A stretch of DNA of 64,000 bases, taken from Liolophura sinensis (lineage: Eukaryota; Mollusca; Polyplacophora; Chitonida; Chitonidae). A program made the position numbers and the translations under genes. Under the pieces are notes generated by a model, which searched no databases, was not told the origin of the DNA, and was given only the letters and a program-made list of their open reading frames with translations. The stretch covers positions 6,944,001-7,008,000 of the forward strand of contig NC_088300.1 of the NCBI RefSeq assembly GCF_032854445.1. The letters run 5' to 3'. The first letter of the stretch is position 1; each line of letters begins with the position of its first letter. This document shows, in pieces, positions 1 through 64,000 of this stretch.

Positions 1-390
1 TGTAGACTTAGCCGTGCTGACACCAAGCGGATATCTTTGTACATGTGATGGCCTAGCAATACTGACACCGGGTGGATATCTTTGTACATGCGAAGGCCTA
101 ACCATACTGATTGATTGATTGGTGTTTTACGCCGTACTCAAGAATATTTCACTCATACGACGGCGGTCAGCATTATGGTGGGTGGAAACCGGGCAGAGCC
201 CGGGGGAAACCCACGACCATCCGCAGGTTGCTGACAGACCTTCTCACGTACGGCCGCCAGCATGAGCTGGACTTGAACTCACAGCGACCTAACCATACTG
301 ACAACGGGCGGATATCTTTGTACATGTGAAGGCCTAGCTATACTGACACAAAGCGAATATCTTTGTACATATTTAGCATGCTTCAGATAT
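1..390. repeat. 45-bp minisatellite interrupted by a SINE
   Basis: The motif GGATATCTTTGTACAT recurs at about 29, 74, 310 and 355. Spacing is 45 bp once the SINE and one target-site copy are removed. The array begins outside the window. Confidence 0.85.
111..287 (-). mobile_element. tRNA-type SINE with 14-bp target-site duplication
   Basis: It carries the shared SINE tail (GATTGGTGTTTTACGCCGTA) and body, running in minus orientation. It is truncated before the A box. CCTAACCATACTGA at 97-110 and 288-301 flanks it as a perfect target-site duplication. Confidence 0.9.
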
Positions 391-2150
391 GGACGGACTC
401 AAAGCCCTACTAAGATATCACAGGATACGTACGCTTTTAAATAGAGTAGGCAATGATTTCTTGGCGTATCAGAAATTGTGCACTGGTTGCATTTCCCTTG
501 CAAACGTTAACAGACGTTTATGATTTGATTGCAACATATCAGTGTGTAAAGCTTGTTGTGTTACAGGACAATTGCGAAAGACAATTTTGATGGCGAGTAT
601 GACTGATTTTACAGACAGCTGAAGATAGGCGACTGGCTAAAACAAACAGACTATAGTTCTACTCAAAACGTAACTTTCAGCTAGTTAAGCTATGGAATAA
701 GCCACGAAATTTCCTTCTGCCATGTCCGGAAATGTATTGGTGTCGAGTGACTAAAGACATCATTTCCATTTATAGTACATATACTGGAGGGTATAAAAAT
801 TCCCATAGAATTTTTCACGAACTGAAAATGTTAAAATTAACGGATTAATATTTTGACTGCATGGATTTACTCAGTCAGAGAGGGACACGCATTCACCAGA
901 ACATCGCAACAACCAGTACTCACCTTGGAGACAACACAAATCAAAGGAGTGGCCAGGGCATCATAACGCAGATGATGAAGCTGACGGAAAGTTTCAAGAC
1001 AAACTGAATGCATACGGTGACGGGAACATCAGACTGGAAGATGCACATGACGGCTAATTGGTGTGCCCATTACGATGATACGGTTAATGGCTGTATCGAC
1101 AACGATAGCTGTGGCTGATTACGGTGAAGCTTATGCGATCCTGTATATGTTTTACATAGTGTGGACAGTATGGGTGTAAGGAATAGCTGATACGGGGATC
1201 AACGCCCACACGTTGTCATTATTGTGTCATCCACGAGAATGGACGCGTACGTACACAAACCGGTGGATAGGTAGTCCTGTATACAACACCCGCTGGCTTA
1301 ACTTTATGTATCATTTCAGAGAATACACCAACAGCTTTAGGGGACATGCATCCCGTAAATGCATTCTTGTATATAAATATGCGTGTATTCAGGGCTACTT
1401 GGGAAGACCATGCGTGCTCACTGATGGTCTATAGATAGTATAGCTCCAGCAGTTCCGTAGAGCAAGAAGATTGAGCAGAATAGAGCAGGAATATAGGTAA
1501 ATCGAATTTCACGAGTGGGTTTCTGTGTGGTAACAGAGCTCCCCGGCCGTGCATATCGATCCACGCTTCCATTCTCCCTGCTATAAACCCACAGCTAAAG
1601 TTATTTCCGGTTACACTTTTCCAAGCCAATGTATCTTATTCGGGTTGCCTATACGTCTACTATATCATAAACCCCGGGGGAGGGGGCTTGTTGATTAAGT
1701 CAAAATGTGATCAATGGAGACCTGGGAAAACCAGACGCAACCGTAATCGATAGACACTGAACACTTGAGCTATATAACTGTTCAAATGTCAAGAGGTCCG
1801 AATATTTTTAATTCATTTTGCCGCAGGTTAAATAGATTGATCGCCACATTGTGAATGTGGGTGCCGTCGACAGGCTGATGATCGTTGTACACAATCGACT
1901 ACTGACAACATATGGCAAACATTATTCTGTCACAGATATCGTCATATTAACAATATCAGATATTGATGAAATGTGCTATTATTAGGAATGTCAGCGGATT
2001 AAACGTATCATCTACTGTGGGTGAGTGGTAGGAGGGGTGAGTGGTGGAAGGGGTGAGTTGTGGGAGGAGGGACGGGGTGGTGGTAGAGAGGGGGCTGATT
2101 TGGGGATATGTCAACGCTGATAACAGCAGATTTCGAGGGGATCATTTTTA
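302..2150. other. No gene seen
   Basis: After the end of the 45-bp repeat near 390 there is AT-rich unique-looking sequence with only short, unconvincing frames. A GT/GGAG-rich low-complexity patch lies at about 2015-2100. Confidence 0.6.
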
Positions 2151-2157
2151 CAAGAAC

Positions 2158-2309
2158 ACCTCTCCGGCCGTACCTGGGAAGGTCTTTCAGCAACTTGCGG
2201 ATGGTCGTGCGTTTCACCCGGGATCTGCCCGGTTTCCTCCCACCATAATGCTGGCCGCCGTCGTAGATGTGAAGCATTCTTGAGTACGGCGTAAAACACC
2301 TGTCAAATA
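2158..2309 (+). mobile_element. SINE copy, 5'-truncated
   Basis: The body and tail of the SINE family in plus orientation (GGATGGTCGTGCGTTTC, then CTTGAGTACGGCGTAAAACACC). The tRNA-like head is missing. Confidence 0.85.
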
Positions 2310-2741
2310 CCAGAACAATTTACACAAAAGAATACTGAACAATTGCTTTACCAAAACATGTATATTGTCTGACGGGTCCATACTGGCCTATAAACCTGCA
2401 TACATGGTGACGAAACACCGTCAAAATTTGGAAACACGCTCAAGGTAATCAGCACATAGGGCTTCATCTCAAGCTCATGATGCTCTCTTGTCCCCAAGCC
2501 ATATTAATTGTAGTCTAGTCAGTTAGCCAGGTCCTCGGTAAATAAATAATGAACTAAGGTTGAGCACATGGCGAAGCGTCAATAGGTATAGGTGTCCAGG
2601 CAGCAGGCGCTTAACGAAGGTCAAGGTGAGCTGTATACCAGCCAAGTATTGATTGGTCTAAGGAAAATCATTCAGTGCCACTTTTGCCACATCGGTACAG
2701 AATACCGCTTTGGATACCTAAAAGGACAATTTATACTTTTG

Positions 2742-3310
2742 AGGAGAAGAAAGCTTAAAAACATGACATTATAGGCTGAAAAGAGCACATTTTCTTTCTA
2801 TCTGGTGGTGCCTGCTGCATAATTTTGCGATTTACCTCGCCATGCTCGTAAAGCCTGAAAATGGCAAAGCTGGCATAAATCGGCGAGTCCATCGCGTCCT
2901 CCATCTCTAACACCCTGCAATTTATGCTGTGGGTGTGTTGCCTCTCAGCCAATGAGAGTCGTTAAAACTGCCGGCTTGTTTGTGTAATCTCGGAACCTAC
3001 ATCCAACATTTCGGTTTCCCGATCGTCAAGTGGAAAACGAACTGTACTGTTCGCTACCTTCTGGGAAGAAGAGTTCTACCGGAAATGTACGAACTGCACT
3101 TCGGCGGTTTCCGACGGCAATTCTCCTCCGAACACAGAAGACTTCAGGACTATTTCTTAGGCAAAATGGAGACGCCCACGGCGGATTTTGATGCTCACTT
3201 TATAATTTATCGACTTGAGGTACATATTAGAATTTTTTTCACGGCATGCACCTGCGAGGAAATGCATACTCTTTACAACGGTATTTGACTGATATTTAAA
3301 TGTTCTTCTC
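2742..3310 (+). repeat. Dispersed repeat, long copy
   Basis: About 550 bp that recurs in the same orientation at 45567-46015. Shared landmarks are GGCTGAAAAGAGCACATTT, AAGCTGGCATAAATC, GTTCGCTACCTTCTGGGAAG and GATATTTAAAT. No coding signature of a transposase or reverse transcriptase was recognised. Confidence 0.85.
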
Positions 3311-4089
3311 CTTTAACAAGTACAGCGGCTGACGTCATAGATGGCCCACCCAAGTCTAGCTGGCCTAAATAGCCTGGGAATTCGTATCAAAGCTATGTCA
3401 TTTTCGAAATGGATTCTAGATACACAGAAACAAATATACTTCCGCATTTATTTTCTATTCATTCCCGCTGTCCGCTTCACAATAAATCATTTTACTCCCA
3501 GAGGGATTCTAATCTGCTAGGACAACTAGCGCTACATTTTATTGGCAGCATTCCTGATAGCCTATGCCTACAGTGTACATCGGCGTTAGTGGACAGAAAT
3601 TTACTGTTTTCAGTTCTGTAAATAGTAATTTATAGTCAATGTGTGCAGGTGCCGCTGTGGATTCAGTTGCATTCCTGTCGTAACTTTCAACAGTAAACTG
3701 ACGAGAGCAGGCACAGTTCATTCTTTTAGCTTTCTTAACTTAACTAAATAACGAAGCTCTGACAGCTCGTAAAGGTTGGACTTGTATGACGTAATTTGGC
3801 GGAGACTGCCGAGTGTTGACGAAAAAAAGGCATAAAACCAGCCTCATTTATCTAGTGGTTTTAAGTGCCATATTACGCAGATTAATGTACTCTTTTAATA
3901 ATATTTTACTCTCAACTTAACAGTATATATAGGGGTAGCTAATTGTGAATAAATAGTAAATCTGGACAATAATCCTTTCAATACGATAGCACTTTCGAAT
4001 AGGTAACAACTTCTTGGTATATTTCAAGGAAACTTCCCTTGTGGATTCTTGCTTCAGGAGGAAATGATTTAATACAAATCCAAAAGAAG
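3311..4089. other. No gene seen
   Basis: AT-rich sequence. Open frames are short and on both strands, with no recognisable domain or repeat. Confidence 0.6.
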
Positions 4090-4970
4090 GCCAAGGTCAC
4101 TCATATCAAAAGGGTCCTTAATTACGACAAGGTGTAAATTGGGTGAACTTGGGTTGAACTGTTGGAGAAAAAAACTGTGAACATTTCGTCCACAAGCCTA
4201 GATGTACATGACATGCGAGTTTAATTAACAAATTTTTGTCACAAATTTCAAGTTTACAAGTCTTTCGTAAAATTAAATTAATTTTTATTGACACCCAATG
4301 ACCTAGAAAATTAGGCCAAGGTTGCTTAAATTCAAAATGGATTATCCGTGTGACTAAGTGCAACTGTTGTATCCTGACTGTTAAAAAGTGTATGCGAGGG
4401 AATGGGTTCAAAAGTTAAAAATCTTTACAAAGAAATGGACAGGCACGAACAAAAATAGCATACGGTCGCTGAAAATCAATAGGGTTCTTCCAAGTGACAA
4501 AGTGTCAGTTCAACTGTTCAAGAGAAAGTGTTCATCCGGAAATGATCAGCCAGATGAACAGACCAACGATTGGCTAGGATACCTTGAAATTTAAAAGGGT
4601 TCGTCTACATGCATGGGTTTACATATTAGGCATGTGCGATAAACTTTAGTTTCAACCTATCCTGTTAACAAACCTTTCATAAAATTTAACTCTAATGACC
4701 ACTAGCATATCGCAAAAATAGGTCAAGGCCTCTGACAATCAATTCCGCATGACAATGTTTAAGTTTGGAGAACTTGGGGTAAACTGTTCATGAGAGAGCG
4801 CGTTAAGAAGAGGGAAAGAGGGATGAAGTATAAGTGTGGTTAAAGTTTGGTGAACTTGGGGTAAACTGTTCAGGAGATTCATGAGCGCGTTAAGAAGACG
4901 GACAGAGGGATGAAGTATAAGTGTGGTGCAAGTCTGGTGGAGTGCTCAGGAAAAACAAGGAAAAGGACAC
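4090..4970. repeat. Dispersed repeat family, about 3-4 diverged monomers
   Basis: Recurrent blocks such as TCAATAGGGTTCTTCC, AACTTGGGGTAAACTGTTCA and AAAATTTAACTCTAATGACC repeat with divergence. An ~80-bp segment is directly duplicated at about 4766-4930. The same family is found at 8400-9030. Confidence 0.7.
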
Positions 4971-5142
4971 ACAGAAGTGTGTTCCCACCTGTTACACATT
5001 TTCACCCACAGGGCAAGCTCAATGTGCATTCCATATTGGTAAACTCAATATATTTTGGTAAGCTCATATTGGAGAGCTGTTGATCGAACATTGTCACCAA
5101 CGTCCGCAAAACAGCCATGCCGGCCAATCCAAGTCAAAGGTT

Positions 5143-5315
5143 GAATTTATTTATTTGATTGGTGTTTTATGCCGTAGTCAAGAATATTTCACTTACATGA
5201 CGCTTGCCAGTATAAGGGTGGGAAAAAACCCACGACCATCCGCAGGCTGCTAGCCGTCTTTCTCACGTCTCACTGGAGAGAAATCCAGCATGAGCTGGGC
5301 TTGAACCAAAATTAA
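5143..5315 (-). mobile_element. SINE copy with internal deletion
   Basis: Minus-oriented copy with tail TTTATTTATTTGATTGGTG and body CCCACGACCATCCGCAGGC. It retains CAGCATGAGCTGGGCTTGAA near the B-box side. Confidence 0.85.
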
Positions 5316-5593
5316 CCCCCCACACACCGTGTATCGTCCCGTTACATCCCCCACACCGATCAGACAATATGTCAGTATACCATGTTGTGGGATACAGTTT
5401 TTGAGAAATGGACAATGAAGAATTAAATTCCATGACATCCAAAGATTTTACGTATACTCAAAACACTCAGAAAGTCAGTGACAAAGGCTCTGATGTGCTA
5501 TTGTCAGTTTTATTGGGATCCTTCGATGTGAATCTATGTTTTAGACTTGAAACACATGCTTATGTTTTATGACGACATTCTTTCAATGTTGTG

Positions 5594-5820
5594 ATAGGGG
5601 CCTCACTGGATCAGATGTTTGGAGTGTCGGCTCGCTGCGACTAGCTCGCCATTCATCAATGAGGGGGCGTGTTCGAATCCACCTGAGCTTTCGCGGTTTC
5701 ACTGCAAGGTTTGTTGTCTCGACATATAATCCTGGCAGCCGCCGTCATGTATACAGCATACATGTACAGTGTACATATACAGTGGAAATGTACTTCGTTA
5801 AACACCAATCAAATAAATGA
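5594..5820 (+). mobile_element. SINE with tRNA-like head, second subfamily
   Basis: A plus-strand tRNA-like head (GGGGCCTCACTGGATCAG, B box GTTCGAATCC) joins a different body. It ends in the shared tail TTAAACACCAATCAAATAAAT. Confidence 0.75.
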
Positions 5821-5829
5821 AATGGAAAT

Positions 5830-7350
5830 AAAAACAAGTACGGAACACATTCCATCTATGATCATCCTCTGAGTTCCATATAAGCCTGTATGAAACATGG
5901 ATTGATCTATTCTTTGAAACTGACCTACGTATACCAGCCGTCAACCAACAAAGACATCCCAGGTGAATTCCAAAAACGACGTACAACACAAATCACCAAA
6001 GAACTAAGCAAGTACATAAGGGTACGAAAGAAGGACGGAATCATGTAAAGAGAAGCAGTCAACAGTTTTCAATGATGTTGGAAAGACGCAAGGTACGTTT
6101 CAGGCCACTGAGTGAAATCAGTATTCAAATCTCAAATATTTACTTACAAGAGAATTATACTCATTGTAAAGCTTAAGAAACTTGGAGTGATGGCGTTTGA
6201 TGGAATAACCTTGCCACAACTTGTGATACAATCACACAACACGCAGAATCTAACTAACGCTACAAGGCGAGATATGTACACGCCACATGCAGGACCTTTC
6301 GGTATTTTGCTGTCCATTCATTTATTTGATCGCACTCATCTATTAATGACTGAAGGAACATGAGGCAGTCCACCAATCTTTCGCAAGACTGAAACAATGT
6401 TTTTCCCAGAAAACAAGCTCAAGGTGTGTACCATATTGTAGGGTGCAAATGGCCTCCGCAGAGCTCCGTGTAAGACCACGCAGATACGAGAAACGTTTAA
6501 AGATACATCAGATGTACAGCAATGGACATGAAAGCTTATTTAGTGCACAACATCTATTGTACCAAAATGGACAAAATCTGGTTTGACATCTCAGTATCAC
6601 TGCCCATAATTTAGATCCACAGATTGCCATTATCATCGTTTCACAACGACCCCAAATACTTCATACTGGGGTCCGCTCCATTCACTCCCCAGTGGCTACT
6701 GGGGGAGGTAGTAGCTGACGTCGGTGGTCGGTGGAGTGTATTGTAGCGTCTTCATTCACGCGACTTGACGCGACATACGGAACATGGTGACATTATCCTG
6801 TGTCCTCAGGTGGTCACTGAATCTGCCACCAGAGGCTGTTAGACGAAAGGAATGAACCCCTGGTTGTATGTACTCACTAACAACTCCACAACTCATTCCT
6901 CAACGCCTGATCCATACAGCTCAATCTAGTTCTTATCCACCGCTCTACAACACACCTGAGTTCTCACAAACTATTGCACTGTAAGTTATAACCCAAAATT
7001 CACTTTTCTAACCCACTGTCCCTCTCTGACACGATTGACAGATCATCTGCCACGCTTATAAATTATCTTCCGCCTATCATGAAATGCAAAAAAAAATACA
7101 TATAGCTGAGCGAGAGGTTCACCGTCTTGTTCATCAAACATCGAAGCTTCAGGATCTAATCAACGTGAAAAATTAGAGCCAGGCAACCTATAATACCAAT
7201 AATGTCGATGATCTGTTTTGCCTTTAGTATTTGATGGGTATCATTGATTCCATTCCAAAAACACATCAAGTGAATGGAAAAGTGTATGATGTAAACATGA
7301 GTGGACTAGTGCTGAAATAATAGCCCACTGGCAGTCCTACCACTGTCGTA
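5830..7350. other. No gene seen
   Basis: Sequence of mixed composition downstream of RRP36. No exon-like conserved frame, repeat array or mobile element was recognised. The RRP36 3'UTR and polyadenylation site must lie in its right part, but I cannot place them. Confidence 0.5.
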
Positions 7351-7358
7351 TTTGTTTC

Positions 7359-7486
7359 TCAATTCAACATTTTCCTCCTCTCTTTTTGTGAGTTCTTTTT
7401 TCTCTTTTTGCTCAGGTACTTCTCAAGTTTTCCAGACTTTTTCAACTCTCTGTATTTTTCCGCCAACTCTAGTTTACGTTTGTCCG
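7359..7486 (-). CDS. RRP36: RRP36 coding exon 9 and stop
   Basis: It completes the serine of KKS and continues DKRKLELAEKYRELKKSGKL to a basic tail and TGA. The block corresponds to the LAEKFKELKRSKKLE region of vertebrate RRP36. The acceptor is gattttcag|CGG. Confidence 0.94.
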
Positions 7487-10400
7487 CTGAAAATCAATGA
7501 TCCATGTAATATTAAAATAAACCTTGAAATAAAAAGCTACAATGTAAAACATAAACCAATTGTGAAACTGGGCTCTTATTACGTTCATAGGGATCTATCA
7601 CTCAAGAATCTAACACTTAAACGATGGCAGACAGTATTATGGGTGGAGAAAACAGGAGAACACCAAGATTTGACGAGTCACTGATGGTTAATTCTCTCCT
7701 CAAAACTATCCTTCTGGAAAAACATTTCACAAACTTATTTCAGCGCAAGTTTCATAATTTTTTCACATCTAAGTGCTTGGAGTACTGCAAATCTTCAAAC
7801 TTTTCAACCACTAAAGCACTTTCTTCCAGTGGAATTTAAGAATGTAATTATTATCAAAATGATGCCAAACTCACTCGTCTGTGTCACTGAACATGCAAGC
7901 TTTATAAAACTGAGCAAATTAGTTCTATACACCCCACAGGTTTCTCCGAATGTTTCAAACTATTTGTTACAGAGGCGCTTGAAAAGGTTAAAGAATCAAC
8001 GTAAACCACCACCTTTCATCCATAACTGGCACACTGCCTGATTGCCGGGAAATAGCTGTGCCTCTGTGGTCTTACTGGTCTGAGGCTGATGAGCTGTGGC
8101 CAGATCCAGGTAATAATGTACCATCATTCACATTCAGTGATAAAGAAAACTGGCTTGATCACCCAAAACTTACACTTTTTTAAGAAGAATGGTTTCTTTC
8201 CTTGTGCTACAAGTTCTTTTTCTCGTTTGTTCCACTCTTTTTCCTTCTCAGCTTTCTTTGCCTTTGCCTCTTCAGCCTGCTGTTGTTGGCCCTTTGAAAA
8301 AGACCAGGCAGAACACAAAAGCTTACAATTACAATAAAAATATGGAAATAATTAAAAACAAAGTAAAGAAAATACTTAACAATGCACCCCAAATCCCTTA
8401 GCCTCAAGTCAAAATATTTACAAGGAAATGGACGAACAGATTGGGGGGAAAAACAGGACAAGGTTCCTAAAAATCACTAGGGTTCCTCATGACAAAAGCA
8501 TAAGAGTGCAATAGGTTTGGTGAACTACAGTTCAAGGGCAACGGTTCAAGGGCAAGAGTGTTTACCGAGCAATGAACAGACACATGGCCACATAGACTAA
8601 TAAATGGTCATGAAACATTAATATTATATAGGCTAATCTACAGTCTAGGTTTACATGTTATGTACGTTTAGTAAACTTTAGTTACAAATTTCAGGAGATG
8701 TGAAAAAAAATTTAACTTTCATGACTTGAATGACCTTGAAAAAATAGTTTCCTGAAAATCAATCGGGTTCTTCCCCATGACAAAGTGTGAATGTGGTGTA
8801 AGTTTGGTGACACAATGTTGACAAACTCTTCATAAAAGTTAATTTTAATGATCCAAATGGGTGTGAAAAAACAGGTCAAGGTACCTGGAAATCAACAGGG
8901 TTATTCCACATCAGAAACTGTAAATCTGATAAACTTTTGATAAACTTTTCAGGAGATATCATGGTAACAAAAAAATGAAGGACGAACCAAATCGACAGAT
9001 GGATGGACAGACAGTAACTGCTACAACAGTGGCCTAGGGGTAAAAAAGTGAGGTGATTAGAACCATCCTTTCAGCTTCTAATACCCTCCTTACAAAAGAA
9101 ATATTTCAACTGTTTTTGCATGAAATTACAGGTCATTGTTTCCTACCATGTATGCATGGTTTATAGCTGTCAAGACCCTGTAGATAAAAATATATCACAG
9201 TTGTAAAAGATAAACAGTGTTATGAAAAAACAAGCCTGGTTGTACATCAAACAAATGCAAGAGTCTCTGCATTGAAACTTCAAATTTTAATATTTCATAA
9301 AGCTTGCAAAGAAAATCAAGTTTACAGAACAAACAAATAGACAGCTTTATAGAATGTACCTACCATTCTGTTCAACAGGGATTTAATCTTTGCTTTTGCC
9401 TCAGCATCTTTTGCCTTGTTTAGCTGTTTTTTTAATTTCTGGAATCACAAATTATAGGAATGTAATAAGACAAGCAAAAGTATCACAGTCAGGCGGTATT
9501 TCTCACAATCTAATTTACTGATGCTAATACCTTTCCTATCATGCTGTGCTAGTTTTTGGTCTACAGGTGGTTTGGAACCTTGCTAAACCCGGGAAAAATG
9601 CTGCTTCTTGATACAAATATGGTTCACCTCCAGACATAATGCCCCAGCAGACAGCATTAAAGGGACACACTGCCGATGTTGAAAAACGTGCTGTTATTTT
9701 AGATGTCATCTACATAATCTCAATCCATCGTAATGTTTACATGTCCGATCCATGAGCAAATGTTGCATTGTGGGATTCTGCTCTCCCTCGTTTGCACGTG
9801 TTCTCGTCAGATGGACGGTTTAGACCAATGACAGATTTCCCCCCATAATTCTCTCAATTTACATTGTTCAGAAAATATAGGTCCAGGAGTTTTAATTAGG
9901 AGTCAAATGCAACTCATTTTTGTATTTATCTGAGCCAACATAAAAATTCTGATTCTTTCGGCGTTATATCCCTTTAAACCAGAGACAGGAATTCACTGGT
10001 ATTAATCAACTTCAGTGACAAGCTTTTATTCCAGCATATGCATGTATATGTAGTACTGAAATTAGTTACAGTAACTCACATACAACATCATGGAACTTTT
10101 TAAACTAAGTCGGCTGTGATTAATTGGAGAAAGCTTCTATCAAAGTACAGGTCATCTACTATACATACAAAGGAACTTTCACATTATAGACAGCTTTCCC
10201 CACTACCCACACACCTGATCACTGTCACATACAGGTATGACGAGAAACACCCTTAACAGTAACATCACACAGTTTGTACATGGATAACAACTTCTGACTT
10301 TTTTAGTACAACATTTTGATGTACATTCTCACATTGTTGACAAAGATGTTAGGACGTACATCGAAATGTTGCACTGAAATAAATCAGAAGTTGTTATCCA

Positions 10401-13400
10401 TGTACAAACTGTGTGATGTTATACTCTCAACTTCTAAATGCTTCTCAAAGAATCAATTCTTAACAGTGTCAAACACTAATCAATAGAATAAACAATGATA
10501 GGTCTCTGTGTGTTGACAAGACAACACAAAGTCCCCCATTGTTGTGTGTGTGATGACAGCACACTCAGCCAAACTGTGTACCCCTAATGATGAGGTTTCA
10601 TAGTCAATTCCCACCTGTCTCTCTCGCTCTTTGACATCCTCAATGAACGAGTAAGACTTCTTGAAGAGCTTCTCATCATACGCCCCGGACCTCTCATCAA
10701 ATCTGGGGTCACGGATCACCTATGGAAAAACAACAATGAATGAGTGAGACTTCTTATGCCCCTGACTGCTCATGAATATCTCATTCTATGCTCCTGACCT
10801 CTCATGAGTATCTCATCCTTTGCCACTGACCTCTCATGAGTATCTCATCCTTTGCCACTGACCTCTCATGAATGTCTTATCTTATGCTCCTGACCTCTCA
10901 TGAGTATCTCATCCTTTGCCACTGACCTCTCATGAATGTCTTATCTTATGCTCCTGACCTCTCATGAGTATCTCATCCTTTGCCACTGACCTCTCATGAA
11001 TGTCTTATCTTATGCTCCTGACCTCTTATGAGTATCTCATCCTTTGCCGCTGACCTCTCATGAATACCTCATACTTTGCCCTTGACCCTTTATCAAATCT
11101 GGAGTCATAGATTTCCCGAAGATCTCATCAAATTGCAACGGACTGCCCCACAACCATTCCTCAACCTGAGGCCTGGTTGCCTTATCACAGCTCCATAGAT
11201 ATTTTAATCATTTACTTTATCATTGCTAAAAGCATAAATCAAATCTAGACCGGTTAAATGTTTATGAATGACTTGTATTTTGGTTGTTTATGTGACAGCT
11301 GGCCATAGAATGATTACACCACTGAGTTTCCTGATAGAATGTCAGGATAGAAATATCCCCATATCATAGATCCATTAACCCATATATTACTATTATCATC
11401 AAACTGGAGTACAAGTCAGCTGAATACACCACATTGATTTCCTGAATGTCTGTTAATGTGAGACCTTAGGCTGTTTCCAACAAACTTTAGCCCTTAAATG
11501 GAATGAATCCTCTTCAAAAAGATTAAACACTGACAATAAAATATTTAACATTACAACTGACTTTACTTTACAATTACAATCACTCCAAAATAGAAATAAA
11601 TCACACCCTTTTCTTGGTTGGAATCACATGTCTAAATCTGGATACTCTCTTCTTTGATGTAATCTCCATAGGCCTGTAACAAGATACAAGCACGTAAGTC
11701 AGGTAAAACAAGATACAAGCACGTAAGTCAGGTAAATGTAGGAGAGGTAAAACAAGACACAAGCATGTAAGTCAGGTAACTGTAGGAGAGATAAAACATG
11801 ACACAAGCACGTAAGTCGGGTAAATGTAGGAGAGGTAAAACAAGACACAAGCACGTAAGTCAGGTAAATGCAGGAGTGGTAAAACAAGACACAAGCACAT
11901 AAGTCAGGTAAATGTAGGAGAGGTAAAACAAGACACAAGCAAGCAAGTCAGGTAACTGTAGGAGAGGTAAAAGAAGACACAAGTACGTAAGAGAGGTAAA
12001 ACAAGATACAAGTACGTAAGTCAGGTAAATGCAGGAGAGGTAAAACAAGACACAAGCACGTAAGTCAGGTAAATGTAGGAGAGGTAACACAAGCACATAA
12101 GTCAGGTAACTGTAGGAGGGGTAAAACAAGACACAAGCACGTAAATCAGGTAAATGTAGGAGAGGTAGAACAAGAGATAGGTACATAAGTCAGGTAAATG
12201 TACGAGAGATAAAATAAGATACAAGTATGTAAGCCAGGTAACCACAGAAGAGATAAAACAAGATACACGTACGTAAGTCAGGTAAATGTAGGAGAGGTAA
12301 AATAAGATACAAGTATGTAAGTCAGGTAACCTCAGAAGAGATAAAATAAGAGACAGGTACACCAGTAAGGTAAATGTAGGGGAGGTAAAACAAGATACTG
12401 TACATAAGTCAGGTAAATGTAGGAGAGGTAAAACAAGAGACAGGTACACAAGTCAGGTAAATGTAGGGGAGGTAAAGCAAGAGACACGTACGCAAGTCAG
12501 GTAGCCACAGAAGAGATAAAACAAGAGACAGTTACACAAGTTAGACAATCACTGAAGAGCTGAAACAAGACACAGGTACAATGTACATAATTCAGTTAAC
12601 CACAGAAGAGATAAAACAAGAGACAGGTACATAATTCAGGTAACCACAGAAGAGATAAAACAAGAGACAGGCACATAAGTCAGGTAACCACAGAGGAGAT
12701 TAAACAAGAGACAGGTACATAATTCAGGTAAACACAGAAGAGATAAAACAAGAGACAGGGACATAATTAAGGTAACCACCTAAGAGATAAAACAATAGAC
12801 AGGTACATGTAGCATTTCAATCCAGGTACATTTACCACTCTAACCCAGGTAACCAAAGGAGATAAAACAAGAAACATAATTCAGGTAGCCAAAGAAGAGA
12901 TAAAACAAGAGACAAGTACATGAGTCAGATAACCACAAAAGAGATAGAACAAGATACAGTTGCATAATTCAAGTAAGCATAGGAGAGATATTAACAAGAG
13001 AATATAAAATAAATAAAGCAAAGTCAGTACATAGTAATTTCTTATATTACTGATATTAAGAAAAATCCTTGTTTATGTTATTTATATGAATTACTAAATA
13101 ATAGATCACAGATGTGCATGAAATCTGGAAGTGAACAGCAGTAAATCTTTACTTACATGCTTTTGCTCTCCCTTCTAAAAACCGATTTTTCTTCTCTGGT
13201 GGGTTTCTTTCCTGATGTGGAGGCTTTCCCATGCATCACCTGATGAAAACTGTTAAACATATTACAGCTAAATTATGAACAGCTAGAAATGGACAACAGT
13301 TAATATGATAGTTTCAGATCTGAGACCTGTACAAATCTCATCCAAATCCCAGGGGAAACACACAAATATCCGCAGGTTCCTGTCAGACCTTCCCACGTAC

Positions 13401-15135
13401 AGGAATTAGGTGATAAAAATATAACATGCAACTCTACACTGTTTATTATCAATTATTATACCACTGTCCTGTTATATTTTAAAGCAAGGTCATTGTGATC
13501 AGGCAAGAAATTAGATTCACAATCACAAAATGACACATATAATGATCTTGTTTTGCAACTTCGGGCTCTTGATTGAAATCACCAAACTTTGGCGATTCTA
13601 ATAAAAGTGGATAATATATGCCCATGTCTTTTAACACGATGCAGAGGGCGTGGATTGTTTACTTATCTTCCATGTATGATAAGTAAAAGGAAATAAAACT
13701 ACATTAATGAAAAATGAACACAGGAGTTATCCATCTAAAAAAAAATTTGGAGCAACATGAAATCTCCAGCATGAGAGCTCAAACCAAGGGAGACAACTCT
13801 GAGAGACTTACACTTTCATCCCAAGCTTCTCTTGTAGCTGCTGCAGCTCCTCAAATGACATCTGTGATAGTTCTGGGTGAAAAAAAAAAAACAAACAAAC
13901 AATATTTCAGATTGTCTGAAACAGCCTTTAAACTATCTATGTAACAAGTTTCCCATAGTTTCTATTCTTTACTTGAATGACACAGATGGAAATACACAGA
14001 ACTTGACACATAAACTCATTTTAACATACAAGTACATCCTGTAGAGTCTCGGTACTCGGTGTATATGGAGATTAAAATTTCTCTCATTATGATGTAAGAT
14101 GAACATTGTGAAAAGACTTTTTTCTTTTAATGCACTTCTCATTTTTGTACATACCTGCTTTCACAGCTATCTGAAAGAGACAAAAATTTTATTTATTTAT
14201 TTATTTGTTTGATTGGTGTTTTCTGCCGTACTCAAGAATATTTCACTTATACGATGGCGGCCAGCATTGTGGCGGGGAAACCGGGCCGAGCCCAGGGGAA
14301 ACCCACGACCATCCGCAGGTTGCTGTCAGACCTTCCCACTTACGGCCGGGGAAAGGAAATAAGAAGTATTGCAACAAATCACAGTTCTATGGTAAAATTT
14401 TCTGCTACAAATACCTGCAATCTCTACAGAGTAGCAAAAGCCTGTCTAACTTTGAAATAATTTTTGAGAGAAACAACAATGGAAAGCAGCTGGGAAAGAG
14501 AAAGGAATTCCTTCCTAAAATTATTTTACCATCAATATTTGTTTGGAGTTTCACATTTTGCTGCTATAGGTTTTGGGGTAGTTGAAAGAAGGGGGGTATT
14601 TCTGCAAGCTACAAAGCCCCACAAATTTTGTTACATAAAAGTGAATACCCTGGTGAAGACCTATTGGGTTGAAAGCCCCTTTTGTTACTCAGTCAGTTAT
14701 TATTTATGTCCGGATACAGATGACAAATCTCACCAATTCACTTTCCTCATCTGACCGATCTTCATCCACCACAGATTCACTTGGAGGCTCTGTTGGGCTA
14801 TTCAGCCTTTGAGAAATGTCGGCTATTTCAGTGTCATCAGCAGGTTTACTGTCATAAGACTCACTGTCTGTCTTTGTCCCCTCATCACAGTCTAAAGCAT
14901 CTGAATCAATATTCACCAATTGTTCAGATTTGGAGATTTTCCTCTTTCTTGAGAGTCCACGTGTGTCTTTTACTTCATATGGAGAACTCAACCCATCCTT
15001 TATTTCATGCTTCTTTTCCCTCCTGAGTTTTTTAAGTTTCTTTTTTTCTTTCCTGTTTGACAGAAACCTTCCATCTAAATTATCATAGCCTTTTGATAGT
15101 ATTTCATTTTCTGAAAGATCTTCCATCTTCTCCAT
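7359..15135 (-). CDS. RRP36: Ribosomal RNA processing protein 36 (RRP36), 9 coding exons
   Basis: RRP36 is a nucleolar component of the 90S pre-ribosome needed for the early cleavages that release 18S rRNA (family knowledge). I assembled the coding sequence in transcript order as 15135-14734, 14170-14155, 13872-13814, 13239-13157, 11673-11607, 10719-10615, 9438-9364, 8291-8174 and 7486-7359. All introns are GT/AG and all phases agree. The total is 1053 nt, 350 aa plus TGA. An acidic/basic low-complexity N-terminus (residues 1-134) is followed by the family hallmarks MSFEELQQLQ, the DPRFDERSG block, a Lys/Glu-rich coiled-coil stretch and the C-terminal KKPFFLKKS motif with a basic tail. Human RRP36 is about 259 aa, so the excess lies in the N-terminal extension. 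The start ATG has an AG acceptor shortly upstream (about 15163), so a 5'UTR intron is likely. The introns hold a SINE, a MITE, a palindrome and two minisatellites. Confidence 0.93.
7618..7662 (-). mobile_element. Decayed SINE fragment
   Basis: ACGATGGCAGACAGTATTAT and GGGTGGAGAAAAC match the SINE body with several substitutions. It lies inside RRP36 intron 8. Confidence 0.5.
8174..8291 (-). CDS. RRP36: RRP36 coding exon 8 (KKPFFLKK motif)
   Basis: It encodes a Gln/Lys/Glu-rich helix followed by VAQGKKPFFLKK, the family's signature. The acceptor is ttcaaag|GGC and the donor AAGT|gtaagt (phase 1). Confidence 0.94.
8400..9030. repeat. Dispersed repeat family (as at 4090-4970)
   Basis: The blocks GAAAATCAATCGGGTTCTTC, CATGACAAAGTGTGAATGTG and the ending GGATGGACAGACAG match the left-hand family. 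It lies in RRP36 intron 7. Confidence 0.7.
9364..9438 (-). CDS. RRP36: RRP36 coding exon 7
   Basis: Twenty-five codons, beginning KLKKQLNKAKDAEAKAK and ending LLNRM, a predicted coiled coil matching the KKQLKK region of the family. Splice sites are ttccag|AAA and ATG|gtaggt. Confidence 0.92.
9657..9977. mobile_element. MITE-like element with TTAA ends
   Basis: A 321-bp non-coding element bounded by TTAA. Imperfect terminal inverted repeats run TTAAAGGGACACACTGCCGA at the left and the complement of TTCGGCGTTATATCCCTTTAA at the right. The TTAA target suggests mobilisation by a piggyBac-type transposase (inference). It lies in RRP36 intron 6. Confidence 0.7.
10261..10420. repeat. 160-bp near-perfect palindrome (fold-back)
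   Basis: The arms begin AACATCACACAGTTTGTACA and end as its exact complement. They stay nearly identical for about 64 bp around a ~30-bp centre. It lies in RRP36 intron 6. Confidence 0.92.
10615..10719 (-). CDS. RRP36: RRP36 coding exon 6 (DPRFD block)
   Basis: Thirty-five codons in phase 0 starting VIRDPRFDERSGAYDEKLF, the most diagnostic RRP36 segment. The acceptor is ccatag|GTG and the donor CAG|gtggga. A decayed, expanded copy of this exon lies just upstream in the intron (see the repeat at 10741-11115). Confidence 0.95.
10741..11115 (-). repeat. Decayed copy of RRP36 exon 6 expanded into a ~67-bp tandem array
   Basis: Read on the minus strand, the block starts with a copy of exon 6 (CCAGATTTGATAAAGGGTCA against exon CCAGATTTGATGAGAGGTCC). 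It then repeats TCATGAGAGGTCAG...GATGAGATA units and ends with AAGAAGTCTCACTCATTCAT, matching exon AAGAAGTCTTACTCGTTCAT. About five dimeric units are present. Confidence 0.8.
11607..11673 (-). CDS. RRP36: RRP36 coding exon 5
   Basis: It encodes PMEITSKKRVSRFRHVIPTK and then KR, matching the conserved block that precedes DPRFD in the family. The acceptor is ttacag|G, immediately downstream (in transcript) of the 44-bp array. The donor is AGG|gtgtga. Confidence 0.92.
11690..12995 (-). repeat. 44-bp minisatellite anchored at the RRP36 exon 5 acceptor
   Basis: About 29 units (plus-strand core CAGGTAAATGTAGGAGAGGT). The unit nearest exon 5 merges into its branch/pyrimidine region: minus-strand CTGACTTACGTGCTTGTATC then TTGTTACAG|G. 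Distal units (12500-12995) are more diverged. Confidence 0.9.
13157..13239 (-). CDS. RRP36: RRP36 coding exon 4
   Basis: A basic segment beginning VMHGKAS and ending RRESKS plus two nucleotides. The acceptor is catcag|GTGATG and the donor GCAT|gtaagt. Confidence 0.85.
13345..13402 (-). mobile_element. SINE fragment
   Basis: AGGGGAAACACACAAATATC and CGCAGGTTCCTGTCAGACC match the SINE body. It lies in RRP36 intron 3. Confidence 0.65.
13814..13872 (-). CDS. RRP36: RRP36 coding exon 3
   Basis: It encodes LSQMSFEELQQLQEKLGMK, the conserved MSFEEL helix of the family. The acceptor is cacccag|AA. The donor that keeps frame is AAA|gtgtaagt; the overlapping stronger-looking GT|gtaagt would give a stop in exon 4. 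Confidence 0.9.
14155..14170 (-). CDS. RRP36: RRP36 coding exon 2 (16-nt microexon)
   Basis: The sequence ctctttcag|ATAGCTGTGAAAGCAG|gtatgt has good splice sites on both sides. It encodes IAVKA plus one nucleotide. It is the piece that reconciles the phase-0 end of exon 1 with the phase-1 start of exon 3; splicing exon 1 directly to exon 3 would break the frame before MSFEEL. Confidence 0.82.
14188..14353 (-). mobile_element. SINE copy in RRP36 intron 1
   Basis: It starts from a (TTTA)n tail and runs through the conserved body to CTTACGGCCGGGG. The tRNA-like head is missing. Confidence 0.9.
14734..15135 (-). CDS. RRP36: RRP36 coding exon 1
   Basis: This exon encodes residues 1-134, a charged stretch rich in Lys/Arg then Asp/Glu/Ser and typical of nucleolar proteins. 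It ends in phase 0 at donor TTG|gtgaga. Because conservation here is low, the start codon rests on the first in-frame ATG after the upstream acceptor. Confidence 0.85.
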
Positions 15136-15257
15136 GTTTCACATCACATGCATCAAAGGCAATCTGAAATAGGAACAGATTTATACAGAACTGACAAATT
15201 TCTTGTATTTCTTAATTACTAATTACAGTATCTACATTTCAACAAGGTCTATCTTAT

Positions 15258-15368
15258 AGATTATTTATTTATCTGATTGGTGTTTTACGCCACACTCAGG
15301 AATATTTCACTTATGTGATGGCTGCCCACATTATGGTGGGAGGAAACCAGGCAGAGCCCGAGGGGACT
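15258..15368 (-). mobile_element. SINE copy, truncated
   Basis: ATCTGATTGGTGTTTTACGC through to GGCAGAGCCCGAGGGG. A second, more decayed relative follows at about 15427-15530. Confidence 0.8.
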
Positions 15369-15530
15369 CTTACAGAGTAAGACAGTGTACTGTACATGTA
15401 TGTTGGAAATAACAAGTCTTGCTTGAATAGATTGATTGATTGTTAGACTGACAATTATGAGTTGTAATCCGAATATTTCACTCATATGACAATGGTTAGT
15501 GTTATGAGTGGCAGAAACTGTCCACGTAAG

Positions 15531-16980
15531 GGGCTTAATTGATGACAAAAAACATGACATAGGTGATATTATGGGATGGAACAGCCAGAAAATAATGGTC
15601 CTGTGTCCAGATAAATCAGTAATCTATGTGCTGAAATTTTGATGGATTATGTCTGCATTGTGCATATTGTCGACAAACTGTTGTGGAGAAATGCTATATT
15701 TTTAAAATCGGTGAAACAATGTTACATCCTCTCTGCGCTCACCAAAGCCACCGTAACACACTTCATTTTGAAGTCTACAACTGCTGCAATATTTCACTGA
15801 CACAGATGGGAACTACTAGCCACAAAAATGGTCCACCTGTGTGGTCAAAAGTCACTAATTCATTTCCGTAAAATTTTATACGGTGCCAAATGCTACCAAA
15901 GTCATTAGTCATTGTCTACACACAGGATGCTGCCGCCATTACAGGGTTGGTTTCATATTAACATGGGGTGATGATCTTGGAGACGCGCAGGCTGCTTAGG
16001 AATAAAGGTGAGGTCGCCTAATTTGTGGCGCACACATTTGTGCAGGTCTCTACTTTTACAGGAGACACACGATGAGTGCCTAAGGTGCAGGTTGGCAGAA
16101 CTCTGGCACTACTTCAAAGAAAACAAACAGAACGCTGTCTAGCTCTACCCTGCCGGATTAGCAAAAGTGTAGAGGTATGTGGAGCTATGTGTAACCGAAG
16201 CAGTCATCTCCTGTCAACGAATGTGTGTATGAAAAAAGACCACAGAGGCCACTTTACTTAATATAATTTTTGCACAAATGTAAGTGGTAACTGTACGCGT
16301 TTTTCACACTTACATGCACATATGCGTGGATTCGAATACAGCCAGAAACTCAGGGATCAAGGTTATGTCATTATCTATGCGCCAATTTTCGTGCCACGAG
16401 ACACCGTGTACATCCCTACAGTAAGTCCTAAAATACCTGTACTCTTTGTTAGCGACTGTATCTGATGTAAAAGATGCTTTTCCTCTTATAACAGTTATAT
16501 TCTGAGAAAAGTCTCCTACTCTAAAAGTCTTAGTTGCTACCTTGTACCTGCTCAACACACAAACATGCCGTCACCGCCTCAAAGTCATCATTTTATTCCC
16601 AGCCGCGCTTCGCCAAAACAAAAGAAAAATAATAAAAAAAAGAAAAACAAAAACAAAAAAATTAAAAAATAAATAAAAAAGACGATAACCGCTTAACTTC
16701 AAGAAAGGCTAGCATGTCAGTCTGCAAGTTTTTTGCGAATTAGCGAACCATCCACAATGACATAAGAAAAATAACATCATTTAAATTCAGTCCAAAGTTG
16801 TAGGATCAAGGGAGGTAACAAGGGCCCAGATACTATTCTAGGCCTACTTATATTTTTCCAGCAGTCGTGTTAATTTCTAATCTACCAAGTAAATTACATT
16901 CTAAAATTTCTCCTTGCAGTTAAAATTAACATCTGATACCCCACAAACTTCATGTAAGACCACCTTAATGGTCATGCTGT
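15531..16980. other. Intergenic; no gene supported
   Basis: An 82-codon minus-strand frame at 16310-16558 matches no family I recognise. A CpG-containing patch at about 16560-16620 with minus-strand donor GAGCAG|gtacaa could be the RRP36 5'UTR exon. An A-rich tract occupies 16618-16682. Confidence 0.4.
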
Positions 16981-16984
16981 CAAT

Positions 16985-17365
16985 CACTTACTGCCCCAGC
17001 ACTTGTGGAATCAAGAGACAGTTGTGGAGACAGTGCTGTCAAACACTTACTGCCCCAGCACTTGTGGAATCAAGAGACACTCGTGCAGACAGAAACGGTT
17101 GTGGAGTCTGACAGTTGTTGAGTCAGCTGTGGAGACAGAGACGGTTGTGTCGACAGAGACAGCTGTGAAGTCAGACAGCTGTGGAGTCAAGAGACAGATG
17201 TGGAGTCAGAGAAAGATGTGAAGTCAGAGGCACTGGTGGAATGAGACAGTTGTGGAGTCAAGAGACAGATATAGAGTTAAGGAATAGTTGTGGAGTCAGA
17301 GATAACTGTGGAATAAGAGACAGCCGTGGAGTCAACAGACATTTGTGGAATTGGAGACAGTCACA
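16985..17365. repeat. Mixed short tandem repeats
   Basis: A ~62-bp direct duplication (ACTTACTGCCCCAGCACTTG) is followed by about 15 degenerate 16-20-bp units based on TGTGGAGTCAGAGACAG. Confidence 0.8.
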
Positions 17366-18299
17366 GAACCTTGCAGACTGCATGTCCGAGGCTACATGTT
17401 TCGTTTCACATTCTGTTTTACCATTCGTTTAACCAAACTTCATATGGTCAAACAGAATTTTTTGTATATAGGGTGTTACACTGAATACATCATATTGGTA
17501 CCATAACATGCTAAGATCATGCAGCTAATATTCTCACATAGCTAACATCAGACCTTCATGAGTAAATAATAACATCTTTAGTTCTGCCCAACCTTTGTAG
17601 TTTTCAGAACCAACAGAATTTCAGTTGAGGTACCGGTAAATCACTGAAGTCAGTCTAGATTATTAGTAAAGAGCTTACATCATCCACAAGACAAGAACAG
17701 ATATGATTTGTGAAATTATTTTTTACTAAGGATGGGCACACATAAAAATTTACACATTTTTTTCCTGTTTTTCCCCAATTCTTGGATTTTTTATGGTGTA
17801 CATGCAACATGTCAAAAAGAAATGTGAAGAACATGTAGTTAAATTTTGCAGAAAATTCATTCTTATCGTATAGAATGAAGAAGGACGGCTATATGTTGAT
17901 GGTATGAATTACTTTGTTGTGAGAATGCACAGATGGCATCACAGTTAACAACACTCAACGTGCATAGATCATACATCATACATGCAGTAACATAATTCAA
18001 TTCATTTGCTTCAGTCATAACTAAGTTAGCAAGTGTCCCAATAAACAATAGCACCTATGTTAAATGAATTTACCAGGATTCACACCACCAACTTGTAGAA
18101 CAAAACAATGTTAACATTGCAGTTGGCAACTTCTGAAACACTTGAGGTCCATGATGACCATAACACTCCATCCATCATATTGAGGCTTTTTTGTGGGAAG
18201 AAAAATAACCCAAAAGTCCAAAATAGATTCTGTTGAGGGCTCTACGACTCCAAGGGATCAGAAGCTGATTCCACAAAGCAATTTCTGAATAAAGTCAAG

Positions 18300-18550
18300 A
18301 TTTACAAAGGCTTTGTGGAATCAGAGTCAGTACCAGTAATGGCGTTGTGGAATCAGAGTCAGTACCGGTAATGGCGTTGTGGAATCAGAGTCAGTATCGG
18401 TAATGGCTTTGTGCAATCAGAGTCAGTACCGGTAATGGCGTTGTGGAATCAGACTCAGTACTGGTAATGGCTTTGTGGAATCAGAGTCAGTACCAGTAAT
18501 GGCGTTGTGCAATCAGACTCAGTACTGGTAATGGCTTTGTGCAATCAGAT
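18300..18550. repeat. 32-bp minisatellite, about 7-8 copies
   Basis: The unit includes TTGTGGAATCAGAGTCAGTA followed by CCGGTAATGGC. It lies between the ends of MUS81 and RRP36. Confidence 0.88.
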
Positions 18551-19121
18551 CCAGAACAATAACATTTCTCTCAGAATGGGTTCTTGGGCAGGAAATATTT
18601 TTTTAGGACGTTTGTCCACTGTATTAACATCCATATGATTATATCAATTGATCTTTGCCCATTAGTTATTTTCAATGACACTTCATAGAACAGCTTCCGA
18701 GGAGGAGTACACCAGAGGCAAACGTCACTTAATATCATTTACTTAAATCAAATAAAGGCAAGAAGGTGGCACTGGAAGAAGGTATGGTATGTTTGCAACA
18801 ATTCTCCTGTTCCTCCAGAGAAGCTAGCTGAATTCAGCTTGATAAATCACTGACAAGCGAGTTCATCACAAGTGTCTATAGGTTGCCCGACCACTCGAAC
18901 CATGCCACTGCATTCTGCACACTACTGTCAACACTGCCGAGGGTGGAATAGACCACTGTCCAAAATTTGTTCACTGCTTCTCTCATCACAGTCATCTTGT
19001 GCCTTGTACAACAGCTCACATCATTCACGCACTGAGACATAAAATACATCCTGTATTATCCTGTATCAACTTGTATCTTGGTTGTGGTATCTTTGGTAAA
19101 AACCATAACAGATGTCCCCCC

Positions 19122-19188
19122 TCATGTCAAAGGTCGGTTGGTACAGTAGAGGTTATAAAACTGTCTACTGACTGCCATGCCCAGGCCC
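19122..19188 (-). CDS. MUS81: MUS81 coding exon 20 and stop
   Basis: It encodes [20 protein letters not shown], then T and TGA, matching the conserved SRTLSQLYC...PLT terminus of the family. The acceptor is ttacacag|G. No clear AATAAA was found close downstream. Confidence 0.94.
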
Positions 19189-22100
19189 CTGTGTAAAATA
19201 CATAAAGTTTCATATCAGGTGTAGTTTATATAATATTCATAACAGATACTTAGTAACCCACGACCATCCTCAGGTAAGAAGGAAAACAATGCTTCATAGA
19301 TGTATCAAACATAAACATTTTGTACATTTCTAAATTAAAGGAATATCCTGGAGCTATAGATTGTTACGTGAGAATGCTCGTGTATAAACGCTGGGAACAT
19401 CCGATTGGGCAATGGTTAAAGTCAATCTACATATACATGGGCTTGCAAGTACCAACAACTGTTAACTCAGCAGCTGCTTGGAGATGAGCTGACAAACTTT
19501 ACATTATGTTATGTACAGATATGTATAGCATATTGGTGGAGGACAAGTGGTCCTCAATGAATGATAGACTTCATAACTGAGCTACACTGGTGAACTGACT
19601 CCTTGGCTCCATCAATCTCACTTGCATTCTTCATAGCTTACCTCCCAGCTTTCCCAGTTTTGATTTTACTCAACAATTCTTCCTTTTCCTTTTCTGTGCA
19701 ACAAGCATTATATGCTGCTATCAAACTGAAAAATAACAAATTTCATCCACATAAAACAGAGCTTGAGTAAGTAGATTACATATGAAAAGCAGTAACAGCA
19801 GTACTTTGTGATGTGAATGAATACTGTGCTCCTCTTTAAAATAAATGCAGATGTTTCTGTTACTATGACAATATACAATGTACTCCAACCTAGTGATCTT
19901 GTAAAAAACAAAGAGATTTAGAAGAGCTAGAAGTTTGGTGGTTATCTTGTGATCATGCAGTACATGTAGAGAGCAGGACAGGGTGGAAGTTTGGTGGTTA
20001 TCTTGTGATCATGCAGTGCACATAGACAGCTGGACAGGGTGGAAGTTTGGTGGTTATCTTGTGATCATGCAGTACATATTGAGAGCTGGACAGGGTGGAA
20101 GTTTGGTGGTTATCTTGTGATCATGCAGTACATGTAGAGAGCTGGACATGATGGAAGTTTGGTGGTTATCTTGTGATCATGCAGTACATATAGAGAGCTG
20201 GACATGATGGAAGTTTGGTGGTTATCTTGTGATCATGCAGTACATATAGAGAGCTGGACAGGGTGGAAGTTTGGTGGTTATCTTGTGATCATGCAGTACA
20301 TATAGAGAGCTGGACAGGGTGGAAGTTTGGTGGTTATCTTGTGATCATGCAGTACATATAGAGAGCTGGACAGGGTGGAAGTTTGGTGGTTATCTTGTGA
20401 TCATGCAGTACATGTAGAGAGCTGGACAGGGTGGAAGTTTGGTGGTTATCTTGTGATCATGCAGTACATGTAGAGAGCTGGACAGGGTGGAAGTTTGGTG
20501 GTTATCTTGTGATCATGCAGTGCATATTGAGAGCTGGACATGATGGAAGTTTGGTGGTTATCTTGTGATCATGCAGTGCACATAGACAGCTGGACAGGGT
20601 GGAAGTTTGGTGGTTATCTTGTGATCATGCAGTACATGTAGAGAGCTGGACAGGGTGGAAGTTTGGTGGTTATCTTGTGATCATGCAGTACATGTAGAGA
20701 GCTGAAAATGATGGAAGTTTGGGGGTTATCTTGTGATCATGCAGTACATATAGAGAGCTGGACATGATGGAAGTTTGGTGGTTATCTTGTGGTCATGCAG
20801 TACATATAGAGAGCAGGACAGGGTGGAAGTTTGGTGGTTATCTTGTGATCATGCGGTACATGTAGAGAGCAGGACAGGGTGGAAGTTTGGTGGTTATCTT
20901 GTGATCATGCAGTGCATATTGAGAGCTGGACATGATGGAAGTTTGGTGGTTATCTTGTGATCATGCAGTACACATAGACAGCTGGACAGGGTGGAAGTTT
21001 GGTGGTTATCTTGTGATCATGCAGTACATGTAGAGAGCAGGACAGGGTGGAAGTTTGGTGGTTATCTTGTGATCATGCAGTGCATATTGAGAGCTGGACA
21101 TGATGGAAGTTTGGTGGTTATCTTGTGATCATGCAGTGCACAGACAGCTGGACAGGGTGGAAGTTTGGTGGTTATCTTGTGATCATGCAGTACATGTAGA
21201 GAGCTGGACATGATGGAAGTTTGGTGGTTATCTTGTGATCATGCAGTACATATTGAGAGCTGGACAGGGTGGAAGTTTGGTGGTTATCTTGTGATCATGC
21301 AGTACATATAGAGAGCTGGACAGGGTGGAAGTTTGGTGGTTATCTTGTGATCATGCAGTACATGTGGAGAGTTGGACAGTGTTGAAGTTTGGTGGTTATC
21401 TTGTGATCATGCAGTACATGTAGAGAGCTGGACAGTGTTGACGTTTGGTGTTTATCTTGTGATCATGCAGTACACGTAGAGAGCTGGACAGGGTGGAAGT
21501 TTGGTGGTTATCTTGTGATCATGCAGTACATGTAGAGAGCTGGACAGGGTGGAAGTTTGGTGGTTATCTTGTGATCATGCAGTACATGTAGAGAGCTGGA
21601 CAGGGTGGAAGTTTGGTGGTTATCTTGTGATCATGCAGTACATGTAGAGAGCTGGACAGGGTGGAAGTTTGGTGGTTATCTTGTGATCATGCAGTACATG
21701 TAGAGAGCTGGACAGGGTGGAAGTTTGGTGGTTATCTTGTTATCACGTATAACATGAAGTAAGCGAGAGGGGGTGGAAATTTTAGTGGGTTATCTGGAGG
21801 GTGTGGGGTACATGAAGTGAGGAAGTGGCTGATTTAGTGGGTTACCTGAAAGGTGTGGGGTACATGAAGTGAGGAAGTGGCTGATTTAGTGGGTTACCTG
21901 GAGGGTGTGGGGGTACATGAAGTGAGGAAGTGGCTGATTTAGTGGGTTACCTGGAGGGTGTGGGGTACATGAAGTGAGCAAGTGGCTGATTTAGTGGGTT
22001 ACCTGAAAGGTGTGGGGTACATGAAGTGAGGAAGTGGCTGATTTAGTGGGTTACCTGGAGGGTGTGGGGTACATGAAGTGAGCAAGTGGCTGATTTAGTG

Positions 22101-25100
22101 GGTTACCTGAAAGGTGTGGGGTACATGAAGTGAGCTAGTGGCTGATTTAGTGGGTTACCTGGAGGGTGTGGGGATACATAAGTGAGGAAGTGGCTGATTT
22201 AGTGGGTTACCTGGAGGGTGTGGGGTACATGAAGTGAGGAAGTGGCTGATTTAGTGGGTTACCTGGAGGGTGTGGGTTACATAAGTGAGGAAGTGGCTGA
22301 TTTAGTGGGTTACCTGGAGGGTGTGGGGTACATAAGTGAGGAAGTGGCTGATTTAGTGGGTTACCTGGAGGGTGTGGGGTACATGAAGTGAGGAAGTGGC
22401 TGATTTAGTGGGTTACCTGGAGGGTGTGGGGTACATGAAGTGAATAAGTGATTGATAGAGGTTTTAGTGGGTTACCTGGAGGATGTGGGGTACATGAAGT
22501 GAGGAAGTGGCTGATGGAGGTTTTAGTGGGTTACCTGGAGGGTGTGGGTTACATAAGTGAGGAAGTGGCTGATTTAGTGGTTACCTGGAGGGTGTGAGTT
22601 ACATAAGTGAGGAAGTGGCTGATTTAGTGGGTTACCTGGAGGGTGTGGGGTACATAAGTGAGGAAGGGGCTGATTTAGTGGGTTACCTGGAGGGTGTGGG
22701 GTATATGAAGTGAGGAAGTGGCTGATTTAGTGGGTTACCTGGAGGGTGTTGGGTACATTAAGTGAGCAAGTGGCTGATGGAGGTTTTAGTGGGTTACCTG
22801 GAGGGTCTGGGGTACATGAAGTGAGCAAGTGCCTGATTTAGTGGGTTACCTGGAGGGTGTGGGGTACATAAGTGAGGAAGTGGCTGATTTAGTTGGTTAC
22901 CTGGAGGATGTGGGGTACATGAAGTGATGAAGTGGCTGATGGAGGTTTTAGTGGGTTACCTGGAGGGTGTGGGTTACATAAGTGAGGAAGTGGCTGATTT
23001 ATTGGTCACCTGGAGGGTGTGAGTTACATAAGTGAGGAAGTGGCTGATTTAGTGGGTTACCTGGAGGGTGTGGGGTACATAAGTGAGGAAGTGGCTGATT
23101 TAGTGGGTTACCTGGAGGGTGTGGGGTACATGAAGTGAATAAGTGATTGATGGAGGTTGTAGTGGGTTACCTGGAGGGTGTGGGTTACATAAGTGAGGAA
23201 GTGGCTGATTTAGTGGTTACCTGGAGAGTGTGAGTTACATAAGTGAGGAAGTGGCTGATTTAGTGGGTTACCTGGAGGGTGTGGGGTACATGAAGTGAGC
23301 AAGTAGCTGATTTAGTGGGTTACCTGGAGGGTGTGGGGTACATAAGTGAGGAAGTGGCTGATTTAGTGGGTTACCTGGAGGGTGTGGGGTACATGAAGAG
23401 AGGAAGTGGCTGATTTAGTGGTTACCTGGAGGGTGTGGGGTACATAAGTGAGGAAGTGGCTGATTTAGTGGGTTACCTGGAGGGTGTGGGGTACATGAAG
23501 TGAGCAAGCAGCTGATTTAGTGGGTTACCTGGAGGGTGTGGGGTACAGGTCTAGGATGCCCTTTGCACCCTCTGCTGACAAACGATACATCTGTATAATT
23601 TGTTTACCAAACATCTCTCGTATGGACAGATTCTGAAACAAACAAGAAATTATTGATAGACAATGACTGTAAATCTTGTGAGGTTGTGTTGTTTTCTTAA
23701 TGGTCAGTAAATGTGATGATAAATATAAAGCAATCTGTTCCATTTCCATCAGCTGAATGCTCAAGGTTAATCCCCAAACATGGTTTACAGGTGATTTCAA
23801 GATCACCAAAACTTTAAATACAAATATTTTTGAATAAATAACTCAGAACCTGAGCAACTATTTCCTTCAAAAGTATAATAAATATCACTTTGACAGCCAC
23901 GGAGTAAAACTGGTCAGCATGAAAACTGGTGAAACTGGTGTTGTCTTGTGTGAAGCATGAATATTACCTTTGTCTTGACACTGGCTTCATTGAACTCCTT
24001 GAACTCCATCAGACGTTGGTGCGGGTCTTTGATGTTGTAAGGTCCTGATATGTCAGGTAGAATGTCAGCAGGAAAAGCATCCAGGGTCTTGTCCTGTCAC
24101 AGACACCAGAGTCTAGTTTACACTACAGCTACAAGTATATGCACATTATCTCAGTTTCTGCTCTAAAATAGTCCTTATGTAGATGTATATTGTCTGAATC
24201 TGATAAAGACACCTTTTACTGTGGTAACAAGCATCTACATGTAAGTGGTTGCTGTCAAGGCAGGGCAAAAATATATTGCTGTAAGACTGGACCAAATTAG
24301 TATTGTCACTCATTGGCTGTCATTTGGGGAAACCCACGACCATCCGCAGGTTGCTGGAAGACCTTCCCACTTACGGCCGGAGAGGAAGCCAGCATGAGCT
24401 GGACTTGAACTCACAGCGACCGCATTGGTGAGAGGCTCCTGGGTCATTACGCTGCGCTAGCGCGCTAACCGACTGAGCCACGGAGGCCCCGCTGTCATTT
24501 GAACAGTCAAAAGTCTGTCCAAGTGCAAAATGTAAACACGAGTGGGACGGCACTCTGATCACCAGCTCAAAATAAATATTACGAAAAAAAACAAACAAAC
24601 ACGGGTTTGTTTGAAGAAATGTATATATTACATTTATTATTTTGTGGATTCTAAATGAAAACAAATTGCTGTGAACCAATTTTGCCACTGTTCCCACTTT
24701 TGTACGCGAAAGTGTGATGAAAATGGATACAAATGCAGCATCCCAGTGAGAGGGCTTACAAAAGTTATCTCCCTTGTTTCACGTGGGTGGGGTTAACTGT
24801 CAACGGTTGATCAGTCAAGTGGCATAATTAAAGGTGATCTGTCCAGGTTGATCAAACTTTTCTCGCAAAACTGACACAGTATATACTAGAGGTATCTGAA
24901 ACATGGAGTCAAAGTGATTTAAAGAATTAAAATATTAGATGTTGTAAAAAAAAAAAATAATTTCAAGGCCGACAGGCCGAGTTTTATGAAGCTTGGTATT
25001 CTCTACACGCTTATCTTCCCTTGATGTCCCCTTGGTTATGACGTCACAGTGGAGCCATGTCATTTTGTGCAGCTATGAGCTGTGCTAATCGCACACCAAA

Positions 25101-28100
25101 TTACAATAGCATTAGTTTTCATGCCTTCCCATCGGACTCCTCCATGCGATGAAAATGGATTATTGCCATGCGATGAGACCATTTCCTGCCGAATAAGCAC
25201 TCAGTTATGCTCCAACCATTTTGAGGAGGCATGTTCTGACCCAGCTTACAGTCAAAAATGTAGTTTGGAATTGGATTCCAAAGTGGACTGTAAAGTAAAA
25301 AAACTGTTTTTTCCCACATATTTGGCATACTAGCGCCATTTAAGGGCACACAAGGGATGTGAGTTTTTTTTCCTCGCAATTTTTGGTCTTAATAATATTT
25401 TTAATTTCTACAAGTAAAACAACTCACCAGATGCATTTTTTTGTTTTCATAATTTTTTTCCATAACACAGGTATACCATTCAGTTGGGTAAGGTGAGAAA
25501 TAAGACCAGGACAGTCCACCTCTCAGGTGACATGGGAATCTGGCAGTAATAAGCTACATCATGTACTAGACTCTTGGAAAGTGTTGACTGCTAGGTAAAG
25601 ACAGATAGTAGATTTTCTGCTTCTATTTTGCATATTAAGATTTGTTTAATATCATCAATTTTCTCCACATACATCAGTCATTTCTGTGTACTCCTTAAGG
25701 AAAGTTAGTGCCCTACATCACATCATGCCTTACACAAATGTTCAGCAGACTACACGAATGAGTTACAGACTTTTAGACTAACCTGATAATGTGATTAAAG
25801 GTGAACATCATCAAGGTAAGGAAAGCCACAGACTAACCTGATAATGTGATTAAAGGTAGAACATCATCAGGGTAAGGAAAGCCACAGAATAACCTGATAA
25901 TGTGATTAAAGGTAGAACATCATCAGGGTAAGGAAAGCCACAGAATAACCTGATAATGTGATTAAAGGTAGAACATCATCAGAGTAAGGAAAGCCACAGA
26001 ATAACCTGATAATGTGATTAAAGGTAGAACATCATTAGCGTGAGGAAAGCCACAGACTAACCTGATAATGTGATTAAAGGTAGAACATCATTAGGGTAAG
26101 GAAAGCCACAAAATAACCTGATAATGTGATTAAAGGTAGAACATCATCAGGGTAAGGAAAGCCACAGAATAACCTGATAATGTGATTAAAGGTAGAACAG
26201 CATCAGGGTAAGGAAAGCCACAGACTAACCTGATAATGTGACTGAAGGTAGCGCGTCATTAGGGTGAGGAAAGCCACAGACTAACCTGATAATGTGACTG
26301 AAGGTAGCGCGTCATTTGGGTGAGGAAAGCCACAGACTAACCTGATAATGTGACTGAAGGTAGCAGCATCATTAGGGTGAGGAAAGCCACAGACTAACCT
26401 GATAATGTGATTAAAGGTAGCGCGTCATTAGGGTGAGGAAAGCCACAGAATAACCTGATAATGTGATTAAAGGTAGAACATCATCAGAGTAAGGAAAGCC
26501 ACAGAATAACCTGATAATGTGATTAAAGGTAGAACAGCATCAGGGTAAGGAAAGCCAAAGACTAACCTGATAATGTGACTGAAGGTAGCGCGTCATTAGG
26601 GTGAGGAAAGCCACAGACTAACCTGATAATGTGACTGAAGGTAGCGCGTCATTAGGGTGAGGAAAGCCACAGACTAACCTGATAATGTGACTGAAGGTAG
26701 CGCGTCAATAGGGTGAGGAAAGCCACAGACTAACCTGATAATGTGACTGAAGGTAGCGCGTCATTAGGGTGAGGAAAGCCACAGACTAACCTGATAATGT
26801 GACTGAAGGTAGCGCGTCATTAGGGTGAGGAAAGCCACAGACTCTTTGTTGTCTCCCGTCCTCTTCACCTGGAACCCATCAACAATCTACAACACAAAAA
26901 TACAACCAGTAATCATGCCGGTGCAGTGGGAACACCACAAAGGTCCAATCCACAGTTGTGGAGATCTCAAGAAGACAGTTTCAGCTTTGATTTATTATTT
27001 ATCTGATTGGTGTTTAATACTTCAGTCAAAACATTTCTTTTTATATGACAGCAGTCAGGTTACAGGCGGAGGAAACTGGTATAAACCATCAACTTTGGCA
27101 AGTTCACGTATCTGACAGACCTCTGGACATAGTGCTGTAGCCGAACAGACTAAGGAAACCTCTGGACATAATGCTGTAGCCGAACAGACTAAGGAAACCT
27201 CTGGACATAATGCTGTAGCCAAACAGACTAAGGAAACTTCTGGACATAATGCTGCAGCCAAACAGACTAAGGAAACATCTGGACATAATGCTGTAGCCAA
27301 ACAGACTAAGGAAACCTCTGGACATAATGCTGTAGCCGAACAGACTAAGGCACTGACAGTCATTTTGAAACACATTTTAACCATCTAAGCCAGCGGATCA
27401 CGCATTATAACCAAGGCTCTAACTAATATGAGTGTTGTCAATGTTTTGCCCAGTAGGGGTGAGATCTGGAAAATACAATATGGTTCCCACATGTACATTG
27501 CACAGGTACTTTCCCGGTAGAACAGCTATGCCATATGTCTTTTGTCAATACATACACTGTACTTACATAAAAGTATATATCTGTAAAACTGTGATATGTA
27601 GACAAAAACTGATACACAGAATTATATAAACTAATCAATTACATATTAAAACCTACATGTTCTCAAACTTTAAAAGACTCTTTTAAAAGCCTCTTCTGAT
27701 ATGAGGAAAATACAACCAATACCATTAGTAACATTGGTTGCCATGTAACTATGCTTACAGCCTACAGACCCTGGTCACAGATAACACTGTTGTCTGTGAT
27801 AAGTAGACCTATTTACCAGCTTGAAGGAATGTATTTCAATGCCACCTTGCATTTATCAAGACATATACACACCTGTGTGTTGGCTATTGTCTGCCTGAGC
27901 CTGTCCTCTGGCATGCTGAAGTTCTGTACTGAACCATAGTCTTCTATCAGGTACATGGGACATCGCAAACCACAGCGCTTCAGGCGAAACTGAAAACATC
28001 AATGTAAGAGTTGAACATTTATTCTTATTATTTGTGCAAATTTAAAGATGATATGATGTTTAACTAGAAATTTGTTAATCAAAATTTGTACTTTTAGTCA

Positions 28101-31100
28101 CATGACCATGAAAATACTGGTCTGGAATTCACTAATGAAAAGATTACCACAGAATTCCTATATTAAATATTTATCAATCCCCTGTTCCTTAAATTCACCC
28201 ATCTAAAAGTTTGCCAATACTCTTCTCCCTGAATCCAACACCATATGCCTGGAAAATCTTCCACTCCCTGAATCCCTCAACCTACAATTAGAATCTTCTG
28301 CTCCCTGAATCTCACAAAATACACCTGGCAATCTTCTACCCCTTGAATCCCTCGCAATATGCCTGACAATCTTCTGCCCCCTGAATCCCCCACAATACAC
28401 CTGGCAATCTTCTACCCCCTGAATCCCTCGCAATATGCCTGACAATCTTCTGCTCCCTGAATCCCCCACAATACACTGACAATCTTCTGCCCCCCTGAAT
28501 CCCCCACAATACACCTGGCAATCTTCTGCTCAAAGAATCCCCTACAATACCATGACAATCTTCTGATCCCTGAATCCCCCACAACACACTGGCAATCTTC
28601 TGCTCAAAGAATCCCCCAAAACATGCCTGGCAATCTCCTGCTCCCTGAATCCCAAAAAATATGCCTGGCAACCTTCTGCTCCCTAAATCCCCCACAATAC
28701 ACTTGACAATCTTCTGATCCCTGAATCCCCCACAACACACTCACAATCTTCTGCCCCCTGAACCCCCCACAATACACTGACAACCTTCTGCTCCCTGAAT
28801 CCCCCACAATACACTGACAATCTTCTGCTCCCTGAATCCCCTACAATACACTGACAATCTTCTGCCCCCTGAATCCCCCACAATACACTTGATAATCTTC
28901 TGCTCCCTGAATCCCCCACAATACACTTGATAATCTTTTGCTCCCTGAATCCCCCACAATACACTGACAATCTTCTGATCCCTGAATCCCAACAACATGC
29001 CTGGCAATCTTCTGCTCTCTGAATACCACACAACACACTTGAGAACCTTCTGCTCCCTGAATTCTTCACTAAATGTTTGTAATCTGATTTTCTGCTCCCT
29101 CAATCAGCAACTGTTCACTGATCTTCTAACTTTTAAGGTTTACTGATCTTTTCAATCCCTCAATCACCCAGCTAGAAGTTCATTTATATTGTACTCATTA
29201 TCCTCTGCTCCCAGTCCTTCCTTGAACCCTCACAGCCCGTCAACATTTTGGCCCTGAATCCCCACTAAACCCACCATCCTTTTGCCCTATGAATCTCACA
29301 CTAAACCCACCAACCTTTCACTCCCTGAATCCTCCACTAAAACACAATGACCTTTTGCTCCTGAAATCACCAACTATTCCCCGGCTAAACCTATCAACCT
29401 TTTGCTCCTTGAACCTCCCACTAAACCCAATAACCTTCAGCTACATGTCCCCCACTAAACCCACCAGCTTTCTGCTCCTTAAATGCCCCATTCCCCCACT
29501 AAACCCACTAACCTTCTGGTCCTTGAATCCCCAACTAAACCCACAAACCTTCTGCTCCTTAAATCCCCCATTCCCCCACTAAACCCACCAACCTTTTGGT
29601 CCTTGAATCCCACACTAAACCCACCAACCTTCTGCTCCTTAAATCCCCCATTCCCCGACTAAACCCACCAACCTTTTGGTCCTTGAATCCCCCACTAAAC
29701 CCACTAACCCTTTGCTCCCTGAGTCCCCCACTAAACCCACCAACCTTTTGCTCCTTGAATCTCACATTAAATCCACCAACCTTTTGGTCCTTGAACCTCC
29801 CACTAAACCCACAAACCTTTTGCTCCTTGAGTAACCCCCCCCCTCCCAACTAAACCCATCAACTATTTGCTCATTGAATCTCACACTTAACCCACCAACC
29901 TTTTGCTCCTTGAACTTTCCACTCAACCCACCAACCTTTTGCTCCTTGAATCTCCCACTAAACCCACCAACCTTTTGCTCCTTGAATCTCCCACTAAACC
30001 CACCAACCTTTAGCTCCTTGAACCTCCCACTAAACCCACCAACCTTTAGCTCCTTGAATCTCCCACTAAACCCACCAACCTTTTGCTCCTTGAATCGACC
30101 ATCAATACAGCTGCTGACGAGATCGTCCATTCTCTTCCTCTCAATGATGTGGTCCAGGACAAGTTCCCTGGCCTCAGGCTGCTTTAACTGTCCTACAGGG
30201 AACACCACATTTGTACAAGGTTAAGTCTGGACAGACACTTTCTTCTTATTCTGACTGACACTTGGTTTAAGGCAAATCCTAGAATGAATCTCCACTTGGT
30301 GACTAAACAAGAGGTTAAACTGTTTTGTTCAGAAATCCACACAACAGGGTGTTTCCTTGGTATGTTAGGGCTAAAACATGTTCAAGACTTCAATATAGAA
30401 ATTAGAAATTGATCAATTCATTGACTGATTGTTACCATATTCAAGATTATTTGAATGTGATGGAGGAAGCTAGAGTGCACCAATGACAAAAATGGCAAAA
30501 TGAGAGAAACGGAAGATTTTCATTCGCAAGTAATCTCCAACTAACATCAGGTGTGCCCTTTGAGCTGGCAACTACCATTTGCCACTAAAGCCTTGATATC
30601 AGTGAGGTTACATTTTGGGGAATGTAATAAATTCTCTGCCCTCGGCTGGGAAAGAAACAATAAACTAAGTGAAATAAACAACTGAATAAATCCTCATCTT
30701 AACCCTGCAGGCACATTACCTCTCCCTAAATACTTCAGTAGGGTTTCGTAATAAGGATCTGTGAAGTGCGTTACCTCCCTTCTCTGATACTGTCCAATAC
30801 AGATCTACCCATGCAGGCGGCAGCCAGACCCCAGCTGTTCACCCAGCATTCTGTGATCTGTGACCTGTGATCTTCACTGATCTCACCTGATCTGCGGGGT
30901 GCTCTTTCCCGTGCCACCCAGGCAAAGTCTCCAACATGTAGCTTCCTCACTTCACAGTTAACGCCATTCTTCAGCAAATCTGCCAACAACGTCTTCCCAC
31001 CACTTGTGCTGACCAACAAAATGATTCAAAACATTTTCATTAAGTGGGAAAACATTCTAAAATTGCAATACAAGTATTTTAGAGATGGCTCTCTAAACTC

Positions 31101-34100
31101 TCTTTACCCTGGCCTGTGGTTTTAACCCACATTTTCCGTCTAACACAAACCTGAAGGTAACTAAACAGTACAGCTCAGGCTGAAAGTCAAAACCAGGCAG
31201 GTGATTAGCGCGATCCTAGAATCTTTTTAGAAGTCTTTTAGACAGTCATCTGAGGATGGAAAATTTAGTTTGTTGATAGAATGATTTTAAAGAACTTTTG
31301 AAAGGCTAACACCATACATGAAACTTAAGTTAAATATCTGATGTGTGGCTTTTTGAATGCAACGTGGCAATCGTCTTTTAAAGTAGTGATTTACGAGTGA
31401 GTCCATTCAAGATTTGTAAGGATCACCACAGCTGCTAAAACTGCTCATTCTTCATCTCCCTTAAAGTGGACAAATATCTTTTGTTTCTTCCGAAGAAGGT
31501 TTTCCTTGTTGTGGGAGTCATTTGCCAGTAAAAATTACCTGCCATTCAGTAATTTAGCAAGCATACTTGACACTTTGATGCGGACATGCAGTGTAATAAT
31601 AACAACAACAATGCAGTATTACAATAGAAATTTCATGAACAAACCTGGCAAAAAAATGAAAAGCAAGATGAAGGACAAGTTAGGTTTTGTCTGTATAATA
31701 TAGCTCTTTAGAGAATTTGTAGTTTGCACCAAACCATGTAGAAAAAGCACCCACATAGCGAACACATAAGGAAAAGTTTTTCTTGCAGAAAAAGAAATAA
31801 TTTCCCATTTGCACCAAGAAACTTTAATTGAATTTTTGGCTTACCAGGCACAGTGTACCCTGCTTTAAATATTTTCTTTACTGACTCTCTTTGACTACAA
31901 AATGCCATCATGGAAATAACTGCACTAATTTATGCTTAACAATACATTATTTGAACCAACACCGAGATGAAATCTGATATCAAATTTTATTTGTTAACTT
32001 GAATGAAAGTTGAAGAAAATGTATGTGAATAGCTTATACGTGTATCAATAACATATATGTTCACAATTTGTTGCTTTTTTTGGTTTGGACAATAATGTTT
32101 TGGTGTATACTATATTTGTGTAAAAGATATCATGGGTGTTAGCAGCAACAGCAAAGTGGATTATTGTAGGCTTAATTCAAATACTCACAAGTTTCACGCT
32201 GATGCCTGGGAGAAGAACTCAAGCAGTCTTAGTTGTCCAGCTGTAGACATGTTGTATTGGCATGAGTAAATAATACTCACAAGTGTCAAAACTTTATTAA
32301 CTGACACGCACTGTATGGTTTTGAAAATCTTAAACAATAGAATCTAATCTAGGCTAATCTCCTGAAATAAAAAAAAACACACCAGCCACTTTGGGTTAAT
32401 GGTTGAAAACACTGATAGTTGCCTACGTGCCCGTCAACCAGAAGTCGCCTATGGTGAAAAGTCTGCAGGCTGCTGATGCAAGATCCCGTCCTGAACATAC
32501 ATGTTTTGGGGTTATTTTTTTTTTTTGTTCTTTTGATATGAGGCTTACATGATCCTTGCTTTAATATAAATACATGATGTTATTTAGATGTATTTTTTAA
32601 ATACAAACGCGACCTATGATCAGACAAAGAGTATGAAGGACCATGCAAAGGCACTGCCACACAAGACTACTGTCTGCCTGTGTTGGGGCGATGTCCCAGG
32701 CAGGAGGCGTGCTGTAGTGAAAGTGCTTTATTCACAGGAAAGTCGCGTTGGTTTGTAAAGTTTATGCGAAGATTTGTTGTCTTTGCTATTAAATATCTAC
32801 TGTAAAGTTCTGTATGGCATAATATAAATGTATATCAAAATTAATACGCTGACCATCGATAGCAGTCGATGACTTCCACAGCATTTTCACACCCTCAAGT
32901 ATATGACTTAATCAAGTTGAACTGATTTGGTTTACTGACGTAGGTTACATATTGCAAGATAAACTTTCCGCTTTTCACAGCTAAAATATGTTCACATAGC
33001 TGAATACACAGGGACTGCACCTTTGCTTGCAAACTAGCTTGGATAGTTAGTAGACGGAACTATATTCAGCTAGAGAGTTTGTCATGCGTCAGTAGGGCGT
33101 TATTCAGTATCTCGGAGCACGATACAAGCAATAAATAACCGACTTTTAGCCTGAGCTGTACTGTACATGTATCCAGTTAATATTAAATATTTACTGTGGA
33201 AAGTCTTTCTGATTTTTCCAGGATACTGTGACATATATTTTCACGTAATTCAAGTACTTTTGTCTAACATTAACAACAAAAATGTTATATTCCGAATACC
33301 TGCCCTTTACCGACATTATAGTTTTACTGCTAACATAAAGATGTTTAAATAGCATTCAAACAAGCCCCTGATATTGTAATGTAAAAAGTTGACGAAAACC
33401 ACACTATTACAGACATACATGTAAGCACATCAATTTCATCATGCCGTTCAGAAAACACCCCAAACTCATCAAATTTCTGCATTCACAAGTACACCAAAGC
33501 TAGAACCATGTTTTTCATAAGAACAAAATAATCTAATTACTACCAGGAGCAGAATTATAAAAAAAAAAAAATTATGAGCATTCAGTGACATTTTCATTCT
33601 TTCTGTCATGGAAAATAGATGAAGAGTTAAAATAACTTACGTTTTGCCATAAAACTCTTGATTGTCCACACACAACAAGATATCAAAAGTACCCGGCTCT
33701 AAGCTAAAGGTTGGTGAGGAATGAGTCAGGGCACTCCCCTCCATTGGGCAGGGGAAGGCTACTGATGCTGTTCCTGTGTGTGGGGAAGGCTTGACCCCCA
33801 GACCTAATCTCTCTGATAAAGATGATCCCCTAGCCTCTGCCACAGGTCCTACTAAGGCTAACTTGGCCGTTGTTAGGTATGTGTTTTCTGAAAGATTAGA
33901 ACACAAATTAAAGATGACATATTCAAAAGTCAGATAATTTTGATTTTTAGCCTTACTCGTACCCAGCATTTGACTACGTGAACTACAATTCTGTAAAAGA
34001 ACAAAATGTCACAATGGGTTGTATGATAAGTTTTTTGTTGTCCTTAATGTTGCTTTCAGTATTAAGTTCAGTCAGTAAATGTCCCATTAAGTAAATGCAT

Positions 34101-37100
34101 GTACATCTATGTTATATGAACATTTTAAGGTACGAGACAAACCTCCTGACTTAAACCCAACCTGAAAACGGAATGAGCTCTAATTCATCAAAAGGCTAGG
34201 GCACACAAAATATGCCAAAGTTATCCAGACATATCGTCACATGATATTATAAGTTGTTGACTGCTGAAATAGCCCTGCACTTTTAGCTTGAATTTAACAC
34301 AACTTGCAGAATGCATGTAGTCTTCAGCAATGTTACCTGTGTTTTTGGAGAACTTGTTATCAGTCTTGGAAATGTCCTTCTGACAGACTTTCCTTTTCTC
34401 AGGTACAACTGTACTGGGCTCCGGTACAACTGTACTGGGCTCAGGAGTTCTACTATGAGCAATCTCTGGAGGAGTATTGGCAAAATCCTTGGCAGCCGAG
34501 TCTTCCAGGTAAGCAAAGATGTTGTCATCGTTGAGTGGCCTGGTATGTTAACATATATAAACAGATGGATTTTTTTTTCCTGATAAAAATCAGCACAAAT
34601 TAACTTTTTGCTTTATGGGCAGAATGAGTCTTTTTTTAAGTAACATGGTATAAAAATAAAAACACATGACTCCATCATCTCCATTATCAAGGGCAAGGTG
34701 ACGTAACCTTTACTCTAGCTCTCTAACATCAAAGGTATTTTCAACATAATAGTCAAAGCAGTAGGCCTAACCTATGACGGATAAAAGTTGTGGACTTCGG
34801 TGATGAAAACCCAAGTAATAAACATAGCTTTCTCGGAAATTGGACACACTGGAAGAATATTTCTTCCATTGCTTGAACTGTTGATACAGCAGGCCTACTA
34901 CAAGGAACTCCAGCGACCTTGTTTCAATGGCCTAGCTGCAGATGCACGGCCAGTGTTTTCCTGGTTCAGGTCGTAGCCTGCCGAGGGGTTGTGCTAGTCA
35001 TTTTAACCCCAAGTAAATGTTTACAAAATTACAATAGGATTGTTGTACAACTAGATTCATACTCAACTCTGGAACATATGGAAATAAATCTAAGTACCAC
35101 TGAGGCTGATCTAGGAATTCGACTGTCGCTGAGATGAGAGCAGTGCTGACTTAGTTATCGAGGATGGCCGAGAAAGCAAATCGGCTTGAACACGGCGTTT
35201 CAATCATTTTACAGTGTTTTATAAGAGAAAACAGAAAAAAACATCCATTGTATGCGAGAAAGACAAAAGAAGAAAATCTAAATTCTTCAGTTGTAATAAA
35301 TTCAGAGAAAAAAAATTACATGATATGATTTTAAATTAATTTTAAGCATTGTCTGGTGAGATGCCGTCTTCTTATTCCCTTAAACCTGCGGCATCCCTAA
35401 TGAATTTTGTGCTGACTCTGGTATTCGTTATTTAGAAACTGCTGACTAAACGCTAAAATGAACGACCAAAAATGTACTTTTGGGTCGCGACGGTGTGCTA
35501 CTCTGTGACATAATTTGTGATACCATCGTTGAATATTACACTGCTTGTTATTCAATCAACTGGTTCTATGTTTGTGGTGGTCCCTAAGTGATACAGGCCT
35601 GCCCTACAACACTTTGTGAAATGGCCTTTCGGCTACACATAGCTAAATTGTTGTAAACTATCTCAAAATGACGTCTTATGCAGCAGTTCTGTGTTATCAT
35701 GTCACTTCTTGGAATGAATGGGTAAAGGTTACGTCCCAGCTTAGGGTGCCCAAACCTGACAGCAACATGTCTGATTGGAAAAACTTTCTCACGATGGCTG
35801 CCTCGACTCACACCAGCCATTTGTGCAGTATTGTCATTTTGTTCTACATGTTATTCCGTGAAATCTCATTATAATAAGAAAGTGTGATACTTTTTAGAAA
35901 GCTTGAGTATCCTGCTATTGACTGAAATATGCTTTAGCCAGGAGCTGTCTTGTCCTTTAATTTGTGAGAAATGTGGACTATCACAGCAAATTTTCCCTTC
36001 AAGATTACAAAGAGTATTGTGTGACGGATATAAGGTACTTTCTTCAATATGCTTACCTTCCTAAAGGAAAATTTTACCATGAGTTACACAATGCCAACCT
36101 AAACAAACAAGAGCATTCAACATTGCACATGTATGAAAAGTTATCAACCCATCTCCACAGCATGAATCTGTAGCACATGTAAATTATACAGAAAAACATT
36201 ACTAAAAATTACCTCGATATGTCCAATTTATACTTTTTGCCAGATTTAATAAGGTCTTGATAGTTGCAGGTGATCAAGAAGCCAATTCCAATTGAGTCTA
36301 AAATAAAAAATACAAATAACACCATAACAAATAGCATCACAGGGATCTTGCCATCAACAACGAAACTTATCGTCCAGTCACAAAAGGAAACTTATTATTA
36401 AGATAACTTTATGTTAACAGGCACACAAGGAAACATTGTGTTAACAGACAGACAAGGAAACTTATCATCAGCATATACAAACAGAAACTGGCTATTAACA
36501 GACAAATGAGGAAACCTGTTATTAACAAACACACAAGGAAACTTACCATTAACAGTCACGGCGGCTTTGTTCTTATCCACAGTCTTTGACCCAGATTCTG
36601 TGACATACCAGTACTGAAACCTGAAACAAAATATTACCAGCTACATTCAATACACACATGGAGACCAGCAGGCTTTGTATGACATACTGGGTTATTTCCC
36701 TTGTCTTTTCAGTTCTTTGGGGATTCTAGCTCAAAATATGTCCTGATGACTAGAGCAACTCTGTCTATACAGGATAAAGAGAGCAGCTGCTCAGCAGGAA
36801 TACAACTCTCAAAGAAAACTGAGAAAATTAATCTGCATCTTCCAACAGACAGATACACTATTCTATTTTTAAATACAATGCAACGTTTACTAAGTTATGA
36901 TTCTCTAATTGCAAGCCTGAATCTCCAATTAAAAACAAATATGATTTTATTATTAAACTTTATTAATAAGTTCAGACGTTTGGTTTCCTCACTTCAGTTT
37001 ATTACGAGATACATCTAACGTTATCAAATTCTGTGACAACATGATTTATGTTGATTCCCCGACAGTATAATATCTCAGAATTAGTAGCAACTTATTTCCC

Positions 37101-40100
37101 TTGTTTGCCCAGTATTTCATTAAGCAAGCAGAACTGGCTGTAACCTGTCTCATTCTGAACCTGTCAGCAGTCCAGTATCTGAACCCTTGCTACCTTCCCT
37201 GTAGCACCCAGTATTGGTTACCTACATTGCTCAACTAGTTTCATTGGCTGAGATATTCTCTAGACGGAGGCGTTGAATTTATAAGTTTGAACTGCTACAG
37301 AGAGTGCAATCTACAAAGGAATCTCCTGTCAGAAGCATTACTGTGCTATGATACCACATGTGCTAGGACAGTGCATTTCGTTTATGCAGTGAGGGTATCC
37401 CTTCTACGTTTTGACACATGTAGGAGTACATGGTGGGCAACACAACCATGACAACCCCCCGAAAAGTTATTGAGACAGTTTTTGGTTCTTCACGTTGCAA
37501 ATAATTTCGGAGATGTTCAGCCCAAAAGCCTTCATCTATAAATTGTTGACCTGTTTGCGAAAATGACGCTCTCATGATTTAAAGAGAGATTTGCCAACAG
37601 ACAATAAGAAAGCTACCTCAGAAGCAATGGCGGTGATGTGTACTTGACCCTACAAGTCAATCGTGTCAAGCATGTGGACTAACCTGTCAGCAGCCCAGTT
37701 TTGCAGAGCACTACTTGTCTCCCCTGACAAACTGGGTAATCTGGGCAAATCTGACTCTGCAGTAAAAGTCTCATGTCCAGATGTTACAGGGCCTGTGAAT
37801 GATGGGGACAGGGAAAGGCCAGATGGCACAACAGCTGCCTCACTGACCTCACGCAGACTGTGGGCTAGGTCAGATGGCACAACAGCTGGAGACAGAGGTG
37901 CCTTGAAGGCAGTACCTGCGTCATTGACCTCACTCAGCTTGTGGGCTAGGTCACAACCATTCTGAGTCAAGAAATACCTGAAAAAAATAAATATTTTAAA
38001 GACACAAACCACAAACTACTACTATACAGAACCTAAATGAATAACATAATCAGCTTCTTTTTACTTATTTTGTTTTCTTCAACTTCAACCAGCATTCTGG
38101 TCATCACAAGTAAATATTTCATCACAAAAATCTCTCTATTACCTGGAGCAGGATTATTCTTGTGATTTTGAGTTTTAAGATCATCAAGTTGTCTTCATCA
38201 TATGGATGATTTACCTGGAGGACCAGGCTGTGTATCTGCACCCAGGACAGATGACTTACCTGAAAGGACTACTCTCTTTGATCACCAGGCCCTTACCTAT
38301 CAGTGTGCCCATGGAGGACCAGGCTGTGTATCTGCACCCAGGACAGATCACTTACCTGAAAGGACTACTCTCTTTGATCACCACACCCTTACCTATCAGC
38401 GTGCCCATGGAGGACCAGGCTGTGTATCTGCACCCAGGACAGATGACTTATCTCACAGGACTACTCTCTTTGATCACCAGGCCCTTACCTATCAGCGTGC
38501 CCATGGAGGACCAGGCTGTGTATCTGCACCCAGGACAGATGACTTACCTGAAAGGACTACTATCTTTGATCACCAGGCCCTTACGCATCAGTGTGCCCAT
38601 GGAGGACCAGGCTGTGTATCTGCTCCCAAGACAGATGACTTACCTGGCAGGACTGCTCTCTTTGATCACCAGGCCCTTACGTATCAGTGTGCCCATGGAG
38701 GACCAGGCTGTGTATCTGCACCCAAGACAGATCACTTATCTCACAGGACTGCTCTCTTTGATCACCAGGCCCTTACCTATCAGCATGCCCATGGAGGACC
38801 AGGCTGTGTATCTGCACCCAGGACAGATCACTTACCTGGCAGGACTACTCTCTTTGATCACCAGGCCCTTACGTATCAGTGTGCCCATGGAGGACCAGGC
38901 TGTGTATCTGCACCCAGGACAGATCACTTACCTGGCAGGACTACTCTCTTTGATCACCAGGCCCTTACGTATCAGTGTGCCCAAGGAGGACCAGGCTGTG
39001 TATCTGCATCCAGGACAGATCACTTACCTGGCAGGACTGCTCTCTTTGATCACCAGGCCCTTACGTATCAGTGTGCCCAAGGAGGACCAGGCTGTGTATC
39101 TGCACCCAGGACAGATGACTTACCTGAAAGGACTACTCTCTTTGATCACCAGGCCCTTACGTATCAGTGTGCCCATGGAGGACCAGGCTGTGTATCTGCA
39201 CCCAGGACAGATCACTTACCTGACAGGACTGCTCTCTTTGATCACCAGGCCCTTACGTATCAGTGTGCCCATGGAGGACCAGGCTGTGTATCTGCACCCA
39301 AGACAGATCACTTATCTCACAGGACTGCTCTCTTTGATCACCAGGCCCTTACCTATCAGCATGCCCATGGAGGACCAGGCTGTGTATCTGCACCCAGGAC
39401 AGATCACTTACCTGGCAGGACTACTCTCTTTGATCACCAGGCCCTTACGTATCAGTGTGCCCGTGGAGGACTAGGCTGTGTATCTGCACCCAGGACAGAT
39501 CACTTACCTGGCAGGACTACTCTCTTTGATCACCAGGCCCTTACGTATCAGTGTGCCCATGGAGGACCAGGCTGTATATCTGCACCCAGGACAGATCACT
39601 TACCTGGCAGGACTGCTCTCTTTGATCACCAGGCCCTTACGTATCAGTGTGCCCAAGGAGGACCAGGCTGTGTATCTGCACCCAGGACAGATGACTTACC
39701 TGAAAGGACTACTCTCTTTGATCACCAGGCCCTTACGTATCAGTGTGCCCATGGAGGACCAGACTGTGTATCTGCACCCAGGACAGATCACTTACCTGGC
39801 AGGACTGCTCTCTTTGATCACCAGGCCCTTACGTATCAGTGTGCCCATGGAGGACTAGGCTGTGTATCTGCACCCAGGACAGATCACTTATCTGAAAGGA
39901 CTGCTCTCTTTGATCACCAGGCCCTTACCTATCAGCATGCCCATGGAGGACCAGGCTGTGTATCTGCACCCAGGACAGATCACTTACCTGGCAGGACTAC
40001 TCTCTTTGATCACCAGGCCCTTACGTATCAGTGTGCCCATGGAGGACCAGGCTGTGTATCTGCACCCAGGACAGATCACTTACCTGGCAGGACTGCTCTC

Positions 40101-43100
40101 TTTGATCACCAGGCCCTTACGTATCAGTGTCCCCATGGAGGACCAGGCTGTGTATCTGCACCCAGGACAGATCACTTACCTGGCAGGACTGCTCTCTTTG
40201 ATCACCAGGCCCTTACGTATCAGTGTGCCCATGGAGGACCAGGCTGTGTATCTGCACCCAGGACAGATCACTTACCTGGCAGGACTGCTCTCTTTGATCA
40301 CCAGGCCCTTACATATTAGTGTGCCCATGGAGGACCAGGCTGTGTATCTGCACCCAGGACAGATCACTTACCTGGCAGGACTGCTCTCTTTGATCACCAG
40401 GCCCTTACGTATCAGTGTGCCCATGGAGGACCAGGCTGTGTATCTGCACCCAGGGTCAGGCTGCAACAGTCAACGTACTTATACAATTCGTATTGGTGTT
40501 TGAGTGCAGCATAAAAAAATTTCATTATATGACCATTTGAGACGTGCAGAAATATTTAGGAATTATTCCTTTTCCATGTCGCTTGTGTTTCCATACCTGC
40601 ATGTAGTACGTGAAACTGTAAAACTTGTTCAATGACATTCTTTTTTTTTCTTTCATAAACAATTGGTGGTCAAAGTAAGTCTAATCAGGATTTAGAGCAG
40701 GAAAGTTATACCCTACAAGCTAAGCCTACCACACAGCATGAAGGTGTACATGTACTTTCATTTTGAAGCTTGCCTGACATAGGAAAGGTTATGAAGAGGG
40801 ATATGAAAATGACTCACCACTGTGAAGGATTTGTCTGCTAGATGCTGAGCTTCTCTGGTTAAGTCAGCCCTGGTCATATAACCCCTCCCATTACCTCTCT
40901 GTATAAAAACAAATTTGCTTGATTCATTCCCTTAATCTCCACCAATATGAACAGCTCACTATTCACATTACACTGAAGACTAAAGTACACACAAATATCT
41001 TTACCTTTACACACCTTTGTACACCTTTGTACACCTTTATGTACATGTACACCAACTGAATTATTGGTTGATTGACTGAGCCAATAAGTCAGGCAGTGAC
41101 ATTTCCCCCTTCCAGAAATACTATCTTCCTGTCTTCTATCATTACTACTACAACAGGCAGATTTTTTCTTTCTTCTAAAGATTGCTAAGCTTTAATATTC
41201 AAAATTAAAGAGAAATCTGTCTCTATCAAAATCAATTCATGGATTTCGCATATTTTTGTCAACCTTGTGTGGTGGGCTAGCTATTACCTGATAGCTGCTG
41301 TAGAGGGTAAGCAGAATGGCATAAGGCCCAGACCTATAGGCAGGGATATACTCTCCACTCGACTGTCTCTGCAACACAACATCATCTAATTTAAATACTT
41401 AAAAATATCTGAAGATATAGATGCACTCCTGAGTATTACAGACTTGCAAAAGGCTGTCAGGTTTGCACAAAGGCTGCCTGGTTTGCACAGAGGCTGTCTG
41501 GTTGGTACACAAGCTGTCTGGTTTGTACACATGCTGTCTGGTTTGTACAGAGGCTGCCTGGTTTGTACAGATGCTGTCTGGTTTGTGCAGAGGCTGCCTG
41601 GTTTGTACAGAGGCTGTCTGGTTTGTACACATGCTGTCTGGTTTGTACAGAGGCTGTCTGGTTTGTACAAAAGCTGCCTGGTTTGCACAAAAGCTGTTTG
41701 GTTTGTGCAGATGCTGCCTGGTTTGTACAGAGGCTGCCTGGTTTGTACAGAGGCTGCCTGGTTTGTGCAGAGGCTGCCTGGTTGGAACAGAGGCTGCCTG
41801 GTTTGTACAGAGGCTGCCTGGTTTGTACAGAGGCTGCCTGGTTTGTACAGAGGCTGTCTGGTTTGTGCAGAGGCTGCCTGGTTTGTACAGAGGCTGCCTG
41901 GTTTGTACAGAGGCTGTCTGGTTTGTACAGTGGCTGCCTGGTTTGTACAGAGGCTGTCTGGTTTGTACAGAGGCTGTCTTTTAGGGCTGAATGATTTCTC
42001 TCTTCCACCAATATGATACTTCGTGTCTACATGGTGTCAGAAGTTTCATGAACCAGACTATCATACTACATGTAAATATCACCAAAATCCAGATTTAATA
42101 CCCTAAAAAGAACCTTAGAAACTGTAATAAAATCATACATAAAACAATCCACTTATAAGAGCAAAACAATATATACATACCTGTGACCTTGGCTGCAAAG
42201 GGCTGGGGTCCTCATCACTGTCACTGAGGCTGTGAATATTTAAAGACGTGGGTGCAGCTTGAATGACAGAGGCAGGGCAAGGTGATCCGGTAACATCTCG
42301 CGTAGGGACACACTTGGCAGGTTTGTGTGGGGGTGGGGCGATGTCATCTACATCTCCTGGAGAACACAAACGTTTACACTGAAGACTTATGGCATGGGGC
42401 ATTCTTCTAGTTAAAGAAAGAAAACACTGGATTTTCTTATTTATTAGTTTATTTCATTATTTCTTTTTTATGCTGTACTAAAAGAGGGTCACCATACATG
42501 TAGTGACAATTTGATTCTGACAGGCTGGCAACCTGGCACATGTGAAAACAGTATTAAACTCTTTTCTCAGTAGTAATGTAATCAGGTTATGATATGTGAA
42601 AGTAGTTCTATGATGTTACTAGTATACTACTTGGTCAGGAAGAATGTACTGACAAAATACTGTTTGTCCTTCCCACAGTTTCATGGAAGGATGGTTTGTC
42701 TCTGAACAACAGTGTGGTCTGTGTAAATTCTCATCTCTGACACTCCCCCTTCCTACAGTGGAATCATAATAGAACCTGGCAGCCCAGAAACCAAACAGAT
42801 ACAGAGCTGCCACTGGGCCCAAACAGTCAGACTTAGGAACTACCCTGACCTCAACCAGATGAGGAAACAAGCATGCACAGGGGGTCAAAACTTCTGATGA
42901 CCCATGGATTTCAAAAAAGCCGTACACATTCCGCTGACTGAATTGCTACATCAAAATACACTGAAACAGGTGCACTTCACAGCATGTTAAAGAATCTGTC
43001 TCATACTGATATGTTTTTGTTTCTTAAAGTCTAAATTCAAATACTCTTTTATTCAACAGGATATCAGCACTTTTCAAGGAAAGAATAGCCCGATGCCATA

Positions 43101-45387
43101 AATACCTACCATGCTCAGAAATGTGCTTGGCCAGTCTTGCATCAAGCATCTTACAAATCTTGTCACCTTTATTAAAAAATTGAACAGAAACGTAAATATA
43201 TCTTGTCAAGGATGGGACAAGAATCACAGTTATACGAGAAAAGTATTCTTTGAAGACTTAAACCCTACAGTTAAGTTTTTAAGTGAGGAACTACACATAC
43301 ATTATAACATTACCTAATACATTAAAAACTGTTTAACAAACTGATTATTTTAGGCATCTACACTGTTAAGTAGAAAAATGAATAGAAAGCAAGTCAACAT
43401 CAGATAAGCAAAACCATGTCACCATCAAACCTAAAAACAACGTTGTTCTTTACCCATGTATTGGTCACCTTTCCAGGTGACAACAACTGTGGAATTTACA
43501 TGTACTTGCTTTTCACTAATACCTTACTTTGGTTTGTTGTAATGCAGTGAGTTTTTCTGCGAACAAATATTTACACAAAGAACTTACCAAAATTCTCCAA
43601 AACCTTGCATTCTTTACCAGATGTAAACACCAGAGGGTATTTCTTCAGACTTGCTAGTGCCTGTGGAACATCCACACAGTAACAAAATTATGTCAAACAA
43701 GTTACATGTTACCGTATTGAGCAAAATTTCAAGCATAAAGTTATTATTTTGGTAAGGCTTAAGGGTAGAGGAAACCTGGCAAAGCTAAGGCTGAAATGTT
43801 GGAGTTGTCCAAATTGGGATGCAGCAGTGAATGCTGCTGTTGTCACAGGCCTCCGGTTTTTTTGAATGTTGTCAATCAAAAGTACTAAGCAGCCAATCCA
43901 AAAACTAGCAATTTTGTTTGTAAAGTCACTTCACCCATCATACCAGTACATGTATTGTAATATTTTGTCTGTAAAGTCACATCACCCATCATACCAGGTA
44001 CATGTATTGTAATATTTTGTCTGTAAAGTCACTTCACCCATCATACCAGTACATGTATTGTAATATTTTGTCTGTAAAGTCACTTCACCCATCATACCAG
44101 TACATGTATTGTAATATTTTGTTAGTAGTCACTTCACCCATCATACCAGTACATGTATTGTAATATTTTGTTTGTAAAGTCACTTCACCCATCATACCAG
44201 TACATGTATTGTAATATTTTGTTTGTAGTCACTTCACCCATCATACCAGTACATGTATTGTAATATTTTGTTTGTAAAGTCACTTCACCCATCATACCAG
44301 TACATGTATTGTAATATTTTGTTTGTAAAGTCACTTCACCCATCATACCAGTACATGTATTGTAATATTTTGTTAGTAGTCACTTCACCCATCATACCAG
44401 TACATGTATTGTAATATTTTGTCTGTAAAGTCACTTCACCCATCAAACCAGTACATGTATTGTACTATTTTGATTTCATATTTGTCACTGGTGTTTAACT
44501 TTATCCTAGATGTGTTTCACTACTATGGCAGCATTCAGGTTTGATGGTTGAGGAATCCAGACACAGTTAGATGAAACCACTGCACAGTGCCAGATACCTG
44601 ACAACACTCTAAGACACTGGGCTGCATCTGACCCAACTAGATGCTGGACTTGTACAAGCAACCTTATTGGTCAAGGGCTGGTGATTGGAACTGAGGCCCT
44701 GCTTAGCTAAACAAAGTCATGTATTATCTTGAATAGAAAGTATTTGTTCTACAGTCATTTATGACAAAAGGTTAATAGCCTCTTTTATAATGTCCATTAA
44801 CACAGGTAACAATATTATTTTAGATCAATAGTTTGTACAAATACAAACATGTTACAGTGCTGCCTCACCGGAATGCCATGCCAAGACAACCATACATGGC
44901 ATCCTACAGTCACAGCATATGGGCACTGTGCCGACCAGCATGTGCTCTATTACCTTATGCTGTGTGTCAGGACAGGGAAGTACCCATAGTCCCAAGTTTA
45001 AAGTTAAACAGTTGATATGACCTACTCGGGGTTGAACCCATGTCTCTTAGTCAAAAGGACTGTCCTCTTCCTGTTGGAGGCAACAGAGGAGATATGTACC
45101 ATACATATCACTGATGTACGTACATCTGTACCAGGATTGGCTATTTCAATAATACAGCCATACAGCAACAAAGTGCTGGATGTGCTAGTGTTTTATCTGA
45201 TGATCATGGTGCTGTGAAATAAACAGAAATTTTCTTTCCTCACACATACTTTTCTGTAACAATACTGGCTCTTCATTCCCTTCTCAGCAGCTTCATCTCT
45301 CCACTCTGTCAGCCACTGGACAAACAGCGGATTAGGGCACAAATTCTTCTTCTTTTTTCTTTTTCCCTTTAAGCCCTTTATATCCAT
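19122..45387 (-). CDS. MUS81: MUS81 structure-specific endonuclease subunit, 20 coding exons
   Basis: MUS81 pairs with EME1/EME2 in the nucleus and cleaves 3'-flap, replication-fork and Holliday-type DNA structures (family knowledge). Twenty exons with GT/AG splice sites and consistent phases give about 779 aa against about 551 in human. Order of domains: N-terminal helix-hairpin-helix ([16 protein letters not shown], exons 1-3), Ser/Pro linker (exon 4), winged-helix-like region (exons 5-8), a long poorly conserved linker (exons 9-12), the XPF/MUS81 nuclease core (exons 12-16: [20 protein letters not shown] fitting ERKxxxD near residues 562-568), and the C-terminal HhH pair (exons 17-20) ending [15 protein letters not shown]. 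The catalytic residues are present, so it looks functional. Only the 5' edge of exon 11 is unresolved. At least five introns begin with tandem arrays copied from the preceding exon-donor junction. A 5'UTR intron is likely, because an acceptor lies at about 45403. Confidence 0.95.
19642..19725 (-). CDS. MUS81: MUS81 coding exon 19
   Basis: It encodes [20 protein letters not shown] and IKTGKAG, the linker between the two C-terminal HhH motifs. Splice sites are ttttcag|T and GGGAG|gtaagc. It is 3.8 kb from exon 18 because of two arrays. Confidence 0.95.
19925..21745 (-). repeat. 56-bp minisatellite in MUS81 intron 18, about 32 copies
   Basis: The plus-strand core is AAGTTTGGTGGTTATCTTGT followed by GATCATGCAGTACAT. 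Copies are very homogeneous. At 21745-21800 intermediate units grade into the neighbouring 52-bp array, so the two share ancestry. Confidence 0.93.
21746..23548 (-). repeat. 51/52-bp minisatellite copied from the MUS81 exon 18 end and donor, about 34 copies
   Basis: Each unit contains GTGGGTTACCTGGAGGGTGT then GGGGTACA, which on the minus strand is exon 18 TGTACCCCACACCCTCCAG followed by donor gtaaccc. The array begins inside the coding exon itself. Confidence 0.95.
23529..23632 (-). CDS. MUS81: MUS81 coding exon 18
   Basis: It encodes the first HhH motif: [20 protein letters not shown], then YPTPS. Splice sites are ttcag|AAT and TCCAG|gtaacc. The TACCCCACACCCTCCAG|gtaaccc junction is reiterated about 34 times in the following intron. 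Confidence 0.96.
23968..24093 (-). CDS. MUS81: MUS81 coding exon 17
   Basis: Forty-two codons ending [15 protein letters not shown], matching the TFSDFNAGAIKNK segment before the C-terminal HhH domain. Splice sites are gacag|GAC and AAG|gtaata. Confidence 0.94.
24327..24490 (-). mobile_element. SINE with complete tRNA-like head
   Basis: Minus strand from 24490: GGGGCCTCCGTGGCTCAGTC (A box) and GTGAGTTCAAGTCC (B box), then the SINE body. It is truncated on the tail side. The pol III boxes look intact, but the long insert between them rules out a normal tRNA gene. It lies in MUS81 intron 16. Confidence 0.85.
25057..25330 (+). pseudogene. THAP-type zinc-finger relic
   Basis: The frame from ATG 25057 reads [12 protein letters not shown] (C-x4-C), FHAFP, KWIIAM and KHSVML, the expected order of a THAP domain. 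It has two in-frame TGA codons. After a frameshift it resumes as [17 protein letters not shown], giving the C-x2-H pair and the HFEE signature. It lies inside MUS81 intron 16, antisense to the gene, and cannot encode a protein. THAP domains occur in host regulators and P-element-like transposases; the source is undetermined. Confidence 0.75.
25785..26845 (-). repeat. 56-bp minisatellite copied from the MUS81 exon 16 end and donor, about 19 copies
   Basis: The plus-strand unit ACTAACCTGATAATGTGACT continues GAAGGTAGCGCGTCATTAGG; on the minus strand it is the exon 16 end plus CAG|gttagt. The five or so units next to the exon match it almost exactly. Many distal units carry a shared variant (TTAAAGGTAGAACATCATCA). 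Confidence 0.95.
26791..26886 (-). CDS. MUS81: MUS81 coding exon 16
   Basis: Thirty-two codons: [20 protein letters not shown], then [12 protein letters not shown], the end of the nuclease domain. Splice sites are ttgtag|ATT and CAG|gttagt. Its last ~40 nt and donor are the template of the 56-bp array that follows. Confidence 0.95.
26988..27115 (-). mobile_element. Decayed SINE copy
   Basis: TTATCTGATTGGTGTTTAAT, followed by CAGTCA, TATGACAGCAGTCAG and GGAGGAAACTGG, with many substitutions. It abuts the 39-bp array. Confidence 0.7.
27116..27352. repeat. 39-bp minisatellite, 6 copies
   Basis: The unit contains CCTCTGGACATAATGCTGTA then GCCGAACAGACTAAGG. It lies in MUS81 intron 15 and starts at the edge of the SINE relic. 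It is not obviously related to an exon. Confidence 0.9.
27873..27989 (-). CDS. MUS81: MUS81 coding exon 15
   Basis: Thirty-nine codons: [20 protein letters not shown], then [18 protein letters not shown]. These are the strand and helix following the catalytic motif. Splice sites are tttcag|TTT and CAG|gtgtgt, phase 0 on both sides. Confidence 0.95.
28210..29105 (-). repeat. 37-bp minisatellite in MUS81 intron 14, about 24 copies
   Basis: The minus-strand unit GGATTCAGGGAGCAGAAGAT then TGTCAGTGTATTGTGG resembles exon 14 GATTCAAGGAGCAAAAG but has lost the donor GT. It is a diverged sister of the 36-bp array. Confidence 0.88.
29225..30100 (-). repeat. 36-bp minisatellite copied from the MUS81 exon 14 end and donor, about 23 copies
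   Basis: The minus-strand unit AGATTCAAGGAGCAAAAG|gttggtgggtttagtggg starts within exon 14. Most units near the exon keep the AAAAG|gttggt donor, and the 12-codon phase is open for several units. Confidence 0.95.
30080..30192 (-). CDS. MUS81: MUS81 coding exon 14 (ERKxxxD catalytic motif)
   Basis: It encodes [16 protein letters not shown] followed by [12 protein letters not shown], with the metal-binding ERKxxxD motif intact. Splice sites are ctgtag|GA and AAAAG|gttggt. The final GRFKEQK plus donor is the unit of the adjoining 36-bp array. Confidence 0.96.
30887..31008 (-). CDS. MUS81: MUS81 coding exon 13 (nuclease core)
   Basis: It encodes [20 protein letters not shown] and DFAWVARE, the VGDF part of the XPF/MUS81 nuclease motif. 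Splice sites are ggtcag|C and ATCAG|gtgaga. Confidence 0.95.
33641..33887 (-). CDS. MUS81: MUS81 coding exon 12 (start of nuclease domain)
   Basis: A variable Ser/Pro/Gly linker ends with [20 protein letters not shown], the first strand of the ERCC4-type nuclease (LLCVD; Asp expected in the active site). Splice sites are ctttcag|AA and AAAAC|gtaagt. Confidence 0.93.
34337..34452 (-). CDS. MUS81: MUS81 coding exon 11 (5' boundary uncertain)
   Basis: The 3' end is firm: FSKNT and donor ACACAG|gtaaca, phase 1 into exon 12. The reading frame is open to about 34505. Phase from exon 10 requires an acceptor leaving one nucleotide, which fits AG sites ending just above 34452 or 34449. Neither has a good pyrimidine tract, so a missed small exon upstream is possible. 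It contains EPSTVVP twice in tandem. Confidence 0.6.
34402..34443 (-). repeat. In-frame 21-bp coding duplication in MUS81 exon 11
   Basis: Two 21-bp units encode EPSTVVP twice. They differ by a single substitution near the unit edge. Confidence 0.9.
36213..36297 (-). CDS. MUS81: MUS81 coding exon 10
   Basis: It encodes [20 protein letters not shown] and KYKLDIS, flanked by attttag|AC and CGAG|gtaatt. It is phase-compatible with exon 9 (G+AC = Asp). It is part of a linker extension I do not find in human MUS81. Confidence 0.82.
36384..36560 (-). repeat. Short array (about 5 units of ~36 bp) from the MUS81 exon 9 end and donor
   Basis: Minus-strand ACTGTTAATG|gtaagtttcc is followed by units such as TTGTTAATAACAGGTTTCC and CTGTTAACACAATGTTTCC. 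Divergence is high and most copies have lost the donor. Confidence 0.75.
36547..36620 (-). CDS. MUS81: MUS81 coding exon 9
   Basis: It encodes [20 protein letters not shown] plus VTVN. The segment is absent from short vertebrate proteins but fits frame and splice sites gtttcag|G and AATG|gtaagt. Its exon-donor junction is repeated about five times just downstream. Confidence 0.85.
37684..37977 (-). CDS. MUS81: MUS81 coding exon 8
   Basis: It opens with [18 protein letters not shown], the end of the winged helix, and continues as a Ser/Pro-rich linker. The linker holds an in-frame imperfect internal duplication ([12 protein letters not shown], then [21 protein letters not shown]). Splice sites are tttcag|G and GACAG|gttagt. 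Confidence 0.93.
38206..40460 (-). repeat. 96-bp array of MUS81 exon 7 plus donor, 23 full copies and a partial
   Basis: Each minus-strand unit carries GTGCAGATACACAGCCTGG...AGTCCTGCCAG|gtaagtgatctgt: nearly all of exon 7, its donor and 13 nt of intron. Units occur at exact 96-bp spacing from the donor at 40366 down to 38254, with a partial at about 38206. I count 19 of 23 donors as perfect CAG|GTAAGT. At least two copies (near 39473 and 39857) have TGG changed to TAG. Confidence 0.96.
40372..40460 (-). CDS. MUS81: MUS81 coding exon 7 (first copy of a tandemly amplified exon)
   Basis: It encodes [20 protein letters not shown] and then LVIKESSPA(R), the winged-helix segment before YFLT. The acceptor gttgcag|CCTGACC is unique to this 5'-most copy, and the donor is a perfect CAG|GTAAGT. 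The same exon body recurs every 96 bp down to 38206. I chose this copy because only it has a normal acceptor and because reading past its donor meets TAA at once. Confidence 0.85.
40488..40545 (-). mobile_element. Decayed SINE fragment
   Basis: CGTATTGGTGTTTGAGTGCA, ATTTCATTATATGACC: a weak match to the SINE tail just upstream (in transcript) of exon 7. Confidence 0.45.
40818..40898 (-). CDS. MUS81: MUS81 coding exon 6
   Basis: Twenty-seven codons including [20 protein letters not shown], aligning to the FLTKEELLQRCAQKS segment of vertebrate MUS81. Splice sites are atacag|AGA and GTG|gtgagt. Confidence 0.93.
41288..41368 (-). CDS. MUS81: MUS81 coding exon 5
   Basis: Twenty-seven codons including [17 protein letters not shown], the conserved entry to the winged-helix region. 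Splice sites are gttgcag|AGA and CAG|gtaata. Confidence 0.94.
41450..41985. repeat. 20-bp minisatellite in MUS81 intron 4, about 27 copies
   Basis: The unit AGGCTGCCTGGTTTGTACAG is highly homogeneous. Its length of 20 bp leaves frames open on both strands. No clear relation to flanking exons was seen. Confidence 0.95.
42181..42356 (-). CDS. MUS81: MUS81 coding exon 4 (Ser/Pro linker)
   Basis: Fifty-eight codons of low-complexity linker rich in Pro, Ser and Asp, ending [15 protein letters not shown]. Splice sites ctccag|GA and CAG|gtatgt fit the phases of the flanking exons. Sequence conservation is weak, so assignment rests on frame and position. Confidence 0.85.
43110..43166 (-). CDS. MUS81: MUS81 coding exon 3
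   Basis: It encodes [15 protein letters not shown] plus ISEH, the end of the N-terminal HhH fold. Splice sites are aataaag|GT and CATG|gtaggt. Confidence 0.93.
43588..43660 (-). CDS. MUS81: MUS81 coding exon 2
   Basis: It encodes [19 protein letters not shown] and the following VLENF, the second half of the N-terminal HhH region. Splice sites are ccacag|GCA and TTTTG|gtaagt. Confidence 0.94.
43925..44475. repeat. 47-51-bp minisatellite in MUS81 intron 1, about 11 copies
   Basis: The unit contains CACTTCACCCATCATACCAG then TACATGTATTGTAATATTTT. Some units lack AAAG. It is not obviously exon-derived. Confidence 0.93.
44478..45100. repeat. Decayed interspersed repeats
   Basis: 44478-44700 resembles an old SINE copy (CACTGGTGTTTAACTTTATC, TTTCACTACTATGGCAGCAT). 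44850-45100 has a GGGTTGAACCCATGTCT box and looks like another dispersed repeat. Confidence 0.4.
45250..45387 (-). CDS. MUS81: MUS81 coding exon 1
   Basis: Forty-six codons from ATG: a Lys-rich start, then [20 protein letters not shown], nearly identical in pattern to vertebrate MUS81 N-termini. The donor is AAA|gtatgt. An acceptor (ttattag) 16-20 nt before the ATG suggests a non-coding upstream exon. Confidence 0.95.
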
Positions 45388-45427
45388 GATTCCTTGGGTC
45401 TAGCTAATAAAACAAAGAGTCATATAC

Positions 45428-45495
45428 TAAGGCTCATCACACAGTTAAAGGCTCAAGACCCAGTTAAAGGCTCATGACGCAGTTAATGGCTCTTG
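45428..45495. repeat. Short 24-bp tandem repeat, about 3 copies
   Basis: AAGGCTCATCACACAGTTAA and its variants recur immediately upstream of the MUS81 start exon. Confidence 0.7.
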
Positions 45496-45566
45496 TGCAT
45501 TCTATCATATTTCACCTAAAGACTGGTATGTAAACATGCCCTTGTTGAAGACATATTGGCTTTAAA

Positions 45567-46015
45567 GGAGAAGAAAACTTAAAACAATGGCACTATAGGG
45601 CTGAAAAGAGCACATTTATTCTATCTGGTGGTGCCTGTTGCATAAGTTTGCAATTTTTCCTCGCCATACAAGTAAAGTCTGAAAACGGCAAAGCTGGCAT
45701 AAATCACCGAGTTCACTGCGTCCCCCATCTTTACCACCCTGTAAGTGGAAAATGAACTGTACTGTTCGCTACCTTCTGGGAAGAAGAGCTCTACCGAAAA
45801 TGTACGAACTGTACTTCCACGGTTTCCGAGGACAATTCTCCTCCTAACACAGAAGATTTCAGGACTAGTTCTTAGGCAAAAATGGAGTCGCCCACAGCTG
45901 ATTTTGGGGCTGACTTCATTTATAATTTATCAACTTGAGGTACACATCAGAAGTTTTTTTATGGAAGGAAATGCATACTCTTTTCAATGGTATTTGTTTG
46001 ATATTTAAATTTTCT
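45567..46015 (+). repeat. Dispersed repeat, short copy
   Basis: Same family and orientation as 2742-3310, but lacking about 105 bp of the middle (between CTTTACCACCCTG and AAGTGGAAAATGAACTG). Confidence 0.85.
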
Positions 46016-49000
46016 TGTTTAACATAATACTTTAATAATTATAAATGTGATTAGGAATTGCTCAAACTTCATGAAAAAACTCTGAAGTTTCCCTGTAAGG
46101 TGGAGGAATTAGTCAGAAACAAGCTAAATTTAAATCATTTAAAAAACATCACTTTAAAAATGTTAAACTTCAGGTGAAATACAGTATTTCATAATTTACA
46201 CATGTACATTATGCTGAATTAACTGAAAATGTATGGACTGTCTTTTTATTCCCTCATTGACCAAATTGCCATTTGCCCATGAAGTTTGATAGTTTACTAC
46301 CAGAGACTAAATTCACATCATTCAATTGTGTATTGCATAAATTAGAAAGCTCTAGTAACTCTTTGTAGCTATTGTATCCTTGCACCACTTTGGCACCCGC
46401 CCAATGGTGGGACTGAGGTCAGAACAAGCAGATTGTAACCTGACAATGAAGAGAGCACAACTAAGCCCTGTGCCGCTGATGATGAATGGCACGGCTCTCT
46501 TTCTTATGAATGGCAAACCCAAATAGTGTGAGGAGGACTTTTCTAGAATTCGGGCAAAGGAGATTCATTCTAATAGAAATGAGCCATATAAAGGGGGCGT
46601 GTCAGGCATACTAATGAATATACATGAAGTCCCAGAAACATCCCCCAGACAGTGGGAACTAGGTCAAGCACCTAGGGGTTGTTGACTGTCCGGACATTCA
46701 CTATGATTACATGGCAAATAATGCCATAAAACATGATCGGAGCCTTCAGTGCAATGAAGACAAGCTGTACCATAAAACGATACATCAATAATACAATTCT
46801 GGCTCCTTCCATTGTAATGACTTGTGCAGGATGGTCTCAGGCACACACCACACAAATCACATCAGCCCTACAAGCACATCAAGTCCTCTGTCACACACCT
46901 ACACATGTGTCCGCGATATTTTATGTAAGCTGAGTATCAGAGGCCATATTCACCTCCAGTGTCTGATCAAGGCCTCCACATGTTTCACCAAAACAAAACA
47001 ATATTTCATCCTGCTACAGTTTTGGGTACGCTGATCAATAATGCCTCAGTCACAGTAATGTCTGACAGCAGACAGTGACCTTATCTAGAATGCCATGTGC
47101 CCTTAAGCAATCTAGACAATCAGTCTGGCACAAATGTAGAAGACACTCTATGCTTCCAATTCAGCAGACCCAGCTGACAGATGAGGTGCTGGACAGGTTT
47201 CAGCACATTCCCAGCCAGTCAACAATGTCAATCACATGAAGGTCATTGACCAGTATGCCATTCTGAGCCTAGATATTACATAACAGGGTCTCACCTTGCA
47301 AGGTAAACTACGCAGTTTGAGTACTGTACATAAGTGAGAAAAAGGAGTGAATAAAGAAAAGGCTATGCTGGTATGTGGCTAAATACATGTGCACTACTAA
47401 CATGCCCGGACTGATTGTAAACCAGTTACTTGTAAGTCATGACAAATAAAATTAATCTATTGCATATTGATCCGATTTGAATAAAATTCCTCTTAGTGTT
47501 ATGGATATGTGTAAAATCAGCTAAATTTACAAAATTCTCCAGTTTGGTTCATATGTCAACTGTACACAAAGTCTGACAATCGCTGACTGGCTAATTGGAG
47601 TAAAATTGGACATTAACAAAATGATTCACCAGATATGGGCATAAATTCCTTTTTGAGGTAACACATAAGTCCTTGTTTTCACTTTAGGAATGTTAATAAC
47701 ATTGGTACTGTTTTATACCATTCAGTATGTTTGATTTCATCATGTGGTGTTTGTTTTTGGCCTTACCACTGCCAGTTCTAGCTTGCTGGTTGTACAGTGA
47801 CCTATTTGAGCGCAAAAGGTGACACTAGACTTATGTAAAAATGTCAATTCTGCTGAATTCGTAATACTCACCTCCTTAGAAGTGGTCTTTTGCGATGTGT
47901 ACTCACTTTGACAAAGATTGGGCCAGTAGATTGGAAAAAAAACTGGTCAATAAGTATACCCTACCACTAAAACCTGTATGTAAGCACAGCTAAACAGTCA
48001 GGCCAGAAACATGATACAGACCTACCTCCAACTATGTTGGTAAGGGGATAGAAAAAACATCCTAAAATTACACTTAATGAGGGTAAATTAAATATTCCTT
48101 GTGTCATGTTAATCCACTAATTTCAAAATAAGCAGCACCTGCTTTATTAGGGGGTAATAACAACAAAATCAAAACATCAAAGGTGAAATACCTTAAAAAT
48201 ACAACATACTGTATATGACATTAAATTTCTCCCAACAAGCATTTTAGGGGCAAATGAATTTCATATAATATTGATTTTAGTGATGGAACTTAAATCCTTT
48301 AAAAAGGGCTTCCATCCTCCCTTCTAAAAATACCCAGACATCTTTCCATGATCAACAGAACTCTTATAATCTGGCAAAATGGGTAACTTTGTCATGGACC
48401 AAATTATAGGTCAAATATATCAAGTGCCACCGATCATGGTTAGCTGATCTATGATCCCATATATGTACTTGTAGTTTTATATGTGGTGTACATATACATG
48501 AAACAATTCTCTCACTGGCCCAATTATTTCCATCATTCACAGAGCATTCCAAATAAGACAGAACGGAATTATAGATGTACTGCACCCGTGGTTCTTGGTG
48601 GATGTAATTGACGGCTCCAAACAAATAAACTGCAATTGCAAGATCTCTATACTGAGCAGCTTTGAAAGAAAAATCATTTCTAAATGCTTTTGCCACAATC
48701 AATAAATCAGCTGCAATGCTCAGGTTGCATCATATTTTACATTACATATCATTATTTAATATAGTACAACATTGTGTAAAGATGATCTTTGTTAGACAAA
48801 AAAAAGCAGAAGTCTTAGATAATGTCTGTTACAGTGAGTATCCTTGAAACCTTCATGTGCAAGTATTTCATGCATTCAAATTGTGTGCTGCCCTGTAAAA
48901 TTCACCAAAACTAACTTAACAAGATAGTAGCATTTAATTGTTAATTGGTGCATGTAGTTTCTACTGTATGTACAAATTACAACAAGATGTGTGTTAGCTC

Positions 49001-49260
49001 CCAAGATTGTGAGTATCAATGCCCCCTAACAGTGCTTTTCATATAAGTTAACCATACACTTACAGTATATTATTCATCCAATAGTGTACTCATGTATATT
49101 CAGAGGGCAATATACATAATGCCGAAATGTTCCAAAGACCAAGACATGTACCTGAAACAAGTGTCTAACATATTCAGTGTACACGTAATCCATCACTTTC
49201 ATGACTTTTATCAGACTGGTTTTTGCAAATTACAAAACCCTAACCTGCATCAGCTATAAA
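46016..49260. other. No gene supported
   Basis: If the 5'UTR exon near 50.2 kb belongs to MUS81, this is its first intron. Frames are short and no domain or array was recognised. Confidence 0.5.
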
Positions 49261-49264
49261 TGTG

Positions 49265-49362
49265 ACATTCGTTTTATTAACAAGGGGGCATAACAAGCTA
49301 ATTTCATGGATTCTATTAACAAGGGGGCACAACAAGCTAATCTCAAAGATTTTATTAACCGA
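49265..49362. repeat. Two-copy 45-bp direct repeat
   Basis: ATTAACAAGGGGGCATAACA, then AGCTAATTTCATGGATT, repeated once with few changes. Confidence 0.75.
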
Positions 49363-49445
49363 CTATATGGCATAACCTGGAAGCTTTTTTCGTGTGAAAT
49401 GGTACTTTATCGGATTACCATTACAAATTGTTTGTGCATTGAGAT

Positions 49446-49467
49446 GGGGGGGGGGGGGGGGGGGGGG
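49446..49467. repeat. Poly-G tract
   Basis: An uninterrupted run of 22 G residues; its length is likely to vary and be prone to sequencing error. Confidence 0.95.
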
Positions 49468-50609
49468 AATGTTAAACCATGGTAGCTTTTGGAGGGGATT
49501 GGAATGTCAATTTGTCATGCTAAGAGTGTAAAACCTTTCCCTAAAGCACTGTTTTACTTGGAAAAGAGTTTACATATTTCCGAACTGTCGTTAACCAACT
49601 AAACTTGAATAGCATGTAAGGCTAACAAAAGTGTTTTTGAGGAAGTTTTATGAAGTAGGGATGCTGTTTATATACTTATTTGTGCATTTGCATTACACAA
49701 TCTTGTGAAATCTGCACTCGCTACAGACTTCATAATTTCATATCTTTAAATTTTCATTCATTTTTCGAATTTGGTCATATAATAATATGTTAGAGTTATG
49801 TATTACATGTTATATGTACCTGATACCTTTATAAGTTAGTTTGAGACTGAGGATTTTTTTCTCGAATTTATCAAAATTAAACTCATGAGTTATCTTCCCT
49901 TGAATGTAAATTAGAGCACAAATAATGTCTGTAGAAAGAATAGACACCTTTAAAAACATTTTGTGGGGCCACAGAATTTGAAAACTATATGGTTTGTGTA
50001 CTTCTGCCAAATTATAAAATTTCATGTAGAATTGCTACTAAATCCGTAAAACTTTCCGATCCTGCACTTCTTTAGGTAGGCTTTATGTATACAGACTATG
50101 ATGGATAGGCGTGTTGGATCGATACTATGGCCTGTAGTCTAGAAATACATTGTAATTGTAGTTGTGCTTGTCGTCGTTGCTGTTGTTGCTACTTCACGCG
50201 CCGGGACCCATGACTATGAACTTACCAGTCAGTGTCAAACAGATGACATAACGTTGAATCAAGCAATATCAAAAACACCGACGTTAAACTTGCAGTACGA
50301 GTTCTAACAAGTACCATTTTTGCTAAATAACTTTCAATGCTTAAATAACAGTGATTAACTTTTTTATCACTGTTGTTGTTGCAACAGTCAACACGCTTTA
50401 ACGGAGTTAACCACACTATGGCACACCAGCGAATCAGCATTACTGCGCGGCTCTTCCTTTCATTAAGGCAAAATTAACTGAAATGGAACTAACTGGCTAT
50501 GCACAACAAATCCGTTTACAGTCCCCGACAGCCCTTGCTTATAATATGACCACAAACTTTCTTCAAGTCTTCCAAAACGAACTTCCCGCCGCAGTGGCCA
50601 GATCTGTAA

Positions 50610-50619
50610 TCTCGCGAGA
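50610..50619. promoter_or_regulatory. TCTCGCGAGA palindromic promoter element
   Basis: A perfect TCTCGCGAGA lies in a locally CpG-richer stretch (50570-50640). In animals this decamer is a known core element of TATA-less promoters. About 385 bp away on the minus strand is a good donor, CACTGACTG|gtaag (intron side 50225). That fits a MUS81 5'UTR exon spliced to the acceptor at about 45403. The link to MUS81 is inference. Confidence 0.4.
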
Positions 50620-52522
50620 TGTTCATGTTATCGCGTTATCTTTAAATCAATTTCGCTTTTGCTGAGGTGCAGGAGCTGGCACTAATTACTGTGCCTTGTT
50701 CAAAGTTTTACAATGTTAAGGCTTGAACGTCACTTCATCATGCACAACTTAACGGATCAAACGTGAAACATAGGTCTTGGCTGGTGATTATGCTGACCTG
50801 CATGAGGAAAACAACAACATAGGTCTACATGTATAGTTTTATGCAATATAACCAACCGTGTATGGGCGCAGCTTTGGTCCTGCATGCATGGCCCCCACCA
50901 TTGTGGGGATATATCCCGATATCGGAGAAGATGGAGGCATGTGGGATTGATGTAGCTGCATGCTCAAGAGACAATGCTAATTATGTCATATGTCTTAATA
51001 ACATGAATTTAATCGAGATATTAAGAGGTAAAGTCGGTGTGCACAGCGGTATGCATTATAAATGAATATATGTGTTCTCCAGAATTTAAGACAAAAGTTC
51101 TATTCACGATCCCATTTATTTTTTGACATCAAAATTAACCCTGTTGTGCTAATATATAAAATGCAGTCCAATAGACGTTTTAAAATGACAATTCATTTAA
51201 TTACTGTAAATAAATGTCAGAAAATGGTGTTGAAGATATATTTTAAATGGGTATAGATGGGTATTAATGACCAGATAAAATCATTTTTTCTTGGGCTTAA
51301 TGAGTTTTTTTTTTCAACCATATGTCTGAAGTATGTGTTGGTTTGATTTATTCTGCAGATCATATACCGGTTGTTCAAAAACCCAACCGGCATTATCCTT
51401 CCATTCAATTTTGTATTTATTCATAAATTCTGTTTATTGTTTTTACAATCTCGCGGTTTATTTTAATTCGTGAAAATGTTCATCATTTGAAGACTTCAAC
51501 CAATGTATACAGAGCCTGTTAAAAGTTGATTTCTGGACACCTCTGCCAGCAAATGTCGTATATGTATACTACAGCGATTTGAATTCGTGGAACATGTCAG
51601 TTTAGCTGGCGCGGTAGCAAAGGTCTTGCATCTGTCTCTCTGTATATAGAAAAGCATGTTTAAGTCCTATGACTGTGAGCCATATCACTTTACGGCAAGA
51701 AGTTCTGTGAATGGTTCCAGATAAATTTGCACGAAACTGTGTTTGGTGGTGATCAGTTCCGATCGAGTTTTAGATATTCCATTTGAGGGCCTCAGTTGCA
51801 AATAAGTGATCAATGGCTGAGGGCGATGACATTAATGATGAATATTTTGTTTACAATAATGAGTTGCTATATTTTTGGCTAACAGACATATAGTCTGAGA
51901 TAACTTTACATAACAACGTATTGGTCCGAGCAGATGATTTTGGCAGTTTGCCAATGAGCTCCTCCTGGTGACCTAATCGCACATTGATCCTTGCCAGTCG
52001 AGTACACACACTGGGTGCATTGAACACACTTGAGTCCTACATCGCCCCGCAATAAAATTTTTATCACCTGCGCAGTTATATATAAATCCGCGGTCGGACA
52101 TCGAACGGGGAGTCAACGACCGCACGTGGTCAAACGGAGATGATCTAAGAGGAAATAAGACATAACAATATATGAGCCCATGTACAAAGATGCGTATATA
52201 TCACTTAATTACGCGCACTACACATGCTTATCTTGGACGCATAATCCTGAGCTGCGAACCGGGTATTTCCAAAGCGATAATGCTGAGGTAAACGAAGATA
52301 TAAGCCATCCGTCCATCATAACCATCACTATGATATCACAAAGATATGTGCCTGTTGGTGGCCATCAGAGGAAACAACCAAAATAAATGCATTAGTTTGA
52401 CTGCTATAACATCAATAGAAATCAATTATGTATAAATAAAGCAATGGTGTCTAAATCACAAATACTGATTAGACGTAAATGTGACCAAGTGTTTAAAAGG
52501 TATTCAGATTTGCCCATTGCAG

Positions 52523-52568
52523 AGCTCATGGGAAACCCACGACCATCCGCAGGCTGCTAGAAGACCTG
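52523..52568 (-). mobile_element. SINE body fragment
   Basis: The match is limited to the most conserved core, CCCACGACCATCCGCAGGCT, and its flanks. Confidence 0.7.
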
Positions 52569-53039
52569 CATGTGAAATACCATTACAACGGAATTGTTCA
52601 GGTGAAATATATTCCTTTTTTATATAACGGATATAGGGCAGTATAAAAAGTATAGGAGATATTCTGAGGGTTAATAATATTCAAGATCATAAATTAGATT
52701 AACTGTTCATCAATAATACCTCAGCTGCTGAAGAAAACAACACATGAGCAAGTTGTAGTTGTGCTTTGATCAGTAGAATCTGGCTTAAATATAAATAAGA
52801 GTGCTTTTGTCCCATGCATGCATGCAGGTTAAATGTATTGGACACTGACTAACTGATTTGAATGTAAATTTGGAAATGCATCGCAACCATATTCTTGCAC
52901 ATAAATATCACACAAAAAGCCTGCATATATTATACTATTCTGCGAGTGCGTTTTGATCATCATGACAATTCGTCAACAGCCCGACTGTATTCCTTATTCA
53001 TTTAATGTTTGGCGTTCAGATATTGATACGCAGGTGATG

Positions 53040-53250
53040 ATATTATGGCGATAGCAAGAAGCGATGTCACGAATATGCGAAGCGATGTCAAGATGACACG
53101 AAGCGATGTCACGATGACACGAAACGATATCACAATGACACGAAGCGATGACACACAGTGATGGCACGATGGCACGAAGCGACGTCACGATGGCACAAAA
53201 CGATGACATGGTGCTGGCATGGTACCATCGCTTCGTGACATCGCCTGGCG
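53040..53250. repeat. About 21-bp degenerate tandem repeat with an inverted end
   Basis: Units around GACACGAAGCGATGTCACGA recur. The right end, ACCATCGCTTCGTGACATCG, is the reverse complement of the unit, so the transcript could fold back. Confidence 0.8.
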
Positions 53251-53309
53251 AAGGAACGATGGTACGATAAAGGTCTTGTCCGGCTTTTCATGTTTAAGTT
53301 TCTGCGGTT

Positions 53310-53990
53310 ACCACAGTCATACCATAGTAAACACATTGCCCATTTTCCTGTGCACTACATAGATTGATATGTCTTCGTGTCCGAGCTCAGTTTTTTGGCA
53401 AATGCAGTTTTTACCTTTTGCTGATTGCAAAATAGATGTACATGTGCCATGCCTGTCCAATGTCCATTTCTCTGGTTGCAGTGATAACCACACTACAATT
53501 TTCCAATGTCCATACACTAATTATAGATAGGTTTAATCTGACAACCCCAATTGTTTTGCAAGTGCAGCTCCAATGATTGCTGGTTTCATAGTTACAGATG
53601 TGACGATGCGTTATGTCCCCCATGTGTCAATTTCTGTGGTTGCCAATTTTGCAATATTCGTACACTACATATACTAGGTAGGGATAATTTTACAACTCAA
53701 ATTGTTTTGTAAGTACAGTTTCAGTGACTTTTGATTACATAGTTACAAAGGTGACGATGTGTCACGCCTTCCATATGTTCATTTCCATGGTTGCCACAGT
53801 AACCACAGTGCCAATTTCCTTGCGTCTATGCATTGTGTACATAGGTATGATTTTGTTTCCAAGCTACAACTCTGCTGGAGCTGCAACTGCGAGTGCAGTT
53901 TTAATTCTTCGTAGTTACATAGACACAAAGGTGACGATGTGTTCGCCTTTCAACAGTTACCACGATAACTCTCCGCCTTGTTTTGTGGAC
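53310..53990. repeat. About 150-175-bp diverged tandem repeat, roughly 4 copies
   Basis: Landmarks such as CATAGTTACAAAGGTGACGA (TGTG) and TTCCATGGTTGCCACAGTAA recur around 53421, 53588, 53737 and 53912. Confidence 0.65.
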
Positions 53991-54589
53991 TTGTTTTTAA
54001 CTTGGGGTACGGACATCATCCCCCGGACACCCCCCCCCCCCCACGAGACATTGTCCCCTGTGGACATATTCCCCTCCTTGACATTTTCCCCTCCCTATCT
54101 GATAAAATCTTCTGTGGTCCGTCCTCTGTTATCCATAGTCAAGAGTGGATCTTAATCATTAAAAAATTTAAAACATTTACAAACTGGAGAGTTTCGGCAA
54201 ACCTTGCAGTACCTTTTTTCCATGCGTGGCGTTTAGTTCAATTAAATCAACACTTTGTAAGACAATCAGTCGGTACAACGTAGGCTTTATATGGGAAAAG
54301 AATAATAGACAAAATAAACGGAAAGCTTACTTATTATAAATGGACGTTTTATTATTTGCAATAACAGGCAGATTATTCTCTCTGAATGGTAATCCAGCAA
54401 TGCAAATAAAATGACTGTAGCTAGTATACCTGGTTTTTTGGTTAATCCCTTGCCAGAGAAATGATTGGCCAAAGTGTAAAGATTAATGACTTAACACAGA
54501 CTCTCCAGATTCTAGAGAACACGGGTCTATTCATAAGCTTTTATCACAATGCTGTTTTGTTACTGCATTATTATAGGAAGTTCCACTTT

Positions 54590-54780
54590 ATCAACATAAT
54601 GTCTCCACCATATGAAGCCAACTATCTGAATTTTGTGAATATGTAAAAATAAAAAACCGACTGTTTTGACCAACTGAAAGGCTACAGAGGCCTTAAAATC
54701 TTCACCATGTGAAGACAAAAACCTGAATTTTGTGAATATGTAAAGAAATTGCTTATTTTGACCCCCTGCGCTATTCATTA
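54590..54780. repeat. Two-copy ~110-bp tandem duplication
   Basis: CTGAATTTTGTGAATATGTA occurs twice with similar flanks (ACCATATGAAG/ACCATGTGAAG before, TTTTGACC after). Confidence 0.75.
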
Positions 54781-54799
54781 CAAGACACCGCACTGGCGT

Positions 54800-56160
54800 G
54801 CGGGTGCTCCCAGGCACTCATAGGCCCACTTATTGACCTATGCATGTGGCCAAGAGCCATTCAAGCAGACGGAGTACTTTTCCATCATGCTTCACTAAAG
54901 TTTCCATCACACTTCACTGACGATGCATGGTTCCATACCAGTGCATTTTATTGCAGGTATCCGACTCCAGATGTGAAGACCGTGCATACCTAGGGGTGTA
55001 ATTATGTTTTTGCATATGGGTAAAATGACGTGTACTATATTACAGCATGATCACATCTTTCTCATCTTTCACGCGCAGTTATAACGGGACACACTGAAGA
55101 GAGGCAACGAATTGTTTAAATATCAATAGCTTCCTCATCAAAAATGAAATGCATATTGGTACATTAATGTTTGTTGTGGCGTGGTAACAGACTTGTGTGG
55201 TAATTTTCTTGATTTAACAGGCCTTTCAGTTACTATTCCAATACATTCTAGAACGCAACATTTCGACAGACAAATTTGCGCAAATTTGAAAATTAGCAAA
55301 GGTGACCTATACTTCAGCAGACTTTTCAATGCGTTGTTTTCACTAAAAACATTTTCTTCTCACTTATGTTTTCATCTCTCATATGTGTTGCTATTTCAAT
55401 GTAAAATTTTATTTCATATTCAGATCATATAATAGTTTGGTTTCGATAGTTGTCAAAGCAAATGAATGGTGCAGTATGCAATTAACTTCAGGACATTCTA
55501 TAACTTGCTCAAAACAACACGACTATTTCCGCTTGGATTTTTGAACGTCATAATGTGAAGGTGACACTTCTTCATCCATCTGACCACCAACGAAGTCACA
55601 AAAATGTTACCCTAAATGGCGGAGATCGCTAACTGTTTGACGTCAGCCTCCACTTTCTCCAAATTTCGTAAGCCACAATTCCCTTCACTTTTGCGCGGAG
55701 GACGTTGTCTGTGGGTTATAGCGCCATGAAGTGACGTATTTACATGAAAAGTTACGAAAAGTTGATTTACCATGTTTTGTGAAAGCGGGCCTTAGACTTA
55801 ATAAAGCCGAGAGAGATACGGATAAAACAAAGGCAAATGGCAAAGGCAAGATTAAAGATTTATATTAAAAAGTGTTATATTATTTTTTCACAAAGAAAAT
55901 TTCTTTGACCAAAATCGTATGCCTAGGAATTAAGGTATACTTCTGTAGACAGTCTAGTGGATTACAACACAATACATAGGTAAGAAGTTCTATATATATA
56001 TAGAGCTCCGAAGTACGGCTGCCCATACACGACATTTACACATTTCTTTAACTTTTGTAGCTTTTATTTTGATTTTCACCTTGATGGAAACAGTTCTCAC
56101 GTAGGTGGAAACGTGTTGATCTGTGTGCAAAGAGTTCTCACCTCAGTGAAAACAAGTGAA
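54800..56160. other. No gene seen
   Basis: Short unremarkable frames only; no array or mobile element recognised. Confidence 0.5.
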
Positions 56161-56167
56161 AACACAT

Positions 56168-56276
<109 letters not shown>

Positions 56277-56279
56277 TTG

Positions 56280-58590
56280 CACAGGGGGCGGGGGGCGTAT
56301 CTTTGTCTTCACCGAACCAGAACAAGGCCTTCGGATTCGCGGGTTCGCATAGTTTCGTCAAAGTCAAAACCTTTTCACCCAGGGGAGAAGCAATGAAAAT
56401 CTATAGATCTCACCTATAACACTGGTGTTCTTTAAATGAGAACGGGGTGATTAATATGCGTGACTCCTAATCATGAGGTATAATTAATACAAACATATAC
56501 AGGTGTGGGTTCAATGCCGGCATTGGACAGGGAATTTCTACACTCTCCCGCTGTCACGCACTTTACCTGGGGGCCACGGTGAGAATAAGAGGTCGAAGGC
56601 GTGTGTGGGGACACGCTGCCTTATGTTCGTTGAAGACGTATGTGTATAACACATGGCAAAGTTCGGCGGTAACTTCTCAATAGTCTGTGGTTTCGTTGCG
56701 CACTCGATTTCCACCACCCATAAAATTGACCTTTATCATGTCAACGAAAAATTTGCTTGATGTTAAACAAATGTTAGTTTATACAATGAGATATATATAC
56801 CTCAAGGAAGCTTCCCTGTATGTCAACAATATGTTTTGTGTAGATTTGTTTGCTTGTTGCATTCCCTTACACGCCGAACGCCACTATAGTGACGAAATTA
56901 CCAATATTGGTGACTTTAATTAGATTTCCAATTAAGCTAACTGAAAACATATTGTCCTTGGCAGTAAAATTCTCTCGCATATTTTTTTTAGGATTTTGAA
57001 GTTTGTTCACCATTGAATTTTAATACAGCTTCATACAATGCATTTTACTGTATTTTGGGCCGATAATTCCGAATCGGCTTTGGTTTTTTTGTCCAAGCTT
57101 GTAACTTTTTTAGATAACGTAAGTTTAGTTACGGGATTTCAATGGCCTTTGAAACGAACGAGCTTAAGCCACATGCATATATCATCGATATATCCTCGCT
57201 TGTTAATGTTTATTAAATGACATAACCCTATTTCCAAAAACAGAAATTTAAGCCCATTCATTGAACTTAGATCTTGATGTTAACTGGACAATGGTATGCT
57301 CTTCATCTACCTCTATCTAACTGTACATGATTTCTCCAAATGGGGAAATCCTAAATAAAAATCCTAATAAAGCCTATCTTTATACTAAAGCATCGTTGTG
57401 TTGCTTACCGACTGTTACAAACATTGTCATGCTGCAAATTGCATTGTACTGTAGCAGAAACTGAAAACCATTCGTGAAGACTGCTTGAAAGCCGTGAAAC
57501 TGCAGGCAGCTCTAATATCTTACAGGCATTACCATCTCTAATCATTCAAGGCTGGACCCGCGGGTGCCTTGCTTCCGAGTAAAAACATCAAAAAACAAAA
57601 TGGAATCAAGCGGAACAGCTATTTGATGGCCATTAAACTCCTTGTTATTTTATTTGTTAGACCACCTTGGTATTTTGGTTAATTACTTAGTGGAACGGTT
57701 TAAGGCCACGTTCATTAATACTTTAGTAATATGACTGTGATCAGATGTGTACATGCGCACTCGGTGCATGGAAGGAGGAGGAAACCGGAGTGCTAAGAGC
57801 GCTCAAGGTATTTTATGTACGCCTTTATTCCGTCGCATATTTGATTTTTACCTTTTGACGTACTAATGCGTGAGTTATTTTCCCACTGAAATATTAGCAC
57901 CAACAAAACAACCAACAATTTGTCTATACCAGCAAAGGAAGAAAATGATAAAGACTGATGGATACTATACACCATCCGACCACCGGAGCGCCTCCATGAC
58001 GCCATAAGCCTCAACCTCGGTCTCCACTTTAAACAATTTTGTTACAGGCCCAGCCGCCAGTTTTGATCGAACGCTTCCAGTTTGTTCTATATAGTGGGCC
58101 TTTTGCAGCAAGAGAAGCACTTCCCATCACACTGCCTGAAGATAATACGATAGATCAATACTACACGGCCAATAATGATAAATATAATTAAAGACGTAAA
58201 GCACAGAGAGTCAAACCAAACCAGCAACGACAGTACATGTGATTTCTGACAAATGCGTCACATGTAACTGGTCAAGTACGTTCTCTTGTCAGTTAACCTC
58301 AGTTAGGGTTATATTCTATCATATATTTATATAAATGCTTAAACAGTAGAAAATTACACACCCACTAGCACCAAGCCTTAAGCCGAATTAGGTAGGCTAA
58401 GACAATGCAGTGACGTTAGCTGCAGTTTATTGGATGCCACTCGTCAAGAAATACGCAACACTTGTTTTCTATAGGCTCTCATTCCCTGACCGCTGATATA
58501 CTCTGTATGCGATCTTACACTTTCTGTGTGTGATGGGCTGCTTTGCACGTAAGAATCATAACTTTAGGATATATTTTAAAAAAATTATAT
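56280..58590. other. No gene seen
   Basis: AT-rich with scattered short frames; no recognisable domain, SINE or array. Confidence 0.5.
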
Positions 58591-58784
58591 CTTTACGTAT
58601 ACATGTAACCTATAATGTGTATAGTGTTTGCTAAATAGAAAAACTGAAAATCATGGCCATATATATTAGAAATTAAGACACAAAAGCTCATCCAACTACG
58701 TACATGCAGGCCTATATCTCCCTCGAATCGGGCAACGAATAACGAAGTAAAGAAAAGAAAGGTTCTCTTATAGTGCTGGTTCGT

Positions 58785-58990
58785 ATCCTGGCATTGTTTG
58801 CTTGGCTGTGGGTTTACCTTGATATTTGTCATGTATACTTGCATGGCGAGTCTGTGTGGTACAGGTTCGATACTGTGGCCCATCTTCTAAGAGGCAGTCA
58901 CAACATGTTTCTGACGGACGTCCATAGCGACGTATTGTGAAGATATATACATCACCATAGTAATTCACATACTTGATGTAGAGCTTGTAA
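58785..58990 (-). other. Unassigned cysteine-rich frame, possible exon
   Basis: The minus-strand frame reads EIPSYKLYIKYVNYYGDVYI, then RRYGRPSETCCDCLLEDG and YRTCTTQTRHAS. An acceptor-like tatttcag (about 59034) lies before it and CAAG|gtaaac at its end, but a TGA lies between acceptor and frame. I do not recognise the family, and no neighbouring exon was found, so this may be chance or a gene relic. Confidence 0.2.
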
Positions 58991-59135
58991 GACGGGATCT
59001 CACGTAGCCACCATTTTCAATCCGCCATATAACTGAAATATTATTGAGCATAGCGTAGAACACGAAATGTACAGTCACATACACAAAGAAATCATCTGGT
59101 ACTGGGGATAAAAGCTGTCTCTATATAGCACCAGC

Positions 59136-59138
<3 letters not shown>

Positions 59139-59213
<75 letters not shown>
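59139..59213. repeat. (TA)n microsatellite
   Basis: About 37 TA dinucleotides without interruption. Confidence 0.97.
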
Positions 59214-59215
<2 letters not shown>

Positions 59216-60236
59216 AAAGATTTAACTTGTTATTCTATCCGTCCTAGGCTATTCCATTCTGTATGACAGCAGTATCACATAAATGATGCCTGCATGATCA
59301 TGAACACTAATTCATTAATACAGCTTTTCCAGTACTATATATATACGTTTGTAATAGTATATGTGCAGCAGCATATGCAAATCAGCCTATGAGACAAGAG
59401 CCCCACCAAATCATCAATATATAACTCATTAATGTCGAGTTTGTCCTACATTTGGTTGAATTTTGTACAATATACTCCTTGACCTATAGTATCTCAAGTC
59501 TTGAAATCTTCCATAAACTCTCACATCAAATATGGCCTATTGATGTAGACCTAAACGCTTCTCGGTCCGAGGTTATCAAATTCCAGGTATTAATTTCAGG
59601 GTGTAAATTTTATCAATAAAGCCAGCTCAGCACATTTCATCTTTGTAGTAAAGGCAACATTCACTGTAGTTAGACATGGGATAACGAGTAGTGCTGTAAT
59701 GCAGTTATATAAGAAAACGCTATCTAGCGTTGGGCTCATATAAATGTCACAAGGACCTGCATGTGCTGTGGAATCATTTTCAAGGTCGGTCAGCTCATTC
59801 CAAGTGCTATTTTTGAAATGACCATGACCCTTTCAAACGCAGGAATTTTCAGAGGGGCTTACGATTGTGCAGTCACTGTCTATGCGGTCGTTGGCCGTCT
59901 CCGGAAAATTCTAGGCCTGCTCATGATCGATTCTGCCGCAGATGCTTATAATACTATTACCTGCTTCACGTGATCCCATCAATATTCATGAGGCCGACAT
60001 TCCACTGGCGGTTTTGCTGTTCAAAGGACAAACCTTAAAAGGTTGATGACATGGGCATATATAACGACTTGGGGAAGTATCTAGAACTTACCTAACCAAG
60101 GAATGAACTCAAGCTAGGAGTCGCAAAGTGTTTTTCCATCACAAACTGATGGCCACGCCCAAGATTAATCAGCCAATCAGAGTGAGTTGGAAAACTACCA
60201 TGCTTTCCGCGCTTATTCAAACCGTGTGACCAGCGG

Positions 60237-60247
60237 CTTTAAATGGG
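60237..60247 (+). promoter_or_regulatory. Putative TATA-like element of ISYNA1
   Basis: CTTTAAATGGGG lies about 30 bp before the likely start of the 5'UTR exon. This is inference from position and sequence; no other core element is evident. Confidence 0.4.
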
Positions 60248-60267
60248 GGGTGCTCACCTGTAGAGAG

Positions 60268-60370
60268 CATTCGCAGAAAATACATCCTCAAGAACACTGC
60301 ATCGACATCTAGACGATATACCGTGCCCGGCCGTGCGGCATCTGTCGACGTTTTTGCACACGAAATTCAG
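60268..60370 (+). other. ISYNA1: Probable ISYNA1 non-coding first exon
   Basis: The stretch ends with a good donor, AAATTCAG|gtatgc, at 60370. The next plus-strand acceptor that joins cleanly to the coding exon is cttgcag at 62094. This gives a 5'UTR intron of about 1.7 kb. The start is estimated from the TATA-like element. Confidence 0.5.
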
Positions 60371-61804
60371 GTATGCCTGTCTTTCAATAATTCAGTAACA
60401 TTTCTGGTTGTGTATTATATCATAAACTTATCATGTTCACGTCTTTCGATGTAACTAACTGATCTGCATTAGTTTACGAAATGCTTAGTTACGTACATTT
60501 ACTAACAGTACTTGCCACGTTTTTAATGCCTTCTCTCAAGCTGATTGTGAGTAGTTATATCACAATCACAACCAGTATGTATATGTATACGTCCATATAA
60601 CAGCAGCATGTAACCCTTCCTATCCTCCCATATGCATATAGTCGTTTTATGCAAACATGCGCATTGGGAGAAAACTCGGACTCGCAGCATGAAAACAAAT
60701 CCACGTGGAAACCTTGCAATGACATGTACCTCACAAGCTCACTCCCGTTAATTTATTGAGTGTGCTCTCAGGGGTGGGTGACAGTTTTCTGGAGTTTTGT
60801 GCGTGTGATCTGCTGATGTAACACCTAACAGTGGATCAAAGCTCATAGAGAATTTTTTTCTTGTTTCCTTACCGGGGATAAGTTTCAAAAGCGAAACCGG
60901 GCCCACTATTTTTATAAACCGGGTAAACCCCTTTTGAGGTCCCGTAAGGTGGGTAATATACCCTGTGCGCGCGCATTGGAAGAAATCAAATCTCACGCCT
61001 GGCATGTCTGAAATGTGATCAATAATGATATGCTTCCTTAAAAAATTACGGTACCCAGTAAGTATTTGTATGTATTTGTATTTGTTATTTGTACGCGTCA
61101 TATCCAATTGTCGAAATTGTCTGCAGTTATTTGATTGGAATTAAAGGCGTATTGTTCATTTTCACAACATCGGTCAATTAACTGCACCACATCAGCTCAC
61201 CGAAACACCGCCTGACTTTAAGCCACAGTATAGGGAAACTAGTAAGAGCCAGGGTCCGTATTTTCTGCACACTTCATAGTGTTTTTCGGCAAATGATTTA
61301 AATCAAGATAATAACTTTTAGCCATCTATTTCATTTTATTTATTTGAACTTAATTTACAACTTTTCCTCACAGCAACCGCTTGGCCATGTCACTTTTCTT
61401 TATCTATATCTTATTTCAAAGCCCAGAACGCTATAGTCCGAATACATTGACTGTTGATTGAGAAATCTTCGGACACGCCATGCGTAGGTTAAACAGCCAT
61501 GCATATGGCGCATTCGAATATTTCTCAACCATTTTTTCTGACGGCTGGCAAATGTAACCATTGTATTGCATCTACACTGAGGCTTGCTTGTGTTGCGTGA
61601 CCCACCCCGTGGGGGCCTCAGTGGGGAGTTCCCCTTGAAGGGATTCCCCGGCTTGGAAATGCGAGCAATGCAATCTGCCGGCGTTATCTCACTTATCTAA
61701 GGACTATTACACACAGTCATATTGTTTATAATCATTCACTTCTGTATGTCGTTTAATTATCCATCCATACCACGTGCAAGCTAAATCTGAACAACACGTG
61801 GACG

Positions 61805-61805
<1 letters not shown>

Positions 61806-61838
<33 letters not shown>
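61806..61838. repeat. (AT)n microsatellite in the ISYNA1 5'UTR intron
   Basis: About 16 AT dinucleotides, 250 bp before the coding exon. Confidence 0.95.
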
Positions 61839-61840
<2 letters not shown>

Positions 61841-62149
61841 TCATTACCATAGGATGTTTGTAAGTTATTCTTTCTGCAGAACACAAATGCGTTAGAATAA
61901 TGTTTTCTGATCCATGCGACAGTTTGTACACGTCACGGCTCCCAAGCGCTATTTCCATTCGCTCACATCGCATCGTGCGGTGAATGACGTATATATCCAC
62001 GCGCTGACAAGCATCCTTCGATTTTTCCAACGTTTTACATGACCGGCATTTCGACCGATCCGCCATTGTTATTTTGTATCTGTCTTCCTTGCAGATTTTG
62101 GGCTTGACATTTACGTTGCATCCCGCGTGATAAAAGACCCAACAACAAG

Positions 62150-62552
62150 ATGGACCCAGTTATCATCGAGAGCGACAACGTCCGATATAGCAAGGACTAT
62201 ATCGAGTCCGATTATGACTACCAAACGACGAGCGTGCAGCGGAGAAATGGCAGTTACGTGGCCACACCGGTGAAAACCAGGTATACCTTCCGCACGAAGA
62301 GGACCGTCCCGAAACTGGGAGTCATGCTGGTGGGGTGGGGAGGAAACAATGGCACCACGGTGACAGCCGCGACGATCGCTAACAAAATGAAGATGACCTG
62401 GAGAACGAAGGAAGGACTCCATAAAGCGAACTACTTCGGTTCGATCACTCAGGCGAGCACGGTGTGCCTGGGCACCGGCCCAGAGGGAGAGGTTTACGTG
62501 CCCATGTCCGAACTTCTGCCCATGGTTCACCCGAATGACATCGTCTTTGATG
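62150..62552 (+). CDS. ISYNA1: ISYNA1 coding exon 1
   Basis: It encodes residues 1-134 plus one nucleotide, including [10 protein letters not shown] and [11 protein letters not shown]. It ends GATG|gtaagc. The 5'UTR part of this exon begins at 62095 after ccttgcag. Confidence 0.97.
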
Positions 62553-63927
62553 GTAAGCGTGTGATTTATACCGATTTAATGATACCGTCTGTAGTTCTTA
62601 TTTTATCTCATTCCTGTGTTTTATTATGTTACTGGACGTGACATGTTTCACATGTGCTTAGTACAAGGGAGATAACTGCAGCAGAGACGAAGATTTATAA
62701 ACCAAACAAAATAATTATAAATTTATGAAACCTATAAACCAGTCGGCATAGGCCTACAGCTTCCACCAATTTCAAAGCACAAAACGTTGTATCGTTTTCT
62801 ACACTGACAAACCTTACCACCTTTACCTGACCTTTCCTCCACTGAGGAACTTCCAGTGAAATGATCTGGATTGCTGGATTATAAGTAACAAGCAAATAAA
62901 ACTCAAGTCAGGTGAAAACTTTATTTTCATCTAACTAATGACAGCCAAAACTGCAATGTACCTGCATATGTATCAGCTGTGTTACACATTTGACTGAATG
63001 TAATTTATATTTGTTAATTTGTAGGTTGGGATATTTCCTCCATGAACTTAGCAGATGCCATGGAGAGAGCACAGGTTCTAGACTATAACCTGCAATGTCA
63101 GGTTCGTCCTTACATGGAGACAATGAAGCCCCGCCCCTCCATCTACATGCCAGAGTTCATCGCCGCAAATCAGGCGGAACGTGCTGACAATGTACTCCAG
63201 GGAACCAAGCAAGAGATGATGGATCAAATTAGAAGAGACATTCGTGATTTCAAGGCACTGCATCAACTAGACAAGGTGATTGTGTTGTGGACAGCAAACA
63301 CGGAGAGATACAGTGAAATCCGTCCCGGCCTCAATGACACAGCAGAGAATCTGTTACAGAGTATCCGAGGTGATGAGAGTGAAGTTTCTCCATCAACGTT
63401 ATTTGCTGTAGCCTGTATTTTGGAGGGGGTAGGTACATAAAGGAATATTGTAAATAAGCATGTTGAACAAGAGACTTTAAGAAAACTTTATAAATGTGCT
63501 TTATCTCACATTTATTTCCAGCAGTTTGATTTATATCACATTTACTTTATCTCATTTATTTCTTACTTAGCTTTGTCTCATTTATTTCTCATAGTGTGAT
63601 TTATCTCACATTTACCTTGCTTTATCTCACATTTATTTCTCAGTGTGATTTATCTCACATTTAATTTGCTTTATTTCTCACCAGGTGACCTACATCAATG
63701 GGTCTCCTCAGAACACATTTGTACCTGGAGCTATTGAACTGGCCGAGAAGAAGCGAGTTTTCATTGCTGGTGATGATTTCAAGTCTGGACAGACAAAGCT
63801 GAAATCTGTTCTGGTAGATTTCCTTGTGAGTGCAGGAATAAAGCCAGTGTCTATAGTCAGTTACAACCACCTGGGCAATAATGACGGCAAAAATCTGTCA
63901 GCTCCTCAAACCTTCAGGTCTAAGGAG
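62150..63927 (+). CDS. ISYNA1: Inositol-3-phosphate synthase, partial (continues past window)
   Basis: This cytosolic NAD-dependent enzyme converts glucose-6-phosphate to 1D-myo-inositol-3-phosphate, the first step of inositol synthesis. Three coding exons are present: 62150-62552, 63025-63428 and 63685-63927. Phases agree and donors are gtaagc, gtaggt and gtgagt. They cover about 350 of the roughly 550 residues expected; the rest lies beyond 64000. Visible signatures are [15 protein letters not shown] near the N-terminus, the dinucleotide-binding [10 protein letters not shown] (residues 61-70), [30 protein letters not shown] and [20 protein letters not shown]. All are intact. The ATG follows the acceptor at 62094 by 55 nt and is the first in frame. 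GC content of the exons is visibly higher than in the surrounding DNA. Confidence 0.97.
63025..63428 (+). CDS. ISYNA1: ISYNA1 coding exon 2
   Basis: It starts tttgtag|GTTGGGATATT ([13 protein letters not shown]) and includes LWTANTERY. It ends [10 protein letters not shown] at GGG|gtaggt, phase 0. Confidence 0.97.
63499..63684 (+). repeat. Tandem repeat of the 3' splice-site region in ISYNA1 intron 3
   Basis: Three to four degenerate units of TTTATCTCACATTTATTTCT then CAG or TAG lead up to the true acceptor TTTATTTCTCACCAG|GTG. Earlier units contain AG dinucleotides after a pyrimidine tract and look like decoy acceptors. Confidence 0.75.
63685..63927 (+). CDS. ISYNA1: ISYNA1 coding exon 3
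   Basis: Eighty-one codons beginning [15 protein letters not shown] and ending [10 protein letters not shown] at GAG|gtgagt. The acceptor ctcaccag is the last of a series of similar intron-end repeats. Confidence 0.97.
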
Positions 63928-64000
63928 GTGAGTTCACATGGCACTTCTCAGTGTGCCATTAATTCTTAAATATTCTTTAGGCCACACCAATTTATAATGC

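Follow-up and report, generated by a model that had tools for sequence, protein, structure and literature searches.

In amphioxus, exon-intron boundaries can be straddled by minisatellite-like tandem repeats described as mirages, and in the accessible parts of two papers these repeats carry the splice signals with them while the coding exon stays intact (PMC3087553, PMC3902484). Affected genes include Adh3 (Canestro et al. 2002) and troponin C, both cited in the available sections of PMC3087553, the globins treated in that same paper, and PGBD5 (PMC3902484). As far as the accessible text of the two papers goes, mirages reportedly leave splicing undisturbed and are unstable in length, also somatically (PMC3087553, PMC3902484). 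Here we analysed a window of 64,000 nucleotides (the whole stretch of DNA under study) from a chiton whose assembly was first named L. japonica, a name corrected to Liolophura sinensis according to the available part of PMC12441733.

The MUS81 coding region occupies 19638..45387 on the minus strand (coding sequence read from 45387 to 19638) and was delimited from an exon model together with Pfam and PDB matches. Its 19 exons encode 787 aa with no internal stop codons, and the introns are GT-AG. The Pfam domains HHH_8, MUS81-like_WH, ERCC4 and EME1-MUS81_C were found in the product, with the ERCC4 nuclease domain at 540-672, and the top PDB match was a Mus81 protein (E = 5.1e-80). Exon 7 falls within a region matched by 2mc3. 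Two repeats lie within the coding sequence itself: a 21-bp unit repeated in tandem in exon 11 (window 34398-34445, TRF) and, from the exon model, a near-repeat DLAHKLSEV / DLAHSLREV in exon 8 (about 37800-37960). Elsewhere in the window the word TTGAGTACGGCRKAAAACACC occurs in five copies with 0-3 mismatches (121-141, 2280-2300, 5161-5181, 14215-14235 and 15279-15299); it looks like part of a dispersed SINE tail, and we take it to be a word familiar from mollusc genomes.

Five of the 18 MUS81 introns open with a tandem array whose unit comprises the tail of the preceding exon, its GT donor and the first bases of the intron. All five arrays are on the minus strand and were delimited by TRF. The exon 7 donor array (38216..40454) has a 96 bp unit in 23.3 copies and includes 83 exon nt (exon end 40372), and the degenerate array at the exon 9 donor (36414..36555) has a 27 bp unit in 5.3 copies with 9 exon nt (exon end 36547). 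The exon 14 array (29385..30094; 36 bp, 18.8 copies) includes 15 exon nt (exon end 30080), the exon 16 array (25775..26843; 56 bp, 19.1 copies; exon end 26791) has a unit of 53 exon nt and 3 intron nt, and the exon 18 array (21781..23547; 52 bp, 33.6 copies) includes 19 exon nt (exon end 23529). A previous reading based on the letters alone (the sequence-only reading) had placed arrays at the start of introns 7, 9, 14, 16 and 18, and comparison of the TRF arrays with the exon ends showed all five introns to be right. The composition that it gave to the unit, the exon's own 3' end plus GT donor plus intron start, was likewise borne out for all five, and four of the unit lengths claimed (96, about 36, 36, 56 and 52 bp) agreed with TRF, the exception being the exon 9 unit, which is 27 bp. 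It had also held that the exon stays under selection while the array drifts, and the MUS81 exons and first donors are indeed intact, with an open frame, while the units vary. The donor arrays in MUS81 are confirmed as real.

Counting the first unit, GT is kept at the donor place in 19/23 complete units of the exon 7 array, 18/19 units of the exon 14 array, 19/19 of the exon 16 array and 33/34 of the exon 18 array. In total, arrays make up 10,128 of the 23,386 bases of MUS81 intron sequence (43%). Since 96 is divisible by 3, an uninterrupted frame of 701 codons runs antisense through the 96-bp array (plus strand, window 38205-40307), a trap for gene finders.

Further traces, some of them uncertain, lie deeper in the introns, again on the minus strand. 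An old single copy of the exon 8 donor region (exon end 37684) lies in intron 8 at approximately 37157..37202 (score 18.5, reached by 0/2000 shuffles). The exon 14 unit has a drifted relative in a 38-bp array further into intron 14 (28221..29062; score 23 against the exon 14 junction, 0/300 shuffles; unit against unit, 1/2000). The second array of intron 18, with a 56-bp unit (19930..21745), may be a diverged relative of the 52-bp unit of exon 18, as judged from the shuffle comparisons (8/2000 against the unit and 23/300 against the exon 18 junction). The mid-intron arrays of introns 1, 4 and 15 were considered as drifted donor copies and rejected, given that 43, 53 and 68 of 300 shuffles, respectively, reached their scores.

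The placement of the arrays was compared with chance within the window genes MUS81 and RRP36. For each of 26 donors and 26 acceptors of the two genes, a query of 45 exon nt and 15 intron nt was compared with the remainder of its own intron and with 500 shuffles. Six of the 26 donors scored above all shuffles (E7 60, E8 18.5, E9 16, E14 33, E16 60 and E18 34), compared with one of the 26 acceptors (RRP36 exon 6, 20.5). When the exon letters alone of MUS81 exon 9 were used as query the score was 9 against a shuffle maximum of 10, which is not significant. Eleven arrays were taken in the introns of the two genes and five of these span a donor, whereas 0.58 would be expected (P = 1.2e-4) by random seeding on tolerated positions, i.e. 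those leaving exons intact; for RRP36 taken by itself, 0/2 arrays span a donor. MUS81 had been selected for its arrays, and an independent survey of other genes therefore carries more weight.

On the acceptor side, the evidence comes from two other genes in the window. The gene next to MUS81, with 9 exons, is presumably RRP36; the Pfam match of one of its exons (14.5 bits) is under the cut-off (27.1). Its intron 5 is filled by copies of pieces of the downstream exon 6 (minus strand, 10735..11112, with the TRF array proper at 10752-11087; exon 6 starts at 10719), and an acceptor-side case therefore exists. In this one case the copies begin at exon position 3 and include no recognisable acceptor. 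The 44-bp array of RRP36 intron 4 (minus strand, 11678..13001) stops 4 nt before exon 5 and holds no exon letters. In the gene Ino1 (myo-inositol-phosphate synthase), an array in intron 2 (window 63572-63681) stops 3 nt short of the exon, its units repeating the polypyrimidine stretch. The latter two arrays were rejected as acceptor copies bearing exon sequence (exon letters reached by 347 and 462 of 1000 shuffles, respectively). Their intronic parts alone do repeat (0/1000 each, with 30 intron and 20 exon nt), and for Ino1 intron 2 the value was 50/1000 with a 15 + 45 query.

The survey was built on the Pfam hits to Cpn60_TCP1 (50 rows) and Myosin_head (81 rows), leaving out 37 Adaptin_N rows. 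Twenty regions (L033-L052, 181.8 kb) were chosen for their many hits before the letters were seen, and they contain 79 of the 131 exon hits. Junctions were placed without transcripts, by a matrix derived from the junctions of this window, which gave a small sample of 69 donors and 64 acceptors. TRF found 69 arrays with a period of at least 10, covering 28.1 of the 181.8 kb (15%). The repeat table in the accessible part of the genome paper gives 0.08% for simple and other repeats, compared with the 15% in the survey regions (PMC11068029), and such arrays may be hidden in that paper's unclassified 14%.

In the Cpn60 and myosin genes 6/69 donors and 0/64 acceptors are spanned by an array, and two further arrays abut acceptors. 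The number of donors expected by random seeding is 0.96 if the smallest period of each array is used (P = 3.9e-4) and 1.49 if the largest is used (P = 3.5e-3). In the alignments plain copies are seen, for example, at one TCP1 exon in L033 (seven) and at another in L036 (10 or more). The sequence-only reading had suggested testing array starts for enrichment at donors, and this test, run on the gene sample, was positive (6/69 against 0.96-1.49 expected). Its judgement that chance placement is implausible is thus supported twice, by 5 donor-spanning arrays against 0.58 expected in the window and by the survey. Since Cpn60_TCP1 and myosin genes at other places in the genome have donor arrays too, the phenomenon is not confined to MUS81, contrary to the local process that had been proposed; nor is the amplification one across donors only, given the acceptor-side case of RRP36 exon 6. 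Among the Pkinase loci (30 loci, L003-L032, of 138 rows), 5 donor ends and 1 acceptor end qualified and none was spanned, and pooling these donors with the survey gives a donor-spanning rate of 6/74 (8%, interval 3-17%).

Junction copies were also counted in the survey, at 9/69 donors versus 1/69 for the control. The donor copy at C1:26642195 in L046 and the control hit were dropped, both coming from an apparent set of mutually exclusive exons, which left 8 donor copies, among them one weak copy in L042 and one with only 8 exon nt in L048. The set in question consists of adjacent copies of one myosin-head stretch (model about 118-152) at C1:26642195 and 26643291, probably mutually exclusive exons. 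Acceptor copies were found at 3/64 versus 0/64 for the control, one belonging to this apparent set of exons and two where an array abuts the acceptor, and these three were left out of the comparison of 8/69 with 0/64 (Fisher's exact test, p = 0.0065). The donor versus acceptor contrast gave p = 0.03 in the survey and p = 0.0055 with the window added; in the count of 11/102 versus 1/93, RRP36 exon 6 was entered as the single acceptor, though its TRF array ends short of the exon. In a genome-wide word test, three occurrences of CAGGTAAGT at 20-50 bp spacing gave 301 matches and the reversed word 158, and the arrays grouped by hand on contigs C1 and C2 numbered 14 versus 6 for the reversed word, a surplus that is not decisive because a donor word should be the more frequent of the two anyway.

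Arrays anchored on an exon keep a record of their own growth. Identity to the exon drops with unit number in the arrays of exon 7 (rho = -0.57, p = 0.005), exon 14 (rho = -0.53, p = 0.02) and exon 16 (rho = -0.57, p = 0.014), while no distance gradient in identity to the exon was seen in the exon 18 array (rho = -0.02, p = 0.92). Within the exon 16 array, the exon part is reproduced exactly in three of the four leading copies, and units far from the exon have changes in common, an in-frame TAA among them. The units of the exon 7 array agree best at a lag of 6 (0.967, versus 0.941-0.956 at other lags), which points to block exchange. Between about 9/27 and 53/56 of a unit is exon sequence, a share so variable that there is no fixed breakpoint. 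Copying went from exon to array, since the PDB matches align vertebrate Mus81 with the ends of exons 14, 16 and 18, and the units depart from the exon.

Taken together, these are probably mirage-type minisatellites, in which duplications spanning a donor are tolerated since the first donor stays intact and the array grows afterwards, with a tolerance filter behind the lean to donors. A tandem duplication without fixed breakpoint would by chance span a donor; the original exon end and the first GT would follow each other as before, the normal mRNA would result when the first donor is spliced, and the duplicate would amount to extra intron only. With exon, first GT and acceptor in the old order, the duplication should thus do no harm as long as splicing uses the first donor. 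The array could then enlarge and turn over via slippage or unequal exchange, the selected exon retaining an unchanged copy at the upstream edge while the far units drift. The donor lean would most likely reflect the order of splicing: the first of many equal donors would be met first and win, whereas copies at an acceptor would sit upstream of the true acceptor and be encountered too early. Such a filter presupposes transcription-coupled or exon-defined splicing, and we favour it in view of how transcription-coupled splicing generally proceeds. Given that 0/64 spanned acceptors against 0.89 expected by random seeding is no significant deficit and that acceptor-side cases exist, the filter rests on the donor versus acceptor contrast.

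Tolerance accounts for the presence of donor arrays but not for their excess, since tolerance alone predicts the rate of random seeding, which is several times below that seen. The excess, together with the lean away from acceptors, calls for a filter by splicing order, for a mutational bias, or for the two combined. We hold it possible, on the doubtful side, that a donor-specific process of this sort (mutation targeted to 5' splice sites, or a splicing-order filter sparing donor copies and removing acceptor copies) keeps rewriting the upstream part of introns from the adjacent exon ends genome-wide, at about 1 donor in 12. Somewhat more doubtful is mutation directed at donors as such, in which events tied to transcription or splicing there (e.g. 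RNA-DNA hybrids or a stalled polymerase) would raise the rate of tandem duplication. The surplus of donor-spanning arrays over random seeding in both window and survey is what such a process would give, but the breakpoints of the units differ widely, and the composition of exon tails is alike with (12) and without (83) arrays (GC 0.50 versus 0.45, GC skew 0.12 versus 0.10).

It is unlikely that the arrays are retained for a function, with multiple donors regulating splicing or adding in-frame peptide units. The decoy donors of exon 7 are strong: 18/22 match the score of the true donor, itself the best of the 26 donors in MUS81 and RRP36. Read-through past the exon 9 and exon 14 donors keeps an open frame of 49 and 105 aa, respectively. 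Read-through past the donors of exons 7, 16 and 18, however, meets a stop after 1, 8 and 1 aa, the array units drift, and insertions at exon 14 would land in the nuclease domain. The near-identical decoys are presumably ignored by the cell, and an array with 18 decoys matching the real donor offers a natural test of how the spliceosome chooses among equal 5' splice sites.

It is very improbable that the arrays are usual intronic minisatellites, or assembly errors, lying at donors by accident. Minisatellites are common in this genome, as the 28.1 of 181.8 surveyed kb in arrays with a period of at least 10 illustrates, but the exon letters within the units score beyond every shuffle and variants are shared block-wise among units. 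The accessible part of the genome paper describes an assembly from PacBio HiFi reads with a mean length of 8,347 bp at 14x (PMC11068029). The worry about an assembly artefact is weakened because the arrays are shorter than this mean read length and because numerous variants are scattered over the units. That the arrays created the introns or shifted the donors (the Rogers model, with duplicated AG/GT) is least probable, for although duplication across AG/GT is a proposed route to intron gain, raised also for amphioxus globins in the available text of PMC3087553, these introns have usual acceptors and mostly long unique sequence beside the array.

Among known systems, the chiton arrays come closest to the mirages of amphioxus and fit their description, as far as it is given in the accessible parts of the papers. 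In both animals the unit spans the exon-intron boundary (in the chiton, in MUS81 and the survey genes), splice signals are present in many but not all units, and the authentic exon is intact with an open frame, as in the 787-aa MUS81. The serial amplification of donors that the sequence-only reading took to be unreported had therefore, in its structure, been described before as amphioxus mirages (PMC3087553, PMC3902484), and its interpretation is partly supported. Mirages can affect both 5' and 3' boundaries, and the available text on the amphioxus globins stresses both (PMC3087553), whereas the chiton arrays lean to donors, with RRP36 exon 6 as the one acceptor-side case. The amphioxus units given in those parts are 10-72 bp (Adh3) or 60-160 bp (globin, PGBD5), in 2-7 copies where counted; the chiton arrays are from another phylum, reach about 33 copies and affect five donors of one gene.

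More distant likenesses were found in three other systems. Minisatellites at exon-intron boundaries that can alter splicing occur likewise in human duplicated genes, but these are variable repeats in segmental duplications, maybe forming introns, whereas the chiton cases are in old single-copy genes with normal introns (PMC2812944). Dual-specific splice sites, e.g. in polyubiquitin, also combine tandem repeats with splice sites, but there a whole intron lies inside a coding repeat and one site is both donor and acceptor (PMC10809524); in the chiton the copies are intronic, and the conserved protein results from the first donor alone. Introners share with the chiton arrays a repeat-driven change of intron content, but they are dispersed insertions of one element, whereas each chiton unit is its own exon's end (PMC9860276). 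No introner-like common element appeared in the two pairs of units compared, 96 versus 52 bp (208/2000) and 32 versus 44 bp (1778/2000). In the accessible parts of PMC12783039, PMC7931591 and PMC2206037 there are no donor-spanning arrays, and no mollusc case of such repeats was among the literature matches listed, whose coverage includes few subscription papers. What is new is the phylum, as far as the literature searched shows, together with the rough frequency of 6/74 sampled donors (8%), the lean to donors, the size of the arrays (as many as about 33 units) and the fading of similarity to the exon with distance in three of four arrays. These findings take a structure known from amphioxus into another phylum and provide a first rough frequency for it.
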